This document shows, one piece after another, positions 1-64,000 of a stretch of DNA of 64,000 bases; the first letter of the stretch is position 1; the number at the start of each line of letters is the position of its first letter. The translations under genes were made by a program, and so were the position numbers. Source of the stretch: Phocaeicola oris (GTDB lineage Bacteria > Bacteroidota > Bacteroidia > Bacteroidales > Bacteroidaceae); NCBI RefSeq assembly GCF_021295095.1, contig NZ_JAJLQX010000006.1, positions 59,000 through 122,999 on the forward strand. Direction: 5' to 3'. The notes beneath the pieces were generated by a model, which saw nothing but the letters and a program-made list of their open reading frames with translations, did no database searches and was not told where the DNA came from.

Positions 1-359
1 ACACTTGAAGGACGATTAGTAGTAATATTGAACTCAAATGATGAGATCCCTCCTAATCCATCAATCGTTGACACCGAATAACGTCTGTGAATAGTGGTAT
101 CATTAGTTAGCGAATCGTCTGTAAGGGCTGACAGCCGGTTAGCCCGTTCCGTCGCGACAACATCCGCTTCCAAATATTTCTTCGTCTCAACCAATTCAAT
201 ATTCTTGCAAGCCTGCACCAAACTACGTTTAACAGACTCTTCAAACTGTTCCTGACGCATACTTACCATCTCCTCAATATAGCTCACCTGAAGATAAAGC
301 AATATGAGAAATGATACGCCCATCACAGCACCTAATATTAAAATTGTCGACTTTTTCAT
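1..359 (-). CDS. rprX: Sensor histidine kinase, N-terminal part (RprX-like), cut by window edge
   Basis: Only the first ~119 codons are present; the gene runs off the left edge. The start codon lies at 359-357. The translation begins MKKSTILILGAVMGVSFLIL, a membrane segment at about residues 5-23, followed by a charged helical stretch (about 27-80) that looks like the start of a periplasmic sensor region. The kinase core is outside the window. The N-terminus resembles the Bacteroides RprX kinase of the RprXY two-component system, which I recall lying near the EF-G2 gene, as here. A TAnnTTTG element sits only 4 nt upstream of the start. The gene symbol is from memory of that N-terminus and context; membrane-anchored sensor protein is safe. 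Confidence 0.6.
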   Translation of the reverse strand, partial: MKKSTILILGAVMGVSFLILLYLQVSYIEEMVSMRQEQFEESVKRSLVQACKNIELVETKKYLEADVVATERANRLSALTDDSLTNDTTIHRRYSVSTIDGLGGISSFEFNITTNRPSS

Positions 360-363
360 ATAG

Positions 364-371
364 CAAAAGTA
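364..371 (-). promoter_or_regulatory. -7 promoter element of the sensor kinase gene
   Basis: Reverse complement reads TACTTTTG, matching the Bacteroides -7 consensus TAnnTTTG. It ends 4 nt before the ATG, so the transcript would have almost no leader. Confidence 0.5.
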
Positions 372-535
372 AAACTGTTAAATTTATTATCATAATTATT
401 AAATCAAAAATCTGCCAATTTTGCTCAATTTTAACAATATAGAAAAATATGATTACTTATTTATTAAATAAATAAAAATAGAGGAATATATCCTACCGAT
501 ACATTCCTCTATCATTTATAATTAAAATTAAGATA

Positions 536-2695
536 TTATTCTTCTTGAGCCTCTTGAGCTTCAAACTCTTTAATAAGCTTATCCTGAACATCACCAGGAA
601 CCAATTCGTAACTTGCAAACTTCATGGTGAATGAAGCACGTCCTCCGGTAATAGAGCTTAAAGCGGTAGAATAATTAGACATTTCCTTTAATGGCACCTT
701 AGCTTGAAGTTTCTGATAACTCTTCTCGCTACTCATACCCATAATGATACCACGACGTCCTTGGATGTCACTCATTACATCGCCCATGAAATCGTTTGGA
801 ACCAATACCACAACATCATAGATAGGTTCCAAAATCTTTGGACCGGCATTCTTGAACGCATCACTAAATGCATGACGACCTGCCAACATAAATGAAATCT
901 CATTTGAATCTACAGGGTGCATCTTACCATCGTAAACAATAACACGAACATCACGAGCATAAGAACCGGTTAACGGACCTTGTTCCATACGCCCCATGAT
1001 ACCTTTCAGGATAGCGGGCATAAAGCGAGTATCGATAGCGCCACCAACAACTGAGTTGATAAATACCAGCTTACCACCCCACTCCAATGGAATCTCTTCC
1101 TTACTCTTAACATTGATTTTATATTCTTGTCCATTGAACTTATAAGTAGTTGGATCGGGCATGCCTTCTGTATAAGGTTCAACAATGAGATGAACCTCGC
1201 CAAACTGACCGGCACCACCTGACTGTTTCTTATGGCGATAATCGGCACGAGCAGCCTTCGTAATAGTCTCACGATAAGGAATACGTGGCTCGCCATACTC
1301 TACCTGCAATCCTTCATTATTCTCCAAACGCCATTTTAATGTACGAAGATGGAACTCACCCTGACCACGAACAATAGTCTGACGCAACTCTTTAGACTGC
1401 TCTACCAACCAAGTAGGATCTTCTTCACGCATCTTATTCAGAACTGTTATCATCTTCTCCATATCAGCCTCGTTCACTGCCTTGATGGCACGTGAATACT
1501 TCGGATTAGGATATTTCACAAAATTATATGTCCAGCTCAATCCTTTATCATTCAGGGCATTACCTGTTTTTACATCTTTCAGTTTAACGGTACAACCGAT
1601 ATCACCGGCATGCAATTCAGATATAGGAATACGAGTTGCGCCGGCAGGAACAAACAGCTGTGCGATACGTTCTTTTGAACCTCTGTCGGCATTCTCCAAA
1701 TCAGTACCTTCCTTAATGGTACCGTTCATAACCTTAAAGTACTGAACACCGCCAATATGTGGTTCAATACCGGTCTTAAAGAAATAAAGAGAAACAGGGC
1801 CATTAGAATCGGTAGGAACATCCTCTCCTTTTGAATTCTGAAGTACCGGCATATCAGAAACGAAAGGAACAACGTTACCCAAAAATTCCATCAGACGACG
1901 AACACCCATATCTTTCTTTGCGCATACGCAAAATACCGGGAACATACCACGACTGATCAAGCCTTTACGGATACCTTCTCGCATCTCATCTTCCGTCAGT
2001 TCATCTGATTCAAAAAACTTCTCCATCAAGCTTTCATCATGCTCGGCAGCAGCCTCGACTAATACTTTATGCCACGCTTCGGCTTTCTCTTTCTGATCAG
2101 CAGGGATATCTTCAATAATAGGAGCACCACCTTCAGATTTCCAAGAATACTTCTTCATCAACAGCACATCAATGAGCGAATTGAAGTTTGGTCCTGTCTC
2201 TAATGGGTACTGAATAGGGACTATGCCTTGACCATAGCTTGAACGCAACTGTTCAAGAATTTGATCGTAATCGCATTTTTCATTATCCAACTGATTGACG
2301 AGAAAAATAACCGGCTTCTGAAGTTTCTCTGTGTAACGGAAATGGTTCTGTGTACCCACTTCAACTCCATACTGCCCGTTCAACAAAATGACAGCGGCAT
2401 CGGTTACATTTAATGCAGTAACAGCTGCTCCAACAAAATCATCACTACCCGGACAATCGATGATATTCAGTTTCTTATTGTTCCATTCTACATGGAAAAC
2501 AGTTGAGAATACAGAATAACCATACTCTTGTTCTACTGGAAAATAATCACTTACAGTGTTATGAGCTTCAACGGTTCCTCTACGTTTTATAACGCCACTC
2601 CCATAGAGTAAGGACTCTGTGAGGGTGGTCTTTCCAGCTCCATGATTACCCAAAAGGGCAATGTTTTTGATTTCGTTTGTTTGATAAACTTTCAT
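536..2695 (-). CDS. fusA2: Translation elongation factor G paralog EF-G2
   Basis: 719-aa translational GTPase with the EF-G layout: G domain (about 1-280), domain II, and domains III-V to the end. The P-loop is GNHGAGKT (16-23) and G4 is NQLD (134-137) instead of NKMD. The G3 motif reads DCPGS (80-84) where canonical EF-G has DTPGH, so the catalytic histidine is replaced by Ser84. This fits the Bacteroides paralog EF-G2, reported from B. thetaiotaomicron to support translocation without GTP hydrolysis and to matter for gut colonization under carbon limitation. The main EF-G is not in the window. It is a single gene, divergent from hemW, and the gap upstream would hold its regulatory sites. 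I saw no clear TAnnTTTG element for it, which would suit activator-dependent expression. Confidence 0.88.
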   Translation of the reverse strand: MKVYQTNEIKNIALLGNHGAGKTTLTESLLYGSGVIKRRGTVEAHNTVSDYFPVEQEYGYSVFSTVFHVEWNNKKLNIIDCPGSDDFVGAAVTALNVTDAAVILLNGQYGVEVGTQNHFRYTEKLQKPVIFLVNQLDNEKCDYDQILEQLRSSYGQGIVPIQYPLETGPNFNSLIDVLLMKKYSWKSEGGAPIIEDIPADQKEKAEAWHKVLVEAAAEHDESLMEKFFESDELTEDEMREGIRKGLISRGMFPVFCVCAKKDMGVRRLMEFLGNVVPFVSDMPVLQNSKGEDVPTDSNGPVSLYFFKTGIEPHIGGVQYFKVMNGTIKEGTDLENADRGSKERIAQLFVPAGATRIPISELHAGDIGCTVKLKDVKTGNALNDKGLSWTYNFVKYPNPKYSRAIKAVNEADMEKMITVLNKMREEDPTWLVEQSKELRQTIVRGQGEFHLRTLKWRLENNEGLQVEYGEPRIPYRETITKAARADYRHKKQSGGAGQFGEVHLIVEPYTEGMPDPTTYKFNGQEYKINVKSKEEIPLEWGGKLVFINSVVGGAIDTRFMPAILKGIMGRMEQGPLTGSYARDVRVIVYDGKMHPVDSNEISFMLAGRHAFSDAFKNAGPKILEPIYDVVVLVPNDFMGDVMSDIQGRRGIIMGMSSEKSYQKLQAKVPLKEMSNYSTALSSITGGRASFTMKFASYELVPGDVQDKLIKEFEAQEAQEE

Positions 2696-2839
2696 GATAT
2701 CTAAGATTTTATTATTAACATTCAGTATGTCATCATACTTTTCAAAATGCGGAGCGCAAATTAGAAAATAATATTAAGAATAACAACGAATCTAAAGTGT
2801 TATAAAGCATAAAACGAGTTGTTTTATACTTTTTAGTCG

Positions 2840-2847
2840 TATATTTG
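2840..2847 (+). promoter_or_regulatory. -7 promoter element of hemW
   Basis: TATATTTG matches TAnnTTTG. A TTG at 2819-2821 lies 18 bp upstream as a possible -33 element. The hemW start is 20 nt downstream. Confidence 0.5.
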
Positions 2848-2867
2848 CCCACGTTAAAGTAATTGTC

Positions 2868-4001
2868 ATGGCCGGAATCTATATTCATATACCATTTTGT
2901 AAAAACAGATGTATCTACTGCGACTTCTACTCCACTACTCATCATGAAATGCAACAGGTGTATGCCGAAACGTTATGTAAAGAGCTGGAGATGAGAAGGA
3001 ATTACCTTAATGGAGATGAGATAGAAACCATATACTTTGGAGGCGGAACTCCATCTCAATTAAATGAGAATCAGCTATCAAAAATCCTTTCACTTATATA
3101 TAAGGTATATCAAGTTAAGAACGATGCTGAAATCACTATCGAATGCAACCCCGATGATTTGAAAACTGAATATATCACCATGCTCCGCCGATTGTCTTTT
3201 AATCGTATCAGTATGGGTATTCAGACTTTTAACGAAGACACTTTAAAAGTTCTGCATCGCCGACATTCTGCGGTCGAAGCGATGAATGCTTATCAAGCTT
3301 GCCGCCATGCAGGATTTCAAAACATCAGCATAGATTTAATGTACGGATTACCCCATGAAACGATTGAGCAATGGCTTTCCGATCTACAACAAGCTATTGC
3401 GTTGAAACCTGAACACATATCCGCATACCACCTGATATACGAAAAAGGAACTCCGCTATATAAGCTCCTAAAACAACATAAAATCCAAGAAGTAGATGAA
3501 AATCTAAGCCTGAAGTTCTTCACCATGCTAATGGATGAGTTAAAAGCGGCAGGATACATTCATTATGAAATCTCCAATTTCTGTTTACCAAATTATCATT
3601 CCAAACACAACTCCGGTTATTGGACCGGCAAAAAGTACTTAGGTTGCGGTCCGTCTGCACATTCGTTTGACGGAATGTCCCGCCAATGGAATATATCTTC
3701 ATTGGATGCTTATCTAAACGGCATTAAAGTAGGGAAATTAAACTTTGAAAAAGAAGAGGAAAATTTATATACCCGATACAACGACTTTGTTATTACCTCC
3801 ATCAGAACCTGTTGGGGAATGAATTTATTGATACTGAAAGAAAGATTTGGAGATAAGCTGTTCAACTATTGTCTGAAAATGGCTTCGCCGCACATCAAGC
3901 AGAAATTGATGACCATTCAAAACAATACGCTACGTCTTACGCGTGAAGGAATATTCATTTCCGACGGAATTATGAGCGACTTACTTTGGGTAGAGGAATA
4001 A
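2868..4001 (+). CDS. hemW: Radical SAM heme chaperone HemW
   Basis: 377 aa, the usual size for HemW (formerly annotated as oxygen-independent coproporphyrinogen III oxidase-like). The radical SAM cluster motif CKNRCIYCDF is at residues 11-20 (Cys11, Cys15, Cys18), with the CxF ending typical of HemW and without the extra N-terminal region of true HemN. YFGGGTPS follows in the SAM-binding region, and a HemN C-terminal domain occupies roughly the last 110 residues. HemW is thought to bind heme and insert it into respiratory cytochromes. The gene is divergent from EF-G2 and convergent with glmM, with a palindromic repeat array in between. Confidence 0.9.
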   Translation: MAGIYIHIPFCKNRCIYCDFYSTTHHEMQQVYAETLCKELEMRRNYLNGDEIETIYFGGGTPSQLNENQLSKILSLIYKVYQVKNDAEITIECNPDDLKTEYITMLRRLSFNRISMGIQTFNEDTLKVLHRRHSAVEAMNAYQACRHAGFQNISIDLMYGLPHETIEQWLSDLQQAIALKPEHISAYHLIYEKGTPLYKLLKQHKIQEVDENLSLKFFTMLMDELKAAGYIHYEISNFCLPNYHSKHNSGYWTGKKYLGCGPSAHSFDGMSRQWNISSLDAYLNGIKVGKLNFEKEEENLYTRYNDFVITSIRTCWGMNLLILKERFGDKLFNYCLKMASPHIKQKLMTIQNNTLRLTREGIFISDGIMSDLLWVEE

Positions 4002-4073
4002 AACACGCGCAGTTCGTTCAATCTATTCTGCAAAAAGCACCACTTTCATAAGCAGAAGAACGAATTACAAACA

Positions 4074-4218
4074 TGATACCCGTGAACCGATAAAGTGATA
4101 CGTATGAATCAACCAACTCATGCGGACGAACCGGTCAACTCATGCGGATGAACCAATCAACTCATACGCATCAGTTGAGCAACTCATGCGTATCACTTCA
4201 CCCGTTCATACACATTGA
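4074..4218. repeat. 22-bp-period palindromic array 1 (7 cores)
   Basis: Seven 12-13-bp cores start at 4074, 4096, 4118, 4140, 4162, 4184 and 4206, exactly 22 bp apart, separated by 10-bp spacers. Cores include TGATACGTATGA, TCATGCGGATGA, TCATACGCATCA and TCATGCGTATCA. Spacers mostly end in CAAC or begin with GTTG. The second core preceded by AAG and the sixth followed by CTT give the array near-inverted outer ends. It occupies the gap between convergent hemW and glmM. No ORF or known element explains it; see the related arrays at 17860, 39439, 54433 and 61776. Confidence 0.9.
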
Positions 4219-4328
4219 CTTGCTTGCCTCTCTATAACAAATCTGTAACACGCATGTATAAACATTGCTATCAAGGGATGAGATGGTGTTATGTCAAGTT
4301 ATAGCAGCCAAACAATTACAAAAAATAG

Positions 4329-4353
4329 CCCCTCACGTATTCATCATGAGGGG
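4329..4353 (-). terminator. Rho-independent terminator of the glmM operon
   Basis: On the minus strand, CCCCTCA pairs with TGAGGGG across an 11-nt loop and is followed by CTATTTTTT. It lies just past the glmM stop codon. Confidence 0.75.
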
Positions 4354-4379
4354 GCGAAATTTTATATCTTCAGTATTTA

Positions 4380-5765
4380 TTACATCAAACCTTTGATAAC
4401 TTCCATCACTTCTTGGCCAATTTTATTGGCAGCCTCCATAGAAGCAGCTTCGGAATAGACACGTATAATAGGCTCTGTATTACTTTTACGCAGATGAACC
4501 CACTTGTCGGGGAAATCAATTTTCACTCCGTCAATATCATTGATCTCCTCTCCCTTAAACAACTCCTTAACTTTTACAAGAATGGCATCAATATCCGTAT
4601 TCGGAGTCAAATCAATTCGATTCTTTGCTATATAATAAGCCGGATAAGTTTCACGGAGTTCGCTTATCTTCACATGTTTTTGAGCCAGATAACTGAGAAT
4701 AAGAGCAATTCCTACCAAAGTATCGCGTCCGTAATGACATTCCGGATAGATAACTCCACCGTTACCTTCACCACCGATAACAGCTCCAACTTCTTTCATC
4801 TTGGTTACTACGTTTACTTCGCCTACAGCCGAAGCATAGTATTCACAACCGTACTTACGTGTTACATCGCGCAAGGCACGAGTAGAGCTCAAGTTGGAAA
4901 CGGTAGCTCCGGGAGTATGCTGAAGAATATAGTCGGCAACTGTCACCAAAGTATATTCCTCTCCATACATCTTTCCGTTCTCCTCAATAACAGCCAGACG
5001 GTCGACATCAGGGTCACAGACAAAAGCAATATCGTAACCTCCTTTCGCGACCAGATTCATAATATCACCCAAGTTCTTCTCCAATGGTTCCGGATTATGC
5101 CGGAAATCTCCTGTAGGCTCACCATAAAGAGTGGTAACCGTATCGACGCCCAACTGTTTCAACAATTTAGGCAGAATAATTCCTCCAACGGAATTAACTG
5201 TATCAAGAGCAACACTGAAATGAGCATTGCGAATAGCTTCCACATCAACCAGCTTCAAACTCAATACTTTATCTATATGTTTCTGATCGTATGTATTATC
5301 CTCACGATATCTGCCTAAATGATCAACGTCGGCATATTCAAAAGCCTCAGCCTCAGCTATACGAAGCACTTCATTTCCTTCTTCTTTATTCAGAAACTCC
5401 CCTTTCTCGTTCAAAAGTTTCAATGCATTCCACTGACGAGGATTATGGCTTGCTGTAAGAATAATACCTCCACATGCCTCCTCCATAGTCACGGCAAGTT
5501 CTGTGGTGGGCGTAGAAGCCAATCCGATATTAACAACATCGAACCCCATCCCCATCAGAGTTCCGCAAACAACGTTCTTTACCATCTCTCCGGAAATGCG
5601 TGCGTCTCTGCCAACAACAATCTTATTTGTAGTGACTTGGGTTGTTTTCCTTATCAGCGTTGCATAAGCTGATGTAAATTTTACAATATCCAATGGATTT
5701 AATCCCTCTCCCGAATGGCCTCCTATAGTGCCACGAATACCAGAAATAGATTTTATTAGTGTCAT
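4380..5765 (-). CDS. glmM: Phosphoglucosamine mutase (phosphohexomutase family)
   Basis: 461-aa alpha-D-phosphohexomutase. The phosphoserine loop TASHNP is at 104-109 (Ser106), the metal-binding loop DPDVDR at 251-256, the sugar-binding GEGNGG at 332-337, and the phosphate-binding RKSNTEP near the C-terminus. The N-terminal SGIRGTIGG is typical of GlmM, which converts glucosamine-6-phosphate to glucosamine-1-phosphate for UDP-GlcNAc and cell wall synthesis. Archaeal-type phosphomannomutases look similar, so the exact sugar is inferred. It overlaps the upstream lipoprotein gene by 4 bp (ATGA), so the two are probably co-transcribed and translationally coupled. Confidence 0.85.
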   Translation of the reverse strand: MTLIKSISGIRGTIGGHSGEGLNPLDIVKFTSAYATLIRKTTQVTTNKIVVGRDARISGEMVKNVVCGTLMGMGFDVVNIGLASTPTTELAVTMEEACGGIILTASHNPRQWNALKLLNEKGEFLNKEEGNEVLRIAEAEAFEYADVDHLGRYREDNTYDQKHIDKVLSLKLVDVEAIRNAHFSVALDTVNSVGGIILPKLLKQLGVDTVTTLYGEPTGDFRHNPEPLEKNLGDIMNLVAKGGYDIAFVCDPDVDRLAVIEENGKMYGEEYTLVTVADYILQHTPGATVSNLSSTRALRDVTRKYGCEYYASAVGEVNVVTKMKEVGAVIGGEGNGGVIYPECHYGRDTLVGIALILSYLAQKHVKISELRETYPAYYIAKNRIDLTPNTDIDAILVKVKELFKGEEINDIDGVKIDFPDKWVHLRKSNTEPIIRVYSEAASMEAANKIGQEVMEVIKGLM

Positions 5766-6394
5766 CTTCCCAATTGATAAGTTATTTCAAAATAGCAAGG
5801 GTATACATACCTTTTAATTTGCATAAAGCTCTCTGAATGAGGTACAATCAAACGAACCTTTCCGCGTTCTCCCATCAATCGTCCAACTTTCAGATATTTA
5901 AATGGAGATAGCAGACCGGTCGGAACAGCTGATTCCCCCCAAGCATTCATTAGTTCACCCCGAGAGAATGTACCGGAGTATGTTGTACCGGACTTTGTAA
6001 CAGTCATTACATCCGGGTCAGGAGTTCCTTGTAGATTTGTATTCCAAAGAGAATCGGTACCATTCTCATAGATACGTGACATATTAAAACGGAAAATAAT
6101 CTCGTGGCGCCCATCCTTCAAATATTCCTTACCACCCCGATTAATTACCTGCATGTAGATACCACTTTCCTTAAAAAGAACGAATTCGTTCTTAAGTACA
6201 TCCGTCATAGTATCATGCGCACAATAGTCTTCTTCCGAAATAACAGTTATATTGTTTTTATCTATAAAACGATTAATAGCTTCGCGCTCATCTTTTTTCC
6301 TTTCAGCATACGTTTTAGTATGACGACATGCTGTAAAAGCCTGACCAACAATTACGGCGGCCACCAACAAAAATGCTATTTTAAGCTTATTCAT
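5762..6394 (-). CDS. DUF4827 family lipoprotein
   Basis: 210 aa. A lipoprotein signal peptide ends in AFTAC (lipidated Cys23), so the mature protein is membrane-anchored outside the cytoplasm. The body matches, by recollection, the Bacteroidetes DUF4827 family, which may have an FKBP-like fold (an early acidic region, then GTFSRGELMNAWGES and a C-terminal beta-rich part ending in CYFEITYQLGR). No catalytic residues can be named. Its stop overlaps the glmM start, a pairing probably conserved in Bacteroides. Function unknown. Confidence 0.75.
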   Translation of the reverse strand: MNKLKIAFLLVAAVIVGQAFTACRHTKTYAERKKDEREAINRFIDKNNITVISEEDYCAHDTMTDVLKNEFVLFKESGIYMQVINRGGKEYLKDGRHEIIFRFNMSRIYENGTDSLWNTNLQGTPDPDVMTVTKSGTTYSGTFSRGELMNAWGESAVPTGLLSPFKYLKVGRLMGERGKVRLIVPHSESFMQIKRYVYPCYFEITYQLGR

Positions 6395-6477
6395 ATCCTT
6401 TTCTATGTAAATTTGAACAAAAGTAATAAAAGAATGCTATATGTAACTATCTGTTTGGTGCAATTAGTATTAAATAA

Positions 6478-7518
6478 CTATTTTTTTGCCAACAATAAAT
6501 CCTGATACTTCACTAAAGCTTGTTTGAAAAGGTTCAATGCTTCTTCAAGCGTCCCATAATATTCTCCACCGGAAGCATTTAAATGCCCACCTCCGTTAAA
6601 GAAATCCGCGGCAACTTTATTACACGGGAACGAACCGACCGAACGTAAAGATATCTTGACCATGTCTTTCTCTGTATCCTCTCTAATAAAAGCTGAAAAT
6701 ATAATATTCTTTATGGTTAAAGGGATATTCACAAATCCTTCCGTATCACCTTTTACATAATGAAAATGCCGTTGCTCTTCTCTATCCAAATAAATTAAAG
6801 CAGAACGGAACTCAGGAAAGACTTCCATCTTATTATAAAGAACATATCCCTCCAAACGAAGACGTCCTTCGGAATAAGTATTATACACATTTCGATAAAT
6901 CTGGTCTTTATCAATGCCTTTCGACAGAAGCTCACTGATAATGGTATATATTTCCGGTTTATTAGAATTATAGGTAAAGCCTCCTGTATCGGTCATCATA
7001 CCACAATATATACATTCAGCTCCTGCCTTCGAAATATTCACAACATCATCTAACTGATAAATCAAACGGAATATCAGCTCTGATGTAGAGCACGCCTCCG
7101 GATGCGAGATGACGATCTGACAGAAATTCCCCGGATTCAGATGATGGTCAATCATTATCTTCTTTCCGGATGCATTCTTTACGGCCTCCTCCATTTCATC
7201 TATTCTGGAAAGCTCATTAAAATCCAAACAGCAAATTACATCAGCCGCATTTAAAAGAGCATCTCCTTTTTCTTTCCATTTATCATAACGAACTATATCG
7301 GGAGCGCAACTCATCCAACGAAGGAAATCAGGAAAGAGATTCGGGACAATAATATCAACTGACTTTCCTTTTTTTATCAGATAATGTCGTAAGCCTAAAG
7401 CCGATCCAATAGCATCTCCATCCGGAGACACATGAACAACAATCGCAAAACGTTCATAATTTTGAATCCACTCTGCAAACTGCTTCACACTGGCATCTGC
7501 AATTATATTCGATAACAT
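6478..7518 (-). CDS. nrnA: DHH-family oligoribonuclease / pAp phosphatase NrnA
   Basis: 346 aa with both domains of the family. The DHH domain has SPDGDAIGS (Asp33, Asp35), Asp99 in CCLDF and the DHH triad at 124-126 (MIDHHLNPG). The DHHA1 domain has the C-terminal GGGHLNASGG substrate-binding motif. NrnA-type enzymes degrade 2-5-nt RNA fragments and can dephosphorylate pAp; Bacteroides lacks the E. coli-type Orn as far as I know, so this is the likely RNA-recycling enzyme. It lies 70 bp downstream of comEC on the same strand. Confidence 0.85.
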   Translation of the reverse strand: MLSNIIADASVKQFAEWIQNYERFAIVVHVSPDGDAIGSALGLRHYLIKKGKSVDIIVPNLFPDFLRWMSCAPDIVRYDKWKEKGDALLNAADVICCLDFNELSRIDEMEEAVKNASGKKIMIDHHLNPGNFCQIVISHPEACSTSELIFRLIYQLDDVVNISKAGAECIYCGMMTDTGGFTYNSNKPEIYTIISELLSKGIDKDQIYRNVYNTYSEGRLRLEGYVLYNKMEVFPEFRSALIYLDREEQRHFHYVKGDTEGFVNIPLTIKNIIFSAFIREDTEKDMVKISLRSVGSFPCNKVAADFFNGGGHLNASGGEYYGTLEEALNLFKQALVKYQDLLLAKK

Positions 7519-7588
7519 CTTTACTACATTTAGAAAATGCGAATATACAATATATTTGCGAATTAAAAGACATTTTTTAGAAGAACCT

Positions 7589-9109
7589 TTAAATAGTCAA
7601 TCGTTCAAATAACATATAAGAACTGCCAATCAGCAAAGTCGCCAACCAATGAATAAAATCTCTACGTCGTCGATAACGAATAAAAAGAAATGTTCCCATT
7701 ATTATAAGGTATAATACGATGACTCCTGAAGGTTTAACATGCAAAACAAAAGAAGCATAAGGCAGACAACTCACCCATTCGGCCACATTATTCAGAAAAT
7801 GAATAGCATGCCTCAAACAGAATATGAATGGAGAAAACAGCAATGAGCCCACAGCCAGATACATAATAATCGGTATGAGCGGCGCTACAATCAGATTAGA
7901 CAATAAAAAATATACGGAGAAATTAGAGAAATAAGTCATAACTAACGGTGCTGTACCCAATTGAGCAGCAAAAGATACACAACAGACACCCCACACATAA
8001 CGTACAACCGAATGATGAGAATGCAAAATATTAAACATAGGGCGATAAAACATAAAAATAGAAAGAACAGCCATAAACGATAGCTGAAAACTAACATCGA
8101 ATAAATAGAAAGGATTATATATCAACATGAAAAACGCAGCCGCCGATAAAACATTGAGCGATGAAAACTTACTACTTCGAATATGCCCCAACTCAACCAG
8201 CATACACATAATGACTGCCCGAACTATGGATGCGGCCAAACCGGCTATAAAAGCATAAATCCACAAAACAGATGTGATTAAAATCCATTTTATAATTCTC
8301 CCACCCGTACTTCGTTTCAGCGGACGCAGCAATAACGTCAACAATCCCCATAATATGCCTACATGTAAGCCTGATATAGCTAACACATGGCTAATTCCCG
8401 CGACGGAAAAATCATGTCTGAGTTCGTCAGTAAGCTCTTCCTTATAACCAACTGTCAATGCAGACAATACCGCGAAATCTTTTTCTTCGAATCGCCAATC
8501 GCGAAACAAATCAATTACTTTAGCCCTCAGTAGCAACGATTTTTGCTTAAATGACAGTGATTGTTGCCCTGTCACCTTCCATTTCCCTGCCTCAACAAAT
8601 CCCGTCCCACTTATTCCCTGACGCAACAGCCATTGGGCATAATCAAAATCACTAAAGTTTTTCGGCCGGTGTATCTTAGAATAAAACAACAACTCATCAC
8701 CCATCTTCAAAGACATGGATAAGCTGTCCTTTCTGATATACATTAATGCCTTTTGCTTATTCAATAGCAATAAACAGGAAACGGTCTTTGCCTTTTTCTT
8801 TGGTATTTCTAATACAGTTCCTTTATAAATCTGACTATTTCCATTCCAATTTGGAGATATTTGTTTCCACTTCAACTGAACAAGCATTCCTCCCAACAAA
8901 AAAAGAAATATATAAAGAACTGTTCCAAATAACCAGCGTAGTTTATATTCTTGCGTTTTAATCAAGAACAGCAATAAAATAAAGAGACACCATGCAGCTA
9001 CCCTGAAGACCATTGTTCCGGTAACAGGAAAGAAAGTATCAGTAAAAAAAATTCCGGCTATCAATGGAATTGTTAGCCGGAGTATAGGGTATGACCTCAA
9101 ATCATTCAC
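7589..9109 (-). CDS. ComEC/Rec2-family DNA uptake membrane protein, short form
   Basis: 506 aa, rich in transmembrane segments. An N-terminal DUF4131-type region (TM helices within about 1-75, then a soluble OB-like part at about 75-200) precedes the competence domain, recognisable by LRHDFSVAGISHVLAISGLHVG and the GLAASIVRA segment. Longer ComEC proteins end in a metallo-beta-lactamase domain; here the protein stops after the membrane domain, as in many Bacteroidetes. The family forms the inner-membrane DNA channel in natural transformation. Whether this one supports uptake cannot be judged from the sequence. It overlaps rpe by 4 bp. Confidence 0.8.
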   Translation of the reverse strand: MNDLRSYPILRLTIPLIAGIFFTDTFFPVTGTMVFRVAAWCLFILLLFLIKTQEYKLRWLFGTVLYIFLFLLGGMLVQLKWKQISPNWNGNSQIYKGTVLEIPKKKAKTVSCLLLLNKQKALMYIRKDSLSMSLKMGDELLFYSKIHRPKNFSDFDYAQWLLRQGISGTGFVEAGKWKVTGQQSLSFKQKSLLLRAKVIDLFRDWRFEEKDFAVLSALTVGYKEELTDELRHDFSVAGISHVLAISGLHVGILWGLLTLLLRPLKRSTGGRIIKWILITSVLWIYAFIAGLAASIVRAVIMCMLVELGHIRSSKFSSLNVLSAAAFFMLIYNPFYLFDVSFQLSFMAVLSIFMFYRPMFNILHSHHSVVRYVWGVCCVSFAAQLGTAPLVMTYFSNFSVYFLLSNLIVAPLIPIIMYLAVGSLLFSPFIFCLRHAIHFLNNVAEWVSCLPYASFVLHVKPSGVIVLYLIIMGTFLFIRYRRRRDFIHWLATLLIGSSYMLFERLTI

Positions 9110-9774
9110 TCCCTTGCTCCCAAGTTTTTAAGTTGGTGAATCATTCCGATAACATCCGGAGCTTTAAAAACAGTATTACCCGCAACAAGTACGTCAGCAC
9201 CGGCCTCAACCAATTGTTTCCCTGTTTTCAGATTCACACCACCATCTACCTCAATAAGTGAATTTGAATGAGTATAATTGATTAGTTCACGTAAAAGCTT
9301 CACTTTATCAATCGTATGTTGAATAAATGCCTGTCCACTGAATCCAGGATTGACACTCATTAGCAAAACCATATCCACATCCTGAATAATATCAGAGACC
9401 ATCACTACAGGAGTAGACGGATTCAAAGTAATGCCCACCTTCATCCCGGCATCTTTAATTTGCTGAATAACACGATGATGATGAATAGTAGCTTCGTAAT
9501 GAATATTCATCATCATTGCGCCCAAATCTCTCACTTCACCAATAAATTTCTCAGGCTGAACAATCATCATGTGAACATCCAATGGCTTTTTTGAAAGCTT
9601 AGCCATATACTTCATTACAGGGAATCCAAAAGAAATATTTGGGACAAAAACTCCGTCCATTACATCCAAATGCAACCAGTCGGCTTCACTCTGATTAATC
9701 AAATCAATATCATGCTGCAAATTTCCAAAATCCGCAGCCAATATTGAAGGAGAAATTAGTGGTTTCATAAGCAT
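9106..9774 (-). CDS. rpe: Ribulose-phosphate 3-epimerase
   Basis: 222-aa TIM barrel. The N-terminal SPSILAADFGNL, then HLDVMDGVFVPNISFG, the HYEA strand, MSVNPGFSGQ and the C-terminal VDGGV and VAGNTVF phosphate-binding segments are all family signatures, with metal-ligand His and Asp residues present. It interconverts ribulose-5-phosphate and xylulose-5-phosphate in the pentose phosphate pathway. A start at the second Met (residue 3) is equally possible. It overlaps comEC by 4 bp, so the two are probably translated together. Confidence 0.93.
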   Translation of the reverse strand: MLMKPLISPSILAADFGNLQHDIDLINQSEADWLHLDVMDGVFVPNISFGFPVMKYMAKLSKKPLDVHMMIVQPEKFIGEVRDLGAMMMNIHYEATIHHHRVIQQIKDAGMKVGITLNPSTPVVMVSDIIQDVDMVLLMSVNPGFSGQAFIQHTIDKVKLLRELINYTHSNSLIEVDGGVNLKTGKQLVEAGADVLVAGNTVFKAPDVIGMIHQLKNLGARE

Positions 9775-9833
9775 AATTATGTTCTCTGAACAAAGGTAAG
9801 CCTAATTATCCAATAAATCGAATAATACTGCTT

Positions 9834-11201
9834 TTATTTTCCTAAATTCAGGCGGAAACCGACTGATAAATTAAAATTTGTAGGATGTTTCTTGCGAATT
9901 GTCTGAACATCTGTCCCATCGTCAAAATAGTGAACGATACCCGGTTCCACATAAATGGCCAATTCTTTTATCAACTTATACTGTGTGCCAATAGAAGCGC
10001 TTACCGACCATTGAAGCTTATCTATATCTACATTTTGAACATGACCATTGTCTACTTCTTCACCATAAACAGACTTAACCTCCAACTGCCCTTTGACACA
10101 TTTCTCTACAGCGCCACCGGCTGAAGCATATACATCGAAATGCTCATTTCCCCAAATAATACGGTTCAGCTTCAAAGGAATACCAATATAATGTAAACGC
10201 TGTTCTTCTTTCTTATATGAAAACTTCGTTCCGGAAGTCAATTCTGAATTTAACATTGTATAGAATAATCCCGATTCAACAGACCAATCCTGATTCAAAG
10301 CGTAACGAGCAGATAAACCAAAGGTAATGGGCGCTTTATGTTCAATATTCGTATATTCATTTTTCGAGTCCCTCGCATTCACAGAAATCAGATTATCAGA
10401 AAACCACTTATATTCCTTGCCATCATAAGTAATAACATCATCATCCGGTTTCGAAATCATACCAAGCTGAACATTATCCTGATAAATCCAATTGCTTTCC
10501 AAAGAATTGAAACCTTTCGATATGTTTGAATACGACAGCGGAGTATTGCCTCCTCCAAGAGCTACTGACCAACGATTAATTTTCTTTTTCTTAGCTGGTA
10601 TGTAATTTTTGCTTTTACTCCGTGAAGCATAAGCCTGCTGCTTACTCTGAGGATTAATCTGTATCACCGACTGCTTCTCCTCCTTCTTATCAGTATTGGA
10701 TACTGTTTCTTCCTTTACTTCATTCTCTTTGGCAGTACTGTCCTCATCTCTTTCAACATACAAAGTCTGATCAGAAGCATTGCTTCCGACTGCAACATCA
10801 TCATTCCGAGTTAAGGTCACGGCATTTCTTCTCACCTGTTTATCCGTCGGAAATGCTTTTCCTAACTGATTGACTTCTTTTTCAGCAAGAGGGGTCTCTC
10901 CATCTTGCAATACCTGATTCCCATTTTCGTTCTGCTTAGCTGATGTAAACGGGATATTCTCAGATACCTGTCGTACATCAGACTGTTCATCATTAAACAT
11001 GAACCATCCGGTAATTGAGCATGCAATAACCACTGTTATTACTGCAGCAACAGCCTGCCAACGCTTCCACCAAGGAATCAATTCCACAGAATTGGATGTT
11101 TTCAGCTCCTTCTCCAAACGACTCCAAAGGTCATCAGGAACAGGCTCCGAATAGCCATTCATTCTATTCCGTAATTTATTTATCCATTTATCTTGTTTCA
11201 T
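9834..11201 (-). CDS. Anti-sigma-like membrane protein with C-terminal outer-membrane beta-barrel domain
   Basis: 455 aa. The N-terminal ~45 residues are cytoplasmic in style (MKQDKWINKLRNRMNGYSEP, then PDDLWSRLEKEL). A single membrane segment lies at about 49-70, followed by a long charged, low-complexity linker to about 200. The rest (from WSVALGGGNTPLSYSNIS) alternates like a beta-barrel and ends in LSVGFRLNLGK, a PorT/OmpA-type C-terminus. It overlaps the ECF sigma factor gene by 4 bp, which suggests the N-terminal part acts as the cognate anti-sigma factor. That role is inferred from position and topology. Confidence 0.7.
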   Translation of the reverse strand: MKQDKWINKLRNRMNGYSEPVPDDLWSRLEKELKTSNSVELIPWWKRWQAVAAVITVVIACSITGWFMFNDEQSDVRQVSENIPFTSAKQNENGNQVLQDGETPLAEKEVNQLGKAFPTDKQVRRNAVTLTRNDDVAVGSNASDQTLYVERDEDSTAKENEVKEETVSNTDKKEEKQSVIQINPQSKQQAYASRSKSKNYIPAKKKKINRWSVALGGGNTPLSYSNISKGFNSLESNWIYQDNVQLGMISKPDDDVITYDGKEYKWFSDNLISVNARDSKNEYTNIEHKAPITFGLSARYALNQDWSVESGLFYTMLNSELTSGTKFSYKKEEQRLHYIGIPLKLNRIIWGNEHFDVYASAGGAVEKCVKGQLEVKSVYGEEVDNGHVQNVDIDKLQWSVSASIGTQYKLIKELAIYVEPGIVHYFDDGTDVQTIRKKHPTNFNLSVGFRLNLGK

Positions 11202-11755
11202 ATTAGTCTTGTTGTCTCCTTATATTCTTTAATTCTTTTCATTAATAGCATTCTTGCTCTAAAAAATTGTGAAGAAGAAGCATGTTCAGTGATTCCTAAA
11301 ATCGATGCAATCTCCTTATGCGTCTTTTCTTCAAATACAAAAAGGTTGAATACCGTCCGATACCCATCGGGCAACTCCCGAATGAACTTCATCAAAACTT
11401 TCGGAGGAAGCTGATCCACATCACTCTCTTCATCCGACACATCAGGCAGTTGTTCCATCGGAACCTCATCCTTCAGTGTCTTTTTTTGCCGTCGCATGAA
11501 ATTCAATGCTTCATTAGCCATCACTCGCGACAACCATGCGGAGAGCGATCCTTCGCCCTGATAACTGAATGACCGAATAGAACAAAATATTTTTAAGAAA
11601 CCATCGTGTAAGACATCTTCTGCCGATTCCCTTTCGCCGGTATAACGAAGACAAATCGCCATCAATTGTCCGGAATATTGCTCATATAACCGCTTCCGAG
11701 CCTGATTTTCACCCTTACTACAACGTTCCGCTAATTCTTTTTCGTCCATTATCAA
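11198..11755 (-). CDS. ECF-type RNA polymerase sigma factor
   Basis: 185 aa with sigma region 2 (LYEQYSGQLMAICLRYTGERESAEDVLHDGFLKIF, about 24-58) and region 4 (LPDGYRTVFNLFVFEEKTHKEIASILGITEHASSSQFFRARMLL, about 130-175), and no regions 1 or 3, so it is an ECF sigma factor. It is the first gene of a two-gene unit with the membrane/barrel protein. Not next to SusC/D genes, so it is not an obvious polysaccharide-locus regulator. Its regulon is unknown. Confidence 0.88.
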   Translation of the reverse strand: MIMDEKELAERCSKGENQARKRLYEQYSGQLMAICLRYTGERESAEDVLHDGFLKIFCSIRSFSYQGEGSLSAWLSRVMANEALNFMRRQKKTLKDEVPMEQLPDVSDEESDVDQLPPKVLMKFIRELPDGYRTVFNLFVFEEKTHKEIASILGITEHASSSQFFRARMLLMKRIKEYKETTRLI

Positions 11756-11944
11756 GACTCAACCTTTTATATTTATAACACCAATAGATTGAAAATACTG
11801 CATCCTGTCAACAACTTTTTTTTATTAGATACTTTTAACATTATTATATGCAGTCTTTTTATCCGATTTCTATTTAATCTATAGAAGATAACACTCCGCA
11901 ATACCGCTATGAAAAGTCTAAGCAATTGATGACGCAAGACTTTA

Positions 11945-11976
11945 AGAGCGAAGCTCCTGTGAAGGATCTTCGCTCT
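11945..11976. terminator. Hairpin downstream of fmt
   Basis: AGAGCGAAG pairs with CTTCGCTCT across a 14-nt loop immediately after the fmt stop. The T-run is on the plus-strand side and is weak in the fmt direction, so the hairpin may mark the transcript end without being a classical terminator. Confidence 0.45.
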
Positions 11977-11979
11977 GTT

Positions 11980-12951
11980 TTATGCTACTTTAATACCCTT
12001 TTTCGCTCTAAAGCCTCTAAGAAAATCTTCAATACACATTCTTTTCTTACCTGACAATTGAAGCGACAAAACATTCAAATATCCGTCACTTAAAGCAATC
12101 TTTAGATATGTTTTATTATCTGTAAGAACTGTTCCGACAGATTCTTTCACTTCACGAAACTCTTTCTCTGTCCGGAAAATCTTCAAATCAAGCCATTTCT
12201 CTCCATCACAAAGTTCTGTCCATGCAGCCGGATACGGAGAAAGTCCTCTGACAAAGTCGTACACCTTCTTTACTCCTTGATTCCAATCGATACGGCAAGT
12301 CTCTTTAAAAATTTTCGGAGCCGGTTTCAACTCCTCACTCGATTGAATCAACTGTTCTTGTGGTATACTCTTTACCGTGCCATTCAAAATCTTATCGACG
12401 GTCTCCAATATCAGGTCACCACCTAAATTCATCAGTTTATCATGTACTGTTTCCACATCATCCGTATCGGCAATAGGCACATGTACCTGCTGAATGATCT
12501 CTCCCGTATCTATTTCATGCTTCAAAAAGAAAGTAGTAATGCCTGTTTCTTTCTCTCCATTAATAATCGCCCAATTGATAGGTGCTGCTCCTCTATATTG
12601 TGGTAGAAGAGATGCATGCAAATTAAAAGTACCCCATCTTGGCATTGCCCAAACTACCTCTGGCAACATACGAAACGCGACAACTATTTGTAAGTCTGCT
12701 TTCAACGAACGAAGCTTTTCTACAAAAGCCTCATCCTTTAACTTTTCAGGCTGAAGAACCTTCAACCCCTGCGATACGGCATACTTTTTCACCGGACTTG
12801 CCGAGAGCACACTGCCATGCCGTCCAATAGGCTTATCGGGCATTGTGACAACACCGACAACATTATATCCGCCTTCAACCAAACGACGAAGACTCTCCAC
12901 CGCAAAATCGGGAGTACCCATATAAACTATGCGTAAATCTTTCTTGTCCAT
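11980..12951 (-). CDS. fmt: Methionyl-tRNA formyltransferase
   Basis: 323 aa, standard length. The N-terminal formyltransferase domain carries MGTPDFAV at 11-18, the catalytic Asn110 and His112 in FNLHASLLPQYRGAAPINWAI, and Asp148 in EIDTGEI. The C-terminal tRNA-binding domain starts near 210. It transfers a formyl group from 10-formyl-THF to Met-tRNAi for initiation. Its start is 1 bp from the ClC channel stop, so the two are co-transcribed. Confidence 0.95.
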   Translation of the reverse strand: MDKKDLRIVYMGTPDFAVESLRRLVEGGYNVVGVVTMPDKPIGRHGSVLSASPVKKYAVSQGLKVLQPEKLKDEAFVEKLRSLKADLQIVVAFRMLPEVVWAMPRWGTFNLHASLLPQYRGAAPINWAIINGEKETGITTFFLKHEIDTGEIIQQVHVPIADTDDVETVHDKLMNLGGDLILETVDKILNGTVKSIPQEQLIQSSEELKPAPKIFKETCRIDWNQGVKKVYDFVRGLSPYPAAWTELCDGEKWLDLKIFRTEKEFREVKESVGTVLTDNKTYLKIALSDGYLNVLSLQLSGKKRMCIEDFLRGFRAKKGIKVA

Positions 12952-12952
12952 A

Positions 12953-14749
12953 TTACTCTTGTGAGAAATTAACTAATACTTGACGATAGGCATCAAATAC
13001 TTCCGATTTAGAAACAAAGCCCAAATAAGTACCATCTCGTTTCACCACCGGCAAATTCCATGCTTTCGTATCGTCAAACTTTTTCATTACCGTCTCCATC
13101 GTATCATCTTCTATCACACGAGCCGGAGGTGATATCATAAACCGTTGGACTCTAAAACGATGATACAATTCCTGACGGAACATAATATTCCGGATATCAT
13201 CCATAACTACAATGCCAAGAAGCTTATCACTATTATCAACAACCGGGAATAGATTTCGTTTTGAGCGGGAAATAACCTGAATCATCTGTCCTAAATCCAT
13301 ATCCGGAGTAACTTTCAAGAAATCTGTTTCTACCACACTGTCAATATTCAGCAGTGTAAGCACTGCCTTATCTTTATGGTGTGTCAACAGCTCGCCTTTC
13401 TTTGCCAAACGAATAGCATAAATACTCTGCGACTGAAACGCACGGTTTGTCAGATAAGCCGTGGCAGAAACAATCATCAGCGGAAGGAACAAATCGTAAC
13501 CTCCGGTCAACTCTGCTATCAAGAATGTACTGGTCAGCGGAGCATGCATCACACCGGTCATCAGTCCGGCCATGCCATAAAGCGCAAAGTTCTGCTCCGG
13601 AGTAAACGTACCTATATCGAATACATTGCAGAAATGAGCGAAAATGAACCCGGAAATAGCGCCGAGAAACAAACTTGGCGCAAACAAACCACCACAACCG
13701 CCTCCTCCATTTGTCGCGCTCGAAGCAAAGACTTTTACTAAAACAATGAGTGACAAATATACTAACAACATATTCCCATCGCCTGAGAAAAAAGAATTCC
13801 GCATCACCATATTCCAATCGGCATCACTCTTACCGTTAATAAGTAATCCTACCGTATCGTAACCCTCTCCATAAAGCGAGGGAAAGAAGAAGATGAGCAG
13901 GCTCAAAGTAATGCCGCCAATTGCTAACTTGGTATATGGGTTGCTGTAACGACGAAATACATTCTCACACATATCCATCATTCGTGTAAAGTAAACGGAA
14001 ACTAATCCACATGCTATTCCCAATATAATTACAGAAGGAACTCGCTTCAGTATAAAAGGCTCCACCATGTGAAACTCAAAAAGAGCCTGCGTACCTGTCA
14101 ACAAATAAGAAACGATAGCAGCACTCACGCTGGTTACGAGTAGTGGAAGTAATGAATTCATCGTCAGGTCTATCATCAACACTTCAAGCACGAACAACAT
14201 TCCCGCAATAGGTGCTTTATAGATACCTGCAATGGCTCCGGCAGCGCCACAACCAACTAACAACATCAGTGTTTTATGGTCGAGTTTGAACACACTGCCC
14301 AAATTAGAACCGATGGCAGAACCGGTCAACACAATAGGTGACTCTGCTCCAACCGATCCACCAAAACCAATGGTAATAGCACTCGCGATAAGCGACGACC
14401 AACAGTTATGTCGCTTAATACGACTTTTCCTTCGGGATATGGCATACAATATCTTTGTCACGCCATGCCCTATATCATCCTTTACCACATAGCGGATGAA
14501 CAGACTGGTAATAAAAATTCCGATAACAGGATAAACCAGATACAGCCAGTTGCTACCCATTGCATTGAAATTACTCGTAAGCAGATGCTGCAAACCTTCA
14601 ATCAACAATTTAAGCAATCGGGCGGCAATAGCGGTGAGTACACCTACTATAATACTGAGCAACAGTACGAACTGACTCTCGCTAACATGCTTCTCGCGCC
14701 AAAGAATAAAGCGTTGCAGCAGACCGGATTTTTCTGGTATCGGATCCAT
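12953..14749 (-). CDS. ClC-family chloride channel/transporter with tandem CBS domains
   Basis: 598 aa. The membrane domain (about 25-440) contains GFGGSVGAESPIVLTG with the gating-type Glu136 (the usual motif is GxEGP; here GAESP) and GCGGLFAPSLFLGA, the GxFxP selectivity motif. Two CBS repeats follow (about 470-595), with FPVVDNSDKLLGIVVMDDIR and NLPVVKRDGTYLGFVSKSEVF, suggesting regulation by nucleotides. The gating glutamate is kept, so either H+/Cl- exchange or channel activity is possible. It shares an operon with fmt and the Sua5-type gene. Confidence 0.88.
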   Translation of the reverse strand: MDPIPEKSGLLQRFILWREKHVSESQFVLLLSIIVGVLTAIAARLLKLLIEGLQHLLTSNFNAMGSNWLYLVYPVIGIFITSLFIRYVVKDDIGHGVTKILYAISRRKSRIKRHNCWSSLIASAITIGFGGSVGAESPIVLTGSAIGSNLGSVFKLDHKTLMLLVGCGAAGAIAGIYKAPIAGMLFVLEVLMIDLTMNSLLPLLVTSVSAAIVSYLLTGTQALFEFHMVEPFILKRVPSVIILGIACGLVSVYFTRMMDMCENVFRRYSNPYTKLAIGGITLSLLIFFFPSLYGEGYDTVGLLINGKSDADWNMVMRNSFFSGDGNMLLVYLSLIVLVKVFASSATNGGGGCGGLFAPSLFLGAISGFIFAHFCNVFDIGTFTPEQNFALYGMAGLMTGVMHAPLTSTFLIAELTGGYDLFLPLMIVSATAYLTNRAFQSQSIYAIRLAKKGELLTHHKDKAVLTLLNIDSVVETDFLKVTPDMDLGQMIQVISRSKRNLFPVVDNSDKLLGIVVMDDIRNIMFRQELYHRFRVQRFMISPPARVIEDDTMETVMKKFDDTKAWNLPVVKRDGTYLGFVSKSEVFDAYRQVLVNFSQE

Positions 14750-15406
14750 TTACTTCCTGATAATCTTTACTAATCCGCCCGATCCCACTTTGACAATACT
14801 TGATGGTTTCGGATGTCCGTGCTCTTTCTGACGGCAGTTTACTACATAATCGACTGCGTTCTTTACTTCGTCGCTGATATCTTCGAATGTGACCGGTGAA
14901 GGCTCTCCGCTTATATTGGCTGATGTAGAAACAATTGCTTTCTTGAAACGATAGCATAATTCGTTCGAAAAGACTTCTTTTGTTATTCTTATACCTATGC
15001 TGCCATCTTCTGCAATAAGATTCTCTGCCAAGTTACGTGCGCCTTCATAAATTACGGTCAACGGTTTGGTAGCATAGTCTATCAATTGCCACGCCACTTC
15101 CGGAACATCTTTTACATAGAAGTTCACTTTTACGTCACTGTCCACCAGCACTAACATAGCTTTACTGTCGGATCGGCTTTTCAGCTCATACACTTTCTTT
15201 ACGGCTTCTGCATTGGTTGCGTCGCAACCTATACCCCATACCGTATCGGTGGGATAGAGAATCACTCCTCCTTTTTCCATCACTTCGCAAGCCTTTTTCA
15301 CCTCAGCCTGCATAGCCTTACTCACAAAAGGTCGCTTGTTAGGGTTAGGTCTTATCTTCTCACCTTCCGCAAGCTCAGGCTTGTTCTGATATTTCTTTAA
15401 ACTCAT
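14750..15406 (-). CDS. L-threonylcarbamoyladenylate synthase (Sua5/YciO/YrdC family)
   Basis: 218 aa from the ATG at 15406 (MSLKKYQNKPEL). The open frame extends to 15469, but a TAnnTTTG element at 15433-15440 lies inside that extension, so the longer start cannot be on the main transcript. The YrdC core is clear: KKACEVMEKGGVILYPTDTVWGIGCDATN, KSRSDSKAMLVLV, GSIGIRI and IVSTSANISGEP. The family makes threonylcarbamoyl-AMP for the t6A modification of ANN-decoding tRNAs; YciO-type paralogs of less certain role look alike. Its stop touches the ClC start. Confidence 0.8.
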   Translation of the reverse strand: MSLKKYQNKPELAEGEKIRPNPNKRPFVSKAMQAEVKKACEVMEKGGVILYPTDTVWGIGCDATNAEAVKKVYELKSRSDSKAMLVLVDSDVKVNFYVKDVPEVAWQLIDYATKPLTVIYEGARNLAENLIAEDGSIGIRITKEVFSNELCYRFKKAIVSTSANISGEPSPVTFEDISDEVKNAVDYVVNCRQKEHGHPKPSSIVKVGSGGLVKIIRK

Positions 15407-15432
15407 TTCTTTCCACTTTTTTATCGAAGATG

Positions 15433-15440
15433 CAAAGTTA
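15433..15440 (-). promoter_or_regulatory. -7 promoter element of the Sua5/YrdC gene
   Basis: The minus strand reads TAACTTTG. It fixes the start of the gene at 15406 and leaves a leader of about 20 nt. Confidence 0.6.
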
Positions 15441-15475
15441 ATGAATTTCTTCAGAACATATTCTATCATTCTACA

Positions 15476-15513
15476 TAATTAACGTATTCTATGCACATAG
15501 AATACGTTAATTA
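15476..15513. repeat. 38-bp perfect palindrome between serpin and Sua5 gene
   Basis: Two 18-bp arms (15476-15493 and 15496-15513, starting TAATTAACGTATTC) are exact reverse complements around a 2-bp centre. It lies 37 bp past the serpin stop and just upstream of the Sua5 promoter. There is no T-run on the serpin side, so it could be a terminator-like 3' end or an operator. Confidence 0.85.
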
Positions 15514-15550
15514 ATCTCATTATTTTTTCTTTCCCTACTTAGAATTCCTG

Positions 15551-16771
15551 CTACAGGCTCGCTACTTTCCCTATGAAAAGAATAGCACCGGTACTTTGTT
15601 CTTGAATGAGAAATACGAACGGACGATTTACATGAAAGACACCGTTTTCACCAATCATAGCACCTAACATGCCGGTCTGTGTTACAGTGGCAGCTTCCGT
15701 ACCATCTTCATCCACGTTCAGATAAATACCCTGTTTGATTTGATTGATGAATATGGATTCTTCAGCCATACCTGAGAAATTAGCATCACTTGAGAACACC
15801 TGTTTCATTCCCATGGCCTCCATGTCCGCTCTCAAGTCGGACTCATATTCCATTTTAAACTTCGGTAATTCTACATCCGTTTCCGTCAAATGACTACGTG
15901 AATCCAATTCTACCAACATATCTTTATTCAAATCGCTAATAGCATCATTAACAGACAGGTCTTTTTTGGGTAATAACACTTTCATATAAAAAGCGCCATT
16001 TCCATAAGGAAGTTTCAACATCTCAAAAGTACCATTGTCTGCATAAGCGAAAGTACCTTTCTGATGCATCATGTCTACCTTATTCTTCGAACCATCCTGA
16101 TTGGTGAATTCCTTCTTCTCTGTCTCCGATTTTTTGAACTTTGAAGCCCATGAACCTTTAAAATAAAGCGCATTGACTAACATCATACGAGTCCGACGGT
16201 CTATATCCTTGATAAAATCGGAAATACAACCATTTGTCTTCTTCGAAATCCAATCATTAATAATCTTTTTAGTACTTTCTGCAGTAAAATCAACGGGACT
16301 GACCTCCGAATCATACTTAGCTTTATTCACCTCAACAAAATTCTTTTTAACATTCAAAGTATTAGCTGTCCAAATAGAATTAGCTATTGATAAATCTACC
16401 GTATTGTCAAGTTGAGGTAAACTTTTCATGAAAGTCTGATAATATTCATTCAATTCGTTTACGGATGAGCCACCAAAACCGAGAACCTTCATTATTTCAT
16501 CTAAAGTATTCTCCTCCGCGCCATTGGCTACCATTGCCATAACCGTGGACAACGAGAATGGCGACACCATAAAATTAGGCTTTTGTGTTTCTTTTATATT
16601 ATGCTGTTTAAAGAAATCAAAAGTAAATCCGCTTACCACTTCATTCAGCTCTTTCGATCTGGTGGTAAGAGATATGTCCTTCCGTTCGCCGGGGATAACC
16701 GGTGAATCGTCATTACTACATCCGGTTAAAATCACTAAGGATGCACAAAACAATAAAAATATTTTCTTCAT
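15551..16771 (-). CDS. Serpin-family protease inhibitor lipoprotein
   Basis: 406 aa with a lipoprotein signal (lipobox ILTGC, Cys18), so it is exposed on the cell envelope. The serpin fold spans about 40-406: NFMVSPFSLS (66-75), the shutter-region NALYFKGSW (200-208), the hinge DEDGTEAATVT (354-364) and the signature FHVNRPFVFLI (379-389). The hinge residues are small and fit an inhibitory serpin. Counting from Gly357 as P15 places P1 at Ala371 and P1' at Met372, which predicts inhibition of elastase-like proteases. Gut Bacteroidetes serpins are thought to protect against host or rival proteases. Confidence 0.9.
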   Translation of the reverse strand: MKKIFLLFCASLVILTGCSNDDSPVIPGERKDISLTTRSKELNEVVSGFTFDFFKQHNIKETQKPNFMVSPFSLSTVMAMVANGAEENTLDEIMKVLGFGGSSVNELNEYYQTFMKSLPQLDNTVDLSIANSIWTANTLNVKKNFVEVNKAKYDSEVSPVDFTAESTKKIINDWISKKTNGCISDFIKDIDRRTRMMLVNALYFKGSWASKFKKSETEKKEFTNQDGSKNKVDMMHQKGTFAYADNGTFEMLKLPYGNGAFYMKVLLPKKDLSVNDAISDLNKDMLVELDSRSHLTETDVELPKFKMEYESDLRADMEAMGMKQVFSSDANFSGMAEESIFINQIKQGIYLNVDEDGTEAATVTQTGMLGAMIGENGVFHVNRPFVFLIQEQSTGAILFIGKVASL

Positions 16772-16978
16772 ATCGATTATGTATTAAATGTTAAAGTATT
16801 CTTTATATATAAAACACTGCTTTTACAAAATATTGCATGGGAAACTGAAAAATCTTTTCAAAAAAACGTTAATTTGACGGTTCAATTCCAGAAACAATAG
16901 ACGTAGTATATCCATCTGGGAATAAACTATCATTCCCTTTCATTATATCTTCCGTCTCTATTTGTTGACTCTATGAAG

Positions 16979-17012
16979 TGATACGTGTAAACCAGCGGAG
17001 TAATATAAACCA
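16979..17012. repeat. Degenerate member of the 22-bp palindromic array family
   Basis: TGATACGTGTAA at 16979 is preceded by AAG as in the intact arrays and is followed 22 bp later by TAATATAAACCA. Only one core is recognisable. The rest of the 16772-17090 gap shows nothing else I can name. Confidence 0.45.
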
Positions 17013-17090
17013 ACTATCAGTCAACTGCTTCCCTAAGTAAAGAGACTCAGGCGAAGCCGGTGAAAGGTATAAATGTTTACCGGACTGTTA

Positions 17091-17723
17091 TCATTTCTTA
17101 TCATTCCGATGGTCGGTCGTGGCATAACTTTTAAACTGAAGAGCGGGAAATATAAAATTATAATCACCAATACTACCACTTCGAAAGTTAGAAATCCTAA
17201 CCGTTGTCCAAAAAAATGCGACTTTAATACGAAGATAAAGCGGATAATGCGTTTCTCTATCTATCACTCCTTTGACCTGACGAATCCCAATAAGTCCGGC
17301 TCGCTTTGGCTTAAGAGTTATTTCTATACCATCATCCACATTTTTCCAACTATATTCATAGTCGTTCAGATTATATTTAAATTTCGAGAGATAGGTATCC
17401 TTATTATCGTCATCCGATCGGTAAATACGTACAGTCCTCTTCTTATGATCGACCATATAGGCCGTAATCCCATCGTTCCACGAAGCATAACGCGGCTCGC
17501 TATACCGCATCTTCTTTTGTTTATACCAAATGGTACCATTCGTTTTATAAATCCCAATGATGTTCACATCATAATGCAGCGTAGAGCCCTGCTCGCCAAA
17601 TACCATTTGATATACACTATTAAAAAGGTTACGGGCTTCTTCTGCATTCGTCTGTTGGGCATGAGCAACTTCAATACCCAGAAAGACAGCAGCAATAAAT
17701 ATAAAGATACGGCGAACAATCAT
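17091..17723 (-). CDS. LolA-like periplasmic protein
   Basis: 210 aa with a cleavable signal peptide (MIVRRIFIFIAAVFLGIEVAHAQ). The body reads like a LolA/outer-membrane lipoprotein carrier fold: a beta-rich pattern with GTIWYKQKKMRYSEP, AYMVDHKKRTVRIYR, then GIRQVKGVIDRETHYPLYLRIKV. Bacteroides carries several such short LolA-like proteins, and no partner genes lie alongside. Assignment is by overall pattern without a diagnostic motif. Confidence 0.6.
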   Translation of the reverse strand: MIVRRIFIFIAAVFLGIEVAHAQQTNAEEARNLFNSVYQMVFGEQGSTLHYDVNIIGIYKTNGTIWYKQKKMRYSEPRYASWNDGITAYMVDHKKRTVRIYRSDDDNKDTYLSKFKYNLNDYEYSWKNVDDGIEITLKPKRAGLIGIRQVKGVIDRETHYPLYLRIKVAFFWTTVRISNFRSGSIGDYNFIFPALQFKSYATTDHRNDKK

Positions 17724-17859
17724 GGAACAAACCTAAGTTTTTAAATATATGGCTGCAAAAATAAAGATTTTTATCTAATAGAAAGAAAAAATATGAACTT
17801 TAAGTATTTTTTCGAGATAAGAAATGCTAAATAATTTCTTTATTCATAAAACTATATTC

Positions 17860-17982
17860 CGATACGTACAAACGCTTGAAGTGATACGGATGAGTTGGGC
17901 AGTTCATGCGTATGAGTTGAATGATTCATCCGCGTGAGTTGTTGAACTCATACGTATCAATCACACAACAGATACGTATTGA
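17860..17982. repeat. 22-bp-period palindromic array 2 (6 cores)
   Basis: Cores start at 17860, 17882, 17904, 17926, 17948 and 17970, exactly 22 bp apart. Examples are TGATACGGATGA, TCATGCGTATGA, TCATCCGCGTGA and TCATACGTATCA. The last core, AGATACGTATTGA, is identical to the last core of the array at 54433. The array ends 9 bp before the start codon of the DUF3987 remnant. Confidence 0.88.
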
Positions 17983-17991
17983 TTTAAGGGG

Positions 17992-18726
17992 ATGACTGCC
18001 GGGGAGTTGGAATTACTCATCGGAAAGGTGCAACAGCGGGCGGACGAGACTTGCGGAACTGCCGAGATAAGGAAGAAAATACGGTCGGGATATGGCTATG
18101 TGAATGGTAAATTTAATGAACACGTAGGTTCACTTGGTTCACTTGGTTCACCTATGCTGTTTTCGGAACCTGAAAAGAATGAAAATTTTTCAGAAAACAC
18201 TGAGTCACAGGATGATATTACCGAACACACCATTAGTGCCCTACCCTGCCTGCCCCGTTGTGTTTATACCCATCTTAATCAAATTTTGCTTACAATAACG
18301 AACATAGCGAACATATACTACGGACTGATAATGATGCGCCTCTGCGCCATCCTCACGGCCATGCGTAAGTGGGAAGCTAAAATGACGTTCACCGATGTTT
18401 ATTGCGACGATGCCGATTTTAAAACGGCACGGGGCATAGTGCTGAACTGCATAAAGCACAGCTTGGCGCTGTTCACCATGCTGCCCGGCGGCATCAAGGT
18501 AACGCAGCCGGCAAAAAGCAACGAGGAAGTATTCTATATTCTCTTGGCTATGCCTGAAGAATTTACGTGGAGTGAATTTTGGGCTGCCCTGAAAGCTGCT
18601 CAGTTTTCAAAAAATAATTGTAACAGAGCATTGAAAAAGTTTGTCAAAAAAGGGTTCATTGTAAAAAAAGAAGGCAAGTATATAAAGAACAAAAAAGCCC
18701 TGAAGAAAGTGTCTAAAAGAGCATAG
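17992..18726 (+). pseudogene. Remnant of a VirE-N/DUF3987-type protein with internal deletion
   Basis: The open frame (244 aa) looks like both ends of a much longer Bacteroidetes DUF3987 primase/helicase-like protein joined together. The first ~60 codons (ELELLIGKVQQRADETCGTAEIRKKI) resemble the end of the VirE-N region. LPCLPRCVYTHLNQIL then looks like the beginning of DUF3987, and from about residue 115 (MMRLCAILTAMRKWEAKMTFTDVYC) the sequence is the C-terminal end of such proteins. The N-terminal domain and the ATPase core are missing. A 34-bp inverted repeat lies inside the frame (18125-18158) and at its stop (18720-18753). Probably non-functional. Confidence 0.6.
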
Positions 18727-18753
18727 GTGAACCAAGTGAACCAAGTGAACCTA
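18125..18753. repeat. 34-bp inverted repeat pair flanking the DUF3987 remnant core
   Basis: Positions 18125-18158 and 18720-18753 are exact reverse complements. Each arm contains tandem 9-bp units (GGTTCACTT). The right arm contains the stop codon of the remnant. The arms are about 560 bp apart. Confidence 0.9.
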
Positions 18754-18786
18754 AAAAGATGTTAAAACGATGTTTTAGGTTATCCT

Positions 18787-18883
18787 GAGCCTGCTTTTCC
18801 GGAAAATATAAAAAAAAGACAACGGGTGTTGTTTTTCGCTCCCAAACAGGGAACCCGCCCTGAAAACCGGAAAAAGCAGGCTC
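18787..18883. other. Compound hairpin region downstream of the remnant
   Basis: GAGCCTGCTTTTCCGG (18787-18802) pairs with 18867-18883, with one bulged A. Two smaller hairpins lie inside, ACAAC/GTTGT near 18819-18833 and CAGGG/CCCTG near 18847-18862. No gene is seen in 18754-19000. This may be a structured RNA or the end of a decayed element. Confidence 0.5.
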
Positions 18884-18983
18884 TTTCCCTATCAGGCATA
18901 ACGGTAAAATAATTTGAAGTATTCGTACAATTGAAAGATACTTATAATTCACCGAACTCATTACATAACCTACACATAATAAC

Positions 18984-19017
18984 AACAAGCAGCTACCAAT
19001 AAATGTAACTGCTTGTT
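18984..19017 (-). terminator. Terminator-like hairpin after tRNA-Met
   Basis: AACAAGCAG pairs with CTGCTTGTT around a 16-nt loop, 7 bp past the tRNA 3' end on the minus strand. Confidence 0.6.
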
Positions 19018-19023
19018 TCCATG

Positions 19024-19097
19024 TAGCGGGACCCAGGATTGAACTGGGGACCTCATGATTATGAATCATGCGCTCTAACCAGCTGAGCTATCCCGCC
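19024..19097 (-). tRNA. tRNA-Met(CAT)
   Basis: 74 nt on the minus strand. The acceptor arm GGCGGGA pairs with TCCCGCT, the D-arm reads AGCTCAGCTGGTTAGAGC, and the anticodon stem CATGA/TCATG encloses loop TTCATAA, giving anticodon CAT. The T-arm contains GTTCAATC. CCA is not encoded. The body suits elongator Met; a lysidine-modified Ile tRNA cannot be fully excluded from CAT alone. Confidence 0.92.
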
Positions 19098-19120
19098 ATC
19101 ATTCTTTGCTTTAGCGGGGG

Positions 19121-19128
19121 CAAAGATA
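19121..19128 (-). promoter_or_regulatory. Promoter of tRNA-Met
   Basis: The minus strand reads TATCTTTG, with TTTG 20 bp upstream of it, the normal Bacteroides -33/-7 spacing. Confidence 0.6.
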
Positions 19129-19332
19129 AGCCATATTTTCTAATCTCCCAAACTTACTCCCGTTTTTTTTCGGCACCAATACACGATTTTTTCTGAAAGA
19201 AGATAAAAGTGATAGAACTAAACTATCTAAAAACACTTGAAACATCCACTAAGACAAGTATATATAGAAACGTCCACAGATTCTGCCTCAAAAAAAATAG
19301 GTCATTTATTATGTAAGAAATAAAAATTGATT

Positions 19333-19340
19333 TATTTTTG
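19333..19340 (+). promoter_or_regulatory. -7 promoter element of the START-like gene
   Basis: TATTTTTG, 23 nt before the ATG at 19364. Confidence 0.5.
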
Positions 19341-19363
19341 CCCGCAAACAGAAAACAAATCCC

Positions 19364-19747
19364 ATGGAGAAAATAAAAATCCATCACGAATATATATTGT
19401 CATCCGGTTCCATTGAAGTGCTTTGGAACATGATCAGCATGCCTTCCGGTTTGGAACTGTGGTTTGCCGATAAAGTAACTGTAAACGATAAATTGTACAC
19501 ATTTCAATGGGGCAACAATGAAACTCGTACAGCTCGACTGATGAACAGTCATCAATACAGTTATATTCGTTTCCATTGGACAGACGATGAACGAGGCACT
19601 TTTTTTGAATTAAGAATGGAGGAAGATGAACTTACCGGAGATTACATCCTTACCGTTACCGACTTTGTTGAAAAAGGCGATGAAGAAGAGATGGAAAAAC
19701 TCTGGAATATTCAAATTAAAGCTCTGAAGCGCGAAGCCGGAATCTAA
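19364..19747 (+). CDS. START-like (AHSA1/SRPBCC fold) domain protein
   Basis: 127 aa, acidic. The pattern LSSGSIEVLWNMISMPSGLELWFADKVTV, then FQWGNNETRTARLM and YIRFHWTD, matches the Bacteroidetes START-like family (helix-grip fold). The long final helix EEMEKLWNIQIKALKREAGI closes the hydrophobic cavity in this fold. Ligand and role are unknown. The gene lies 89 bp upstream of the LptF/G permease, which has its own -7 element. Confidence 0.75.
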   Translation: MEKIKIHHEYILSSGSIEVLWNMISMPSGLELWFADKVTVNDKLYTFQWGNNETRTARLMNSHQYSYIRFHWTDDERGTFFELRMEEDELTGDYILTVTDFVEKGDEEEMEKLWNIQIKALKREAGI

Positions 19748-19793
19748 CATCATTAAAATTTGCAAAACATACTGTTCTCTCCTTTTTTTATAC

Positions 19794-19801
19794 TACTTTT
19801 G
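19794..19801 (+). promoter_or_regulatory. -7 promoter element of the LptF/G gene
   Basis: TACTTTTG, 35 nt before the chosen ATG at 19837. Confidence 0.5.
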
Positions 19802-19836
19802 CATAATTAATCGGGATTCGATTAGGATTGTTAAGA

Positions 19837-21738
19837 ATGCTGCGCATAAAGAAGTTAGATATATTTATCCTGAAAAGTTTTTTACTGCTCTTCGTTGGAA
19901 CTTTTGTCATCTGCTTATTTATCTTCATGATGCAATTTCTATGGAGATACGTTGATGAGTTAGTGGGAAAAGGACTTGAATTATCTGTTCTCGGCCAATT
20001 CTTTTTTTATTCTGCCATTACTTTAATCCCAATGTCTTTACCTCTTGCTATCTTATTAGCAGCACTCATGACATTCGGAAATTTCGGTGAACGATACGAA
20101 TTGCTTGCCATGAAATCAGCCGGCATTCCTCTGACACGTATCATGCGCCCACTCATCGTTTTCTGCGGATTCCTTTGCGTACTCTCTTTCTTTTTTCAGA
20201 ATGTCATAGCTCCCAAATCACAGCAAAAATTATGGACTTTAGTCGTCTCCGTCAATCAAACATCTCCGGAACTTGATATTCCTGAAGGAGTATTCTATAC
20301 CGAAATAGAAGACTATAATATATATGTCAAACATAAGGATAAAGAAACCGGTATAATGAGCGATATCCTTATCTACAGTTTTTCCGACGGATTTGATAAT
20401 GCACATGTTATATGGGCAGAAAGAGGGAAAATAGAAACCGCCGAAGACAAACAGCATCTATGGCTGCATTTATATAATGGAGAACAATTTGAAAATCTAA
20501 GAGCACAGCAAATGTCTTCGGCAGCCGTTCCTTATCGGCGAGAAACGTTCCGAGAGAAACATATTACAATAGAATTCAATACGGGGTTTGAGATGGCTGA
20601 CGGAAGCTATCTGAGCAGTCGTTCGGATACCAAAAGCATGTCACAGATTTCCCATTCCATTGATTCATTAGAAACACATGCCGATAGCGTGGGACGCTAT
20701 AATTACACGCAGATGTCGCAAACCTATTACAAGCCGATAAAACTGTCAGGACAGGATTCTATAAAGCTACAGCAACACAAAGCAATTAAATTAAACGCAG
20801 ACAGTCTGTTCGAGTCGTACCCAATGGCAGAAAAGGAAAGGATTCTGACGAATGCTACCACCCAGCTGACTCAGTTGCAAGCCGACTGGGCTATGAAGGC
20901 TGCTCAAACAGAAGATATGGATAAAGATATTTTAAGACACTATATTGATTGGCACAGAAAGATTACGCTCTCATTGGCTTGTCTCATTTTCTTCTTTATC
21001 GGAGCACCGTTAGGGGCTATTATTCGAAAAGGAGGATTAGGTCTTCCTGTCGTTGTATCTGTGTTTATCTTCGTGTTTTATTATATAATTGATACCGGAT
21101 CGACCCGTGTCGCAAAGAGCGGTGAAATGAACATCGCGTTAGGTACATGGATGAGCACGATGGTTCTTGCGCCCATTGGAGCATTCTTTACATACAAATC
21201 GAATAACGACTCCGTAGTATTCAATCTTGATATGTATAGAAATTTCTTCCGAATACTGTTTGGTATGCGTCTATCCCGCCATATATATAGGAAAGAGGTC
21301 ATTATTGAAGACCCTGATTACATGCGTATATGCTCTGATTTGGAACAATTGAGCGCAGAATGTACTGCATATAATAAACAACATAAGTTTTGGAAAGCTC
21401 CCAATTATTATCGTATCTTTACCAATAAAGGTGACGATGACAAAATAGCCCATATCAGCGAGAAATTGGAAGGAATTATTGAAGAACTCTCTAATGGTAA
21501 AGACAAATATTTATTTGAATTATTGAACCGCTACCCTATTCTCTCTACCAGTGCGCACAAGAGCCCGTTCAAGAAGGAATGGCTAAACATCATAACCGGT
21601 ATTATAATTCCGGTTGGACTGGTGTTTTATTTCCGTATATGGATGTTCGGTGTACGTTTGGACAAGGATTTACAGAAGATAGTAAAAAACAATAAGGATA
21701 TTCAAAATAGAATTAATGATGAATCTTTTATAAAATAA
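19837..21738 (+). CDS. LptF/LptG-family lipopolysaccharide export permease
   Basis: 633 aa starting at the ATG 19837 ([16 protein letters not shown]); an in-frame TTG 9 nt upstream is less likely. Topology is that of YjgP/YjgQ permeases: an N-terminal TM bundle (about 10-115, with [29 protein letters not shown]), a large periplasmic jellyroll part, and a second TM bundle (about 370-455). A C-terminal cytoplasmic extension ends with one further hydrophobic segment ([15 protein letters not shown]), giving a protein longer than E. coli LptF or LptG. It should form the inner-membrane part of the LPS extraction complex with LptB. ribBA follows after 5 bp. Confidence 0.85.
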
Positions 21739-21743
21739 CAACT

Positions 21744-22958
21744 ATGGAAGAAGAAAAGATACAGATGGATAGCATTGAAAGTGCTATTGACGATTTCCGT
21801 CAAGGTAAGTTTATAATTGTCGTTGATGACGAAGATCGGGAAAATGAAGGCGACTTAATTGTCTCAGCCGAGAAAATCACTCCCGAGCAAATTAACTTTA
21901 TGCTGAAAAACGCTCGGGGCGTGCTCTGTGTTCCACTTACTATAGAACGATGCAAAGAACTTGAGCTGACCCGTCAGGTAGCCGATAACACTTCTATGTT
22001 GGGAACTCCGTTTACAATTACGGTTGATAAACTGGAGGGATGTACCACCGGTGTTTCTGTACACGACCGCTATGAAACAATTAAAGCATTAGCCGACCCC
22101 AATTCTACTCCGCAAACTTTTGGCCGTCCCGGACATATAAATCCGTTATATGCACAAGATAAGGGCGTACTCCGTAGAGCAGGACATACAGAAGCTTGCG
22201 TTGATATGGCTCGTTTAGCCGGTCTTTATCCGGCAGCCGCTCTGATGGAAATCATGAGCGATGACGGTTCCATGGCTCGACTGCCCGAGCTCAGAAGAAA
22301 GGCTACTGAATGGGGAATCAGACTTATCAGTATACGCGATTTAATCGCTTACCGCTTAAAGGAAGAATCCTTGATAGAACAAGGAGAAGAAGTAGATATG
22401 CCAACCGAATACGGACATTTCCATCTTATTCCTTTCCGACAGAAAAACAGTGGGTTAGAACACATCGCGCTCATTAAAGGAGAAATAAACAAAAATGAAC
22501 CTACATTAGTACGTGTCCATTCCTCCTGCGCTACCGGAGATATATTTGGCTCCATGAGATGTGACTGCGGAGAACAACTACATAAAGCAATGCAAATGAT
22601 TGAGAAAGAAGGAAAAGGTGCCATCGTTTACCTTAATCAGGAAGGACGCGGCATAGGATTGATGGATAAGATGCGCGCATATAAACTTCAAGAGGAGGGA
22701 ATAGACACCGTCGATGCTAATCTGCTTTTGGGACATTTGGCCGATGAACGCGATTATGGCGTAGGAGCTCAAATTCTTCGCAGCTTAGGAATTACCAAAA
22801 TGCGTTTGATGACCAATAATCCGGTTAAGCGTGTCGGATTGGAATCATACGGGCTCTCGGTCGCGGAAATTGTTCCGATTGAAATTCATCCTAATAAATA
22901 CAATGAACGTTACCTTGAAACAAAAAAGGAACGTATGGGACATCTGTTACATTTATAA
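21744..22958 (+). CDS. ribBA: Bifunctional DHBP synthase / GTP cyclohydrolase II
   Basis: 404 aa fusion. The N-terminal RibB domain (about 5-205) has [18 protein letters not shown] and [31 protein letters not shown]. The C-terminal RibA domain (about 210-404) has the zinc-binding [17 protein letters not shown] cysteines and [11 protein letters not shown]. It catalyses the two entry steps of riboflavin synthesis, from ribulose-5-phosphate and GTP. It lies between the LptF/G permease and aminotransferase genes on one strand and is probably co-transcribed with them. No FMN riboswitch is visible. Confidence 0.95.
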
Positions 22959-22980
22959 AAACCATTAAACACAATAATAT

Positions 22981-24174
22981 ATGAATCAATTATCTGATAG
23001 ACTGAATCGTTTGACACCTTCTGCTACATTAGCCATGTCACAGAAGAGTAGTGAGCTGAAAGCTCAAGGTGTAGATGTGATCAACATGAGCGTTGGAGAG
23101 CCTGACTTCAACACTCCCGAAGCTATTAAAGAGGCTGCCAAGAAAGCGATTGATGAGAACTATTCAAAATACTCACCGGTTGCCGGATACCCTGCTTTAC
23201 GCAATGCCATTGCCTCTAAGTTGAAGAATGAGAATGATCTGAAGTATACAGCTAATCAGATTACTGTTGCCAATGGTGCCAAACAATCGGTCTGCAACAC
23301 CGTTATGTGTTTGGTTAACGAAGGCGATGAAGTCATCATCCCTGCCCCATACTGGGTAAGCTATCCGCAGATGGTCAAGTTAGCCGATGGTACTCCGATA
23401 ACAATCTATGCCGGTATCGACCAGGATTTCAAAATTACTCCCGCACAATTGGAAGCAGCTATCACACCTAAAACAAAAGCATTGATTCTTTGCTCCCCGT
23501 CCAATCCTACAGGCTCTGTATATAGCAAGAACGAATTGGAAGACTTAGCAAAAGTTATCGCAAAACATCCGGACATGTTCGTCATCGCTGATGAAATTTA
23601 CGAACATATAAACTATATAGGAAAGCATGAGAGCATTGCCCAATTCAAAGAGATTAAAGATCGGGTGATAATCATCAATGGAGTATCGAAAGCATACGCC
23701 ATGACCGGTTGGAGAATTGGCTTTGCTGCCGGTCCGGAATGGATTATCAAGGGAATCAATAAATTGCAGGGACAATATACATCCGGCCCGAGTTCTGTTT
23801 CTCAGAAAGCTGCCGAAGCAGCCTATACGGGTAGTCAGCAATGTGTTGAGGACATGCGAAAGGCTTTTGAACGGAGACGCGACTTGATTGTCAAGTTAGC
23901 TAAAGAGATTCCTGGACTGGAGGTAAACGTTCCGCAGGGAGCATTCTATCTTTTCCCTAAATGTGATTCTTTCTACGGGAAAAGTTACGGAGACCGTAAA
24001 ATCAACAACTCTAACGACTTGGCTATGTTCCTTTTGGAAGTAGGTCATGTCGCGACTGTTGGTGGCGATTCGTTCGGCGCGCCCGATTGCTTCCGCATGA
24101 GCTATGCTACTTCAGATGAAAATATCGAGGAAGCGATGAAAAGAATCAAAAGAGCCCTATCGCTACTTAAATAG
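22981..24174 (+). CDS. aspC: Class I/II pyridoxal-phosphate aminotransferase (aspartate aminotransferase type)
   Basis: 397 aa, fold type I. MSVGEPDFNTP near the N-terminus, CSPSNPTGSVY, VIADEIYEHINY and the PLP lysine in NGVSKAYAMTGWRIGFAAGP are all present, with FRMSYATSDENIEEAMKRI at the C-terminus. This is the subgroup Ib aspartate/prephenate aminotransferase pattern. The preferred substrate is inferred. It is the last gene of the ribBA unit (22-bp gap) and ends in a terminator. Confidence 0.85.
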   Translation: MNQLSDRLNRLTPSATLAMSQKSSELKAQGVDVINMSVGEPDFNTPEAIKEAAKKAIDENYSKYSPVAGYPALRNAIASKLKNENDLKYTANQITVANGAKQSVCNTVMCLVNEGDEVIIPAPYWVSYPQMVKLADGTPITIYAGIDQDFKITPAQLEAAITPKTKALILCSPSNPTGSVYSKNELEDLAKVIAKHPDMFVIADEIYEHINYIGKHESIAQFKEIKDRVIIINGVSKAYAMTGWRIGFAAGPEWIIKGINKLQGQYTSGPSSVSQKAAEAAYTGSQQCVEDMRKAFERRRDLIVKLAKEIPGLEVNVPQGAFYLFPKCDSFYGKSYGDRKINNSNDLAMFLLEVGHVATVGGDSFGAPDCFRMSYATSDENIEEAMKRIKRALSLLK

Positions 24175-24189
24175 ACAAAAAACATAAAA

Positions 24190-24226
24190 GAAGAACGACT
24201 CCCCAAGTTGGAGAGCCGTTCTTTTA
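24190..24226 (+). terminator. Terminator of the ribBA-aminotransferase unit
   Basis: Stem AAGAACG and ACTCC pairs with GGAG and CGTTCTT, followed by TTTTA. Confidence 0.7.
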
Positions 24227-24249
24227 TATACACTTTAAATAAATTCGAC

Positions 24250-24399
24250 TTAACAACAAACGTCAGTGGTTTGTTCGTTCATTAACTTTTGGAGCTTCAT
24301 AGTTAATAACTGACACATAGCTCCTTTTCTCATAGTCTTGTATCTGTTTAACTGATACTGTAACATCTCAATTTCGTTCATTTTAAATTTTTTCATCAT
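24250..24399 (-). CDS. Small basic protein, 49 aa
   Basis: The ATG at 24399 (MMKKFKMNEIEMLQYQLN) is preceded by AGAAGAGGTT, a good ribosome binding site. A -7 element (TATCTTTG on the minus strand, 24466-24473) lies about 60 nt upstream, so the longer open frame to 24564 is not the product. The peptide is one predicted amphipathic helix region rich in Lys, Met and Gln and ends TTDVCC. I do not recognise a family; expression signals make it likely real. Confidence 0.55.
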   Translation of the reverse strand: MMKKFKMNEIEMLQYQLNRYKTMRKGAMCQLLTMKLQKLMNEQTTDVCC

Positions 24400-24465
24400 A
24401 AACCTCTTCTTTCTGTTCTCCCGTTTGGAGAACTCTTTTAAATACTTTTTCCTATTAATTCGATG

Positions 24466-24473
24466 CAAAGATA
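24466..24473 (-). promoter_or_regulatory. -7 promoter element of the 49-aa gene
   Basis: Minus strand TATCTTTG, matching TAnnTTTG. Confidence 0.5.
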
Positions 24474-24643
24474 ATACTTTTTTGTTAGAAATATGTTTTA
24501 TAACATAAAACAATCTCTTATTTAACATTATAAAACAAATTGGCATAGTAATTAACGACATCAACCATCAATCAATCGGAATATCTAATGAATATTTCTC
24601 AAGTATAAATCAAGTTATAAAACATGCTTTTAAAGCCCTATCA

Positions 24644-24674
24644 TTTGGTTATTAAAACAAAAACCGTACCTTTG
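24644..24674 (+). promoter_or_regulatory. Promoter of a candidate small RNA
   Basis: TTTG (24644-24647), 19 bp, then TACCTTTG (24667-24674): a near-ideal Bacteroides promoter with no gene downstream on this strand. Confidence 0.6.
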
Positions 24675-24680
24675 TAACGT

Positions 24681-24744
24681 GTTTTTCATAGTATTAGATT
24701 TAAAGGTTAATAAAAGGTTGGGATACAGCGGTATCCCTTTTTTT
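24681..24744 (+). ncRNA. Candidate ~64-nt small RNA
   Basis: A complete transcription unit without an ORF: a promoter just upstream and an intrinsic terminator at its end (GGGATAC 24720-24726, loop AGCG, GTATCCC, then seven T). The 5' part is AT-rich and unstructured. The next plus-strand gene is far away and rplS is antisense to this direction. Exact ends are estimates. The rest of 24400-24895 shows only promoter and terminator elements of the neighbours. Confidence 0.5.
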
Positions 24745-24849
24745 ATGTCCGTACATCAGATGATAAAAAATAAAACTGACTTATACTGATATAAGTCAAA
24801 CTTCATCGGTTTATAGCGATAATGCTTGCAAAACAGAACAAATAAAAAG

Positions 24850-24874
24850 AGAGGAGCTGAAATTCAACTCCTCT
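24850..24874 (-). terminator. Terminator of rplS
   Basis: Minus-strand stem AGAGGAG/CTCCTCT with inner TTCA/TGAA pairs, followed by CTTTTTATT. Confidence 0.65.
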
Positions 24875-24895
24875 CCTCTTATGGTGGATAAACAA

Positions 24896-25267
24896 TTATT
24901 CAGCATCAGCAGCTGCGCCAACATTTCTCTTTTCCTGAATTCTTGCCTTCTTTCCTGTAAGTTTACGCAAATAATACAATTTAGCACGACGAACCTTACC
25001 AACTTTATTGACAGTAATACTATCAATTGCCGGAGACTCGAGAGGGAAAATACGTTCAACACCAATAGTTCCGGACATCTTGCGAACGGTGAAACGTTTC
25101 TTTTCTCCATGTCCACAGATTTTGATAACAATACCACGATATAACTGAATACGTTCCTTGTTACCTTCAACGATACGGTATGCTACTGTTACAGTATCAC
25201 CCGAACTAAATTTTGGATGCTGTTTACCTGTAGCAAATGCTTCTTCAGCAACTTTAATTAAATCCAT
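24896..25267 (-). CDS. rplS: 50S ribosomal protein L19
   Basis: 123 aa. [53 protein letters not shown] and the C-terminal [24 protein letters not shown] are diagnostic of L19, which sits at the 30S-50S interface. It is a single gene here, with its own promoter and a leader of about 75 nt, long enough for a feedback site, and its own terminator. Confidence 0.98.
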
Positions 25268-25350
25268 TTTCTTAATAATTAAATTGTTTATCGTTACCAG
25301 CGCAACATATCAAGTAACTCTTCTTGACAGCGATTACGCGGAAAGCGATG

Positions 25351-25358
25351 CAAAGATA
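25351..25358 (-). promoter_or_regulatory. -7 promoter element of rplS
   Basis: Minus strand TATCTTTG, about 85 nt upstream of the rplS start. Confidence 0.55.
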
Positions 25359-25397
25359 TAACTTTTCCTTATTAAGTCAAAAGAATTTTCTCATTTT

Positions 25398-26825
25398 TTA
25401 TTGTTTCCCTGTATATAAAGCCCAAGCGTAAGGATCGCTTTCGATCTCTCCTTTTACTAATTCTGGTATATTAAAAGACTGAAGCAAGCTAATATAATAA
25501 TCGGGATCTTCTTGAGGCAATAAAAATGGTTTATCTATAGTTCCTTCATTACTAATATGACATATATATGGTCGAGTATAAAGACCATTTACTCGACGAC
25601 TGCTAAAAACAAACCAACGGCTATTACTACTCCACGAGTGATAACTATCTGCCTCATCGCTATTTACTTTATCCATATCAATATACTTTTTCTTCTGTAA
25701 ATCAAGCAGTTTCAAATCAGCATCTCTATGCCAAATAAAGAAATTTCCATAATCAGACACTGTATAAAGCAGATAACGACCATCCGGTGACTGTCTCGGA
25801 AATGCTGTACTCCTGTTCTCCTTATGGCTATTAAAAATAGTATCCACTTGTTGCCCTATTTCTTTCCTTTCCGCGTCAAAGCCGACACTTACTAAACTAT
25901 ATTTAATATCTTTATAATGTTCCGGCATCAGCATACTTGGAGCAGTACAAAAATACAATTGTCTCCCATCAGATGAAAAAGAAGGATAAGTTTCAAATGA
26001 CTTCCGAGAACACAAAATAGAATCAGTAAACAATCTATTCTCCTTAACATCGTAAATTACCACATCTGAGGAATTATCAAAAACTTCTATCCGATTAGGA
26101 TCCGAAAAATGGAAATCTTGTTTGATATCATTACTTGAGAATGCGATAAAATCTCCGGAAGGATACCAATATGGATAAACCATCCCAAACTTTCTATCCA
26201 TAGATGGTTTTATGCTCTTCAATTTTCCTTTTTGGGCTATATATGTCCCAGGGTGAGTACTACGTTGATGAAAAAGCATTATATCGGGTGATTGCATTCG
26301 AAAAGAATGACAATTCATACAATTATGATCTGTCATAGAGTTTTCCAAGATAACCTTCTCTTCAAAATTCTCTAAATTACGTTGATAGATTCCCATTTGA
26401 TTCCATAATCTATAAACAGGAGCAATACGTCTGTAGACCAGATGATTATCTATAGAATCTTTACTAACATATATAGGAAAAGACTTGTACCGGATCCAAT
26501 CCGCACCATTTTTTTGATAGACTGTAACCTCTAAAGAATCAGAGTCGGCAAGTAGTTGATGCCACTTTTTAACAGGAACTTTAATAGCTCCACCATCTCC
26601 TTTAATAATTAATTCGTCATTCACAGACTTTAAAACAGCAAAAGCATCTCCTTCAAGTACTTTAAAATTAAGCGATGCTATATTTACTGGTACCGTAACC
26701 CATCTATAATCCGGAAATATTTCCGGAAAATCTTGACACACCTTTGCCTCTGGTAGCTTGTCTTTACAAGCAGCAAACAAAACTAAAGAAAAAACAGCTA
26801 ATATATAATTTACAGATCTACTCAT
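25398..26825 (-). CDS. TolB-like beta-propeller lipoprotein with a CxxCH motif
   Basis: 475 aa from the ATG at 26825, which overlaps the upstream stop by 4 bp (ATGA); a longer in-frame start lies inside the upstream gene and is less likely. The lipobox LFAAC gives lipidated Cys20. From about residue 200 the sequence has PD40/TolB-like blades (VYPYWYPSGDFIAFSSND, SFSSDGRQLYFCTAPS, AFPRQSPDGRYLLYTVSD, SWSSNSRWFVFSSRR). Before them lies DHNCMNCHSF: Cys169, Cys172 and His173 form a CxxCH motif, as in c-type cytochromes. Function unknown; the motif and the coupling to the membrane protein suggest a periplasm-facing complex, possibly redox-related. Confidence 0.75.
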   Translation of the reverse strand: MSRSVNYILAVFSLVLFAACKDKLPEAKVCQDFPEIFPDYRWVTVPVNIASLNFKVLEGDAFAVLKSVNDELIIKGDGGAIKVPVKKWHQLLADSDSLEVTVYQKNGADWIRYKSFPIYVSKDSIDNHLVYRRIAPVYRLWNQMGIYQRNLENFEEKVILENSMTDHNCMNCHSFRMQSPDIMLFHQRSTHPGTYIAQKGKLKSIKPSMDRKFGMVYPYWYPSGDFIAFSSNDIKQDFHFSDPNRIEVFDNSSDVVIYDVKENRLFTDSILCSRKSFETYPSFSSDGRQLYFCTAPSMLMPEHYKDIKYSLVSVGFDAERKEIGQQVDTIFNSHKENRSTAFPRQSPDGRYLLYTVSDYGNFFIWHRDADLKLLDLQKKKYIDMDKVNSDEADSYHSWSSNSRWFVFSSRRVNGLYTRPYICHISNEGTIDKPFLLPQEDPDYYISLLQSFNIPELVKGEIESDPYAWALYTGKQ

Positions 26826-28564
26826 AACCGATTCTTTTTCTTCGCACTCATCATTTGATAATAAAACCAAAATGTATTCCCAAACGACTGCTTAAGTGTG
26901 TTCAAATTGCGATTCGCTTGCACAGACTTAACTGCTTGAACAAAATCTCTGAAGCGGGAAGATTGTTTTTCATCTATAGGGAAATGAGAGAGCTGTTTCG
27001 AATCTCCTATAAAAAGTTGCAGAGCCGCCTCTTGAAAATGAATAGGCATAGGTACCCAATTCGGATTGGAAGAATACTTCAATAGAAACTCTTTCATATG
27101 GTCTGTATCAAGTCCCAACAGATAATAACAACCTAAATATTCATAAGCATTCCTATCATGTTCTGTCTCAATATGAATGGTCAATAGCGAATCTATCGGC
27201 ATAAAGCAAAGCAACTGATCCAACTCGCTATTCGGAAAATTCTTCCCTTTAATACATTCCTCAATATTAATACTCCGGTAATGGGGCATCTTTCTCAGCA
27301 ATTTCAGATACTTTTCCTCAACATCTTTAGCACCTCGCAAATGAGAAATTTCTGCCAATCTGATAAGTGCTCTTGGCGAACCATTCCGCCTGGCTAAGGA
27401 AAGGGATTCCATTGCATAGCTCTCCGAAGTGCTCATGTCGCCAATCGTGAAATAAACATCGCTCAACAATGTACTGACATAATATGTCATATTATATGGA
27501 ACTATAAGTCCGTTCTGCCCTTTCTGTTCAAAATTGAAAAGTCTATTTCCTAATTCTCCCTGATGGGCTAAAGCCATATTCACATAGTTCAAATTTATAG
27601 GGCTTAATCCTATCTTTCCTTCGTGCATCTTAATAATCGTATCCCATCTGCCACGACGGGAAAGATATGAAAGGCTATCCATCATCCAATTCTGATAATC
27701 GTGAGCAGAAGGATTGGAAAGCGAGCCAAAACATGCAGTAAGTATAATTAATACTGTATTTAAACCTATCTTGGAATATCTACTTTTCAAGCATAGAAAA
27801 GACAAAATAAATGCTATAACCAAAACAGTAAAGAATGTTATAAAAACTCTTATCCAGACATAAAAGATATATGGTTCCGGTTGGAGCATATTACTATAAA
27901 AATCCTTTTGTTTAAATCCTAAAAATAAACTGCTTCGCAAGCTAAAACGCACTCCAAAGTATGCTAAGACTATACCTAACAGCAACACAACAATATGGTA
28001 CTTTTCAATTTTCCTTAGTCTTACAGATTCATAGAAGAGCTCCATCAGAACATATAAAACTACCAGTTGCCCACCTGCCCAATAAACAACAGCAGTCCCT
28101 ATGAGGGTAACCGCAAAACGAACCCTTTTACCCTGAATCATAGATACAATCCACATACAGATAAGTATAAGAGCTATACCATAACTGCCATCGATAAGAT
28201 AATCTAAATCGGCATGTATTTTTAGTAGAAATAAAGGAATTACTAAAGCAAGGAACAAATTATAAGTACGTATTGCTATTTGTTTCAATAATAAATAGCA
28301 TATAAACCCGATAAATGTTAATAAAGAACCATTAATTACCGCAGAAAGAAAAGGAATATCAAAGAATTGAATTGAGTTCATACCCAACAACTTGCATAGC
28401 CCGCCCGAAGAAAGAAGAAAAGAAGATATAGATTTTTTATCTGGGAAAAACATCTGCATTTCTTCTTGTACATCAAAAGTATATGACACAAAATAGAAAA
28501 AATAATATGTCAGGCAGCATAATACTACCAACCAATATATCCCTATGCCAATTTTCCCTTTCAT
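26822..28564 (-). CDS. Multi-span membrane protein, DUF6057-like
   Basis: 580 aa from the ATG at 28564 (MKGKIGIGIYWLVVLCC). About ten hydrophobic segments fill residues 5-290, and a soluble, helical, TPR-like C-terminal half follows (SESYAMESLSLARRNGSPRALIRLAEISHLRG). It resembles the Bacteroidetes DUF6057 family, recalled by pattern. A -7 element ends only 4 nt before this start, so the mRNA is probably leaderless; the open frame reaches 28612 but that start lies upstream of the promoter. Translationally coupled to the CxxCH beta-propeller protein. Confidence 0.65.
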   Translation of the reverse strand: MKGKIGIGIYWLVVLCCLTYYFFYFVSYTFDVQEEMQMFFPDKKSISSFLLSSGGLCKLLGMNSIQFFDIPFLSAVINGSLLTFIGFICYLLLKQIAIRTYNLFLALVIPLFLLKIHADLDYLIDGSYGIALILICMWIVSMIQGKRVRFAVTLIGTAVVYWAGGQLVVLYVLMELFYESVRLRKIEKYHIVVLLLGIVLAYFGVRFSLRSSLFLGFKQKDFYSNMLQPEPYIFYVWIRVFITFFTVLVIAFILSFLCLKSRYSKIGLNTVLIILTACFGSLSNPSAHDYQNWMMDSLSYLSRRGRWDTIIKMHEGKIGLSPINLNYVNMALAHQGELGNRLFNFEQKGQNGLIVPYNMTYYVSTLLSDVYFTIGDMSTSESYAMESLSLARRNGSPRALIRLAEISHLRGAKDVEEKYLKLLRKMPHYRSINIEECIKGKNFPNSELDQLLCFMPIDSLLTIHIETEHDRNAYEYLGCYYLLGLDTDHMKEFLLKYSSNPNWVPMPIHFQEAALQLFIGDSKQLSHFPIDEKQSSRFRDFVQAVKSVQANRNLNTLKQSFGNTFWFYYQMMSAKKKNRL

Positions 28565-28568
28565 TTTA

Positions 28569-28576
28569 CAAAGATA
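28569..28576 (-). promoter_or_regulatory. -7 promoter element of the DUF6057-like gene
   Basis: Minus strand TATCTTTG with TTTG 21 bp upstream. It ends 4 nt before the ATG. Confidence 0.6.
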
Positions 28577-28759
28577 ATATTTTAAGGGAAGTAAAAACAA
28601 ATTTAAAAACAAACATAATTTTTTTATAATAGGTGAGTATTTACGACAATACCCTAACTAACTTTGCTAATAATACCGTTCAGAACTGAAATTTTGGGCG
28701 GTATTTTGCTATTCACAGATAGTTGTTTGGAGCAACCAATTTTTTACCAAAGTTATATA

Positions 28760-28783
28760 TACCAAACGCAGTAAAGTTTGGTA
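28760..28783 (+). promoter_or_regulatory. Inverted repeat just before the transposase start
   Basis: TACCAAAC (28760-28767) and GTTTGGTA (28776-28783) are exact reverse complements ending 2 bp before the ATG. TACCAAAG occurs once more at 28745. It could be an autoregulatory binding site or a hairpin limiting transposase translation. Confidence 0.6.
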
Positions 28784-28785
28784 AT

Positions 28786-29703
28786 ATGAATATTGGTAAA
28801 TTTAACTCCTTATATGACCTTTTGGAAGCATTTCCTACAGAGGAAAGCTGCATCAAGTATCTGGAACAACAACGCTGGGCAAACGGTATTCCCGTTTCTC
28901 CTTATGACCCTACGTCCAAAGTATATAACCGTGGCGATGGAATGTATCGCTGCAAGAATACGGGCAAGAATTTCAACGTCAGAATAGGAACAATGTTTGA
29001 AGGCTCTAAATTACCATTGAGGAAGTGGTTTGTAGCTATCTATGAAATTACATCCCGCAAGAAAGGTATTTCATCAATCGAATTATCTAAGAGAATATCA
29101 GTAACTTATAAAACTGCGTGGTTTATGAACCAGTGTATTCGTGAATGCTTTGGTATTGTTATGGAAGAAAAACTTGACGGAGAAGTAGAGCTTGATGAAA
29201 CTTTCGTTGGTGGCAAGAATAAAAATCGGCACTATAACAAGAAAGTAAAGAAGTGCCAAGGTAGGAGCTTCAAAGATAAAGTTCCCGTCATGGGTATGCT
29301 TCAGCGTGGCGGTAAGGTGGTTTGTAAAGTAGTCCGTGACACTTCCTATAAATCATTGACAGTTCCTATTCTCAAAACCGTAAAACGCACGGCAACGTTA
29401 TTCTCAGATGAGTGGTGCGGATATAAAACCGTTAGCAAGTTATACGAGCATTACGTGGTTGACCATGGTCACGGACAATACGTTGATGAAGATGCTTATA
29501 CTAACAATATCGAAGGATTTTGGAGTATTTTGAAGCGTGGCTTAACAGGAATATATAACCATACGAGCAAGAAACACCTGCAACGATATGTTAATGAGTT
29601 CTGCTTCCGCTATAATACAAAAGATTTTGATGACGTTTCACGATTTAATTTGTTACTTTGCAATTCAAATCATCGTATAACTTTTCAAAGTCTGACAAAA
29701 TGA
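28786..29703 (+). CDS. ISXO2-like (IS1595 family) transposase
   Basis: 305 aa from the ATG at 28786 (MNIGKFNSLYDLLEAF); an in-frame TTG at 28723 is rejected. RIGTMFEGSKLPLRKWFVAIYEIT is the family's helical segment. Catalytic residues lie in GEVELDETFVGGKNK (first Asp), LFSDEWCGY (second Asp) and TNNIEGFWSILKRGLTGIYNH (third Asn/Glu position). The N-terminal zinc ribbon is degraded: only one cysteine of the usual two CxxC pairs remains (YRCKNTGKNF). The catalytic core looks intact. Its stop overlaps the start of the next small gene (ATGA). Confidence 0.92.
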   Translation: MNIGKFNSLYDLLEAFPTEESCIKYLEQQRWANGIPVSPYDPTSKVYNRGDGMYRCKNTGKNFNVRIGTMFEGSKLPLRKWFVAIYEITSRKKGISSIELSKRISVTYKTAWFMNQCIRECFGIVMEEKLDGEVELDETFVGGKNKNRHYNKKVKKCQGRSFKDKVPVMGMLQRGGKVVCKVVRDTSYKSLTVPILKTVKRTATLFSDEWCGYKTVSKLYEHYVVDHGHGQYVDEDAYTNNIEGFWSILKRGLTGIYNHTSKKHLQRYVNEFCFRYNTKDFDDVSRFNLLLCNSNHRITFQSLTK

Positions 29704-29870
29704 GTAAAAAGAAACAAGTAACAATAGAAGACATGGAAAAGGCAATGGCTATTGAGCTTCTACCTGCAAAAGAATTGAAGAAACAAGCAGAAGTTCCAGT
29801 GGATTTTTCTGCTCTTATGCAGAAGGCTCTGAAATACGATATTAAACCTAAAAAGAAAGGCAAGAAATAA
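29700..29870 (+). CDS. 56-aa basic protein coupled to the transposase
   Basis: Begins inside the transposase stop (ATGA), so it is translated from the same mRNA. The sequence has a Lys-rich start (MSKKKQVTIEDMEKAM), a middle helix (LLPAKELKKQAEVPVDFSALMQKALKY) and a KPKKKGKK tail. Possible nucleic-acid-binding accessory factor for transposition. I do not recognise a family. Confidence 0.65.
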   Translation: MSKKKQVTIEDMEKAMAIELLPAKELKKQAEVPVDFSALMQKALKYDIKPKKKGKK

Positions 29871-29878
29871 TCCTGCCT

Positions 29879-30436
29879 TTATCTAAATTTGACCTTTGGG
29901 GCTTGCTCTGCGGTTTCCTTTACTTTCTTAACCCAGCATTGCTTTTTATCACTCCAATAAATTTCGTTCTTTTTGAGAACTTTATCGAAAGCCTTTTGGC
30001 TTTCTTCATCTTCAAGTCCTGTATAATTCCAATCTACATCGTCATCCCAGCCAGTACTTGAATTGAAATAATCGTTCAAATCTACTGCCCGTTCAATATA
30101 GTTGTCGGAAAGTTCTATTTGAGGAGCTACTTCTTCAATTTGATAGCTCTTTCGGAGTTCCCTTTTTTCTACTGTACGATTGTAGAAAAATACGGCAAAT
30201 AATACAAGCGGTATAAGCACGATAATCCATAATACCTTAACGAGTGTATCACTTTCTCCTTTTTCACGCTCTAAATGCTTGGAACATGCTAATACAATCA
30301 ATCCTACAATACCCCAGAATAGAGATAAAAAGAACCAGTTTACAGAATTACGTCCTTTTCGGGAAGCTAATACAGCGGTGGCAATAGAAATACCCAACGC
30401 AAACAGAATACAAAAGAAAACTACTATAAGTTCCAT
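29879..30436 (-). CDS. Cargo membrane protein, three hydrophobic segments
   Basis: 185 aa from the ATG at 30436 (MELIVVFFCILFALGISIATAV). An alternative start 36 nt upstream would add MAVVENSLKFAT. Hydrophobic helices lie at about 3-24, 31-50 and 68-85, followed by a soluble acidic tail with WDDDVDWNYTGLEDEESQKAFDKVLKK and KKQCWVKKVKE. I recognise no family. It is convergent with the transposase operon (8-bp gap). A minus-strand promoter at 30690 would give it a leader of over 200 nt running through the inverted-repeat region. Confidence 0.65.
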   Translation of the reverse strand: MELIVVFFCILFALGISIATAVLASRKGRNSVNWFFLSLFWGIVGLIVLACSKHLEREKGESDTLVKVLWIIVLIPLVLFAVFFYNRTVEKRELRKSYQIEEVAPQIELSDNYIERAVDLNDYFNSSTGWDDDVDWNYTGLEDEESQKAFDKVLKKNEIYWSDKKQCWVKKVKETAEQAPKVKFR

Positions 30437-30506
30437 GGTGGCGAATTTTAACGAGTTCTCCACGACAGCCATAGGAGAAGTTTAACAATGTTAGTTGTTA
30501 AAGAAA

Positions 30507-30641
30507 GTGGGCTGCCCCTGTGCATACTCGTTAGGTATCGCCAAACACCTGTATATACGCACAGTAGGGCAACCCACAAGTATGAACTGTCCTCTGTGCC
30601 TCGTATATACCTCTTGATAATTTGGCGATTTCAACGAGTAT
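30507..30641 (-). ncRNA. Structured leader or cruciform with competing stems
   Basis: Three sets of complementary segments: 30507-30523 with 30559-30577 (GTGGG and TGCCC against GGGCA and CCCAC); 30526-30545 with 30621-30640 (ACTCGTT and ATCGCCAAA against TTTGGCGAT and AACGAGT); and 30551-30564 with 30594-30610 (GTATATACG and CACAG against CTGTG and CGTATATAC). The second and third nest into a long hairpin; the first competes with the third for 30559-30564. No ORF is present. It lies in the probable leader of the membrane protein gene; strand and RNA nature are inferred. Confidence 0.5.
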
Positions 30642-30689
30642 AAGGCACTTTCCTTATTATATTCCAAAACTTTGTCCCGAAAGACACAG

Positions 30690-30697
30690 CAAAGATA
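30690..30697 (-). promoter_or_regulatory. Minus-strand -7 element for the cargo membrane protein
   Basis: Minus strand TATCTTTG. Its upstream region overlaps the 26-bp palindrome at 30706, so both divergent promoters could share one regulator. Confidence 0.5.
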
Positions 30698-30705
30698 GCG
30701 AAAAA

Positions 30706-30731
30706 ATTGTATTTTTGCTCAAAAATACAAT
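30706..30731. promoter_or_regulatory. 26-bp palindrome over the promoter of the wHTH cargo gene
   Basis: ATTGTATTTTTG and CAAAAATACAAT are exact reverse complements around CT, ending 1 bp before the ATG at 30733. The left arm contains the plus-strand -7 element TATTTTTG (30710-30717). A repressor bound here would block initiation; the adjacent gene product is the obvious candidate. Confidence 0.7.
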
Positions 30732-30732
30732 C

Positions 30733-31131
30733 ATGAATTTGATAACCCCTAAACTAAAAGATTCAATTTTACGAGATTTTGTAATTTCGGAAGATGTCCC
30801 GATTGATATTGAATATGACGAATTTGCATCTAAGTATTCAACATCAAGTGATAGGTTATGCATGATATTAGAGCAGTTTGAAGCTATGAATTTAATTAAG
30901 CTCACTCCTTGTATTGGAAGTTGCTTTATACAGGTCACAGCATATGCTCACGATTATATATCACATGGAGGTTTTACCGCTCAAGAAGAAATTTTGAAAG
31001 CGAATATTGAGAAATTGGGATTGGAATTAGAAACTCTTTCTAAACAACTTGAACCAAATCTTCTTGATAAAGCTGAAAAAATTGCATCGTTGGGTAGTAA
31101 TATTCTTAATGCTCTTAACCTGTTTCTCTGA
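30733..31131 (+). CDS. Probable winged-helix protein, cargo
   Basis: 132 aa from the ATG at 30733; an upstream in-frame start precedes the promoter and is rejected. Residues about 8-60 (LKDSILRDFVISEDVPIDIEYDEFASKYSTSSDRLCMILEQFEAMNLIKL) read as a winged helix-turn-helix. AYAHDYISHGGFTAQEEILKANIEKLGLELETL starts a C-terminal coiled-coil-like helix ending in a hydrophobic tail (IASLGSNILNALNLFL). Similar proteins occur in Bacteroidetes mobile regions, as I recall, without a name. The palindrome over its own promoter suggests autoregulation. Its 3' end overlaps the convergent 94-aa frame by 105 bp. Confidence 0.65.
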   Translation: MNLITPKLKDSILRDFVISEDVPIDIEYDEFASKYSTSSDRLCMILEQFEAMNLIKLTPCIGSCFIQVTAYAHDYISHGGFTAQEEILKANIEKLGLELETLSKQLEPNLLDKAEKIASLGSNILNALNLFL

Positions 31132-31311
31132 AATATTATCGTCAATCCAGTCTGTAAATGATTTCAATGGAGATATTTCTTTGGAATAAAGAGTAATACT
31201 ACAAGTGTTATAAAAAATTTCTTTATTGTCGATTTTAATCAATCTGCGAATGAATGTTTTAGAATCAGCAATATTTGTTTCATATTCGATTGTTATTACT
31301 TTCTTTCTCAT
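31027..31311 (-). CDS. Cargo hypothetical protein, 94 aa
   Basis: Begins MRKKVITIEYETNIADSKTFIRRL and is beta-rich, with a basic, aromatic C-terminus (FFSFIKKIWFKLFRKSF). The last third is antisense to the end of the winged-helix gene, so that part may have been gained by loss of an earlier stop. It lies 6 bp downstream of the 95-aa gene and both begin with a similar short strand (ITIEYE / ISIEVQ), so they may be a pair. No recognised family. Confidence 0.45.
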   Translation of the reverse strand: MRKKVITIEYETNIADSKTFIRRLIKIDNKEIFYNTCSITLYSKEISPLKSFTDWIDDNISEKQVKSIKNITTQRCNFFSFIKKIWFKLFRKSF

Positions 31312-31317
31312 AACTTC

Positions 31318-31605
31318 TTATTTATCAAGTGTTCTATAATCGGGATTAGCTTTCATTTTACTCCGTATCGTAATATCATTGAATAGCTTACGAATACAAA
31401 GAATACCTAAACTTTCACCAAGTTTCGGAAACTTCTCCATAAATCGTCCTTTCAGAAGGTGAAGACGCAAAGAGTGTTTTTCTTCGTCCTTATAATCAAA
31501 CTGCTCTTCAAAGAAAATCTGATTGTTCCGTTCTCCTCTGACGATGATATTAGCCTCTTTACCACCGTGGTCTTGTACTTCAATTGAAATAATTGTTCTG
31601 TTCAT
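31318..31605 (-). CDS. Cargo hypothetical protein, 95 aa
   Basis: MNRTIISIEVQDHGGKEANIIVRGERNNQIFFEEQFDYKDEEKHSLRL, then a helical half with FMEKFPKLGESLGILCIRKLFND. Probably one alpha/beta domain. No family recognised and no clear -7 element found upstream. First gene of a two-gene minus-strand unit inside the transposon. Confidence 0.55.
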   Translation of the reverse strand: MNRTIISIEVQDHGGKEANIIVRGERNNQIFFEEQFDYKDEEKHSLRLHLLKGRFMEKFPKLGESLGILCIRKLFNDITIRSKMKANPDYRTLDK

Positions 31606-31715
31606 ATCTACAAATTTTCCTTATTCTATATCTGAAAACTTTGGAAGTATAAGTAAATGATTTATAGCAGTATTAGTAAAATACTTATTCTATTGTACAG
31701 CCCAAAAACTTACTT

Positions 31716-31723
31716 TACCTTTG
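31716..31723 (+). promoter_or_regulatory. -7 promoter element of the 92-aa cargo gene
   Basis: TACCTTTG, 27 nt before the ATG at 31751. Confidence 0.55.
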
Positions 31724-31750
31724 CACTATAATACTAAAATTATATCGAAT

Positions 31751-32029
31751 ATGTTAGAAATTAAATCGACAGCAAAAGGCTATGTTACTAATCAAGAAAT
31801 TAGTTCAAGGTTATTTGAACAGGTAGGTAATACAATCGTGAGAGTTATTTGCGAAGTTCCTTGTTATTTAGATGCCAATTCTTTAGAGAATTCAATATGT
31901 AGTTATATGAATTCTTTCATGCCCGACGGCATTGAGGTAAAAACAAGCCACGTAACAATTAACCAAAGTTCTGGTGAAGATGCAAGAGGTAGATATATTG
32001 AAAGTTTAGATTTTCAAGTATATATCTAA
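31751..32029 (+). CDS. Cargo hypothetical protein, 92 aa
   Basis: Start chosen at ATG 31751 (MLEIKSTAKGYVTNQEISSRLF) because the longer frame to 31721 begins inside the promoter. Polar, with alternating beta segments (TIVRVICEVPCYLDANSLENSI, GIEVKTSHVTINQSSGEDARGRYIESLDFQVYI). No recognised family. It has its own promoter and a strong terminator just inside the right transposon end, so it is an independent unit. Confidence 0.6.
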   Translation: MLEIKSTAKGYVTNQEISSRLFEQVGNTIVRVICEVPCYLDANSLENSICSYMNSFMPDGIEVKTSHVTINQSSGEDARGRYIESLDFQVYI

Positions 32030-32039
32030 ATTGAATGAT

Positions 32040-32078
32040 AAAACGGTAGAGCCTTTGGGAAATTACTCTACCGTTTTA
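32040..32078 (+). terminator. Terminator at the right end of the transposon
   Basis: AAACGGTAGAG pairs with CTCTACCGTTT around a 14-nt loop, followed by TATT. It abuts the right terminal inverted repeat. Confidence 0.7.
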
Positions 32079-32230
32079 TTAGGGTATTGTCGTAAATACT
32101 CACCTTATAATATATACAACCATCGTTATGAGTGTTTAGGAAAAGATGCAATGACAACTAAAGTGATGCCCAACAATATTTAAATTGATGAATCATGACC
32201 ATCAATTTAGATGCAACTCTTTAGCGTATA

Positions 32231-32270
32231 TAAAAAGAGGAAGGAAAAAATCTCCCTCCTCTTTATCAAA
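32231..32270 (-). terminator. Hairpin downstream of the SusD gene
   Basis: Minus-strand AAAGAGGAGGGAG pairs with CCTTCCTCTTT and continues TTTA. A smaller hairpin (AAATTGATG/CATCAATTT) lies at about 32180-32207. Confidence 0.55.
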
Positions 32271-32292
32271 ACTTAACTATATGTATTATCCG

Positions 32293-33999
32293 TTAATAAC
32301 CAGGGTTTTGCTCCAGCAAATTGTTTGATCCCATTACACTATAGTGTATAGGGAAACGATTCAAGTTCACATTATTAGTCGCTACATGATCCCACCAGTT
32401 TTCAGTTACATAAGCGCCCCAGCGAACCAAGTCTGTACGACGACGGCCTTCTGCGACAAATTCCATAGACCACTCGTTCAACATACGATACTTGTCCAAA
32501 TTCTCTGCAGTAACAGGATCCGGATCAACACCATCCTCAAAATAACGCTGACGCACTTTATTTATAAGTTCTGCGGCACCGGCCTTGTCGCCTGTACGCA
32601 TCTTACATTCGGCCAATGTATAATAAATTTCAGTCAGACGGATAAAAGGTATATCCGGATTAAATTTTTTCTTTACATCTGCCTGAAAAGGACGAGGGCT
32701 AACCTTTACTACACGAACACAAGAGTTCTCTTCTGCGGTACCGATAGTGGAAGGAAGTGATTCAACCGTAGGATATTCCGCAGAACCAACCTTAGACAAA
32801 TAAGCTACTTGGTCAACTTCATTAATAATCTTACCTCCATACTCGCGGCTTCCCGTACAAGTGAAGTCCGGGTTATTGGGATCCTGTAATAATCCAACTA
32901 TAAATATGCCTTTATAATTTCCATCACCCTCGTAAACATAGTTCTGTTTACGAACATCTTTATCATTGAACCGCTGATATACGCCACCTATATTGTAATC
33001 ATAACTTTTACCTGTCGGATCCAAACCCGGTATTAGGCCAATGCCGTTATTCGATCCGGAACCTTCCAACCCGCCTAAGAAGTTCTTATAATTATAGGGT
33101 ACCATATAACTCCAATGGGTTCCATCAGATTCCAATTTATTATTCTCACTTGGGACACTCCAAATCATTTCCTTGCTCTTCTCATTATTAAAGCCAAAGG
33201 TATTACGATAGTCCGCGTCAAGTTCATATTTTCCATACTTGCCATTAATCAAGTCCTGGCAAAGTTGGGCAGTCTCATTATACATAGCTTTACCGATATA
33301 AGCCTCAGCATTGAAATATAAACGGATTTTCAGAGCTACCCCCGCAGCCTGATTAACAGATCCATTTTCCATGCCACCCAACTCCGACTTCACCGGCAAA
33401 TTCGGAATTGCTTCATTAAGCAAAGAATCAACAAAATTGAAAGTTTCAACATCTGTAGAACGTCCCTTTATACCTTCATGAGTTGATCTATAAAGCGGCA
33501 TGCCACCGAAACAATCCAAACCATCCAAATAGAAAGACGCAACCAAGGCAGTCTGTTGAGCAAGCATCGACTCTCGAGTTCCTGATTCAAAACCAAGTTT
33601 ATCGAAGTCTATCTCCGCCAAGTCCTCCAGAGCATCCCAGGCAAGAGCTACACCCATAGTCGGAAGTCTCCATCCTTCGTTAATCCATGCCATATCAAAA
33701 GTATACTCATGATGATGTATTTTCTGAAATCTCGCTCCGTCATACCAATCACTACCACGTGTAGGTAAACAAAATTCATCAGTCCCGAGTTCTTGAAGCA
33801 TCCACCGATTCTCATTATGCCCGACGTACCACCGCCAATGCGTGAAAGGACGATCGAAACGTTGCCATACAGCATCTTGCGAACTATAAAACGTATCGGG
33901 AACTACCTGAGAATAAAACTCAGGCTCAACACTACAAGATGTAGCTGCCATCATACAGGTAACTCCGCAAATGGTGTATAATAATTTTTTTAATTTCAT
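32293..33999 (-). CDS. SusD/RagB-family glycan-binding lipoprotein
   Basis: 568 aa. The lipoprotein signal MKLKKLLYTICGVTCMMAATSC gives lipidated Cys22. The SusD pattern is clear: an N-terminal TPR-like helical region, and near the end IPFIRLTEIYYTLAECKMRTGDKAGAAELINKVRQRYF followed by LDKYRMLNEWSMEFVAEGRRRTDLVRWG. It forms the extracellular lid of the SusC transporter encoded 13 bp upstream. No glycoside hydrolase, sulfatase or regulator gene is adjacent, so the substrate cannot be predicted. Confidence 0.95.
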   Translation of the reverse strand: MKLKKLLYTICGVTCMMAATSCSVEPEFYSQVVPDTFYSSQDAVWQRFDRPFTHWRWYVGHNENRWMLQELGTDEFCLPTRGSDWYDGARFQKIHHHEYTFDMAWINEGWRLPTMGVALAWDALEDLAEIDFDKLGFESGTRESMLAQQTALVASFYLDGLDCFGGMPLYRSTHEGIKGRSTDVETFNFVDSLLNEAIPNLPVKSELGGMENGSVNQAAGVALKIRLYFNAEAYIGKAMYNETAQLCQDLINGKYGKYELDADYRNTFGFNNEKSKEMIWSVPSENNKLESDGTHWSYMVPYNYKNFLGGLEGSGSNNGIGLIPGLDPTGKSYDYNIGGVYQRFNDKDVRKQNYVYEGDGNYKGIFIVGLLQDPNNPDFTCTGSREYGGKIINEVDQVAYLSKVGSAEYPTVESLPSTIGTAEENSCVRVVKVSPRPFQADVKKKFNPDIPFIRLTEIYYTLAECKMRTGDKAGAAELINKVRQRYFEDGVDPDPVTAENLDKYRMLNEWSMEFVAEGRRRTDLVRWGAYVTENWWDHVATNNVNLNRFPIHYSVMGSNNLLEQNPGY

Positions 34000-34012
34000 A
34001 TTGCTTTCGTAT

Positions 34013-37000
34013 TTAGAAGTTAAACTGCATTCCTAAAGTATAAACGTGTGATTGTGGGTAAACTTCCCAAATTTTATCTGTTCCCTGATCCCATCCAGTA
34101 ATATTTACATCAGGTTTCAAACCGGAATAACCTGTAATGGTCGCAACATTATTTCCTGTTAGATAAACACGAACATTATCAACAAACTTAACGAACTTTC
34201 TCATTGGAATAGTATATCCGACTGTAATATTCTGAATTTTTAGGAATGTGCCATCTTCCAGATAGTAATCGCAAATCTGTTTTTCACCCTTTATATGATC
34301 ATATTTTCCGTATGCGTCTTTTAACAGATTCATATTACCCATTCCCTGAATTCCATAATACATTGGCAATGTGTTATAAACATCAAAGTCTATCCAACTA
34401 CGCAACGAGATACCAAAATCCAAATTCTTCCAAGTAATGGTATTATTCCATCCTACGATTAATTTAGGCATATAATTACCCATATATTGCTTATCAAGTT
34501 CGGTTTTCTTTGCAGCAGGTATAACTTCCCCATCCTTATTATATAATAAAAATGCGCCATCATTATCAAATCCGGCAAACTTCCAGATATAGAAAGAACC
34601 AATCTTAGATCCTTCTTCCATTCTTGAAGCATCGCCCGGAGAACCCGGAGCAGGGAAACCATTACTGTTATAATATGTATTATCACCCCATAAAGTTAAA
34701 ATCTTTCCAGAATTGTGCGAGAGATTAAGACTGGATGTCCAAGTCAGGTCCTTATTCCTAATAATGTCTCCACCTATTTCGAACTCAAAACCTTTATTCT
34801 CCATACTTCCGATATTCTGCCACTGAGAATCTTGAGTATATGGAGGCTGAGGCACACGTACGCTATACAACATATTGTCTACCTTACGGCGATAAATATC
34901 GAGCTTCCCATATAAACGGTTATCAAAGAAAGAATAATCAAGACCTATATTCCATTCTTTCTTCTCTTCCCAACCTAAATCCGGATTCACATTCTGGGTT
35001 TTTCCATATGACTTTTGCCATTCTCCGGAAGGCAAAAGCCAAAATGTATCAGATCCCAACATATTGGCCATATATGAAGCACTAAAGTTATTGTTACCTG
35101 TCACGCCATAACCAACACGAAGTTTCAAATCATTGATCCAAGTCACCGACTCTTTAATAAAGTTCTCATTAGAAATACGCCATCCGGCATTTACTGACCA
35201 GAAATTCGCCCAACGATTGTCCTTTGCAAACTTAGAAGAGCCTTCATGACGGAGAGAAGCACCAGCCAAATATTTATCCTTATAAGAATAATTTACACGA
35301 CCAAAAAACGCAAACAATCTTTCTGTAATATTTTTACTAGAACTCATAGATGCCTTACCATCACTCAAATAAGTTCCTTGGCCAATATCCCAATACTTAA
35401 TTTTATCAACAGAAAAATTGTAGTTGTTCATATTGAATCCCTCTCCATTAGTTTCAAAATAAGAGTAACCGGCAACAGCATTCAGATTATGAGAATCATT
35501 AAATTCATGAATATAAGTAAAGTAACCTTCGGAAGTCAGGTTCTCTGTCTTACTGAAACCTAAATAAGCACTACCGTTTCTACTCTCTTCCAATTCAGAA
35601 CGATGATACCTGGAATTATAAGTATGGTTCTCCCATTGACGATTTTCATAACCAAAAATCTGATCATACGACAAACCCGGAATCGTCTTGATATCCAAAC
35701 GAAGATTGATTTCCGGCTTAAACCACTTATCAAGTCCGTAATAATCGCTCAACTTACTATCGGCCAAAACATTATAATCAAGCGATTCATTGGTCCACAC
35801 ATTATATCCTGTCTGACTGGATGGATCGTATGGAGAACGTGTCGGGTTATTTGCCATGGCCTGACGAAAATTCGGGACTCGATTATCACGAGCTGTCTGG
35901 CGATAATCAACTGCCGGACGAATTGTCAGCCAATCATCAAACAATTTGAATTCTCCGTTTATTCGCCCACCATAATCTTGACGACTATCATTAATCGCAA
36001 CACCTTCATTCCGCTCATAGAAGAAAGAAGTGTACATCTTAGCTTTCGCGGTACCTACATTTAATGATACATGGTGACTTTGTGAAAAATTATCCTTATT
36101 GAGCAACTCATCCCACCAATCTGTATCTGTACCATAATCCGTACTGATATTATGTGAAGCATATTGACGACCTGTCAACATATCAGGCTTTCCATATGCA
36201 AAACGATGAATGAACTCATTGCTATAAGCTAACTTAATTTTTCCATTCGTATCCGAACCATTTTTTGTTGTAATAAGAATAACACCCGATGCAGCACGAG
36301 TACCATAAATAGCACCTGCGGAACCATCTTTCAGAATATCGATAGACTTAATATCCTCCTGATTAACAGAACGAATATCCCCTCCGGCAAATCCATCAAT
36401 AACAATTAGCGGAGAACGTCCGGCATTGATAGAAGTCATACCGCGCAACTGTAAAGTTGTACCCGCATTAGCTGCTCCTGTATTCTCAATAATTAAACCG
36501 GAAATCTTTCCTTGCAAAGCTGTTGTTATATCAGCGCCTCCAACACCCTTCAACATATCGTCCGCTTTCAATGACGTAATAGCCGATGTTACTTGTTTCT
36601 TTTCTAAAGAACCATAACCGACAACAACGACATCACCAAGAAGTTGACTATCTTCGATAAGCGTTACTGCAATAGTTTGTCTGCCGTCGACTTTAACTTC
36701 CTGAGTTGAAAAACCGATGTAAGAAATAACCAAAGTTGCGTTAGATGGTACATTATACAATTTTAGCACACCATCCAAATCAGTAATACCGCCATTCATA
36801 GTCCCTTTTATCAGGACATTAGCGCCAATTACAGGATTTGTCCCATCGGTAACCGTAATTGTAACAGTACGCTCATTTTGCTGAACAATGCTGCTACCCA
36901 ACTCCTCACCAATGCCAAAAACATCTGCATTAGCAATAGGTGAACAAAATAAGAACAGTCCTAAAACCACTGATGCTGGCTTGATGAAATTCCATCGAAA

Positions 37001-37042
37001 AGATGTAGGAACTGTGTTTAGCGTTTTTCTTTTTTGTTTCAT
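34013..37042 (-). CDS. SusC/RagA-family TonB-dependent outer-membrane transporter
   Basis: 1009 aa. Signal peptide region (about 1-40), carboxypeptidase-regulatory-like domain (TVTDGTNPVIGANVLIKGTMNGGITDLDGVLKL, about 60-130), then the plug with VVVVGYGS (TonB-box region of this family) and LQLRGMTSINAGRSPLIVIDGF, KDGSAGAIYGTRAASGVILITTK. A C-terminal barrel ends in HVYTLGMQFNF. No STN domain is present, so control by an anti-sigma factor is unlikely. It pairs with SusD to import an oligosaccharide or similar ligand using TonB energy. Confidence 0.96.
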   Translation of the reverse strand: MKQKRKTLNTVPTSFRWNFIKPASVVLGLFLFCSPIANADVFGIGEELGSSIVQQNERTVTITVTDGTNPVIGANVLIKGTMNGGITDLDGVLKLYNVPSNATLVISYIGFSTQEVKVDGRQTIAVTLIEDSQLLGDVVVVGYGSLEKKQVTSAITSLKADDMLKGVGGADITTALQGKISGLIIENTGAANAGTTLQLRGMTSINAGRSPLIVIDGFAGGDIRSVNQEDIKSIDILKDGSAGAIYGTRAASGVILITTKNGSDTNGKIKLAYSNEFIHRFAYGKPDMLTGRQYASHNISTDYGTDTDWWDELLNKDNFSQSHHVSLNVGTAKAKMYTSFFYERNEGVAINDSRQDYGGRINGEFKLFDDWLTIRPAVDYRQTARDNRVPNFRQAMANNPTRSPYDPSSQTGYNVWTNESLDYNVLADSKLSDYYGLDKWFKPEINLRLDIKTIPGLSYDQIFGYENRQWENHTYNSRYHRSELEESRNGSAYLGFSKTENLTSEGYFTYIHEFNDSHNLNAVAGYSYFETNGEGFNMNNYNFSVDKIKYWDIGQGTYLSDGKASMSSSKNITERLFAFFGRVNYSYKDKYLAGASLRHEGSSKFAKDNRWANFWSVNAGWRISNENFIKESVTWINDLKLRVGYGVTGNNNFSASYMANMLGSDTFWLLPSGEWQKSYGKTQNVNPDLGWEEKKEWNIGLDYSFFDNRLYGKLDIYRRKVDNMLYSVRVPQPPYTQDSQWQNIGSMENKGFEFEIGGDIIRNKDLTWTSSLNLSHNSGKILTLWGDNTYYNSNGFPAPGSPGDASRMEEGSKIGSFYIWKFAGFDNDGAFLLYNKDGEVIPAAKKTELDKQYMGNYMPKLIVGWNNTITWKNLDFGISLRSWIDFDVYNTLPMYYGIQGMGNMNLLKDAYGKYDHIKGEKQICDYYLEDGTFLKIQNITVGYTIPMRKFVKFVDNVRVYLTGNNVATITGYSGLKPDVNITGWDQGTDKIWEVYPQSHVYTLGMQFNF

Positions 37043-37135
37043 AAGATCACCATCTTAAATTAAATAAGTTAATAAATCAGTCTCATATAATTGACAAAGC
37101 AAATCTCATACAATGGAATAGCAAGTAACCTGTGC

Positions 37136-37143
37136 TAAAGATA
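37136..37143 (-). promoter_or_regulatory. Probable -7 element of the SusC/SusD operon
   Basis: Minus strand TATCTTTA, one mismatch to TAnnTTTG, giving a leader of about 90 nt. Confidence 0.35.
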
Positions 37144-37233
37144 CTATTAAATTTTTATATACAAAAAAAATAAATGTTTTTTCTTCTTCATGAAGATTTC
37201 TGAATAAACAATCAAATAGTTATCTTTTTTTCT

Positions 37234-37241
37234 TAATTTTG
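37234..37241 (+). promoter_or_regulatory. -7 promoter element of the split 5'-nucleotidase genes
   Basis: TAATTTTG, 18 nt before the ATG at 37259 (not 37260). Confidence 0.5.
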
Positions 37242-37258
37242 CAAAAAATCATCCAAAT

Positions 37259-38032
37259 ATGAAAATAAAGAATATACAACTCATCGCGGTTATGGCCTTT
37301 GGATGTTTAATTGCTGCCGGATGTAAATCGCATTACCAAATGACATCATTTACGGGAGGAAGATACGCAATAGATTCCAAATATGATGTAAACCAAGACA
37401 GGGACGCAATAACAATCATAGCACCATATAAAAGAACAGTAGATAGCATCATGTCTCCAATAATAGGACATTCCGATCATCTGCTAACTGCATACCGTCC
37501 GGAAAGCGAACTTTCAAACTTAGTGGCCGACATACTTCGAAACGCAGTTTCAGAATATACAGGTAAACCTGCCGATGTTGGCATAATGAATATGGGAGGG
37601 TTACGAACTTCACTTCCGGAAGGTGACATCACGTTTGGTAACATTTACGAGATTACGCCTTTCGAAAACTCACTTTGCATCATTAAAATGAGTGGAAAAG
37701 ATTTGAGAAGCATCTTCTCGGATATGGCAAAGGTCCACGGAGAAGGGTTGAGTGGTGCCCAACTCGTTATAAGCAAAGAAGGTGAACTAATTAGCGCAAA
37801 CGTTTCCGGCCGGAACTTGGATGATAACAAAACGTATGTTATAGCAACCATAGATTATATAGCCGAAGGTAACGATCACCTGAATACATTCAGAAAATTC
37901 TCTGACGCAGAAAAAATAATGCCCAAGGGGACTACGGTACGACAACTGTTTCTTAACTATGTTACAGCCACAGAACGTCAAGGGAAAAAAGTCAATTCAA
38001 AAATTGAAGGCAGAATCATTGTTAAAGAATAA
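37259..38032 (+). CDS. 5'-nucleotidase C-terminal domain lipoprotein
   Basis: 257 aa. Lipobox IAAGC with Cys22. The body is the substrate-binding C-terminal domain of UshA-type 5'-nucleotidases: ESELSNLVADILRNAV, VGIMNMGGLRTSLPEGDITFGNIYEITPFENSLCIIKMSGKDL and YVIATIDYIAEGNDHL. The metallophosphatase half is in the next gene, 5 bp downstream, so the enzyme is split and in reverse order to the usual fused protein. The two presumably assemble at the envelope to dephosphorylate nucleotides. Confidence 0.88.
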   Translation: MKIKNIQLIAVMAFGCLIAAGCKSHYQMTSFTGGRYAIDSKYDVNQDRDAITIIAPYKRTVDSIMSPIIGHSDHLLTAYRPESELSNLVADILRNAVSEYTGKPADVGIMNMGGLRTSLPEGDITFGNIYEITPFENSLCIIKMSGKDLRSIFSDMAKVHGEGLSGAQLVISKEGELISANVSGRNLDDNKTYVIATIDYIAEGNDHLNTFRKFSDAEKIMPKGTTVRQLFLNYVTATERQGKKVNSKIEGRIIVKE

Positions 38033-38037
38033 ATAAC

Positions 38038-38883
38038 ATGAAACAAATCTATCTTATATTAATAGCCGTTTTGATTGGTTTGCCTGTATCGGCACAAAAT
38101 ACAAAAGAACTGTTCATTCTTCATACCAACGATACCCATAGCCGGATAGAACCTTTATCTGAGACTGATCCCGATCCGAATATCGCCGGTAATGCCGGAT
38201 ATGTTCGTAGGGCTACCTTCATTAAACAGATGCGAGAAATACATCCAAACTTATTATTGTTTGACTGTGGAGACATATCGCAAGGCACTCCTTATTATAA
38301 TATGTATAAAGGAGAATTAGAATTTAAACTAATGAACGAAATGAAATACGATGCTGCCACCATCGGAAATCATGAATTCGATTTTGGATTAGATAATATG
38401 GCACGATTGTTTAAGATGGCAAATTTCCCGATAGTTTGTGCTAATTACGATGTCCGAGGAACTGTTTTAGAAGGTTTGGTTAAGAAGTATATCATTCTAA
38501 AACGGAATGGAATAAAGATTGGAGTATTCGGTCTGTCTCCCGAAATAGACGGATTGATTCAAGCCTCAAAATGCGAAGGTGTAAAATACGAATCTCCAAA
38601 GACTGCGGCCCAACATGTGGCACATTTTTTGAAACATAATAAGAAATGCGATGTCGTAATATGTCTTTCACACATGGGGTGGAAAGATTTGAACGATTGT
38701 GACTTTGATTGGATTCCAACAACTAAAGATGTAGATGTAGTTCTTGGCGGTCATTCCCATACCTATATGAAAGAACCTAAGCTGGTCAAGAATGCCAACG
38801 GAGTTGAAATTCCTGTTCAACAAGAAGGTAAGCATGGGGCTTTTGTGGGGGTGATGAAATTGATATTGGAAAAGAAAAAGTAA
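38038..38883 (+). CDS. 5'-nucleotidase metallophosphatase domain protein
   Basis: 281 aa with a signal peptide (MKQIYLILIAVLIGLPVSAQ). The calcineurin-like motifs are complete: LHTNDTHSRI, LLFDCGDISQG, TIGNHEFDFG, VICLSHMGWK and VLGGHSHTYM, giving the two-metal site of 5'-nucleotidases. The nucleotide-binding C-terminal domain is missing here and encoded just upstream. Periplasmic or surface purine/phosphate salvage is the likely role. Confidence 0.9.
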   Translation: MKQIYLILIAVLIGLPVSAQNTKELFILHTNDTHSRIEPLSETDPDPNIAGNAGYVRRATFIKQMREIHPNLLLFDCGDISQGTPYYNMYKGELEFKLMNEMKYDAATIGNHEFDFGLDNMARLFKMANFPIVCANYDVRGTVLEGLVKKYIILKRNGIKIGVFGLSPEIDGLIQASKCEGVKYESPKTAAQHVAHFLKHNKKCDVVICLSHMGWKDLNDCDFDWIPTTKDVDVVLGGHSHTYMKEPKLVKNANGVEIPVQQEGKHGAFVGVMKLILEKKK

Positions 38884-38947
38884 TTTAGATTAGAAACAAA
38901 TTATTTCATTTTTTCATCTGATTGATAACAGTAGATGAAAAAAGACG

Positions 38948-38955
38948 TATATTTG
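38948..38955 (+). promoter_or_regulatory. -7 promoter element of the ferredoxin gene
   Basis: TATATTTG, 31 nt before the start codon. Confidence 0.55.
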
Positions 38956-38986
38956 CAATGAATAACTAACTTTAAAAATTGAGAAT

Positions 38987-39160
38987 ATGGCTTACGTAAT
39001 TAGCGATGATTGTGTCGCTTGTGGTACTTGTATTGACGAATGTCCGGTAGGTGCTATCTCTGCGGGAGATACAAAGTATTCTATTGACCCTGCTACATGC
39101 GTAGAGTGTGGTACTTGCGCTGATGTTTGTCCTTCAGGCGCAATTTCATTAGGCGAATAA
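38987..39160 (+). CDS. 2[4Fe-4S] ferredoxin, 57 aa
   Basis: A short gene. MAYVISDDCVACGTCIDECP, with Cys9, 12, 15 and 19, and a second set at Cys38, 41, 44 and 48 in CVECGTCADVCPSGAI, form two clostridial-type [4Fe-4S] clusters. The family carries electrons for pyruvate:ferredoxin oxidoreductase, hydrogenases and similar anaerobic enzymes. It has its own promoter and terminator. Confidence 0.95.
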   Translation: MAYVISDDCVACGTCIDECPVGAISAGDTKYSIDPATCVECGTCADVCPSGAISLGE

Positions 39161-39187
39161 TACAATCAGAGAACTTACAAAAGAGAG

Positions 39188-39221
39188 GGGATGTGTCAGA
39201 ATTCGACACATCCCGTTTTTT
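39188..39221 (+). terminator. Terminator of the ferredoxin gene
   Basis: GGGATGTGTC pairs with GACACATCCC, followed by GTTTTTTG. Confidence 0.85.
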
Positions 39222-39438
39222 GTTTATATATGGTTATTGAAATTTTATGCCATGAACGCTAAATGTCTGGCATGATGTTTCTGCGCTTCAATACAAATAA
39301 ATAAGGAGAATTCAAAACGAATTAAAAATAACACAAGCCGTGTATCATTTCTTCTTTGTAAATGAATACACGGCTTGCGGGGACACTGACAATATACTAC
39401 TATACAACTGCTGATACGGTGCATATAAACGAATAAAG

Positions 39439-39560
39439 TGATACGTATGAGTTGCTCAACTGATACGCATGAGTTTGACAATTCATCCGCATGAGTTGAC
39501 CGGTTCATCCGCATCAGTTTGTTGGTTCATCCGCATGAGTTTGTTGGTTCATACATATCA
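39439..39560. repeat. 22-bp-period palindromic array 3 (6 cores)
   Basis: Cores start at 39439, 39461, 39483, 39505, 39527 and 39549: TGATACGTATGA, TGATACGCATGA, TCATCCGCATGA, TCATCCGCATCA, TCATCCGCATGA, TCATACATATCA. The last two complete spacers are identical (GTTTGTTGGT). The outer ends AAGTGATACG and TATCACTT are near inverted. A decayed core lies at 39417. The array is in the 750-bp gap between convergent ferredoxin and rhaM genes; I see nothing else there except the rhaM terminator and AT-rich sequence. Confidence 0.9.
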
Positions 39561-39876
39561 CTTTTACTAATCTCTTTATGGCAAAGTTAATACATCTAAT
39601 AAATTACCATCCATCATTCTCATTTCATCCTAACGTATAGTATATAATTTCTTTTTTAACCCCAATCGGTCAATAATATGCTTTAAGATTTTCAAACTTG
39701 TTTTAGGCTGTTTTTTGCTTTCGATGGCGTTTATCGGGCTAAATAACAGAGAAAGCAGACGAAAAGCGGCAAAGCAGATTGTAAAGATAAAGAATAGCAT
39801 CGTATCCGCTTGAAAAGAAACCTTTTTGCGTTCTATCAGCCAATTGGAGGGTTAAGCACCTTATAAACACATAAAA

Positions 39877-39906
39877 AGAGAGTGTGCCTAAATAAGCACA
39901 CCCTCT
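39877..39906 (-). terminator. Terminator of the glucokinase-mutarotase operon
   Basis: Stem AGAG and GTGTGC pairs with GCACAC and CTCT. T-runs on both sides make it bidirectional. Confidence 0.7.
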
Positions 39907-39911
39907 GTTTT

Positions 39912-40304
39912 TTATTTATCATATAAATGGAACATCCTATCCATAAGTTTCCATTTCTGATCAGAAGTTACTCCCGGACTTGCGTCCTGAAACTCAGCCA
40001 TGTAATCTTCCCATTCAGCCTGACGAGGTAAAGTTGCCAACTTAGCCATTGCTTTATCCCAATCAAAATCTAAAGGAGTCTCAACAATCATAAATAGCGT
40101 CTTCCCCAAGATATAGATTTCCATTTCAAGTATACCTACCTCACGAATACCTTTCAATATCTCCGGCCAAGCGTTTTCTTCCGCATGACGGCGGCGATAT
40201 TCTTTAATCAGATCCGGATTATCTTTCAAATTCAAAGTCTGACAATATCGTTTTACAGGTCCGTGATACTCTTGTACCCGGTATCCTTGTTTCTTTTCCT
40301 CCAT
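39912..40304 (-). CDS. rhaM: L-rhamnose mutarotase family protein
   Basis: 130 aa, a dimeric alpha/beta-barrel fold protein. YCQTLNLKDNPDLIKEYRRRHAEENAWPEILKGIREVGILEMEIYILGKTLFMIVET matches the RhaM/YiiL pattern with the His-containing substrate loop, and AKLATLPRQAEWEDYMAEFQ follows. It interconverts the anomers of L-rhamnose or a related sugar such as L-fucose. Its start overlaps the glucokinase stop by one base, so they form a sugar-processing operon; no other rhamnose genes are nearby. Confidence 0.8.
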   Translation of the reverse strand: MEEKKQGYRVQEYHGPVKRYCQTLNLKDNPDLIKEYRRRHAEENAWPEILKGIREVGILEMEIYILGKTLFMIVETPLDFDWDKAMAKLATLPRQAEWEDYMAEFQDASPGVTSDQKWKLMDRMFHLYDK

Positions 40305-41275
40305 TATTTAGCTTCCCAGCCTAAAGCACTTGCGCCAAGCACTGCCGCATCTGCGTCTTTCAATTCAGAAAGCAATAACTTAGTCTTGCCTTTAAAAATT
40401 TTCAACACATGGTCATCTATAGCTTTCTGAACAGGCTTAAAGATGAAGTCACCTGACTTTGCCAAACCACCGAACAAAATAATAGCCTCGGGGCTGGAGA
40501 ATGCAATGAAATCGGCTAAGGCTTCACCAAGGATAGTACCCGTGTAATCGAAAATATCCTTTGCTAACTCATCACCCTTAACGGCTGCGTCATATACATC
40601 TTTAGATGTAATATCTTCTGCTGGAATTTGGCGTAACAAACTTTCTTCCGGACGAGCTACTAAAAACTCACGTGCAGTACGTGCAACACCGGTTGCGGAA
40701 CAATATGCCTCCAAACAGCCCTTACGTCCACATCCACAAAGACGTCCGTTCTCACGGCGAACAGTAACGTGTCCCAACTCACCGGCAAAACCGTCATGAC
40801 CATAAACCAATTGCCCATTAACAACAATACCGCTACCAACGCCTGTTCCCAATGTAATCATGATGAAATCTTTCATACCACGGGCAGCGCCATAGGTCAT
40901 TTCACCAATAGCCGCGGCATTAGCATCGTTTGTCAAAGCGCATGGAATACCGACAGCCTCCTCAAACATCGCTGCCAAAGGAATAATTCCCTTCCAAGGA
41001 AGATTGGGAGCAAACTCAATAGTACCACTATAATAGTTTCCATTTGGAGCACCAATACCAAAACCTTTAAAAGATTCAATACCGCCGAATTGGGTTATTA
41101 AAGGCTTTATTTTTTCTGATATAGCCTTTACATAATCCTCAATATGAACATACTGTTGAGTCTTAACTGAATCTGTAGCCAATACGTTACCACGTTGATC
41201 TACTACCCCGAAGACGGAATTTGTACCGCCTATATCCATACCTAAAACGTATGGTTTCTCTGTACTTACTGCCAT
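40304..41275 (-). CDS. rokA: ROK-family glucokinase
   Basis: 323 aa. An N-terminal phosphate-binding LGMDIGGTNSVFGVV, the catalytic GIPCALTNDANAAAIGE, GTGVGSGIVVNGQLVYG, and the ROK signature with zinc ligands GELGHVTV...CGCGRKGCLEAY are present. It phosphorylates glucose (and probably N-acetylglucosamine or mannose to a lesser extent). The protein corresponds to the RokA glucokinase described in B. fragilis. It is first in a two-gene operon with the mutarotase. Confidence 0.85.
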   Translation of the reverse strand: MAVSTEKPYVLGMDIGGTNSVFGVVDQRGNVLATDSVKTQQYVHIEDYVKAISEKIKPLITQFGGIESFKGFGIGAPNGNYYSGTIEFAPNLPWKGIIPLAAMFEEAVGIPCALTNDANAAAIGEMTYGAARGMKDFIMITLGTGVGSGIVVNGQLVYGHDGFAGELGHVTVRRENGRLCGCGRKGCLEAYCSATGVARTAREFLVARPEESLLRQIPAEDITSKDVYDAAVKGDELAKDIFDYTGTILGEALADFIAFSSPEAIILFGGLAKSGDFIFKPVQKAIDDHVLKIFKGKTKLLLSELKDADAAVLGASALGWEAK

Positions 41276-41379
41276 GATATTATTTTTAAAGTTCTAAAAA
41301 TTTACAACACAAATGTACAGAATCTATGTGAACAAGCAAATTTTTCCGGAAATATTTATTTTTTTAATGTAACATTTTA

Positions 41380-41387
41380 TACTTTTG
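41380..41387 (+). promoter_or_regulatory. -7 promoter element of the efflux operon
   Basis: TACTTTTG, 41 nt before the ATG at 41429. No operator palindrome stands out. Confidence 0.5.
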
Positions 41388-41428
41388 CACTGTCTAACTT
41401 TAGTAGTTGAGAATAATATACACAACAA

Positions 41429-42148
41429 ATGATCCACTTAAAGAATATCAATAAAACATATAATAACGGCACTCCGTTACATGTACTGAAAGGAATAGAC
41501 CTCGATATTGATAGAGGTGAGTTCGTTTCTATCATGGGTGCTTCCGGTTCCGGTAAATCTACCTTATTAAATATATTAGGTATACTTGATAATTATGATT
41601 CCGGCGAATATTATCTCAACGATGTGCTTATCAAAAATTTAAGTGAAACGAAGAGCGCAGAATACCGTAACAAAATGATCGGTTTCATCTTTCAGTCGTT
41701 TAATCTTATCGCTTTCAAAGATGCCATGGAAAATGTGGCCCTTCCTCTCTTTTATCAAGGTATAGGACGAAAGAAGCGCAACCAGATGGCAATGGAATAC
41801 TTAGAACAATTAGGATTGAAAGACTGGGCACATCACATGCCGAATGAGCTGTCCGGAGGACAAAAGCAACGTGTCGCCATTGCGAGAGCACTGATTACCA
41901 AACCTCAGATTATTTTAGCTGACGAACCTACCGGTGCACTGGACAGTAAAACATCGGTAGAGGTGATGAACCTTCTGAAAGAGTTGCATGATAACGAAGG
42001 ACTGACCATTATTGTGGTAACTCACGAAAGTGGTGTAGCCAATGAAACAAATAAGATTATTCACTTGAAAGATGGTATAATAGAGAATATTGAAAATAAC
42101 ATGAACCATCATGCTTCTATCTTTGGTGTAAATAGTATAATGAAATAA
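41429..42148 (+). CDS. ABC transporter ATPase of a MacAB-type efflux system
   Basis: 239 aa. Walker A GASGSGKST (about 36-44), Q-loop FIFQSFNLI, signature LSGGQ, Walker B IILADEPTGALD and the switch His in VVTHES. This is the MacB/LolD subfamily, with the ATPase separate from the permeases, unlike E. coli MacB. First gene of a five-gene operon with two permeases, an adaptor and a TolC protein. Substrate unknown; peptides or macrolide-like compounds are typical. Confidence 0.9.
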   Translation: MIHLKNINKTYNNGTPLHVLKGIDLDIDRGEFVSIMGASGSGKSTLLNILGILDNYDSGEYYLNDVLIKNLSETKSAEYRNKMIGFIFQSFNLIAFKDAMENVALPLFYQGIGRKKRNQMAMEYLEQLGLKDWAHHMPNELSGGQKQRVAIARALITKPQIILADEPTGALDSKTSVEVMNLLKELHDNEGLTIIVVTHESGVANETNKIIHLKDGIIENIENNMNHHASIFGVNSIMK

Positions 42149-42149
42149 A

Positions 42150-43409
42150 ATGATTGATCTGATACAGGAAATATACGGCACAATCAAACGGAACAAATTA
42201 CGTACATTCCTCACGGGCTTTGCTGTCGCGTGGGGAATCTTTATGCTGATAGTACTGCTCGGATCCGGAAACGGATTGATTCATGCTTTCACTAATGCAG
42301 CTGCCGATATAGCTTCCAACTCAGTAGAGATTTATCCGGGAATCACTACAAAAGCATATAAAGGATATAAAGAAGGAAGGGCTATTCGTCTGACTGTTAA
42401 AGATATCCAATTGACTGAAGATGCACTGATCGATCGACTGGAAGAAATCGGTGCTGTCATTTCGCCGGGGAATCAAAACTTAAGTTATAAAGGAAACTTT
42501 GTTTCAACAAACCTGAATGGTACTTTCCCGATTTACCTAAAAATACAAGGTTATAAAATAAAGGAAGGAAGATACATCAACCAAATAGATATCAAAGAGA
42601 AAAGGAAAGTTATCGTACTAAATGAAAAGACGATAGAACAGCTGTTTAATAAATCGGAACAAAATGACGCCATAGGCAAATACATCAATTCAAGCGGTAT
42701 AGCCTATAAAATAATAGGCATATACAAGTCACAAGGAAATATGATGCCGGGGGCCTATATTCCTTTTTCTACCGCAGCTATTATTTATAATAAAACGAAT
42801 GATATCAGTGAACTAAATATGCTTACTAAGGATATCAACACCAAAAAGGGCTTTGAAAAGTTCGAAACAGATATCCGTCAGAACTTAGGAGCAAGACATG
42901 ACTTTGATTCAGAAGACAATAGTGCTATCTGGATTTGGGGAATGTTTGAACAATTGGAGCAACAGGCTACAGCAACAAGACTTCTGCGAATTGCGATTTG
43001 GATTATCGGAATATTTACATTGTTAAGCGGAATCGTCGGAGTAAGCAATATTATGTTGATTACCGTCAAAGAGCGGACAAAAGAATTTGGAATCCGTAAA
43101 GCCTTGGGAGCTAAACCAATGTCTATTCTCAGGCTGATTATAATCGAAAGTATTACCATTACTACCATATTTGGTTATATTGGAATGATAACCGGTATAG
43201 CCGCAACAGAATATCTAAATGTAATATCAGGTAATAAAGTTGTCGATATCGGAATAACACAACTCACGATATTTTCTGATCCGACAGTCGACCTAAGTAT
43301 TGCTATTGAAGCTACACTCACCTTGATTATTGCAGGAACATTAGCCGGTTTCTTCCCTGCAAGGAAGGCCGTTATGATTAAACCAATAGAAGCATTAAGA
43401 GCAGAATGA
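42150..43409 (+). CDS. MacB-type ABC permease 1
   Basis: 419 aa. One N-terminal TM helix (TFLTGFAVAWGIFMLIVLLGSG), a periplasmic MacB_PCD domain (about 50-285) and three C-terminal TM helices, with the coupling motif VKERTKEFGIRKALGAKP in the FtsX domain. It follows the ATPase after 1 bp and overlaps permease 2 by 4 bp. With permease 2 it presumably forms a heterodimer. Confidence 0.88.
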   Translation: MIDLIQEIYGTIKRNKLRTFLTGFAVAWGIFMLIVLLGSGNGLIHAFTNAAADIASNSVEIYPGITTKAYKGYKEGRAIRLTVKDIQLTEDALIDRLEEIGAVISPGNQNLSYKGNFVSTNLNGTFPIYLKIQGYKIKEGRYINQIDIKEKRKVIVLNEKTIEQLFNKSEQNDAIGKYINSSGIAYKIIGIYKSQGNMMPGAYIPFSTAAIIYNKTNDISELNMLTKDINTKKGFEKFETDIRQNLGARHDFDSEDNSAIWIWGMFEQLEQQATATRLLRIAIWIIGIFTLLSGIVGVSNIMLITVKERTKEFGIRKALGAKPMSILRLIIIESITITTIFGYIGMITGIAATEYLNVISGNKVVDIGITQLTIFSDPTVDLSIAIEATLTLIIAGTLAGFFPARKAVMIKPIEALRAE

Positions 43410-44650
43410 TACGAATAGATTTAGATAAATGGGAAGAAATTCTTATTACCATTACACGTAATAAAACAAGAAGTCTGCTCACTGCTTTCGGTGTGTTCTG
43501 GGGAATCTTTATGCTAATCGCACTAATGGGTGGAGCTAAAGGACTGGAAGAAATGATGGCAGTCAATTTCAAAGGATTTGCTACCAATTCAGCCATATTT
43601 GGCACAAACAGGACAAGCATAGCATATAAAGGATTCCAAAAAGGACGGTCATGGGACCTGGAGTTAAACGACATCAATAAGATAAAAAAACAAGTTTACG
43701 AAGTGGATGTGGTTACTCCAACAGTAAGCAACTGGGGGTCAAAAGCTATATATGAGGATAAAAGCTCCGATTGTGTTATAAAAGGTTTATATCCTGAATA
43801 TGAAAAAATAGAAAGTCAGGGCATTACAATGGGGCGTTTCATTAACGACGTAGATGTTCGTGATCGACGAAAAGTTTGTACCATTGGAAAGAAAATATAT
43901 GAGCAACTCTTTCCAAACAAAGAAAACCCATTAGGCAAATTCATTCGTGTAGACGGTATTTATTACCAAATAATAGGAATGAGCCAATCGGTTGGCAAGA
44001 TGAGCATCAATGGTGGTATAGAACAAAGTATCGTACTTCCTATAACTACTATGCAACAGGCGTATAACAGGGGTAGAAAAGTTGACCTGATATGCATCAC
44101 AGCAAAATCCGGGCATACAGCAACCGAAGTAGCAGAAAAAGTTGAAGCGGTTATCAAACAATCACATTATATCCATCCTGATGACAAGCAAGCCGTTATG
44201 ATGGTAAATACCGAAGCCATGTTCGGTATGGTGGATAATCTGTTCGCCGGAATGAAATTACTCTCATGGATGGTAGGCTTAGGTACCTTGTTGGCAGGAG
44301 CCATCGGAGTAAGTAATATTATGATGGTAACGGTTAGGGAGCGTACCAGTGAAATAGGAATTCGCAGAGCTATTGGTGCACGGCCAAAAGATATATTAAG
44401 CCAAATCCTCTCCGAGAGTATGGTATTAACAACTACTGCCGGCATGTTCGGTATCTGCTTTGGAGTGCTTATCTTGCAAATGCTTGAGATAGGCACCGCC
44501 CAATCAGATACCCCGGGAGAATTTCAAATCAGCTTTTGGGCTGCTATTGGGGCATGTGCATTGCTAATGGTATTAGGTATGTTGGCAGGTTTGCTACCTG
44601 CATACAGAGCGATGGGCATCAAGCCAATAGATGCTATAAGAGACGAATAA
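43406..44650 (+). CDS. MacB-type ABC permease 2
   Basis: 414 aa with the same topology as the preceding gene and clear sequence similarity to it (LLTAFGVFWGIFMLIALMGG at the N-terminus, VRERTSEIGIRRAIGARPKDI in the FtsX part), so the pair arose by duplication. The C-terminus LLPAYRAMGIKPIDAIRDE is typical. The adaptor gene follows after 27 bp. Confidence 0.88.
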   Translation: MIRIDLDKWEEILITITRNKTRSLLTAFGVFWGIFMLIALMGGAKGLEEMMAVNFKGFATNSAIFGTNRTSIAYKGFQKGRSWDLELNDINKIKKQVYEVDVVTPTVSNWGSKAIYEDKSSDCVIKGLYPEYEKIESQGITMGRFINDVDVRDRRKVCTIGKKIYEQLFPNKENPLGKFIRVDGIYYQIIGMSQSVGKMSINGGIEQSIVLPITTMQQAYNRGRKVDLICITAKSGHTATEVAEKVEAVIKQSHYIHPDDKQAVMMVNTEAMFGMVDNLFAGMKLLSWMVGLGTLLAGAIGVSNIMMVTVRERTSEIGIRRAIGARPKDILSQILSESMVLTTTAGMFGICFGVLILQMLEIGTAQSDTPGEFQISFWAAIGACALLMVLGMLAGLLPAYRAMGIKPIDAIRDE

Positions 44651-44677
44651 AATAGAAATTAAATAAAAAACATATTT

Positions 44678-45775
44678 ATGAAGAAGTATTTCAAATTTGT
44701 AGTACTTGGAATCATTGCCTTGATTTTTATTGGAACATTTGCTTTCTTATATAGCAAATCGAGACCAAAAAAAATTTCCTATGAGACAGTCAAAGCTGAA
44801 GTTAAAGATCTTCAGAAGTCAACTATTGCGACGGGGAAGATTGAACCTCGTGATGAAATTCTTATAAAACCGCAAATATCAGGCATCATAGACGAAGTTT
44901 ACAAAGAAGCCGGTGAACAGATAAAAAAAGGTGAAGTCATTGCAAAAGTAAAGGTTATCCCTGAGTTAGGGTCTCTGAATTCCGCAGAAAGTCGTGTTCG
45001 TTTAGCTGAGATTAATGCAAAACAAAATCAGACAGACTTTGACCGTATGAAGAAGCTTTACGAAGATAAACTCATTAGCAGCGAAGATTACGAAAAAAGC
45101 GAGATTACTCTGAAGCAAGCTAAAGAAGAATTACAAACAGCCAAAGATAATTTGCAAATCATCAAAGAAGGCATTACAAAAAATAGTGCTTCATTTAGTA
45201 GTACGCTCATTCGCTCTACCATTGACGGATTGATTTTAGATGTTCCTGTTAAAGCCGGCAACTCGGTTATTATGAGTAACACTTTTAATGATGGTACAAC
45301 TATCGCTTCCGTAGCAAATATGAATGATTTAATCTTTAAAGGGAAGATTGATGAAACTGAAGTTGGGCAAATTCACGAAGGTATGCCTGTAAAAATCACT
45401 ATCGGAGCATTACAGGATATGAAGTTTGATGCCAAATTGGAATATATCTCTCCAAAAGGTATAGAAGAAAACGGAGCTAATCAGTTTGAGATAAAAGCTG
45501 CTATTACAGTTCCAGATTCCGTTACGATCCGATCCGGATACAGTGCCAACGCAGAAATTGTATTGGCAAGTGCTTCAAAAGTGCTGACTATTCCTGAAAG
45601 CAGCTTAGCATTTAATGAAGACTCTACTTTCGTTTTTCTGTTGAACAGCAAATCTACTGCTCAAAAATTTGACAAAAGACTGATTACTACCGGACTGAGC
45701 GATGGGGTTGATATAGAAGTGAAAAGTGGATTGAAAGCGGGTGATATTATTCGCGGTAAAGAAAAAGAGAATTGA
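44678..45775 (+). CDS. MacA/HlyD-type periplasmic adaptor
   Basis: 365 aa. An N-terminal membrane anchor (VVLGIIALIFIGTFAFLY, about 8-25), a lipoyl/biotinyl-like half-motif IKPQISGIIDEVYKEAGEQIKKGEVIAKV, a coiled-coil hairpin (about 100-165, LAEINAKQNQTDFDRMKKLYEDKLISSEDYEKSE), then the second lipoyl half, LIRSTIDGLILDVPVKAGNSV. It links the MacB-type permeases to the TolC channel. The next gene starts 1 bp after its stop. Confidence 0.9.
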   Translation: MKKYFKFVVLGIIALIFIGTFAFLYSKSRPKKISYETVKAEVKDLQKSTIATGKIEPRDEILIKPQISGIIDEVYKEAGEQIKKGEVIAKVKVIPELGSLNSAESRVRLAEINAKQNQTDFDRMKKLYEDKLISSEDYEKSEITLKQAKEELQTAKDNLQIIKEGITKNSASFSSTLIRSTIDGLILDVPVKAGNSVIMSNTFNDGTTIASVANMNDLIFKGKIDETEVGQIHEGMPVKITIGALQDMKFDAKLEYISPKGIEENGANQFEIKAAITVPDSVTIRSGYSANAEIVLASASKVLTIPESSLAFNEDSTFVFLLNSKSTAQKFDKRLITTGLSDGVDIEVKSGLKAGDIIRGKEKEN

Positions 45776-45776
45776 T

Positions 45777-47093
45777 ATGAAGAAACCTTTCCTACTTATA
45801 TTAGCTGTTGTCTCTGTCATCCCGACTTTCGCGCAAGAAGAATGGACGCTGACAAAATGCATCGATTATGCCTTAGAACATAACCTGACAATCAAGCAAC
45901 AAGAGGCAACAAGAGATTCCCGCAAGGTTGATGTGAATACAGCCAAATGGAGACGGCTGCCTAATTTGTCCGGTGACGTAAACCAATCATTCAACTTTGG
46001 ACGAGGCCTACAAGTTGATAATACGTATGCCGATCGGAATACACGTTCGTTTAGTGTGAGTCTCGGAACTAATGTACCATTATTCACCGGACTGGAAATT
46101 CCCAATTCCATAGCACTCAGCAAATTGAACCTGCAGGCAGCCATTGAGGACTTGAATAAAGCAAAAGAAGATGTAAGCATTCAAGTTACATCCTATTATC
46201 TTCAAGTACTTTATACCGAGGAATTAGCTAAGATAGCTCACAGCCAATTAGAATTAAGCAAGGAACAACTTGATTCCAAGATTGAGTTCTTCAAAAACGG
46301 AAAAGCAGCAGAAGCAGAAGTCTATGAAGCCAAATCAAGAGTTGCGCAGGATGAGCTTTCGGCAATTCAAGCTGATAATAATTATAATTTGGCTGTTCTC
46401 GACTTAACACAGATATTAGAATTGCCTTCACCGGAAGGTTTCAAAGTAGTAGCTCCCACAAAGGAGTATTCTTTTGAGACACTTGCTTTACCCGAAGCCA
46501 TTTATAATGAAGCTTTAACCTTTAAACCGTCTATTAAGGCTGCCCAATATCGACTTGAAGGTGCCGACAGAAGTATAAAGATTGCCCAAAGTGCCTTATA
46601 TCCTCAACTAAACTTACAAGCAGGATTAGGAACCAACTATTATAATGTCTCGGGAATTAAAAATATCAGTTTCGCCGATCAGTGGAGTCAAAACTTTGCA
46701 AGATATATCGGGGTCAGCCTCAGTATACCTATATTCAATCGGTTCCAAACACGTAATAATATAAGAAAAGCAAGAATTGACAAAACAAATCTCACTTGGC
46801 AATTGGAAGAAAGCAAGAAGACGCTTTATAAAGAGATTCAACAAGCCTATTATAATGCGGTAGCTGCTGAGAGCAAATATAAAAGCAGCCAAACGGCAAG
46901 CGAAGCAGCTGAAGCTTCATTTAACTTAATAAAAGTGAAATATCAGGAAGGAAAAGCCAATGCTACAGAATATAATGAATCGCGTACCAATTGGATGAAA
47001 GCTGTCTCCGACTTGGCTCAAGCTAAATACGAATATCTGTTTCGTACAAAAATCTTAGACTTCTATAAAGGAACGCCAATCGCCTTGAAATAA
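45777..47093 (+). CDS. TolC-family outer-membrane efflux protein
   Basis: 438 aa from the ATG at 45777 (MKKPFLLILAVVSVIPTFAQ, a signal peptide); an in-frame start at 45741 inside the adaptor gene is rejected. Two repeats of the outer-membrane efflux domain are visible: WTLTKCIDYALEHNLTIKQQEATRDSRK and LPEAIYNEALTFKPSIKAAQYRLEGADRSIKIAQSALYPQLNLQAG. Long amphipathic helices (about 125-210 and 330-420) form the alpha-barrel. It exports the substrate of the MacAB-type pump across the outer membrane. Confidence 0.92.
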   Translation: MKKPFLLILAVVSVIPTFAQEEWTLTKCIDYALEHNLTIKQQEATRDSRKVDVNTAKWRRLPNLSGDVNQSFNFGRGLQVDNTYADRNTRSFSVSLGTNVPLFTGLEIPNSIALSKLNLQAAIEDLNKAKEDVSIQVTSYYLQVLYTEELAKIAHSQLELSKEQLDSKIEFFKNGKAAEAEVYEAKSRVAQDELSAIQADNNYNLAVLDLTQILELPSPEGFKVVAPTKEYSFETLALPEAIYNEALTFKPSIKAAQYRLEGADRSIKIAQSALYPQLNLQAGLGTNYYNVSGIKNISFADQWSQNFARYIGVSLSIPIFNRFQTRNNIRKARIDKTNLTWQLEESKKTLYKEIQQAYYNAVAAESKYKSSQTASEAAEASFNLIKVKYQEGKANATEYNESRTNWMKAVSDLAQAKYEYLFRTKILDFYKGTPIALK

Positions 47094-47111
47094 AATTTAA
47101 AACATATAAAC

Positions 47112-47148
47112 AAAAAGAGGATGTGTCTGTTCGACACACTCCTCTTTT
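47112..47148 (+). terminator. Terminator of the efflux operon
   Basis: Stem AAAGAGGA and GTGTC pairs with GACAC and TCCTCTTT, continuing into T residues. Confidence 0.8.
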
Positions 47149-47192
47149 CTATTACAGACAATTGAAAAGTAAAGCAATTCTATATTTTAAAA

Positions 47193-48113
47193 TTAACGAT
47201 GTCTGCTTGCGCCACCAACATTATTGTCATGTCTCGAAGAAGTATTCTCTGATCTTGTTGAAACACTCCCACTTCTGACTTCACTTCTATTCTCAACTCT
47301 CGTAGAACGCTCTTTGCGGGAATTATTATTGTAATGCATCTTTCGATCTTCCGAAGAATATCTCATATCCACTCCGTTACGATTAGAGTTTCCGGCTCTT
47401 ACACGTTCTCTACTGTTATCAAAATTATTATTGCCCCTTCTGTTATCGTCATAACGACGACTATTTACTTCCGGACGACGATTATCTGTTCGACCTATTC
47501 TGTAAACATCGTCACGCCCTCTTCTGTTATCCATTCTCGGAACAGGATGATGTCCAAGGTCCCGACCGCGTGCTATTCTGAAATCTCCTTTGAAAACTTC
47601 AAATCCACGATAACGACGATGGTGAATCTCATAGAAGCTACGATTACCAAAATGAGTACGATAATGTCCACCGCAATAAGTGCGATAACCTATCGGCACA
47701 TCAAAATAGAAGAAATTATGATTCGTATAAACTTTAAAGATTCCTAAGTTCCAAGAACGACGATAAGTGTACACCGGACGATAGAAATAAGAAATCTGCA
47801 TAAAACGGCTGTACTGATAGCTTGACAATATCCAACGAAGATCATCATTACGAATATCAAGGAAATTGTAGTATTCATTTAACGCATACTCATCACCTCT
47901 TGCCACCGCTTTCATAATAGGATCTACTTGATACATGAAATCAAAATTAACTTCATATACATCATTATATTGCTCTGATGAAAGCTGTAGTTCATACGCC
48001 ATACGATCGGTGAGAAATCGAACGTTTCTGCGCATCTTATTTAAACTCATAGCTGATACGGATAATGTACCGAACATGACGATCATCATCCAAAGTGCAG
48101 TTAACTTTTTCAT
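47193..48113 (-). CDS. Secreted Arg/Asn-rich protein of unknown function
   Basis: 306 aa from the ATG at 48113 (MKKLTALWMMIVMFGTLSVSAMS, a signal peptide); the longer frame adds nine residues. After the signal come LNKMRRNVRFLTDRMAYELQLSSEQYNDVYEVNFDFMY, a helical part to about 120, then a Tyr/Phe-rich region. The last ~130 residues are low-complexity, dominated by Arg, Asn, Ser and Asp (RRYDDNRRGNNNFDNSRERVR). Exported, strongly basic, probably disordered at the C-terminus. No family recognised; a -7 element lies at 48162-48169 (TATTTTTG). Confidence 0.65.
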   Translation of the reverse strand: MKKLTALWMMIVMFGTLSVSAMSLNKMRRNVRFLTDRMAYELQLSSEQYNDVYEVNFDFMYQVDPIMKAVARGDEYALNEYYNFLDIRNDDLRWILSSYQYSRFMQISYFYRPVYTYRRSWNLGIFKVYTNHNFFYFDVPIGYRTYCGGHYRTHFGNRSFYEIHHRRYRGFEVFKGDFRIARGRDLGHHPVPRMDNRRGRDDVYRIGRTDNRRPEVNSRRYDDNRRGNNNFDNSRERVRAGNSNRNGVDMRYSSEDRKMHYNNNSRKERSTRVENRSEVRSGSVSTRSENTSSRHDNNVGGASRHR

Positions 48114-48161
48114 GGCTGTTGTATTTAAAATGTTCGACATCTTTTTTTCTTTTTCCTATCA

Positions 48162-48169
48162 CAAAAATA
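48162..48169 (-). promoter_or_regulatory. -7 promoter element of the Arg/Asn-rich protein gene
   Basis: Minus strand TATTTTTG, about 50 nt before the chosen start. Confidence 0.45.
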
Positions 48170-48240
48170 AAGGAAGAGAAATACTCAGCCAATTGAAATT
48201 CCCTAATTACCAAAAGGACTTTCCCTATTTCTATTAGGGA

Positions 48241-49080
48241 TTATCCTCTAACGAGTTTTATGCCATTATCATCCAACAAGATAAGACGCTTCTTATAAAG
48301 ATCGCCAACCGCTTTCTTAAATGTTTTTTTACTTACTCCAAATGCTCTGTATATATCATTAGCCTCACTTTTATCGTTAAACTCGGTATGACCTCCGTGC
48401 TCCCTTATATAATTTAATAAGGTCTCAGCGAAGCTGTCTACTTTCTTATAACCTCCCTGTTGTAACTCCAAATCTATCTTTCCGTCCTCACGAATCTGCT
48501 TAATATAGGCCTGCGTCTTCTGCCCTACATCAATCAACTGAAAAATTTCGTCTTTATATAACAAGCCACTGAACTTATTCTCTATAATGGCTTTATAACC
48601 CAAATCTGTCTGCAGCCAAATAAGTATATCTACCTTCTGCCCTGCCTCATACTCGAAAGTATCTTTCGAAAGGAAACGCTCCACTCTTGCTGACGCCATA
48701 ATACGATAGCTCTCTTCATCTACATGAACATGAACAATATACTTATGTCCTTTTTGCATCCGCGTCTTTTGTTCGCGAAACGGACAAAACAAATCCTTCA
48801 TCAGTCCCCAATGAAGAAATGCACCAAACTTATTTACCCAAACCACCTCAAGATACGCAAACTGACCAACCTCCGCTAAAGGTTCTTGTGTAGTAGCTAT
48901 AAGACGTTCATCCTGATCCAGATAAAGAAAAACATCCAATTTATCTCCTACCATACATCCTTGCGGAACGTAACGCGAAGGAAGCAAAATCTCTCCGTCA
49001 TCACCTCCGTCCAAGTAAACGCCGAAATCTACTTCTTTTACTACCTCAAGCGTATTATGTTTTCCTAATTCTATTTCCAT
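48241..49080 (-). CDS. CvfB-like S1 RNA-binding protein
   Basis: 279 aa. Three S1-like OB domains are visible: residues 1-65 (VVKEVDFGVYLDGGDDGEILLPSRYVP), 70-135 (AYLEVVWVNKFGAFLHWGLMKDLFCPFREQ) and 145-215 (GYKAIIENKFSGLLYKDEIF). A C-terminal winged helix follows (NDIYRAFGVSKKTFKKAVGDLYKKRLI). This is the YitL/CvfB arrangement known from Staphylococcus, where it affects virulence factor expression and binds RNA. In Bacteroides its role is unstudied as far as I know. Confidence 0.85.
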   Translation of the reverse strand: MEIELGKHNTLEVVKEVDFGVYLDGGDDGEILLPSRYVPQGCMVGDKLDVFLYLDQDERLIATTQEPLAEVGQFAYLEVVWVNKFGAFLHWGLMKDLFCPFREQKTRMQKGHKYIVHVHVDEESYRIMASARVERFLSKDTFEYEAGQKVDILIWLQTDLGYKAIIENKFSGLLYKDEIFQLIDVGQKTQAYIKQIREDGKIDLELQQGGYKKVDSFAETLLNYIREHGGHTEFNDKSEANDIYRAFGVSKKTFKKAVGDLYKKRLILLDDNGIKLVRG

Positions 49081-49214
49081 ATTTTTCTATTTTTTCTGTA
49101 AAGATAATCTTTTTCATGTTAAATGACCTTTTTAACATGAAATAAATGAATGAAAATTTGGAAACATGCTGATAAAATAATATATTTGTTTATCACCTAT
49201 AAAAATATACGACT

Positions 49215-49460
49215 ATGAAAACAATAACACTTACTTATTGCAAGAGTACCATTGAAGCACATCGCATTAAAGATGTCTTAGAAGAGCAAGGCATTCAATG
49301 TATTCTCCAGAATGAGAATATAACTCACGTTTTAATACCTTTTCCAAAGTTTGAGATTCCTATCTTTGTTGACGAGGATGATTTAAAGAAAGCTCAAGAT
49401 ATTCTGAAAGAACTATTCCCTGAGAAAATTATTGGAAACGATTCTATTTATTATTTCTAA
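49215..49460 (+). CDS. DUF2007 domain protein
   Basis: 81 aa. [26 protein letters not shown] and [23 protein letters not shown] match the small ferredoxin-like DUF2007 fold, often annotated as putative signal-transducing protein. The ligand is unknown. It overlaps the 3' end of the LolD-like gene by 4 bp, tail to tail. Confidence 0.8.
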
Positions 49461-50122
49461 CTTAGTTCTCCTGATATCCGACCATCTAATAGATGAATGA
49501 TCCTATCTGTCAATTTGGCCAAGTTCTCGTCGTGAGTTACAATAACAAATGTCTGATTCAGCTTGTTACGCAAGTTGAAGAACAATTGATGTAGCTCTTG
49601 CTTATTGACAGTATCCAGACTTCCGGAAGGCTCGTCGGCAAGGATAACGGAAGGATTATTTATGAGCGCACGTCCTACTGCCACACGTTGCTTCTCTCCT
49701 CCCGACAATTCTGCAGGTTTATGTGAAGCACGATCTTTCAATCCTAACATATCCAATATATCCAACGCTTTCTTCTTGGCAATCGAAGCTGATTCCCCCG
49801 CTATCAATGCCGGAATCATGATATTTTCCATAGCAGTAAATTCAGGAAGCAACTGATGAAACTGAAATACAAAACCTATTTGCTTATTACGAAAGGCCGA
49901 CAATTCCTTTTCCGCCAACTTGCTCACATCCGTTCCTTTGATTATCACCGATCCACTATCAGCCTTATCTAATGTTCCCATAATCTGAAGTAATGTCGTC
50001 TTTCCCGCGCCACTCGGACCGACAATACTCACCACTTCTCCTTTTTCTATATTCAAATCTATATCTTTTAGCACCTGTAGTGTACCAAAACTCTTTTTTA
50101 TTCCTTTTAATTCTATCATCAT
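49457..50122 (-). CDS. LolD-like ABC transporter ATPase
   Basis: 221 aa. Walker [11 protein letters not shown]-loop FVFQFHQLL, signature LSGGE, Walker [13 protein letters not shown], switch [30 protein letters not shown] is characteristic of LolD, the ATPase of lipoprotein release from the inner membrane. The LolC/E permeases are not adjacent; in Bacteroides they are usually elsewhere. It follows the antiporter after 10 bp. Confidence 0.82.
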
Positions 50123-50132
50123 AACCGTAATA

Positions 50133-52274
50133 TTAATCTTCTTTCTTCGTTAGCTTTGAGAATCGATCGACAATCTTATCGTATAAAGTAATGGACACCG
50201 GCTTCCGAATAATCGGGTTTGCAAACGAAACAATGTCTTGCGGACTGGCAAATTGATCAGGATAAATAATCAATAAACTGTTATTGGCAAAATATTTACT
50301 AAGTTGCTGAGGCAATTTCTCAAACGAAGATTTGTACGAAATAGATCCTGATCGGGAAGAAACCACCACAAACAAATGGTCATAGCTAACCTGACCGGTA
50401 AGAAGTAACAAATCATCCCAATCCTCCAGTTCGGAGAACTCGGCAAACTGACCGCCATCTTTCCGTTCTACAATATTCTGAATCAAGACGGTAGTAGACT
50501 TCGTAGCAAAGAAGCGAATACGACACCCCAACTGACGTGCCATTCGGCACAACTGAATGATCCACTTCACAAATCCTGCCTCATATTCGGCTTTCTCAGG
50601 AACAGCTACCACTATTCTGCGTAAGGTATTCACCGGCATCAGTAGTTTGGCAATCATCACCTGACGTTGAGTTTCTTCCAACAAACGCTCTGTCAAAGAA
50701 CCAAGAAAAGAATCCATCAGTTTTTCTTTCCGATGCAAACCGATGACCACATCGGTTGCCGAATTTTCTTTCAGCGTATGAATGATTCCCTGAGCAATAT
50801 TCATATCATAACGCAACACGGTCTTTACCGTAGCATTGACCGCGGCACCCAACTTTGCGGCCAGCTCCAAGTTCCGTTTGCTTATACGTTCCTTTACTTC
50901 CAATGCATTATTATCATTAATCACGCTTAATGCTACCAATGGAGCTTTCTCTTTACTCGAACGAAGCGTCAATGCCATCTCCATCAAACCTTCTATATTA
51001 TCCGGATTAGAAACAGGTATTAAGAATATCTCCTGCTCATGATTCACAGAATCGGCACTCAACTGCTGCTGTGTCACTATCTGGCGAGCAGCTCGTTCAG
51101 TAATCATTGAACTGATAATACATGTAACAAGTATCATCACTATGGTTCCATTCAGCACATTATCGTCAAGTAAACGTTCTCCATTCGCCATAACTATCCC
51201 ATGCCCTACCATTACAGTGGCCAACGCAGCAGCGGCATGAGCATTTGTCATTCCAAATAGAACCTTTCGCTCCACATTCTGTAATCTGAATATTTTCTGG
51301 ATAATATAACAAGGTATCCACTTGACTATCATAGCAACAATAGTCATCACTGCCGCCACATAAAGGGCAAAACCGCCGACAAACAAACTCTTTATATCAA
51401 TAATCATTCCCACACCTATCAAGAAGTATGGAATAAACAGCGCGTTACCTACAAACTCTAACCGACTCATCAATGGAGACACATGAGGAACGAACCTGTT
51501 CAGCACCAGACCTGCAAGAAAAGCACCTAAAATACCCTCCATTCCCACAATCTGCATCAGCGCGGCTCCCAAGAATACCATGGAAAGTACAAATACAAAC
51601 TGCATTACTGCATCATCGTACCGGCGAAAGAACCAACGACATAAACGGGGCATAAAAAAGGAAATCAGCGCAGTAAGAACAAACACATTGATTAAAAGCA
51701 GCACCCAGAACCATGAACTCTGATTACCCAACTTATAGGTTCCACTTATCACCGCTAAAATAATTAACGCAAAAAGTACGGCTACAATTGTCCCCGCAAT
51801 AGAAATACTTGAAGACCGCTCCCGCGACAGACCATACCGGCTTATAATAGGATAAGTAATAAGCGTATTGCTGGCATAGATACTGGCCAATAAAACAGAA
51901 GACATTAAACCATAATGCAATAAGGAATGATTGGCTATAAAACCTATTATCATCGGAATGGCGAAAGTCAGCAGTCCGAAGACGATACCTTTTAACCGGT
52001 TCTTCTTGAAATCGTCCATATCCAACTCCAATCCGGCAAGAAACACAATATAGTACATGCCCACCTTACCGAAAAGTTCAAAGCTATCATCATAAGCCAG
52101 AATATTCAAACCATCCTTCCCGATGAGAATACCGGCAAGAATCATTCCCACAATATGTGGAATACGAAGCTTACCCATCAGCAGCGGAGCAAAGAGAATA
52201 ATCAATAGCACCAGGAAGAAAATCCAGGTTGGATCAGTGATGGGGAAATGTATGGAAAAACCTAAAAAATCCAT
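50133..52274 (-). CDS. CPA2-type cation:proton antiporter with C-terminal UspA-like domains
   Basis: 713 aa from the ATG at 52274 ([17 protein letters not shown]); the open frame extends 273 bp further but crosses the promoter at 52295. The membrane domain (about 15-410) has 12 or so helices with [24 protein letters not shown] and [15 protein letters not shown], typical of KefB/NapA-like exchangers. The C-terminal half (about 420-700) has two segments resembling universal stress protein domains ([37 protein letters not shown]). Na+ or K+ exchange for H+ is likely; the specific ion is not predictable. Confidence 0.85.
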
Positions 52275-52294
52275 GATGCTTGCTTTCAACTGAG

Positions 52295-52302
52295 CAAAAA
52301 TA
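52295..52302 (-). promoter_or_regulatory. -7 promoter element of the antiporter gene
   Basis: Minus strand TATTTTTG; it decides the antiporter start at 52274. Confidence 0.55.
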
Positions 52303-52344
52303 CAAAAAATCTGATTGAACTTAAAGATATAATACAAAATGTTG

Positions 52345-52352
52345 TATTTTTG
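52345..52352 (+). promoter_or_regulatory. -7 promoter element of asd
   Basis: TATTTTTG, 58 nt before the ATG at 52411; the in-frame start at 52339 precedes it and is rejected. Confidence 0.55.
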
Positions 52353-52410
52353 CAAAAGAATAAAGCTAAATGCTTTATTTATAAATAAAATACATAAATA
52401 TATAACTAAA

Positions 52411-53421
52411 ATGAGAGTAGCTATAGTTGGCGCAAGTGGTGCTGTAGGGCAAGAACTCCTTCGCATCCTTTCAGAGAGAAACTTTCCTCTTGACGATTTA
52501 GTATTGTTTGGCTCGGAACGCAGCGCTGGACGTACATATAATTTCAAAGGTAAAGACTATCAAGTTAAACTTCTTCAACATAACGACGATTTTAAAGATA
52601 TTGACATTGCCTTTGCGTCGGCAGGCGCAGGAACCAGCAAAGAATATGCCGATACCATCACTAAGTTCGGTACCGTTATGATTGATAACTCCAGTGCTTT
52701 CCGTATGGATGACGATGTTCCTCTGGTCGTTCCGGAAATTAATCCGGAAGATGCGCTGAACCGTCCGCATAATATCATCGCTAATCCAAACTGCACGACC
52801 ATTATGATGGTTGTCGTCTTAAATCCTATTGATAAATTGAGCCATATCAAGCGTATCCATATCGCTTCTTATCAGAGTGCCAGCGGCGCGGGAGCTGTTG
52901 CCATGGCCGAATTGGAACAACAGTATAAAGAAATGATACAAAACGGTAAAGTAAGTACCATCAACAAGTTCCCTCATCAATTGGCATATAACGTTATCCC
53001 TCAGATAGATAAGATGACCGAAAACGATTATACCAAGGAAGAAATGAAGATGTTTAACGAGACTCGTAAAATTATGCATAGCGATGTTCGTACCAGCGCT
53101 ACCTGCGTCCGTGTCTCTTCCCTTCGCTCTCATTCCGAATCTGTTTGGTTTGAAACGGAAAGACCGCTGACCGTTGATGAAGTTCGCGAGGCCATTGATT
53201 CCGCTCCGGGATGTACTCTCGAAGATGATCCACAAAACTATGTTTATCCTATGCCACTGGAATCTGCCGGAAAAGATGACGTATTTGTCGGACGTATCCG
53301 CAAAGACTTGGCTGATGATTATGGAATGACGCTCTGGCTTACCGGTGATCAAATTCGTAAAGGAGCTGCTCTGAACGCTGTTCAAATAGCGGAATATCTT
53401 ATTCAAGTAAAGAATATCTGA
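52411..53421 (+). CDS. asd: Aspartate-semialdehyde dehydrogenase
   Basis: 336 aa. NADP-binding [18 protein letters not shown] at the N-terminus, the catalytic Cys128 in NPNCTT, substrate-binding [15 protein letters not shown], and [18 protein letters not shown]. It reduces aspartyl phosphate to the semialdehyde, feeding lysine/diaminopimelate, threonine and methionine synthesis. Single gene, divergent from the antiporter. Confidence 0.96.
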
Positions 53422-53441
53422 TACATCTTTTATATGAATGA

Positions 53442-53467
53442 AGAGGACATGCCGACGCATGTCCTCT
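53442..53467 (+). terminator. Terminator of asd
   Basis: AGAGGACATG pairs with CATGTCCTCT across a 6-nt loop, followed by TTCTTTT. Confidence 0.85.
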
Positions 53468-53562
53468 TTCTTTTGCTCATCATTAATATATCTTAACTTT
53501 TCTCCACGCAGTTTTTTCCCTTTTCTTCATTTATATGATAGAAAAACAGAAAAACAATTAAA

Positions 53563-54309
53563 ATGAAAAAATCTCTTTTAAGTTTATTAGGTTTAGGTTT
53601 GATAACCTTCACTTTTGGGTTGCAATCATGCAACGATGATAACGACTGGAACAACAGTCGGATGTTCCCATCGGCTTTGGTAACCGTAAAACCAAACGTA
53701 GACAATTCTTCTTTTTATTTACAATTGGACGACATTACTACACTGGCTCCGACAAACATGACTACTTCCCCGTTCGGAACGAAAGAAGTTCGTGCACTGG
53801 TTAACTATACCGAAGTTGAAAAGCAAACAAATACCGCACATAGCCGAGCTGTAAAAATCAACTGGATAGATAGTATTCTGACAAAGCCTACTGCCACCTC
53901 TTTCGGCAAGAATCTGAATATAGAAAAATACGGTAACGACCCTGTCGAAATAATAAACGATTGGGTAACCATAGCCGAAGACGGTTATCTTACGCTCCGC
54001 TTCCGCACATGCTGGAGATACGGCGTCAAACACTATGTCAACTTGGTTATTACGCCCGACGAAACGAACGCGTATAATGTTACTTTCTACCACAACGCAA
54101 AAGGTGATAAAGACGGTCGGGTAGGTGATGCGTTGGTTGCGTTCAATTTAAGTGATCTGCCCGATACTCAGGGAAAAACAGTGAATTTGAAACTCAATTG
54201 GATGTCATTCTCCGGAGAAAAGTCGGCTACATTTAAGTATTGTACCCGTAAATCTACCAATACAAAGAACAGCATTACCGAAGGAAGCTTTGTAAACAGT
54301 GTTCAATAA
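53563..54309 (+). CDS. NigD-like lipoprotein
   Basis: 248 aa. A lipoprotein signal (lipobox GLQSC, Cys23) is followed by Asn/Asp-rich residues. The NigD pattern appears: an N-terminal OB-like region (ALVTVKPNVDNSSFYLQLDDITTLAPTN, FGTKEVRALVNYTEVE) and a C-terminal beta domain (EIINDWVTIAEDGYLTLRFRTCW, HYVNLVITPDETNAYNVTFYHNAKGD). The family is common in gut Bacteroides and named after a Prevotella bacteriocin locus, but its function is unknown. Confidence 0.85.
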   Translation: MKKSLLSLLGLGLITFTFGLQSCNDDNDWNNSRMFPSALVTVKPNVDNSSFYLQLDDITTLAPTNMTTSPFGTKEVRALVNYTEVEKQTNTAHSRAVKINWIDSILTKPTATSFGKNLNIEKYGNDPVEIINDWVTIAEDGYLTLRFRTCWRYGVKHYVNLVITPDETNAYNVTFYHNAKGDKDGRVGDALVAFNLSDLPDTQGKTVNLKLNWMSFSGEKSATFKYCTRKSTNTKNSITEGSFVNSVQ

Positions 54310-54360
54310 TCTTCATATAAATTATAATAAGACAAATTAAGAAACCATTTTGATGATTAT

Positions 54361-54395
54361 AGAGGGTGTGCCTTGAGGGTATACCCTCTTTCTTT
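54361..54395 (+). terminator. Terminator of the NigD-like gene
   Basis: AGAGGGT and GCC pairs with GGT and ACCCTCT, followed by TTCTTTT. Confidence 0.8.
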
Positions 54396-54432
54396 TATCA
54401 TTTAATAAAGTGATGGAGATTAAGAATAAAAG

Positions 54433-54533
54433 TGTTGCGTATCAACGACCGAAGTCATCCGCATCATTTTATCGTTTCACAGCTGTGAAACGATAAAGTC
54501 ATCCGCATGAACGGAAAGAAAGATACGTATTGA
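54433..54533. repeat. 22-bp-period palindromic array 4 (5 cores)
   Basis: Cores start at 54433, 54455, 54477, 54499 and 54521: TGTTGCGTATCA, TCATCCGCATCA, TCACAGCTGTGA, TCATCCGCATGA, AGATACGTATTGA. The central core is a perfect palindrome and extends with its spacers into a perfect 30-bp inverted repeat (54468-54497). It lies between convergent NigD-like and FKBP genes; the rest of that 420-bp gap holds only their terminators. Confidence 0.88.
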
Positions 54534-54679
54534 AATGTATCTGATTAAAGACAATAATATTATATTGTTGTTCAACCGGAATAAGTAATGCCTTAAAACA
54601 AGTCAACTCCTCTGATTCGCTGTTTTCCGGCAAATAAAAAACATAGTTTGCTTTGCCAAGCATCAAGCACTAATAATAA

Positions 54680-54708
54680 AGCTCTCTGCAATTTTCCTGC
54701 AAAGAGCT
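54680..54708 (-). terminator. Terminator-like hairpin after the FKBP gene
   Basis: AGCTCT and GCA pairs with TGC and AGAGCT on the minus strand, just past the FKBP stop. Confidence 0.55.
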
Positions 54709-54732
54709 CTATTGATGATGTATTGATACAAC

Positions 54733-55341
54733 TTATTTCTTGCCTTTAAGAGGACGAACGTTGGCCAGATATAAATCAAATATCAACGTAGAATATCCTT
54801 TAATACCTTTATAATCTGATTTGCCATAACCCAACTGATACGGAATATATACCATCCAATGGTCACCTTCCGCCATGTTCAGCAAAGCCGATGAGAATCC
54901 TGTTACAAAGCCGGAAGCAAGGCTGGAACTCGTAGCAACTGTTTCCTTATTTAACTGACCGGAATAGGTCGCATCGAATGTTCTAACCGTCCCATCACTC
55001 AAATGAATTTGTTTACCGATATAAGCAATAGAAACAGTATCGGTAAACAAAGGAATCGCACCATTGCCTTTTTCCAAGATCTTGCAATATACATAATCTT
55101 CTATCTTTCCATCCATATTCAACGTACCCGGAAACTTATAAGTATGGACAATTTTCCAAGTTCCCGGTTCTGTTCCATTATTAGCTTTCGCAACAGCTGC
55201 GATAGAATCAATATAGTTCTCATTACGAGTTTGCCAGTTGGCATACAAATCTTCATCCTCATCGTGTGTTTTACACGAAGAGAAAGGTATCACGGCCATA
55301 GCCAATAGGCAACCAAAGATAAAGAATAATCCCTTCTTCAT
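54733..55341 (-). CDS. FKBP-type peptidyl-prolyl isomerase lipoprotein
   Basis: 202 aa. Lipobox PFSSC with Cys23, then an acidic segment and helical N-terminal part. The C-terminal half is an FKBP domain: DTVSIAYIGKQIHLSDGTVRTFDATY, the ALLNMAEGDHWMVYIPYQLGYG core and YSTLIFDLYLANVRPL. It probably assists folding of envelope proteins. It lies 6 bp downstream of glyS, so they are co-transcribed. Confidence 0.88.
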   Translation of the reverse strand: MKKGLFFIFGCLLAMAVIPFSSCKTHDEDEDLYANWQTRNENYIDSIAAVAKANNGTEPGTWKIVHTYKFPGTLNMDGKIEDYVYCKILEKGNGAIPLFTDTVSIAYIGKQIHLSDGTVRTFDATYSGQLNKETVATSSSLASGFVTGFSSALLNMAEGDHWMVYIPYQLGYGKSDYKGIKGYSTLIFDLYLANVRPLKGKK

Positions 55342-55347
55342 ATTTAA

Positions 55348-56889
55348 TTATTGCAAAGTTTTTAACAGACCGATGATGCTTACCTTATCGTGAAGTAACC
55401 CGTTCAGCTCGGGAACGGCAACACGAATCTGTTCCATTGTATCACGATTACGTAACGTTACGGTATTATCTTCCAAAGTTTGATGGTCGACTGTAACACA
55501 ATATGGAGTGCCAATAGCGTCCTGACGACGATAGCGTTTGCCAATACTGTCTTTTTCATCGTACTGACAATTGAAATGAAACTTCAGTTCATTACGGATA
55601 TCAAGAGCTTTTTCAGCCAAACCGTCTTTCTTTACCAATGGTAAGATAGCCAACTTAACAGGAGCAAGCTGCGCAGGCAACTTCAATACTACACGGGTTT
55701 CGCCATTCTCCAAAGTCTCCTCTGTATATGCGCCGCACATCACGCTTAGGAACATACGGTCGACGCCAATAGATGTTTCAATGTCGTACGGAGTGTACGA
55801 CTCATTTAGTTCAGGATCGAAGTACTTGATGCTCTTACCCGAGAATTTCTCATGCTGAGAGAGGTCGAAATCGGTACGACTGTGAATGCCTTCCACTTCT
55901 TTAAAGCCGAACGGCATCTTAAACTCAATATCGGTAGCGGCATTAGCATAATGAGCCAACTTTTCATGGTCATGAAATCGATAGTTCTCTGATCCGAATC
56001 CCAATGCTTCATGCCATTTCATACGTATTTCTTTCCACTTCTTAAACCATTCTATCTCGGTACCCGGACGAACGAAGAACTGCATCTCCATTTGTTCAAA
56101 CTCACGCATACGGAAAATAAACTGACGAGCTACAATCTCATTACGGAAAGCTTTTCCAATCTGAGCAATACCAAACGGAATTTTCATACGACCGGTCTTC
56201 TGAACGTTCAAGAAGTTAACAAAAATTCCCTGAGCAGTCTCTGGACGGAGATAAACTTTCATAGAGCCTTCGGAAGTAGAGCCCATCTCGGTAGAGAACA
56301 TCAAGTTGAACTGACGAACATCAGTCCAATTACGTGTTCCACCGATAGGGTCAACAATACCTTCGTCAAGAATAATCTGCTTCAACTCATCCAAGTCATT
56401 GGCATTCATCGCGCTTTTATAACGTTCATGCAATGCATTACGCTTTTCAGTATCTTCTATCAGTTTCTGACTGGTTGCGCGGTATTTGGCTTCATCGAAT
56501 GAATCACCAAACCTTTTGGCAGCCTTAGCCACTTCCTTATTTATCTTCTCATCATACTTGGCTATCTGATCCTCAATGAGCACATCGGCACGATAACGTT
56601 TTTTAGAATCACGATTATCAATTAAAGGATCATTAAACGCGTCAACATGCCCTGAAGCCTTCCAGATAGTAGGATGCATAAAGATAGAAGAATCGATACC
56701 GACAATATTTTCGTGCAAGAGCACCATACTTTGCCACCAGTATTGTTTAATATTGTTCTTTAATTCCACACCATTCTGACCATAATCGTATACCGCGGCT
56801 AAACCATCATATATCTCACTGGATGGAAAAACAAATCCGTATTCCTTGCTATGTGAAACGATTTTCTTAAAAACGTCTTCTTGTGCCAT
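55348..56889 (-). CDS. glyS: Glycyl-tRNA synthetase (single-chain, alpha2 type)
   Basis: 513 aa class II synthetase. Motif 2 is in IGKAFRNEIVARQFIFRMREFEQMEMQFF, motif 3 in ETSIGVDRMFL, and a C-terminal anticodon-binding domain starts near 410 (LPAQLAPVKLAILPLVKKDGLAEKA). This is the eukaryote/archaea-like homodimer form, distinct from the alpha2beta2 enzyme of proteobacteria. Operon with the FKBP lipoprotein; promoter about 75 nt upstream. Confidence 0.96.
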   Translation of the reverse strand: MAQEDVFKKIVSHSKEYGFVFPSSEIYDGLAAVYDYGQNGVELKNNIKQYWWQSMVLLHENIVGIDSSIFMHPTIWKASGHVDAFNDPLIDNRDSKKRYRADVLIEDQIAKYDEKINKEVAKAAKRFGDSFDEAKYRATSQKLIEDTEKRNALHERYKSAMNANDLDELKQIILDEGIVDPIGGTRNWTDVRQFNLMFSTEMGSTSEGSMKVYLRPETAQGIFVNFLNVQKTGRMKIPFGIAQIGKAFRNEIVARQFIFRMREFEQMEMQFFVRPGTEIEWFKKWKEIRMKWHEALGFGSENYRFHDHEKLAHYANAATDIEFKMPFGFKEVEGIHSRTDFDLSQHEKFSGKSIKYFDPELNESYTPYDIETSIGVDRMFLSVMCGAYTEETLENGETRVVLKLPAQLAPVKLAILPLVKKDGLAEKALDIRNELKFHFNCQYDEKDSIGKRYRRQDAIGTPYCVTVDHQTLEDNTVTLRNRDTMEQIRVAVPELNGLLHDKVSIIGLLKTLQ

Positions 56890-56963
56890 TTCCTTATTAA
56901 ATTATATCTTTACAAATGAGCCACGAAAAGCTTGTTTCAACTCCTTCGTGACTAAATAATGCG

Positions 56964-56971
56964 CAAATCTA
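56964..56971 (-). promoter_or_regulatory. -7 promoter element of glyS
   Basis: Minus strand TAGATTTG. Confidence 0.5.
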
Positions 56972-56994
56972 ATATTTTTTTCCAATAAAATTGT

Positions 56995-57002
56995 TATTTT
57001 TG
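56995..57002 (+). promoter_or_regulatory. -7 promoter element of parC
   Basis: TATTTTTG, 37 nt before the ATG at 57040. Confidence 0.5.
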
Positions 57003-57039
57003 CATACATTCATTACAAGTTAAGGATTTTAAATAATTT

Positions 57040-59739
57040 ATGAGCGACGAAATAGACGATATAAAATACACCGATCCGGAGAATCAACCGGCTGAGGAAG
57101 GAAGCCACTCTGAGTACAAGCCTGCTGACGAAAGGAAAGATACCGGAGTCACTCACCAGTTGAGTGGTATGTATAGGAACTGGTTTCTGGACTATGCCTC
57201 GTATGTTATTCTGGAACGAGCAGTACCGCATATTAACGATGGTCTGAAACCTGTTCAACGCCGTATTCTTCACAGCATGAAAGAGATGGACGACGGACGT
57301 TACAATAAAGTGGCTAACATTGTAGGTCACACCATGCAATACCATCCACACGGCGACGCGTCCATAGGCGACGCATTGGTACAGCTTGGGCAAAAAGATT
57401 TATTGATAGACTGCCAAGGAAACTGGGGAAACATTCTCACCGGTGACCGTGCTGCCGCTTCCCGATATATTGAAGCACGATTATCAAAGTTTGCCAACGA
57501 CGTAGTATTTAACCCAAAAACAACGGAATGGCAATACTCTTACGATGGACGACACGAAGAGCCGGTTACATTACCTGTTAAGTTTCCTCTACTATTAGCA
57601 CAAGGAGCTGAAGGTATCGCTGTAGGTCTGTCATGTAAGATTCTTCCACATAACTTCAACGAAATTTGTGACGCGGCCATCTCTTATTTAAAGAATGAGC
57701 CATTCCAGCTCTATCCCGACTTTCCTACCGGTGGTTCCATTGATGTATCAAAGTATAATGATGGAGCACGAGGCGGTGTAATCAAAGTACGTGCAAAAAT
57801 TAATAAGGTAGATAACAAGACACTGGTTATTACTGAATTGCCATTCGGAAAGACCACCTCTTCCCCCCCCGACAGACCTTCATCTTCATTGCCTGACTCT
57901 ATTCTAAAAGCAGTAGAAAAAGGAAAAATCAAAATTAAGAAGGTAGATGATAACACAGCAGCCGATGTGGAAATTATCGTACATCTTGCTCCGGGAGCTT
58001 CATCAGATAAAACCATTGACGCACTATACGCGTTCACCGACTGTGAAGAAAGCATCTCTCCGAACTGTTGTGTCATTGACGGAAAGAAGCCATGTTTTCT
58101 GACGGTCAGTGATATACTCTGTAAATCGGTAGATAACACAAAAAATTTGCTCCGCAAAGAACTGGAAATCAGAAAGAATGAACTGCTGGAGAATTTACAT
58201 TTCTCATCATTGGAACGCATTTTCATCGAAGAACGTATATATAAAGGTAAAGAATTCGAGCAAGCCCCAAACATGGATGCCGCCTGTGCCTATGTAGATG
58301 AACGATTGACTCCGTTCTATAAAGATATGATCCGTGAAGTAACCAAAGACGATATTTTAAAACTCATGGATATAAAGATGGCTCGTATCTTAAAATTCAA
58401 TAAAGACAAAGCGGAAGCTGCCATCGCTCGTATCAAGGATGAAATAAACGATATAAACGAAAAGCTAAATCACTTGATAGAGCATACCATAGCATGGTAC
58501 ACTATGCTGAAAAACAAATACGGTGCCCAATTCCCACGTCGGACAGAGATACGTAACTTCGACACCATAGAAGCTACCAAAGTAGTGGAGGCTAACGAGA
58601 AACTGTATATCAACAGAGAAGAAGGCTTCATAGGAACTTCACTGAAAAAGGATGAATTCGTAGCCAACTGCTCGGATATTGACGATGTGGTGCTGTTTTA
58701 TAAAGACGGTAAATGCAAGATTGTCAAAGTGGCCGATAAACTTTTCGTGGGGAAAGATGTAATTTATATCAATATCTTTGAGAAAAACGATAAACGTACC
58801 ATATATAATGTAGTATACCGCGATGGAAAGAATGGCTTCTACTACATCAAACGCTTTAACCTGACATCATTAAACCGTGATAAAGAATACGACATAACAA
58901 AAGGCAAGCCCGGATCACGCATTATTTACTTCACAGCCAATTCAAATGGAGAGGCAGAAGTTATAAAAATCACGTTGAAACCGAATCCGCGTATCAAGAA
59001 AATTACATTCGAGAAAGACTTTAGTGAAATACTTATCAAGGGACGGCAGGCAATGGGCAATATTTTGTCGAAAAACGAAATACACCGCATAGCTCTTAAG
59101 CAACGCGGAGGCTCAACCTTAGGCGGACGAAAAGTCTGGTTCGATCCGGATATTCTGCGAATCAATTATGATGAGCACGGAAAATATTTAGGCGAATTCC
59201 AAAGCGATGACCAGATTTTGATCATTCAGGAAGATGGCCAATTCTATACTACCGACTTCGATGCTAACAATCATTACGAACAAGGTATTAAGATCATAGA
59301 GAAGTTAGACATAAATAAAGTATGGACAGCCATTCTTTTTGATGCTGATCAAAAAGGTTATCCGTATTTGAAACGATTCAATTTGGAAGAATCTTCTAAG
59401 AAACAACCCATATTGGGAGCCAACCCTGAAAGTAAACTTATTTTGTTGTCCGACACTACATATCCTCGTTTCGAGGTAAAGTTTAGCGGACTTGATGATT
59501 TCCGTGATCCATTGATTATTGACGCAGAGTCGTTTGTCAACGTAAAAAGCTTTAAGGCAAAAGGAAAACGAATCTCCACATATACAATTGATACGGTTAC
59601 TGAGCTGGAACCAACGCACTTACCTAAACCTCCAAAAGAAGAGAACGAAGAAGAAGAGGCTCCCAATGAAGATCCGGATGCAGGAAAGAGTGATTCCGAT
59701 TTAATAGATGAAATGACCGGTCAGATGAAGCTATTCTAA
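57040..59739 (+). CDS. parC: DNA topoisomerase IV subunit A
   Basis: 899 aa. Breakage-reunion core with YHPHGDASIGDAL (101-113; the usual quinolone-site Ser is Ala107) and the catalytic Tyr143 in GDRAAASRYIEARLS. Coiled-coil dimer region about 395-490. The C-terminal beta-pinwheel has QRGGSTLGGRKVWFDPD instead of a clear GyrA box. The ending is acidic (EENEEEEAPNEDPDAG), then DLIDEMTGQMKLF. Residues 276-283 (PPDRPSSS) look like an insertion in a loop that in relatives reads roughly KTTSSLIDSILKA, and begin in a C8 tract. parE is not in the window. Confidence 0.9.
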   Translation: MSDEIDDIKYTDPENQPAEEGSHSEYKPADERKDTGVTHQLSGMYRNWFLDYASYVILERAVPHINDGLKPVQRRILHSMKEMDDGRYNKVANIVGHTMQYHPHGDASIGDALVQLGQKDLLIDCQGNWGNILTGDRAAASRYIEARLSKFANDVVFNPKTTEWQYSYDGRHEEPVTLPVKFPLLLAQGAEGIAVGLSCKILPHNFNEICDAAISYLKNEPFQLYPDFPTGGSIDVSKYNDGARGGVIKVRAKINKVDNKTLVITELPFGKTTSSPPDRPSSSLPDSILKAVEKGKIKIKKVDDNTAADVEIIVHLAPGASSDKTIDALYAFTDCEESISPNCCVIDGKKPCFLTVSDILCKSVDNTKNLLRKELEIRKNELLENLHFSSLERIFIEERIYKGKEFEQAPNMDAACAYVDERLTPFYKDMIREVTKDDILKLMDIKMARILKFNKDKAEAAIARIKDEINDINEKLNHLIEHTIAWYTMLKNKYGAQFPRRTEIRNFDTIEATKVVEANEKLYINREEGFIGTSLKKDEFVANCSDIDDVVLFYKDGKCKIVKVADKLFVGKDVIYINIFEKNDKRTIYNVVYRDGKNGFYYIKRFNLTSLNRDKEYDITKGKPGSRIIYFTANSNGEAEVIKITLKPNPRIKKITFEKDFSEILIKGRQAMGNILSKNEIHRIALKQRGGSTLGGRKVWFDPDILRINYDEHGKYLGEFQSDDQILIIQEDGQFYTTDFDANNHYEQGIKIIEKLDINKVWTAILFDADQKGYPYLKRFNLEESSKKQPILGANPESKLILLSDTTYPRFEVKFSGLDDFRDPLIIDAESFVNVKSFKAKGKRISTYTIDTVTELEPTHLPKPPKEENEEEEAPNEDPDAGKSDSDLIDEMTGQMKLF

Positions 59740-59741
59740 AC

Positions 59742-60587
59742 ATGAAAAAAGGAATCGTATCATTGTTGCTATTTGTACTTTGCGTCTGTACATACGGACA
59801 GGAGGACAGCCTTCGGACCAACAGATACGTAGTGAGGTCGACCATGTTTGGAGTCGGCTTCACCAATCTTTTGGATACTTATCTTTCCCCTCTCAATTAT
59901 AAGGGGGGAGAGTTCCGTATCATCAATGAACGCATGCGAATGACCAATTTGATGAAGGGAAAAGTATCCATCCAGAACATGTTCCAAATGAATATCGGCA
60001 TAGCAAACAATAAAGCAGCTACCGGAACTGAAATGTTCGGCATGGCCAACTGGAACACAGCATGGCATTATCAGCTAAAAGTAAACGATAAGCTTAAACT
60101 GTTATTCGGTCCGGCTATTGACCTCAATGCCGGCTTTGTATATAACACCCGTAATTCTAATAATCCGGCACAGGCCATTGCCAATGGAAATATGGATATA
60201 TCGGGTATGGCTATTTATCATTTCAGAATAAAGAATTATCCAATGGTAGCCCGTTACCAAATGAATATTCCAATGATGGGCGTTATGTTCTCTCCGGAAT
60301 ATGGAGAATCGTATTATGAAATATTCGAACTGAAACATGAAGGTAGCAATGTAGTATTTACCACTCCGTTTAACAGACCTTCGTTTCGTCAATTTATCTC
60401 ACTTGATTTCCCCATTAATATAGTCAATCTGCGTTTAGGATATATGGCCGACATTCAGCAATCGAAAGTCAATCATATAAAAAGTCATATATGGAGCCAT
60501 GCGCTGGTTATTGGTATCGTAAGAAATTTCTATATCATAAAAGGAAAGAACAAAGTTTCTTTACCGTCAAAAGTAACTGCATTCTAA
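59742..60587 (+). CDS. DUF3316 domain protein
   Basis: 281 aa with a signal peptide (MKKGIVSLLLFVLCVCTYGQ). The repeated aromatic/glycine beta-strand pattern (TMFGVGFTNLLDTYLSPLNYKGGEFRIINERMRMTN, LLFGPAIDLNAGFVYNTRNSNNPAQAIANG, RQFISLDFPINIVNLRLGYMADIQQS) fits the Bacteroidetes DUF3316 family and an outer-membrane barrel. Function unknown. It follows parC after 2 bp and precedes the S41 protease by 1 bp. Confidence 0.78.
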   Translation: MKKGIVSLLLFVLCVCTYGQEDSLRTNRYVVRSTMFGVGFTNLLDTYLSPLNYKGGEFRIINERMRMTNLMKGKVSIQNMFQMNIGIANNKAATGTEMFGMANWNTAWHYQLKVNDKLKLLFGPAIDLNAGFVYNTRNSNNPAQAIANGNMDISGMAIYHFRIKNYPMVARYQMNIPMMGVMFSPEYGESYYEIFELKHEGSNVVFTTPFNRPSFRQFISLDFPINIVNLRLGYMADIQQSKVNHIKSHIWSHALVIGIVRNFYIIKGKNKVSLPSKVTAF

Positions 60588-60588
60588 T

Positions 60589-61617
60589 ATGAATAAATTG
60601 TACTCACTTTTTACAGCTATTATTTTAATTATCACAATGACATCATGCGTGAATGAAGACTCTTTCGACAATTCTCCCAAAGGAAACTTTGAGCAACTAT
60701 GGAAAATTATTGATGAACATTACTGCTTCTTAGATTATAAAAATAAAGAATACGGATTAGATTGGGACGCGATACATACTACCTATAAAAATAGAATTAC
60801 ATCGACGATGACCAGTAAGGAACTCTTTGATGTACTGAGTGATATGGTAAACGAATTACACGATGGACACGTGAATTTAGTTTCGAAAGATCGCACGTCG
60901 CAATACCGTATATGGTATGATGCATACCCGCGAAACTTCAACGACAGTATACAAAGCAACTATTTGGGAAAAGATTATCTTTATTCCTCCGGATTGAAAT
61001 ATTGCATTCTTGACGATAATATCGGATACATTTATTGCGGAAGTTTTGAATACACATTTGGGAACAGTGCGTTAGACGAAATCCTGACCTATTTATCTGC
61101 TTGTAACGGATTAATTATGGATGTTCGTAATAACGGAGGGGGAAACCTTACTTCTGCGGAAGCTTTAGCATCCCGCTTTACCAACAAAAAAATACTAACA
61201 GGCTATATGCAATACAAAACAGGAAAGGGACATCATGACTTTTCTTCTCCTGAAGCCGTCTATACCGATACACCAACAGACAGAGTACGGTGGCAAAAAC
61301 CTGTAGCTGTGCTCACTAACCGTCGCTCATATAGCGCGACAAACGATTTTGTCAATCGGATGAGCCAATTTGATAATGTAACAATAATAGGAGATAAAAC
61401 AGGTGGTGGTTCCGGCTTACCTTTTACATCTGAAATTTCAAACGGATGGAGTATCCGCTTTTCTGCCTGTCCCATGTTTGATCCAAGTATGAATCAAATT
61501 GAATTCGGAATAGATCCGGACATCAAGGTAGATATTACATCGGACGATTACAATCGAGGAATAGATACCGTCATAGAACGTGCCCGTGCACTCTTAATTA
61601 TAAAAGCAAATCAATAA
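60589..61617 (+). CDS. S41-family (tail-specific) protease lipoprotein
   Basis: 342 aa. Lipobox MTSC with Cys20. An N-terminal helical part contains ELHDGHVNLV. The S41 core has LIMDVRNNGGGN (176-186), the probable nucleophile Ser249 in NRRSYSATNDF and Lys270 in IIGDKTGGGSG. No clear PDZ domain, unlike CtpA. Envelope-anchored protease with unknown substrate; co-transcribed with parC and the DUF3316 gene. Confidence 0.88.
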   Translation: MNKLYSLFTAIILIITMTSCVNEDSFDNSPKGNFEQLWKIIDEHYCFLDYKNKEYGLDWDAIHTTYKNRITSTMTSKELFDVLSDMVNELHDGHVNLVSKDRTSQYRIWYDAYPRNFNDSIQSNYLGKDYLYSSGLKYCILDDNIGYIYCGSFEYTFGNSALDEILTYLSACNGLIMDVRNNGGGNLTSAEALASRFTNKKILTGYMQYKTGKGHHDFSSPEAVYTDTPTDRVRWQKPVAVLTNRRSYSATNDFVNRMSQFDNVTIIGDKTGGGSGLPFTSEISNGWSIRFSACPMFDPSMNQIEFGIDPDIKVDITSDDYNRGIDTVIERARALLIIKANQ

Positions 61618-61631
61618 TATTTCTGTTTCTT

Positions 61632-61662
61632 TTTGCAATATCCAAAATATTATATACTTTTG
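61632..61662 (+). promoter_or_regulatory. Promoter of tRNA-Leu
   Basis: TTTG (61632-61635), 19 bp, then TACTTTTG (61655-61662): a textbook Bacteroides promoter. Confidence 0.65.
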
Positions 61663-61679
61663 CAAATGCTTACGTGTAT

Positions 61680-61761
61680 GCGCCTGTGGCGTAATTGGCA
61701 GCCGCGCTAGACTTAGGATCTAGTGACGTGAGTCGTGTAGGTTCGAGTCCTATCAGGCGCA
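61680..61761 (+). tRNA. tRNA-Leu(TAG)
   Basis: 82 nt with a long variable arm. Acceptor GCGCCTG pairs with CAGGCGC. The anticodon stem CTAGA/TCTAG holds loop CTTAGGA, giving anticodon TAG. T-loop GTTCGAGTC is present. Discriminator A; CCA not encoded. Confidence 0.95.
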
Positions 61762-61775
61762 CTAAGAAAAAGAAA

Positions 61776-61809
61776 TGATGCGTATGAATCGATTGATTTG
61801 TACGCATCA
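61776..61809. repeat. 22-bp palindromic array 5 (2 clear cores) after tRNA-Leu
   Basis: TGATGCGTATGA (61776) and TTGTACGCATCA (61798) lie 22 bp apart. Together with flanks they form a 15-bp perfect stem (61770-61784 with 61801-61815) that follows the tRNA by 8 bp and ends in TTTCTT, so here the repeat may serve as terminator. Decayed cores may continue to about 61853. Confidence 0.75.
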
Positions 61810-61952
61810 TTTCTTTAAAACTTCTGATGAATACGCAAATTCACCCGCATCTCTTTTCGCCTGTGTATAGCAATGCACACGCAACCGGCGCAAAGGTGCA
61901 AAATGACATAATCAGGGCGTGCCGATGGCGCACCCTGATTCGTGCTGTAAGC

Positions 61953-62501
61953 TCACAGCGCAAATCGCCCCAAGTCGCCTTCCTCTCGCAAAGCCCAGCG
62001 GCGCTCGCCGGGCGCACAGCCGAGGTCGCGGCGATAGGCATAGAACAGATTGGTGGAAGAGCCGATGCCGCTTCGGTGCGCCACTTCTTCCATCGTCATG
62101 TTGGTGTAGCGCAGCAGTTCGTCAGCCATGCGCATTTCCCAGCGGAAGCGAAAGTTGACGGCCTCGATTCCCGTTAGCAGGAGGCAAAGGCTGTCTAAGT
62201 CGCGCGACAGAATGCCGTGGCGTTTGTAGAAATCGGTCATGGTGGGATGTCCCTCGTGCAGATAGTCGGCAAAGTCGTCGAGAATGTTCACTCCCGTTGG
62301 CTTGCGTTCGTCTTCTATCGACACATAGTAGACGGTTCCGTCGGGTTCATAGAGTCTTTTTTTCGAGAAAACGCTGAAATAGATATCGTCGAACTTAAAT
62401 TGCGGTTCGCTTTTGAGGGTTCTCAGTTTCAGCTGTCGCGGCGGCTTATGCCATGATTCTGTTTCGTAGTGGCGAGGATAGCATTTGTTTCGTTTGCCCA
62501 T
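61953..62501 (-). CDS. AraC-type helix-turn-helix protein
   Basis: 182 aa from the ATG at 62501 (MGKRNKCYPRHYETES); the longer frame to 62585 runs past the promoter at 62542. The C-terminal half has an AraC-like DNA-binding region: FRFRWEMRMADELLRYTNMTMEEVAHRSGIGSSTNLFYAYRRDLGCAPGERRWAL. The N-terminus contains FDDIYFSVFSKKRLYEPDGTVYYVSIEDE, with no recognised sensor domain. Clearly more GC-rich than its surroundings, suggesting acquisition from another Bacteroidetes lineage. Target unknown. Confidence 0.75.
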   Translation of the reverse strand: MGKRNKCYPRHYETESWHKPPRQLKLRTLKSEPQFKFDDIYFSVFSKKRLYEPDGTVYYVSIEDERKPTGVNILDDFADYLHEGHPTMTDFYKRHGILSRDLDSLCLLLTGIEAVNFRFRWEMRMADELLRYTNMTMEEVAHRSGIGSSTNLFYAYRRDLGCAPGERRWALREEGDLGRFAL

Positions 62502-62541
62502 AGTTTTCGTTGTTTTTTGCTTGTTGCTGATTGTTTGCCTA

Positions 62542-62549
62542 CAAATATA
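62542..62549 (-). promoter_or_regulatory. -7 promoter element of the AraC-like gene
   Basis: Minus strand TATATTTG, about 40 nt before the start. Confidence 0.5.
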
Positions 62550-62602
62550 CCACGATTTTTCCTCCGTTACAAGTTTTTTCGGCATAATATCGGGCAGATT
62601 TA

Positions 62603-62755
62603 TTAACCCACTGGCTTTTGGGTTAATATCGCTCGTTGTATATATTAACCTATCGTTTTGGGGGTTAGTATCACTCGTTACATATATTAACCCACTATTT
62701 TTGGGGTTAGTATCACTCGTTGCATATATTAACCCACGAATTCATGGGTTAATAT
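62603..62755. repeat. 42-bp tandem repeat, about 3.7 copies
   Basis: Units begin at 62603, 62645, 62687 and 62729, each starting TTAACC and containing a short inverted repeat (TTAACCCA with TGGGTTAA in the first and last), then ATATCGCTCGTTG-like sequence and CATATA. It lies upstream of the AraC-like gene. A 100-codon open frame reads through it with a 14-residue repeat, but it lacks start signals. Confidence 0.85.
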
Positions 62756-62879
62756 TTACGACTGAAAATGCTTTGCCGAGGCTGTGATTGGTACTGGAGA
62801 CGGGAAAAAAGGAGCGTGTGCCGGGTGAACTGCCCATTATCAAAATTATGGTGTTTTGTTTGAACTCGGTCTTACTTAT

Positions 62880-62908
62880 AGGTTTAATTCAAATAACATT
62901 AAACCTAA
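62880..62908. repeat. Hairpin in the gap before the AlkD-like gene
   Basis: TAGGTTTAAT pairs with ATTAAACCTA around a 9-nt loop. Nothing else supportable is seen in 62756-63054. Confidence 0.5.
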
Positions 62909-63054
62909 AAAAGCATCAAAGAAGATTCAAAATAGAGATGTGTTAAACTTTGGAGACTAATTGAAAAACTACTTTTAAGAATTAAATATTCAAAGCATTC
63001 GTTTTTCTTATTTATCAAATTGATTATAAATAAATGCACATTAATATGAATAAA

Positions 63055-63807
63055 CTATGGTTTCATATTTAAGAAGTTCTTACGTTCAGTCTCAGGATAT
63101 TTTTCTATAGCATATCGCAACATTGTGCGAGGCATTTCCACAGCATACTTACATAAAAAGTCAGTCAATTGCTTCTGATTTCTTTTCCCTGCTTCCCGAA
63201 GCATCCAACCAACTGCCTTTTGTATTAGGTCATGTGGGTGATGAAGTAGTTTCAAAGCAAGCTGATAAGTATCTTCGCAGTCTCCACGACGAATAAAAGC
63301 ATAAGTTGAAACAATTGCAATACGTTGTTTCCAAAGCGACTTGCTATCAGCCAATTCATAAAGAACACTCCTATCCTTATCCATCAAATAATCGCCCACA
63401 ATGGTCGGAGCTGTTAAATCAACCAAATCCCAATTGTTTACTCCTTTCGTATGTTTTAAATAGAAAACAAAATACTCCTTACACAAAATTTCTAATTCCT
63501 TTAAAGAATGGCATTTAAGCCAACTCCTCGACTTAGCAATTTTCAAGTGTTCAACCATAATCAGTAACCCACACATACGCATCTCATGCCATGGAGATTT
63601 TATCAATGCTTGAATATCATATAAAGACAACTTCAAATATTTTTTTGCAACCTTCCGAATATCCGGAACAACAACACCCATAAACTTATCCCCCTCAGCA
63701 TATTCTCCACGCCTTGTTTTAAAGAATTTAGAAAGAACATTTCTCTTCTCTTCGGAACCCAAAGAAGCAAGTTCTTGAAAAATAAGATTTGTTACACTTA
63801 ATTTCAT
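63055..63807 (-). CDS. DNA alkylation repair protein (AlkD-like)
   Basis: 250 aa, all-helical HEAT-like repeats. FMGVVVPDIRKVAKKYLKLSL, LIKSPWHEMRMCGLLIMVEHL, VNNWDLVDLTAPTIVGDYL and QKAVGWMLREAGKRNQKQLTDFL are the conserved segments of the AlkC/AlkD family; WD in NNWDLVD carries the catalytic Asp of AlkD. It removes bulky or positively charged alkylated bases. Between the 42-bp repeats and the rRNA operon. Confidence 0.88.
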   Translation of the reverse strand: MKLSVTNLIFQELASLGSEEKRNVLSKFFKTRRGEYAEGDKFMGVVVPDIRKVAKKYLKLSLYDIQALIKSPWHEMRMCGLLIMVEHLKIAKSRSWLKCHSLKELEILCKEYFVFYLKHTKGVNNWDLVDLTAPTIVGDYLMDKDRSVLYELADSKSLWKQRIAIVSTYAFIRRGDCEDTYQLALKLLHHPHDLIQKAVGWMLREAGKRNQKQLTDFLCKYAVEMPRTMLRYAIEKYPETERKNFLNMKP

Positions 63808-63885
63808 ATTGATTATCTTAACACTCCATCCATCCTCATTACATTATATGAATAATTAACAAGAATAATCTTTACCATAAAAAAA

Positions 63886-63917
63886 GAGGAGTCTTTCCTG
63901 TTCAAGGAAGACTCCTC
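63886..63917 (-). terminator. Terminator of the rRNA operon
   Basis: GAGGAGTCTT and CCT pairs with AGG and AAGACTCCTC, followed on the minus strand by seven T. Confidence 0.85.
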
Positions 63918-63920
63918 AAG

Positions 63921-64000
<80 letters not shown>

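What the first reader, a model, noticed from the sequence alone, without database searches (positions are those of the whole stretch)
4074..61809. A dispersed family of 22-bp-period palindromic arrays
At 4074-4218, 17860-17982, 39439-39560, 54433-54533 and 61776-61809 the same design recurs: 12-bp near-palindromic cores (about TSATNCGNATSA) separated by exactly 10-bp spacers, 2 to 7 cores each, with outer ends tending to AAGTGATACG and its reverse complement. The 22-bp period is two DNA turns, so all cores face the same side of the helix, as expected for cooperative binding by a dimeric protein. Neighbouring cores can also pair as RNA hairpins. Four of five clear arrays lie between convergent genes. 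Spacers vary while cores and period are kept, and cores come in interchangeable variants (ACGTA, CCGCA, GCGTA), which points to selection on the core. I know of no named element with this design; REP/BIME elements of enterobacteria are the nearest analogy.
Basis: seen in the sequence. Interest (0 to 1): 0.85.

Follow-up and report, generated by a model that had tools for sequence, protein, structure and literature searches.

The report
Transposon-borne 22-bp hairpin repeat arrays
The scattered 22-base palindrome arrays are real and appear to be the repetitive core of a small jumping element, probably spread by a common bacterial transposase, that filled many gaps between genes of one bacterium; similar two-helix-turn hairpin repeats seem to recur in its relatives with different sequences.

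Summary
In 1.22 Mb (41%) of the host assembly I find 66 arrays of TSATNCGNATSA cores at 22 bp, against 0 in a shuffle; none lies inside a predicted gene. They are near-specific to this genome: 2 of 61 same-genus genomes match, the second weakly.

Some arrays sit inside ~350-450 bp elements with inverted ends (ACGTGAGTTCGACGAA...). Of 14 two-ended copies found, 3 have exact 7-bp target duplications, 3 have 6/7 and 8 have at most 4/7. Four near-identical copies (97.5-99.3%) differ by whole 22-bp units. The ends match IS982 insertion sequences, one of which truncates seven contig ends here. One element fuses part of an IS982 transposase gene to the array. So this is an IS982-derived MITE carrying a minisatellite, closest to BrickBuilt of Porphyromonas gingivalis.

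Against this: 43 of 66 arrays show no detectable arm, and the five two-ended copies holding only the reported core lack target duplications.

Two further core types share the 22-bp period. In related Bacteroidales, intergenic tandem repeats also peak at 21-22 bp with near-palindromic, unrelated units. Dimeric-protein binding is untested.

The parts
4074..4195 (-). Array of 6 cores at 22-bp period, read on the minus strand; folds as one long hairpin; between convergent genes (radical SAM/HemN-like and phosphoglucomutase)
17882..17959 (+). Array of 4 cores at 22-bp period; in a divergent gap by my gene calls (the left neighbour has overlapping ORFs on both strands); lies beside an unrelated repeated ~800-bp block
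39439..39560 (+). Array of 6 cores at 22-bp period; between convergent genes
39317..39395 (+). Left arm of the MITE carrying the 39439 array (profile match E 5.5e-9, model positions 18-97); the model was built from eight other copies and its outer end is the IS982-type inverted repeat. No right arm was matched.
54433..54510 (+). Hybrid array of 4 cores: three near the TSATNCGNATSA kind and one TCACAGCTGTGA (54477-54488) in the same 22-bp register; between convergent genes; no arm matched
61769..61816 (+). Two-core hairpin just 3' of the tRNA-Leu gene (61680-61762); 22-bp stem, fold z -10.5; terminator-like by eye

Best explanation
The arrays are the internal minisatellite of an IS982-derived MITE family that multiplied in this Phocaeicola-group genome.

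Anatomy: an inverted end (ACGTGAGTTCGACGAA...); a left arm of ~100-160 bp, whose outer part resembles (by eye and by a 37-42 bp match) the 3' end of an IS982 transposase gene; an array of 22-bp units; a right arm of ~145-165 bp; and the matching inverted end.

Shown: ends shared with IS982, 7-bp target duplications in some young copies, near-identical copies at different sites, whole-unit length differences, and an IS982-array fusion.

Inferred: a host IS982 transposase moves the elements in trans. Unit number changes by slippage or unequal recombination. Each unit is a near-dyad, so the array is one long hairpin in RNA (or a cruciform in DNA). Copies survive between genes, most easily between convergent ones, where they can act as transcript ends or 3'-end structures. 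Older copies keep the array and lose the arms.
For: Two-ended copies: 14 distinct elements; 3 have exact 7-bp target duplications (TATCTTA/TAAGATA twice, TAAATTA) and 3 have 6/7. Four young copies are 97.5-99.3% identical and differ by 0, 22 or 44 bp of array plus one single-base gap. Arms: 19 of 66 arrays have an arm at E <= 1e-3 in either orientation, 7 have both, and 17 of the 19 agree in orientation with the spacers; nine of the 66 arrays contributed flanks to the arm models, so their matches are by construction. Short arm motifs occur in 37 of 66 (union of four tests), against 0-2 of 66 in each single control.

IS982: a 121-126 bp end, 100% identical, sits at seven contig ends and encodes a C-terminus 79-80% identical to one that matches the IS982 model (97 bits, partial). 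A longer relative of it in G047 scores 249 bits against a cut-off of 130. Of 30 genus loci fetched with such transposases, 24 hold an exact ACGTGAGTTCG, 14 of them on both strands. L276 fuses a transposase 5' part to the array and right arm, with a 6/7 duplication.

Restriction: 2 of 61 genus genomes match. Location: 0 of 66 arrays inside predicted genes.
Against: 43 of 66 arrays have no arm in either orientation even at E <= 0.05 (47 at E <= 1e-3). Eight of 14 two-ended copies have at most 4 of 7 matching duplication bases. The exact duplications are in copies whose arrays are mainly of the second core type (TCACNNNNGTGA), while the five copies with only the first core type show 1-4 of 7. Two arrays at E <= 1e-3, and four at 0.05, have arms opposite to their spacer orientation (the votes for the two are weak, 3 to 2 and 4 to 2). 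None of the 10 own-genome transposase matches is a full copy of the subfamily at the contig ends; the one long open frame, on C13, is a more distant IS982 (51%), so the trans-acting transposase is inferred. No strain comparison shows a filled and an empty site. Nothing here shows any effect on transcription.
Confidence: 0.75

Rival explanations
1. The arrays are a host chromosomal minisatellite, spread by recombination or its own means, that MITEs repeatedly capture; the 22-bp period and dyad are the primary feature and the MITE is secondary.
For: Most arrays lack detectable arms (43 of 66 at E <= 0.05). A second small element family (core CCACGNNCGTGA, 11 loci, 5 with TTAGGTGTA upstream) has the same period and no IS982 ends by eye in the loci read. 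Species in which the array is not detected have intergenic repeats of 21-22 bp with other sequences. The BrickBuilt authors describe their element as a MITE-like element that trapped a repeat (PMC4596501, passages).
Against: Where arms are found, 17 of 19 have one orientation relative to the array, as expected of descent from one ancestral element. Partial arm motifs extend the link to 37 of 66.
Confidence: 0.35
2. Cooperative binding arrays for a dimeric host DNA-binding protein, selected for spacing of two helical turns.
For: The period is strict (distances 22, 44, 66, 88 and 110 dominate). Two core types share one register (61 of 72 first-to-second type distances are 22, 44, 66, 88 or 110). 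Related genomes show repeat periods near 21-22 and 41-43 bp.
Against: The core centre is less complementary than shuffled, the halves of the spacer are constrained unequally, and arrays are oriented. Copies are found in all gene contexts. The family is nearly confined to one of 61 genus genomes, unlike a conserved regulon. No candidate protein was sought.
Confidence: 0.12
3. Selected RNA hairpins: bidirectional terminators or 3'-end stabilisers of flanking transcripts. This can be true together with the best explanation.
For: Oriented-strand RNA folds well (mean z -3.83; 56 of 66 below -2; other strand -2.14 and 38 of 66) and better than the other strand in 57 of 66. Spacer positions 8 and 9 are purine in 267 and 274 of 279 spacers, opposite positions that are T in 258 and 264. 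Convergent gaps are enriched. The 61769 hairpin follows a tRNA gene.
Against: No covariation beyond column composition. Orientation agrees with the flanking genes in only 17 of 25 tandem cases (p = 0.11). Sixteen arrays are between divergent genes. Of three second-type arrays folded, one is more stable on the strand opposite to its arm orientation.
Confidence: 0.3
4. A REP/BIME-type family moved by a REP-associated Y1 transposase.
For: Dispersed short intergenic palindromes in composites; the resemblance to REP/BIME is recalled.
Against: No PF01797 match in the genome at E <= 0.1 (the assembly is 95% complete). IS982-type ends and target duplications instead.
Confidence: 0.02

Closest known systems
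BrickBuilt MITE of Porphyromonas gingivalis (PMC4596501)
   Same: Intergenic MITE with leader and tail arms, inverted ends and an internal minisatellite of variable unit number; predicted long stem-loops; many copies with degraded ends (4 of 19 keep both). Its 23-bp unit is also near-palindromic: the best resolution of the degenerate consensus scores 0.78 (reached by 1% of its shuffles), the mean over resolutions 0.70, the shuffle mean 0.54.
   Different: Period 23, not 22; a different unit sequence; ends like ISPg1 (called IS5 there), not ACGTGAGTTCGA; 19 copies, against 66 arrays in 41% of this genome; promoter activity was tested there and not here.
P. gingivalis MITE239 / MITE700 (listed in the same paper)
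   Same: Their listed ends (ACGTGAGTTCGATATAAAGGAA...TCGAACTCACGT) resemble the ends here.
   Different: Interiors not compared: I had no sequence of them and saw only passages.
IS982 family insertion sequences
   Same: Ends; a fragment of the transposase gene in one chimera; target duplication of about 6-7 bp.
   Different: No element here was found to carry a complete transposase gene.
REP / BIME elements with RAYT transposases
   Same: Dispersed intergenic palindromes in composites.
   Different: No Y1 transposase match in the genome; tandem 22-bp array; inverted ends and target duplications.

Membership tests
MITE | Short (50-1000 bp), without a complete transposase gene, with terminal inverted repeats | tested here: met
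   14 distinct elements of 353-648 bp with both ends; both arms matched for 7 of 66 first-type arrays, so for most arrays this is not shown
MITE | Target-site duplication | tested here: inconclusive
   3 of 14 exact 7 bp, 3 of 14 at 6/7, 8 of 14 at most 4/7; none exact in the five first-type-only copies
MITE | Autonomous partner with the same ends in the genome | tested here: inconclusive
   An IS982 end at seven contig ends, 86-90% identical to MITE ends over 37-42 bp; the full IS is not assembled, so its other end is not compared
IS982-derived element | Remnant of an IS982 transposase gene | tested here: met
   One chimera, L276, with an IS982 N-terminal fragment (28.9 bits to NF033520, E 7.8e-7, below the whole-protein cut-off of 130); not shown for the other elements beyond the end match
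BrickBuilt | 23-nt unit with consensus AGAYCATARTATCCTCTCRTRTG and ISPg1-like ends | tested here: not met
   Unit 22 bp with a different sequence; ends ACGTGAGTTCGA (consensus from PMC4596501)
REP/BIME | Associated Y1 (RAYT) transposase | tested here: not met
   0 matches to PF01797 at E <= 0.1; control rang in 8 of 14 genomes
Known structured RNA (Rfam) | Match at the gathering score | tested here: not met
   Four matches in the window (FopS sRNA, two tRNAs, 5S rRNA), none at an array
Cooperative operator array | Bound by a dimeric protein | not testable with these tools
   No binding data

The most novel reading that the evidence does not exclude
Bacteroidales genomes carry a general class of intergenic minisatellites defined by geometry rather than sequence: a period of about two helical turns (21-23 bp, with a second peak at 41-43) and near-dyad units. 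They arise again and again with unrelated sequences and are often spread by MITEs. BrickBuilt and the arrays here would be two members. The shared geometry would then reflect one common cause, either a host factor that binds or copies two-turn dyads, or a hairpin-driven duplication process.
Probability: 0.35. Interest if true: 0.68.

Novelty: new variant of a known kind. Interest (0 to 1): 0.52.

Why it matters
It links an unexplained DNA pattern to a mobile element with a named transposase family, and adds a more abundant case of a minisatellite riding inside a MITE. Because the arrays fold as long hairpins and sit in 64 of 361 gene gaps of at least 100 bp in the sample, they are good candidates for shaping transcript ends. 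The recurrence of 21-22 bp near-palindromic repeats in related bacteria, if it holds, makes an open question testable: whether tandem-repeat period in bacteria is set by DNA helix geometry or by hairpin chemistry.

Tried and rejected
REP/RAYT: rejected, no Y1_Tnp match. Rfam RNA family: none at the arrays. Phage or plasmid origin: no match of one array in 50,697 phage records or of one two-ended element in 72,556 plasmid records. One 16-mer of the unit occurs once each in 11 IMG/VR contigs, which I take as chance without further check. Covariation as proof of RNA structure: looked for and not found. Orientation relative to flanking genes: weak, not significant. Presence at the same place in relatives: one search found no in-phase core pair in the 80 named relatives' contigs around the 57040-59739 gene. 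I did not attempt a base-level empty-site comparison; the nearest genus genomes are 74-75% identical over that gene. An adjacent IS982 (C13, L006) first looked like an array-bearing autonomous element; by eye the sequence shows a separate MITE end beside it.

Papers: PMC4596501, part 1 of 9 of the text and passages; PMC5771137, PMC10969869 and PMC4060949, passages only; others, search listing only. That I found neither this family nor the Bacteroidales-wide pattern in print rests on searches of open-licence papers only.
Full report
WHAT IS THERE. The five places hold tandem cores of the form TSATNCGNATSA at 22 bp. In the window there are 15 strict cores against 0.59 expected, and all close core distances are multiples of 22. 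The window is C47:59000-122999 of a 2.98-Mb, 50-contig assembly. A same-genus genome, G026, has a contig of the same length as the Phocaeicola abscessus CCUG 55929 record NZ_HE997185.1, so I place the host in that genus; the species has no name here.

GENOME SCALE. I took 1,221,050 bases (41% of the assembly; chosen as large or hit-bearing contigs, not at random) and scanned them. There are 291 strict cores against 12 in a shuffle, and 66 arrays against 0. Cores per array peak at 6 (24 arrays), with 13 of 5 and 12 of 7. Scaling gives roughly 160 arrays in the genome, an extrapolation. A tandem-repeat finder agrees: 87 of 130 arrays have period 22, 44 or 66, and 86 of 107 intergenic ones. By midpoint, none of the 66 lies inside a predicted gene; 25 are in tandem gaps, 23 convergent, 16 divergent and 2 at an edge (my own simple gene caller). 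The 64 placed arrays lie in 64 distinct gaps of at least 100 bp, of 361 such gaps. Convergent gaps are enriched (odds ratio 2.5, p = 0.004).

THE CARRIER. Flank comparison showed that some copies share ~100 bp to the left and ~160 bp to the right. These arms end in an inverted repeat, ACGTGAGTTCGACGAA... / ...TTCATCGAATTCACGT. A search of the sample and up to 39 other own-genome loci for elements with both ends found 14 distinct ones; three have exact 7-bp target duplications, three have 6 of 7, and eight have at most 4 of 7. Four young copies are 97.5-99.3% identical, and their lengths of 448, 426, 425 and 404 bp differ by whole 22-bp units apart from one single-base gap. With profiles of the arms, 17 of 66 arrays have an arm in the expected orientation at E <= 1e-3 (19 at 0.05). 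Counting either orientation gives 19 at 1e-3 and 23 at 0.05; 7 have both arms, and 43 have none. Nine of the 66 supplied flanks to the profiles and match by construction. Short arm motifs are found in 37 of 66, with single controls of 0 to 2 of 66. So the link is direct for a minority and probable for about half; the rest are explained by decay, which is inference.

THE TRANSPOSASE. The left end of the young copies matches, at 86% over 37 bp, sequence near seven contig ends of this genome; these are 100% identical over 121-126 bp, as expected of a multi-copy insertion sequence that stops assembly. That end encodes a protein C-terminus 79-80% identical to a 107-aa fragment from G019; the fragment matches in 24 of 61 genus genomes and belongs to the IS982 family (Pfam DDE_Tnp_1_3; NCBIfam IS982 97 bits over part of the model). 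A longer relative in G047 scores 249 bits to the IS982 model, cut-off 130. Of the 30 loci fetched with these transposases, 24 contain an exact ACGTGAGTTCG, 14 of them on both strands (listing). L276 holds a 648-bp element in which an end and the first part of an IS982 transposase gene run into the array and the MITE right arm, with a 6 of 7 target duplication. This fusion ties the array to IS982 directly.

MORE THAN ONE CORE. The young copies carry another core, TCACNNNNGTGA, also at 22 bp, and both cores share one register: 61 of 72 first-to-second type distances are 22, 44, 66, 88 or 110 bp. The window array at 54433 is such a hybrid. A third core, CCACGNNCGTGA, occurs at 11 loci, 5 of them after TTAGGTGTA, apparently in a separate small element. 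What is kept is the period and the dyad, not the sequence.

STRUCTURE. Oriented by their spacers, the first-type arrays read TCATNCGNATGA GTTGNNCRRT. RNA of that strand is more stable than the other in 57 of 66, with mean z -3.83 against -2.14. In the window the MFE folds of arrays 4074 and 17882 are single long hairpins broken mostly by single mismatches every 5-14 bases. Position 9 of the spacer is A or G in 274 of 279 and position 8 in 267 of 279, opposite positions 2 and 3, which are T in 264 and 258 of 279. One half thus varies almost only by changes that keep A-U or G-U pairs, while its partner hardly varies. That is what RNA pairing would allow, but it could be a founder effect: I found no covariation beyond column composition, and the core centre is less complementary than shuffled. 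Orientation agrees with the flanking genes in 17 of 25 tandem cases (p = 0.11), and one of three second-type arrays folded prefers the strand opposite to its arms. So a transcript-level role is possible, not shown.

RANGE. Of 61 genomes of the genus, only this one and G029 match an array at E <= 1e-3, G029 with four short pieces. In 400 kb each of P. abscessus, G029 and G041 no pair of strict first-type cores lies within 120 bp; one G029 locus outside that stretch shows two cores in phase with one mismatch allowed. Their intergenic tandem repeats, pooled with those of 80 contigs of relatives around one conserved gene, also favour this geometry: of 178 arrays, 36 have period 22 and 18 have 21, against 1, 3 and 3 for 20, 23 and 24, with 14 at 41-43. 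Other periods are common too: 7 (34 in the 80 contigs) and 14 (12). Units of 20-24 bp have circular palindromicity 0.604 against 0.512 shuffled, and 18 of 61 exceed 96% of shuffles, against 1 of 30 for periods 12-19; but 8 of 25 units of 25-45 bp also do, so dyad symmetry is not special to the two-turn class. The 21-22 bp signal is spread over 27 of 80 contigs; shuffled contigs give 4 arrays in all, two of period 21 or 22, and 300 kb of E. coli gives 4, one of period 21, which lies in a coding region. One G041 unit, TCACTTAAGTGATGAAATTTCA, is a perfect double dyad. The sample is small, the 80 contigs share a genomic neighbourhood, and E. coli is a single outgroup, so I treat this as a lead.

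KNOWN KINDS. BrickBuilt is a MITE of P. gingivalis with a 23-nt minisatellite, leader and tail arms and predicted long stem-loops (PMC4596501). Its authors also mention 41- and 22-nt repeats in that species. The anatomy is the same; the ends and unit differ, so this is not BrickBuilt but another minisatellite-bearing MITE, with IS982-type ends. The same paper lists ACGTGAGTTCGA ends for MITE239. REP elements are disfavoured by the missing Y1 transposase.

VERDICT. A real, abundant, near-genome-specific family, best explained as an IS982-derived MITE carrying a 22-bp dyad minisatellite. The function of the array is unknown; transcript-end hairpins are the most likely effect on neighbours. The wider 21-22 bp pattern is the part most worth following.

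Noticed in passing
L181 about 14080-14290 (G000:C33): A CRISPR-like array whose repeats end in AATTTCTACTATTGTAGAT, which I recall as a Cas12a-type repeat, lies immediately beside a third-type (CCACGNNCGTGA) 22-bp array.
   Followed up: no
window 18104-18907: A repeated ~800-bp block with a 244-aa ORF reaching into it (no Pfam or NCBIfam match) and inverted flanks of short GGTTCACTT-like repeats; a 92.9% copy at C11:27648, a partial 74% copy at C11:116315, and pieces at the starts of contigs C22 and C47. It looks like another mobile element, unrelated to the arrays.
   Followed up: partly
L276 1195-1842 (G000:C1): A 648-bp chimera: an IS982 end with the first part of the transposase gene, fused to the array and MITE right arm, with inverted ends and a 6 of 7 target duplication.
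   Followed up: yes
L302-L321 (G026, P. abscessus): Intergenic tandem repeats of 41-43 bp (10) and 64-66 bp (4) with sequences unlike the arrays here, beside 8 of 21-22 bp.
   Followed up: partly
L344 8610-8687 and L351 2895-2972 (G041): 22-bp arrays with units TCACTCAAGTGATGAAACTTTA and TCACTTAAGTGATGAAATTTCA (the latter a perfect double dyad), whose core resembles the second core type here.
   Followed up: no
window 24679-24747: A FopS-family small RNA (Rfam RF04319, 74.8 bits).
   Followed up: no
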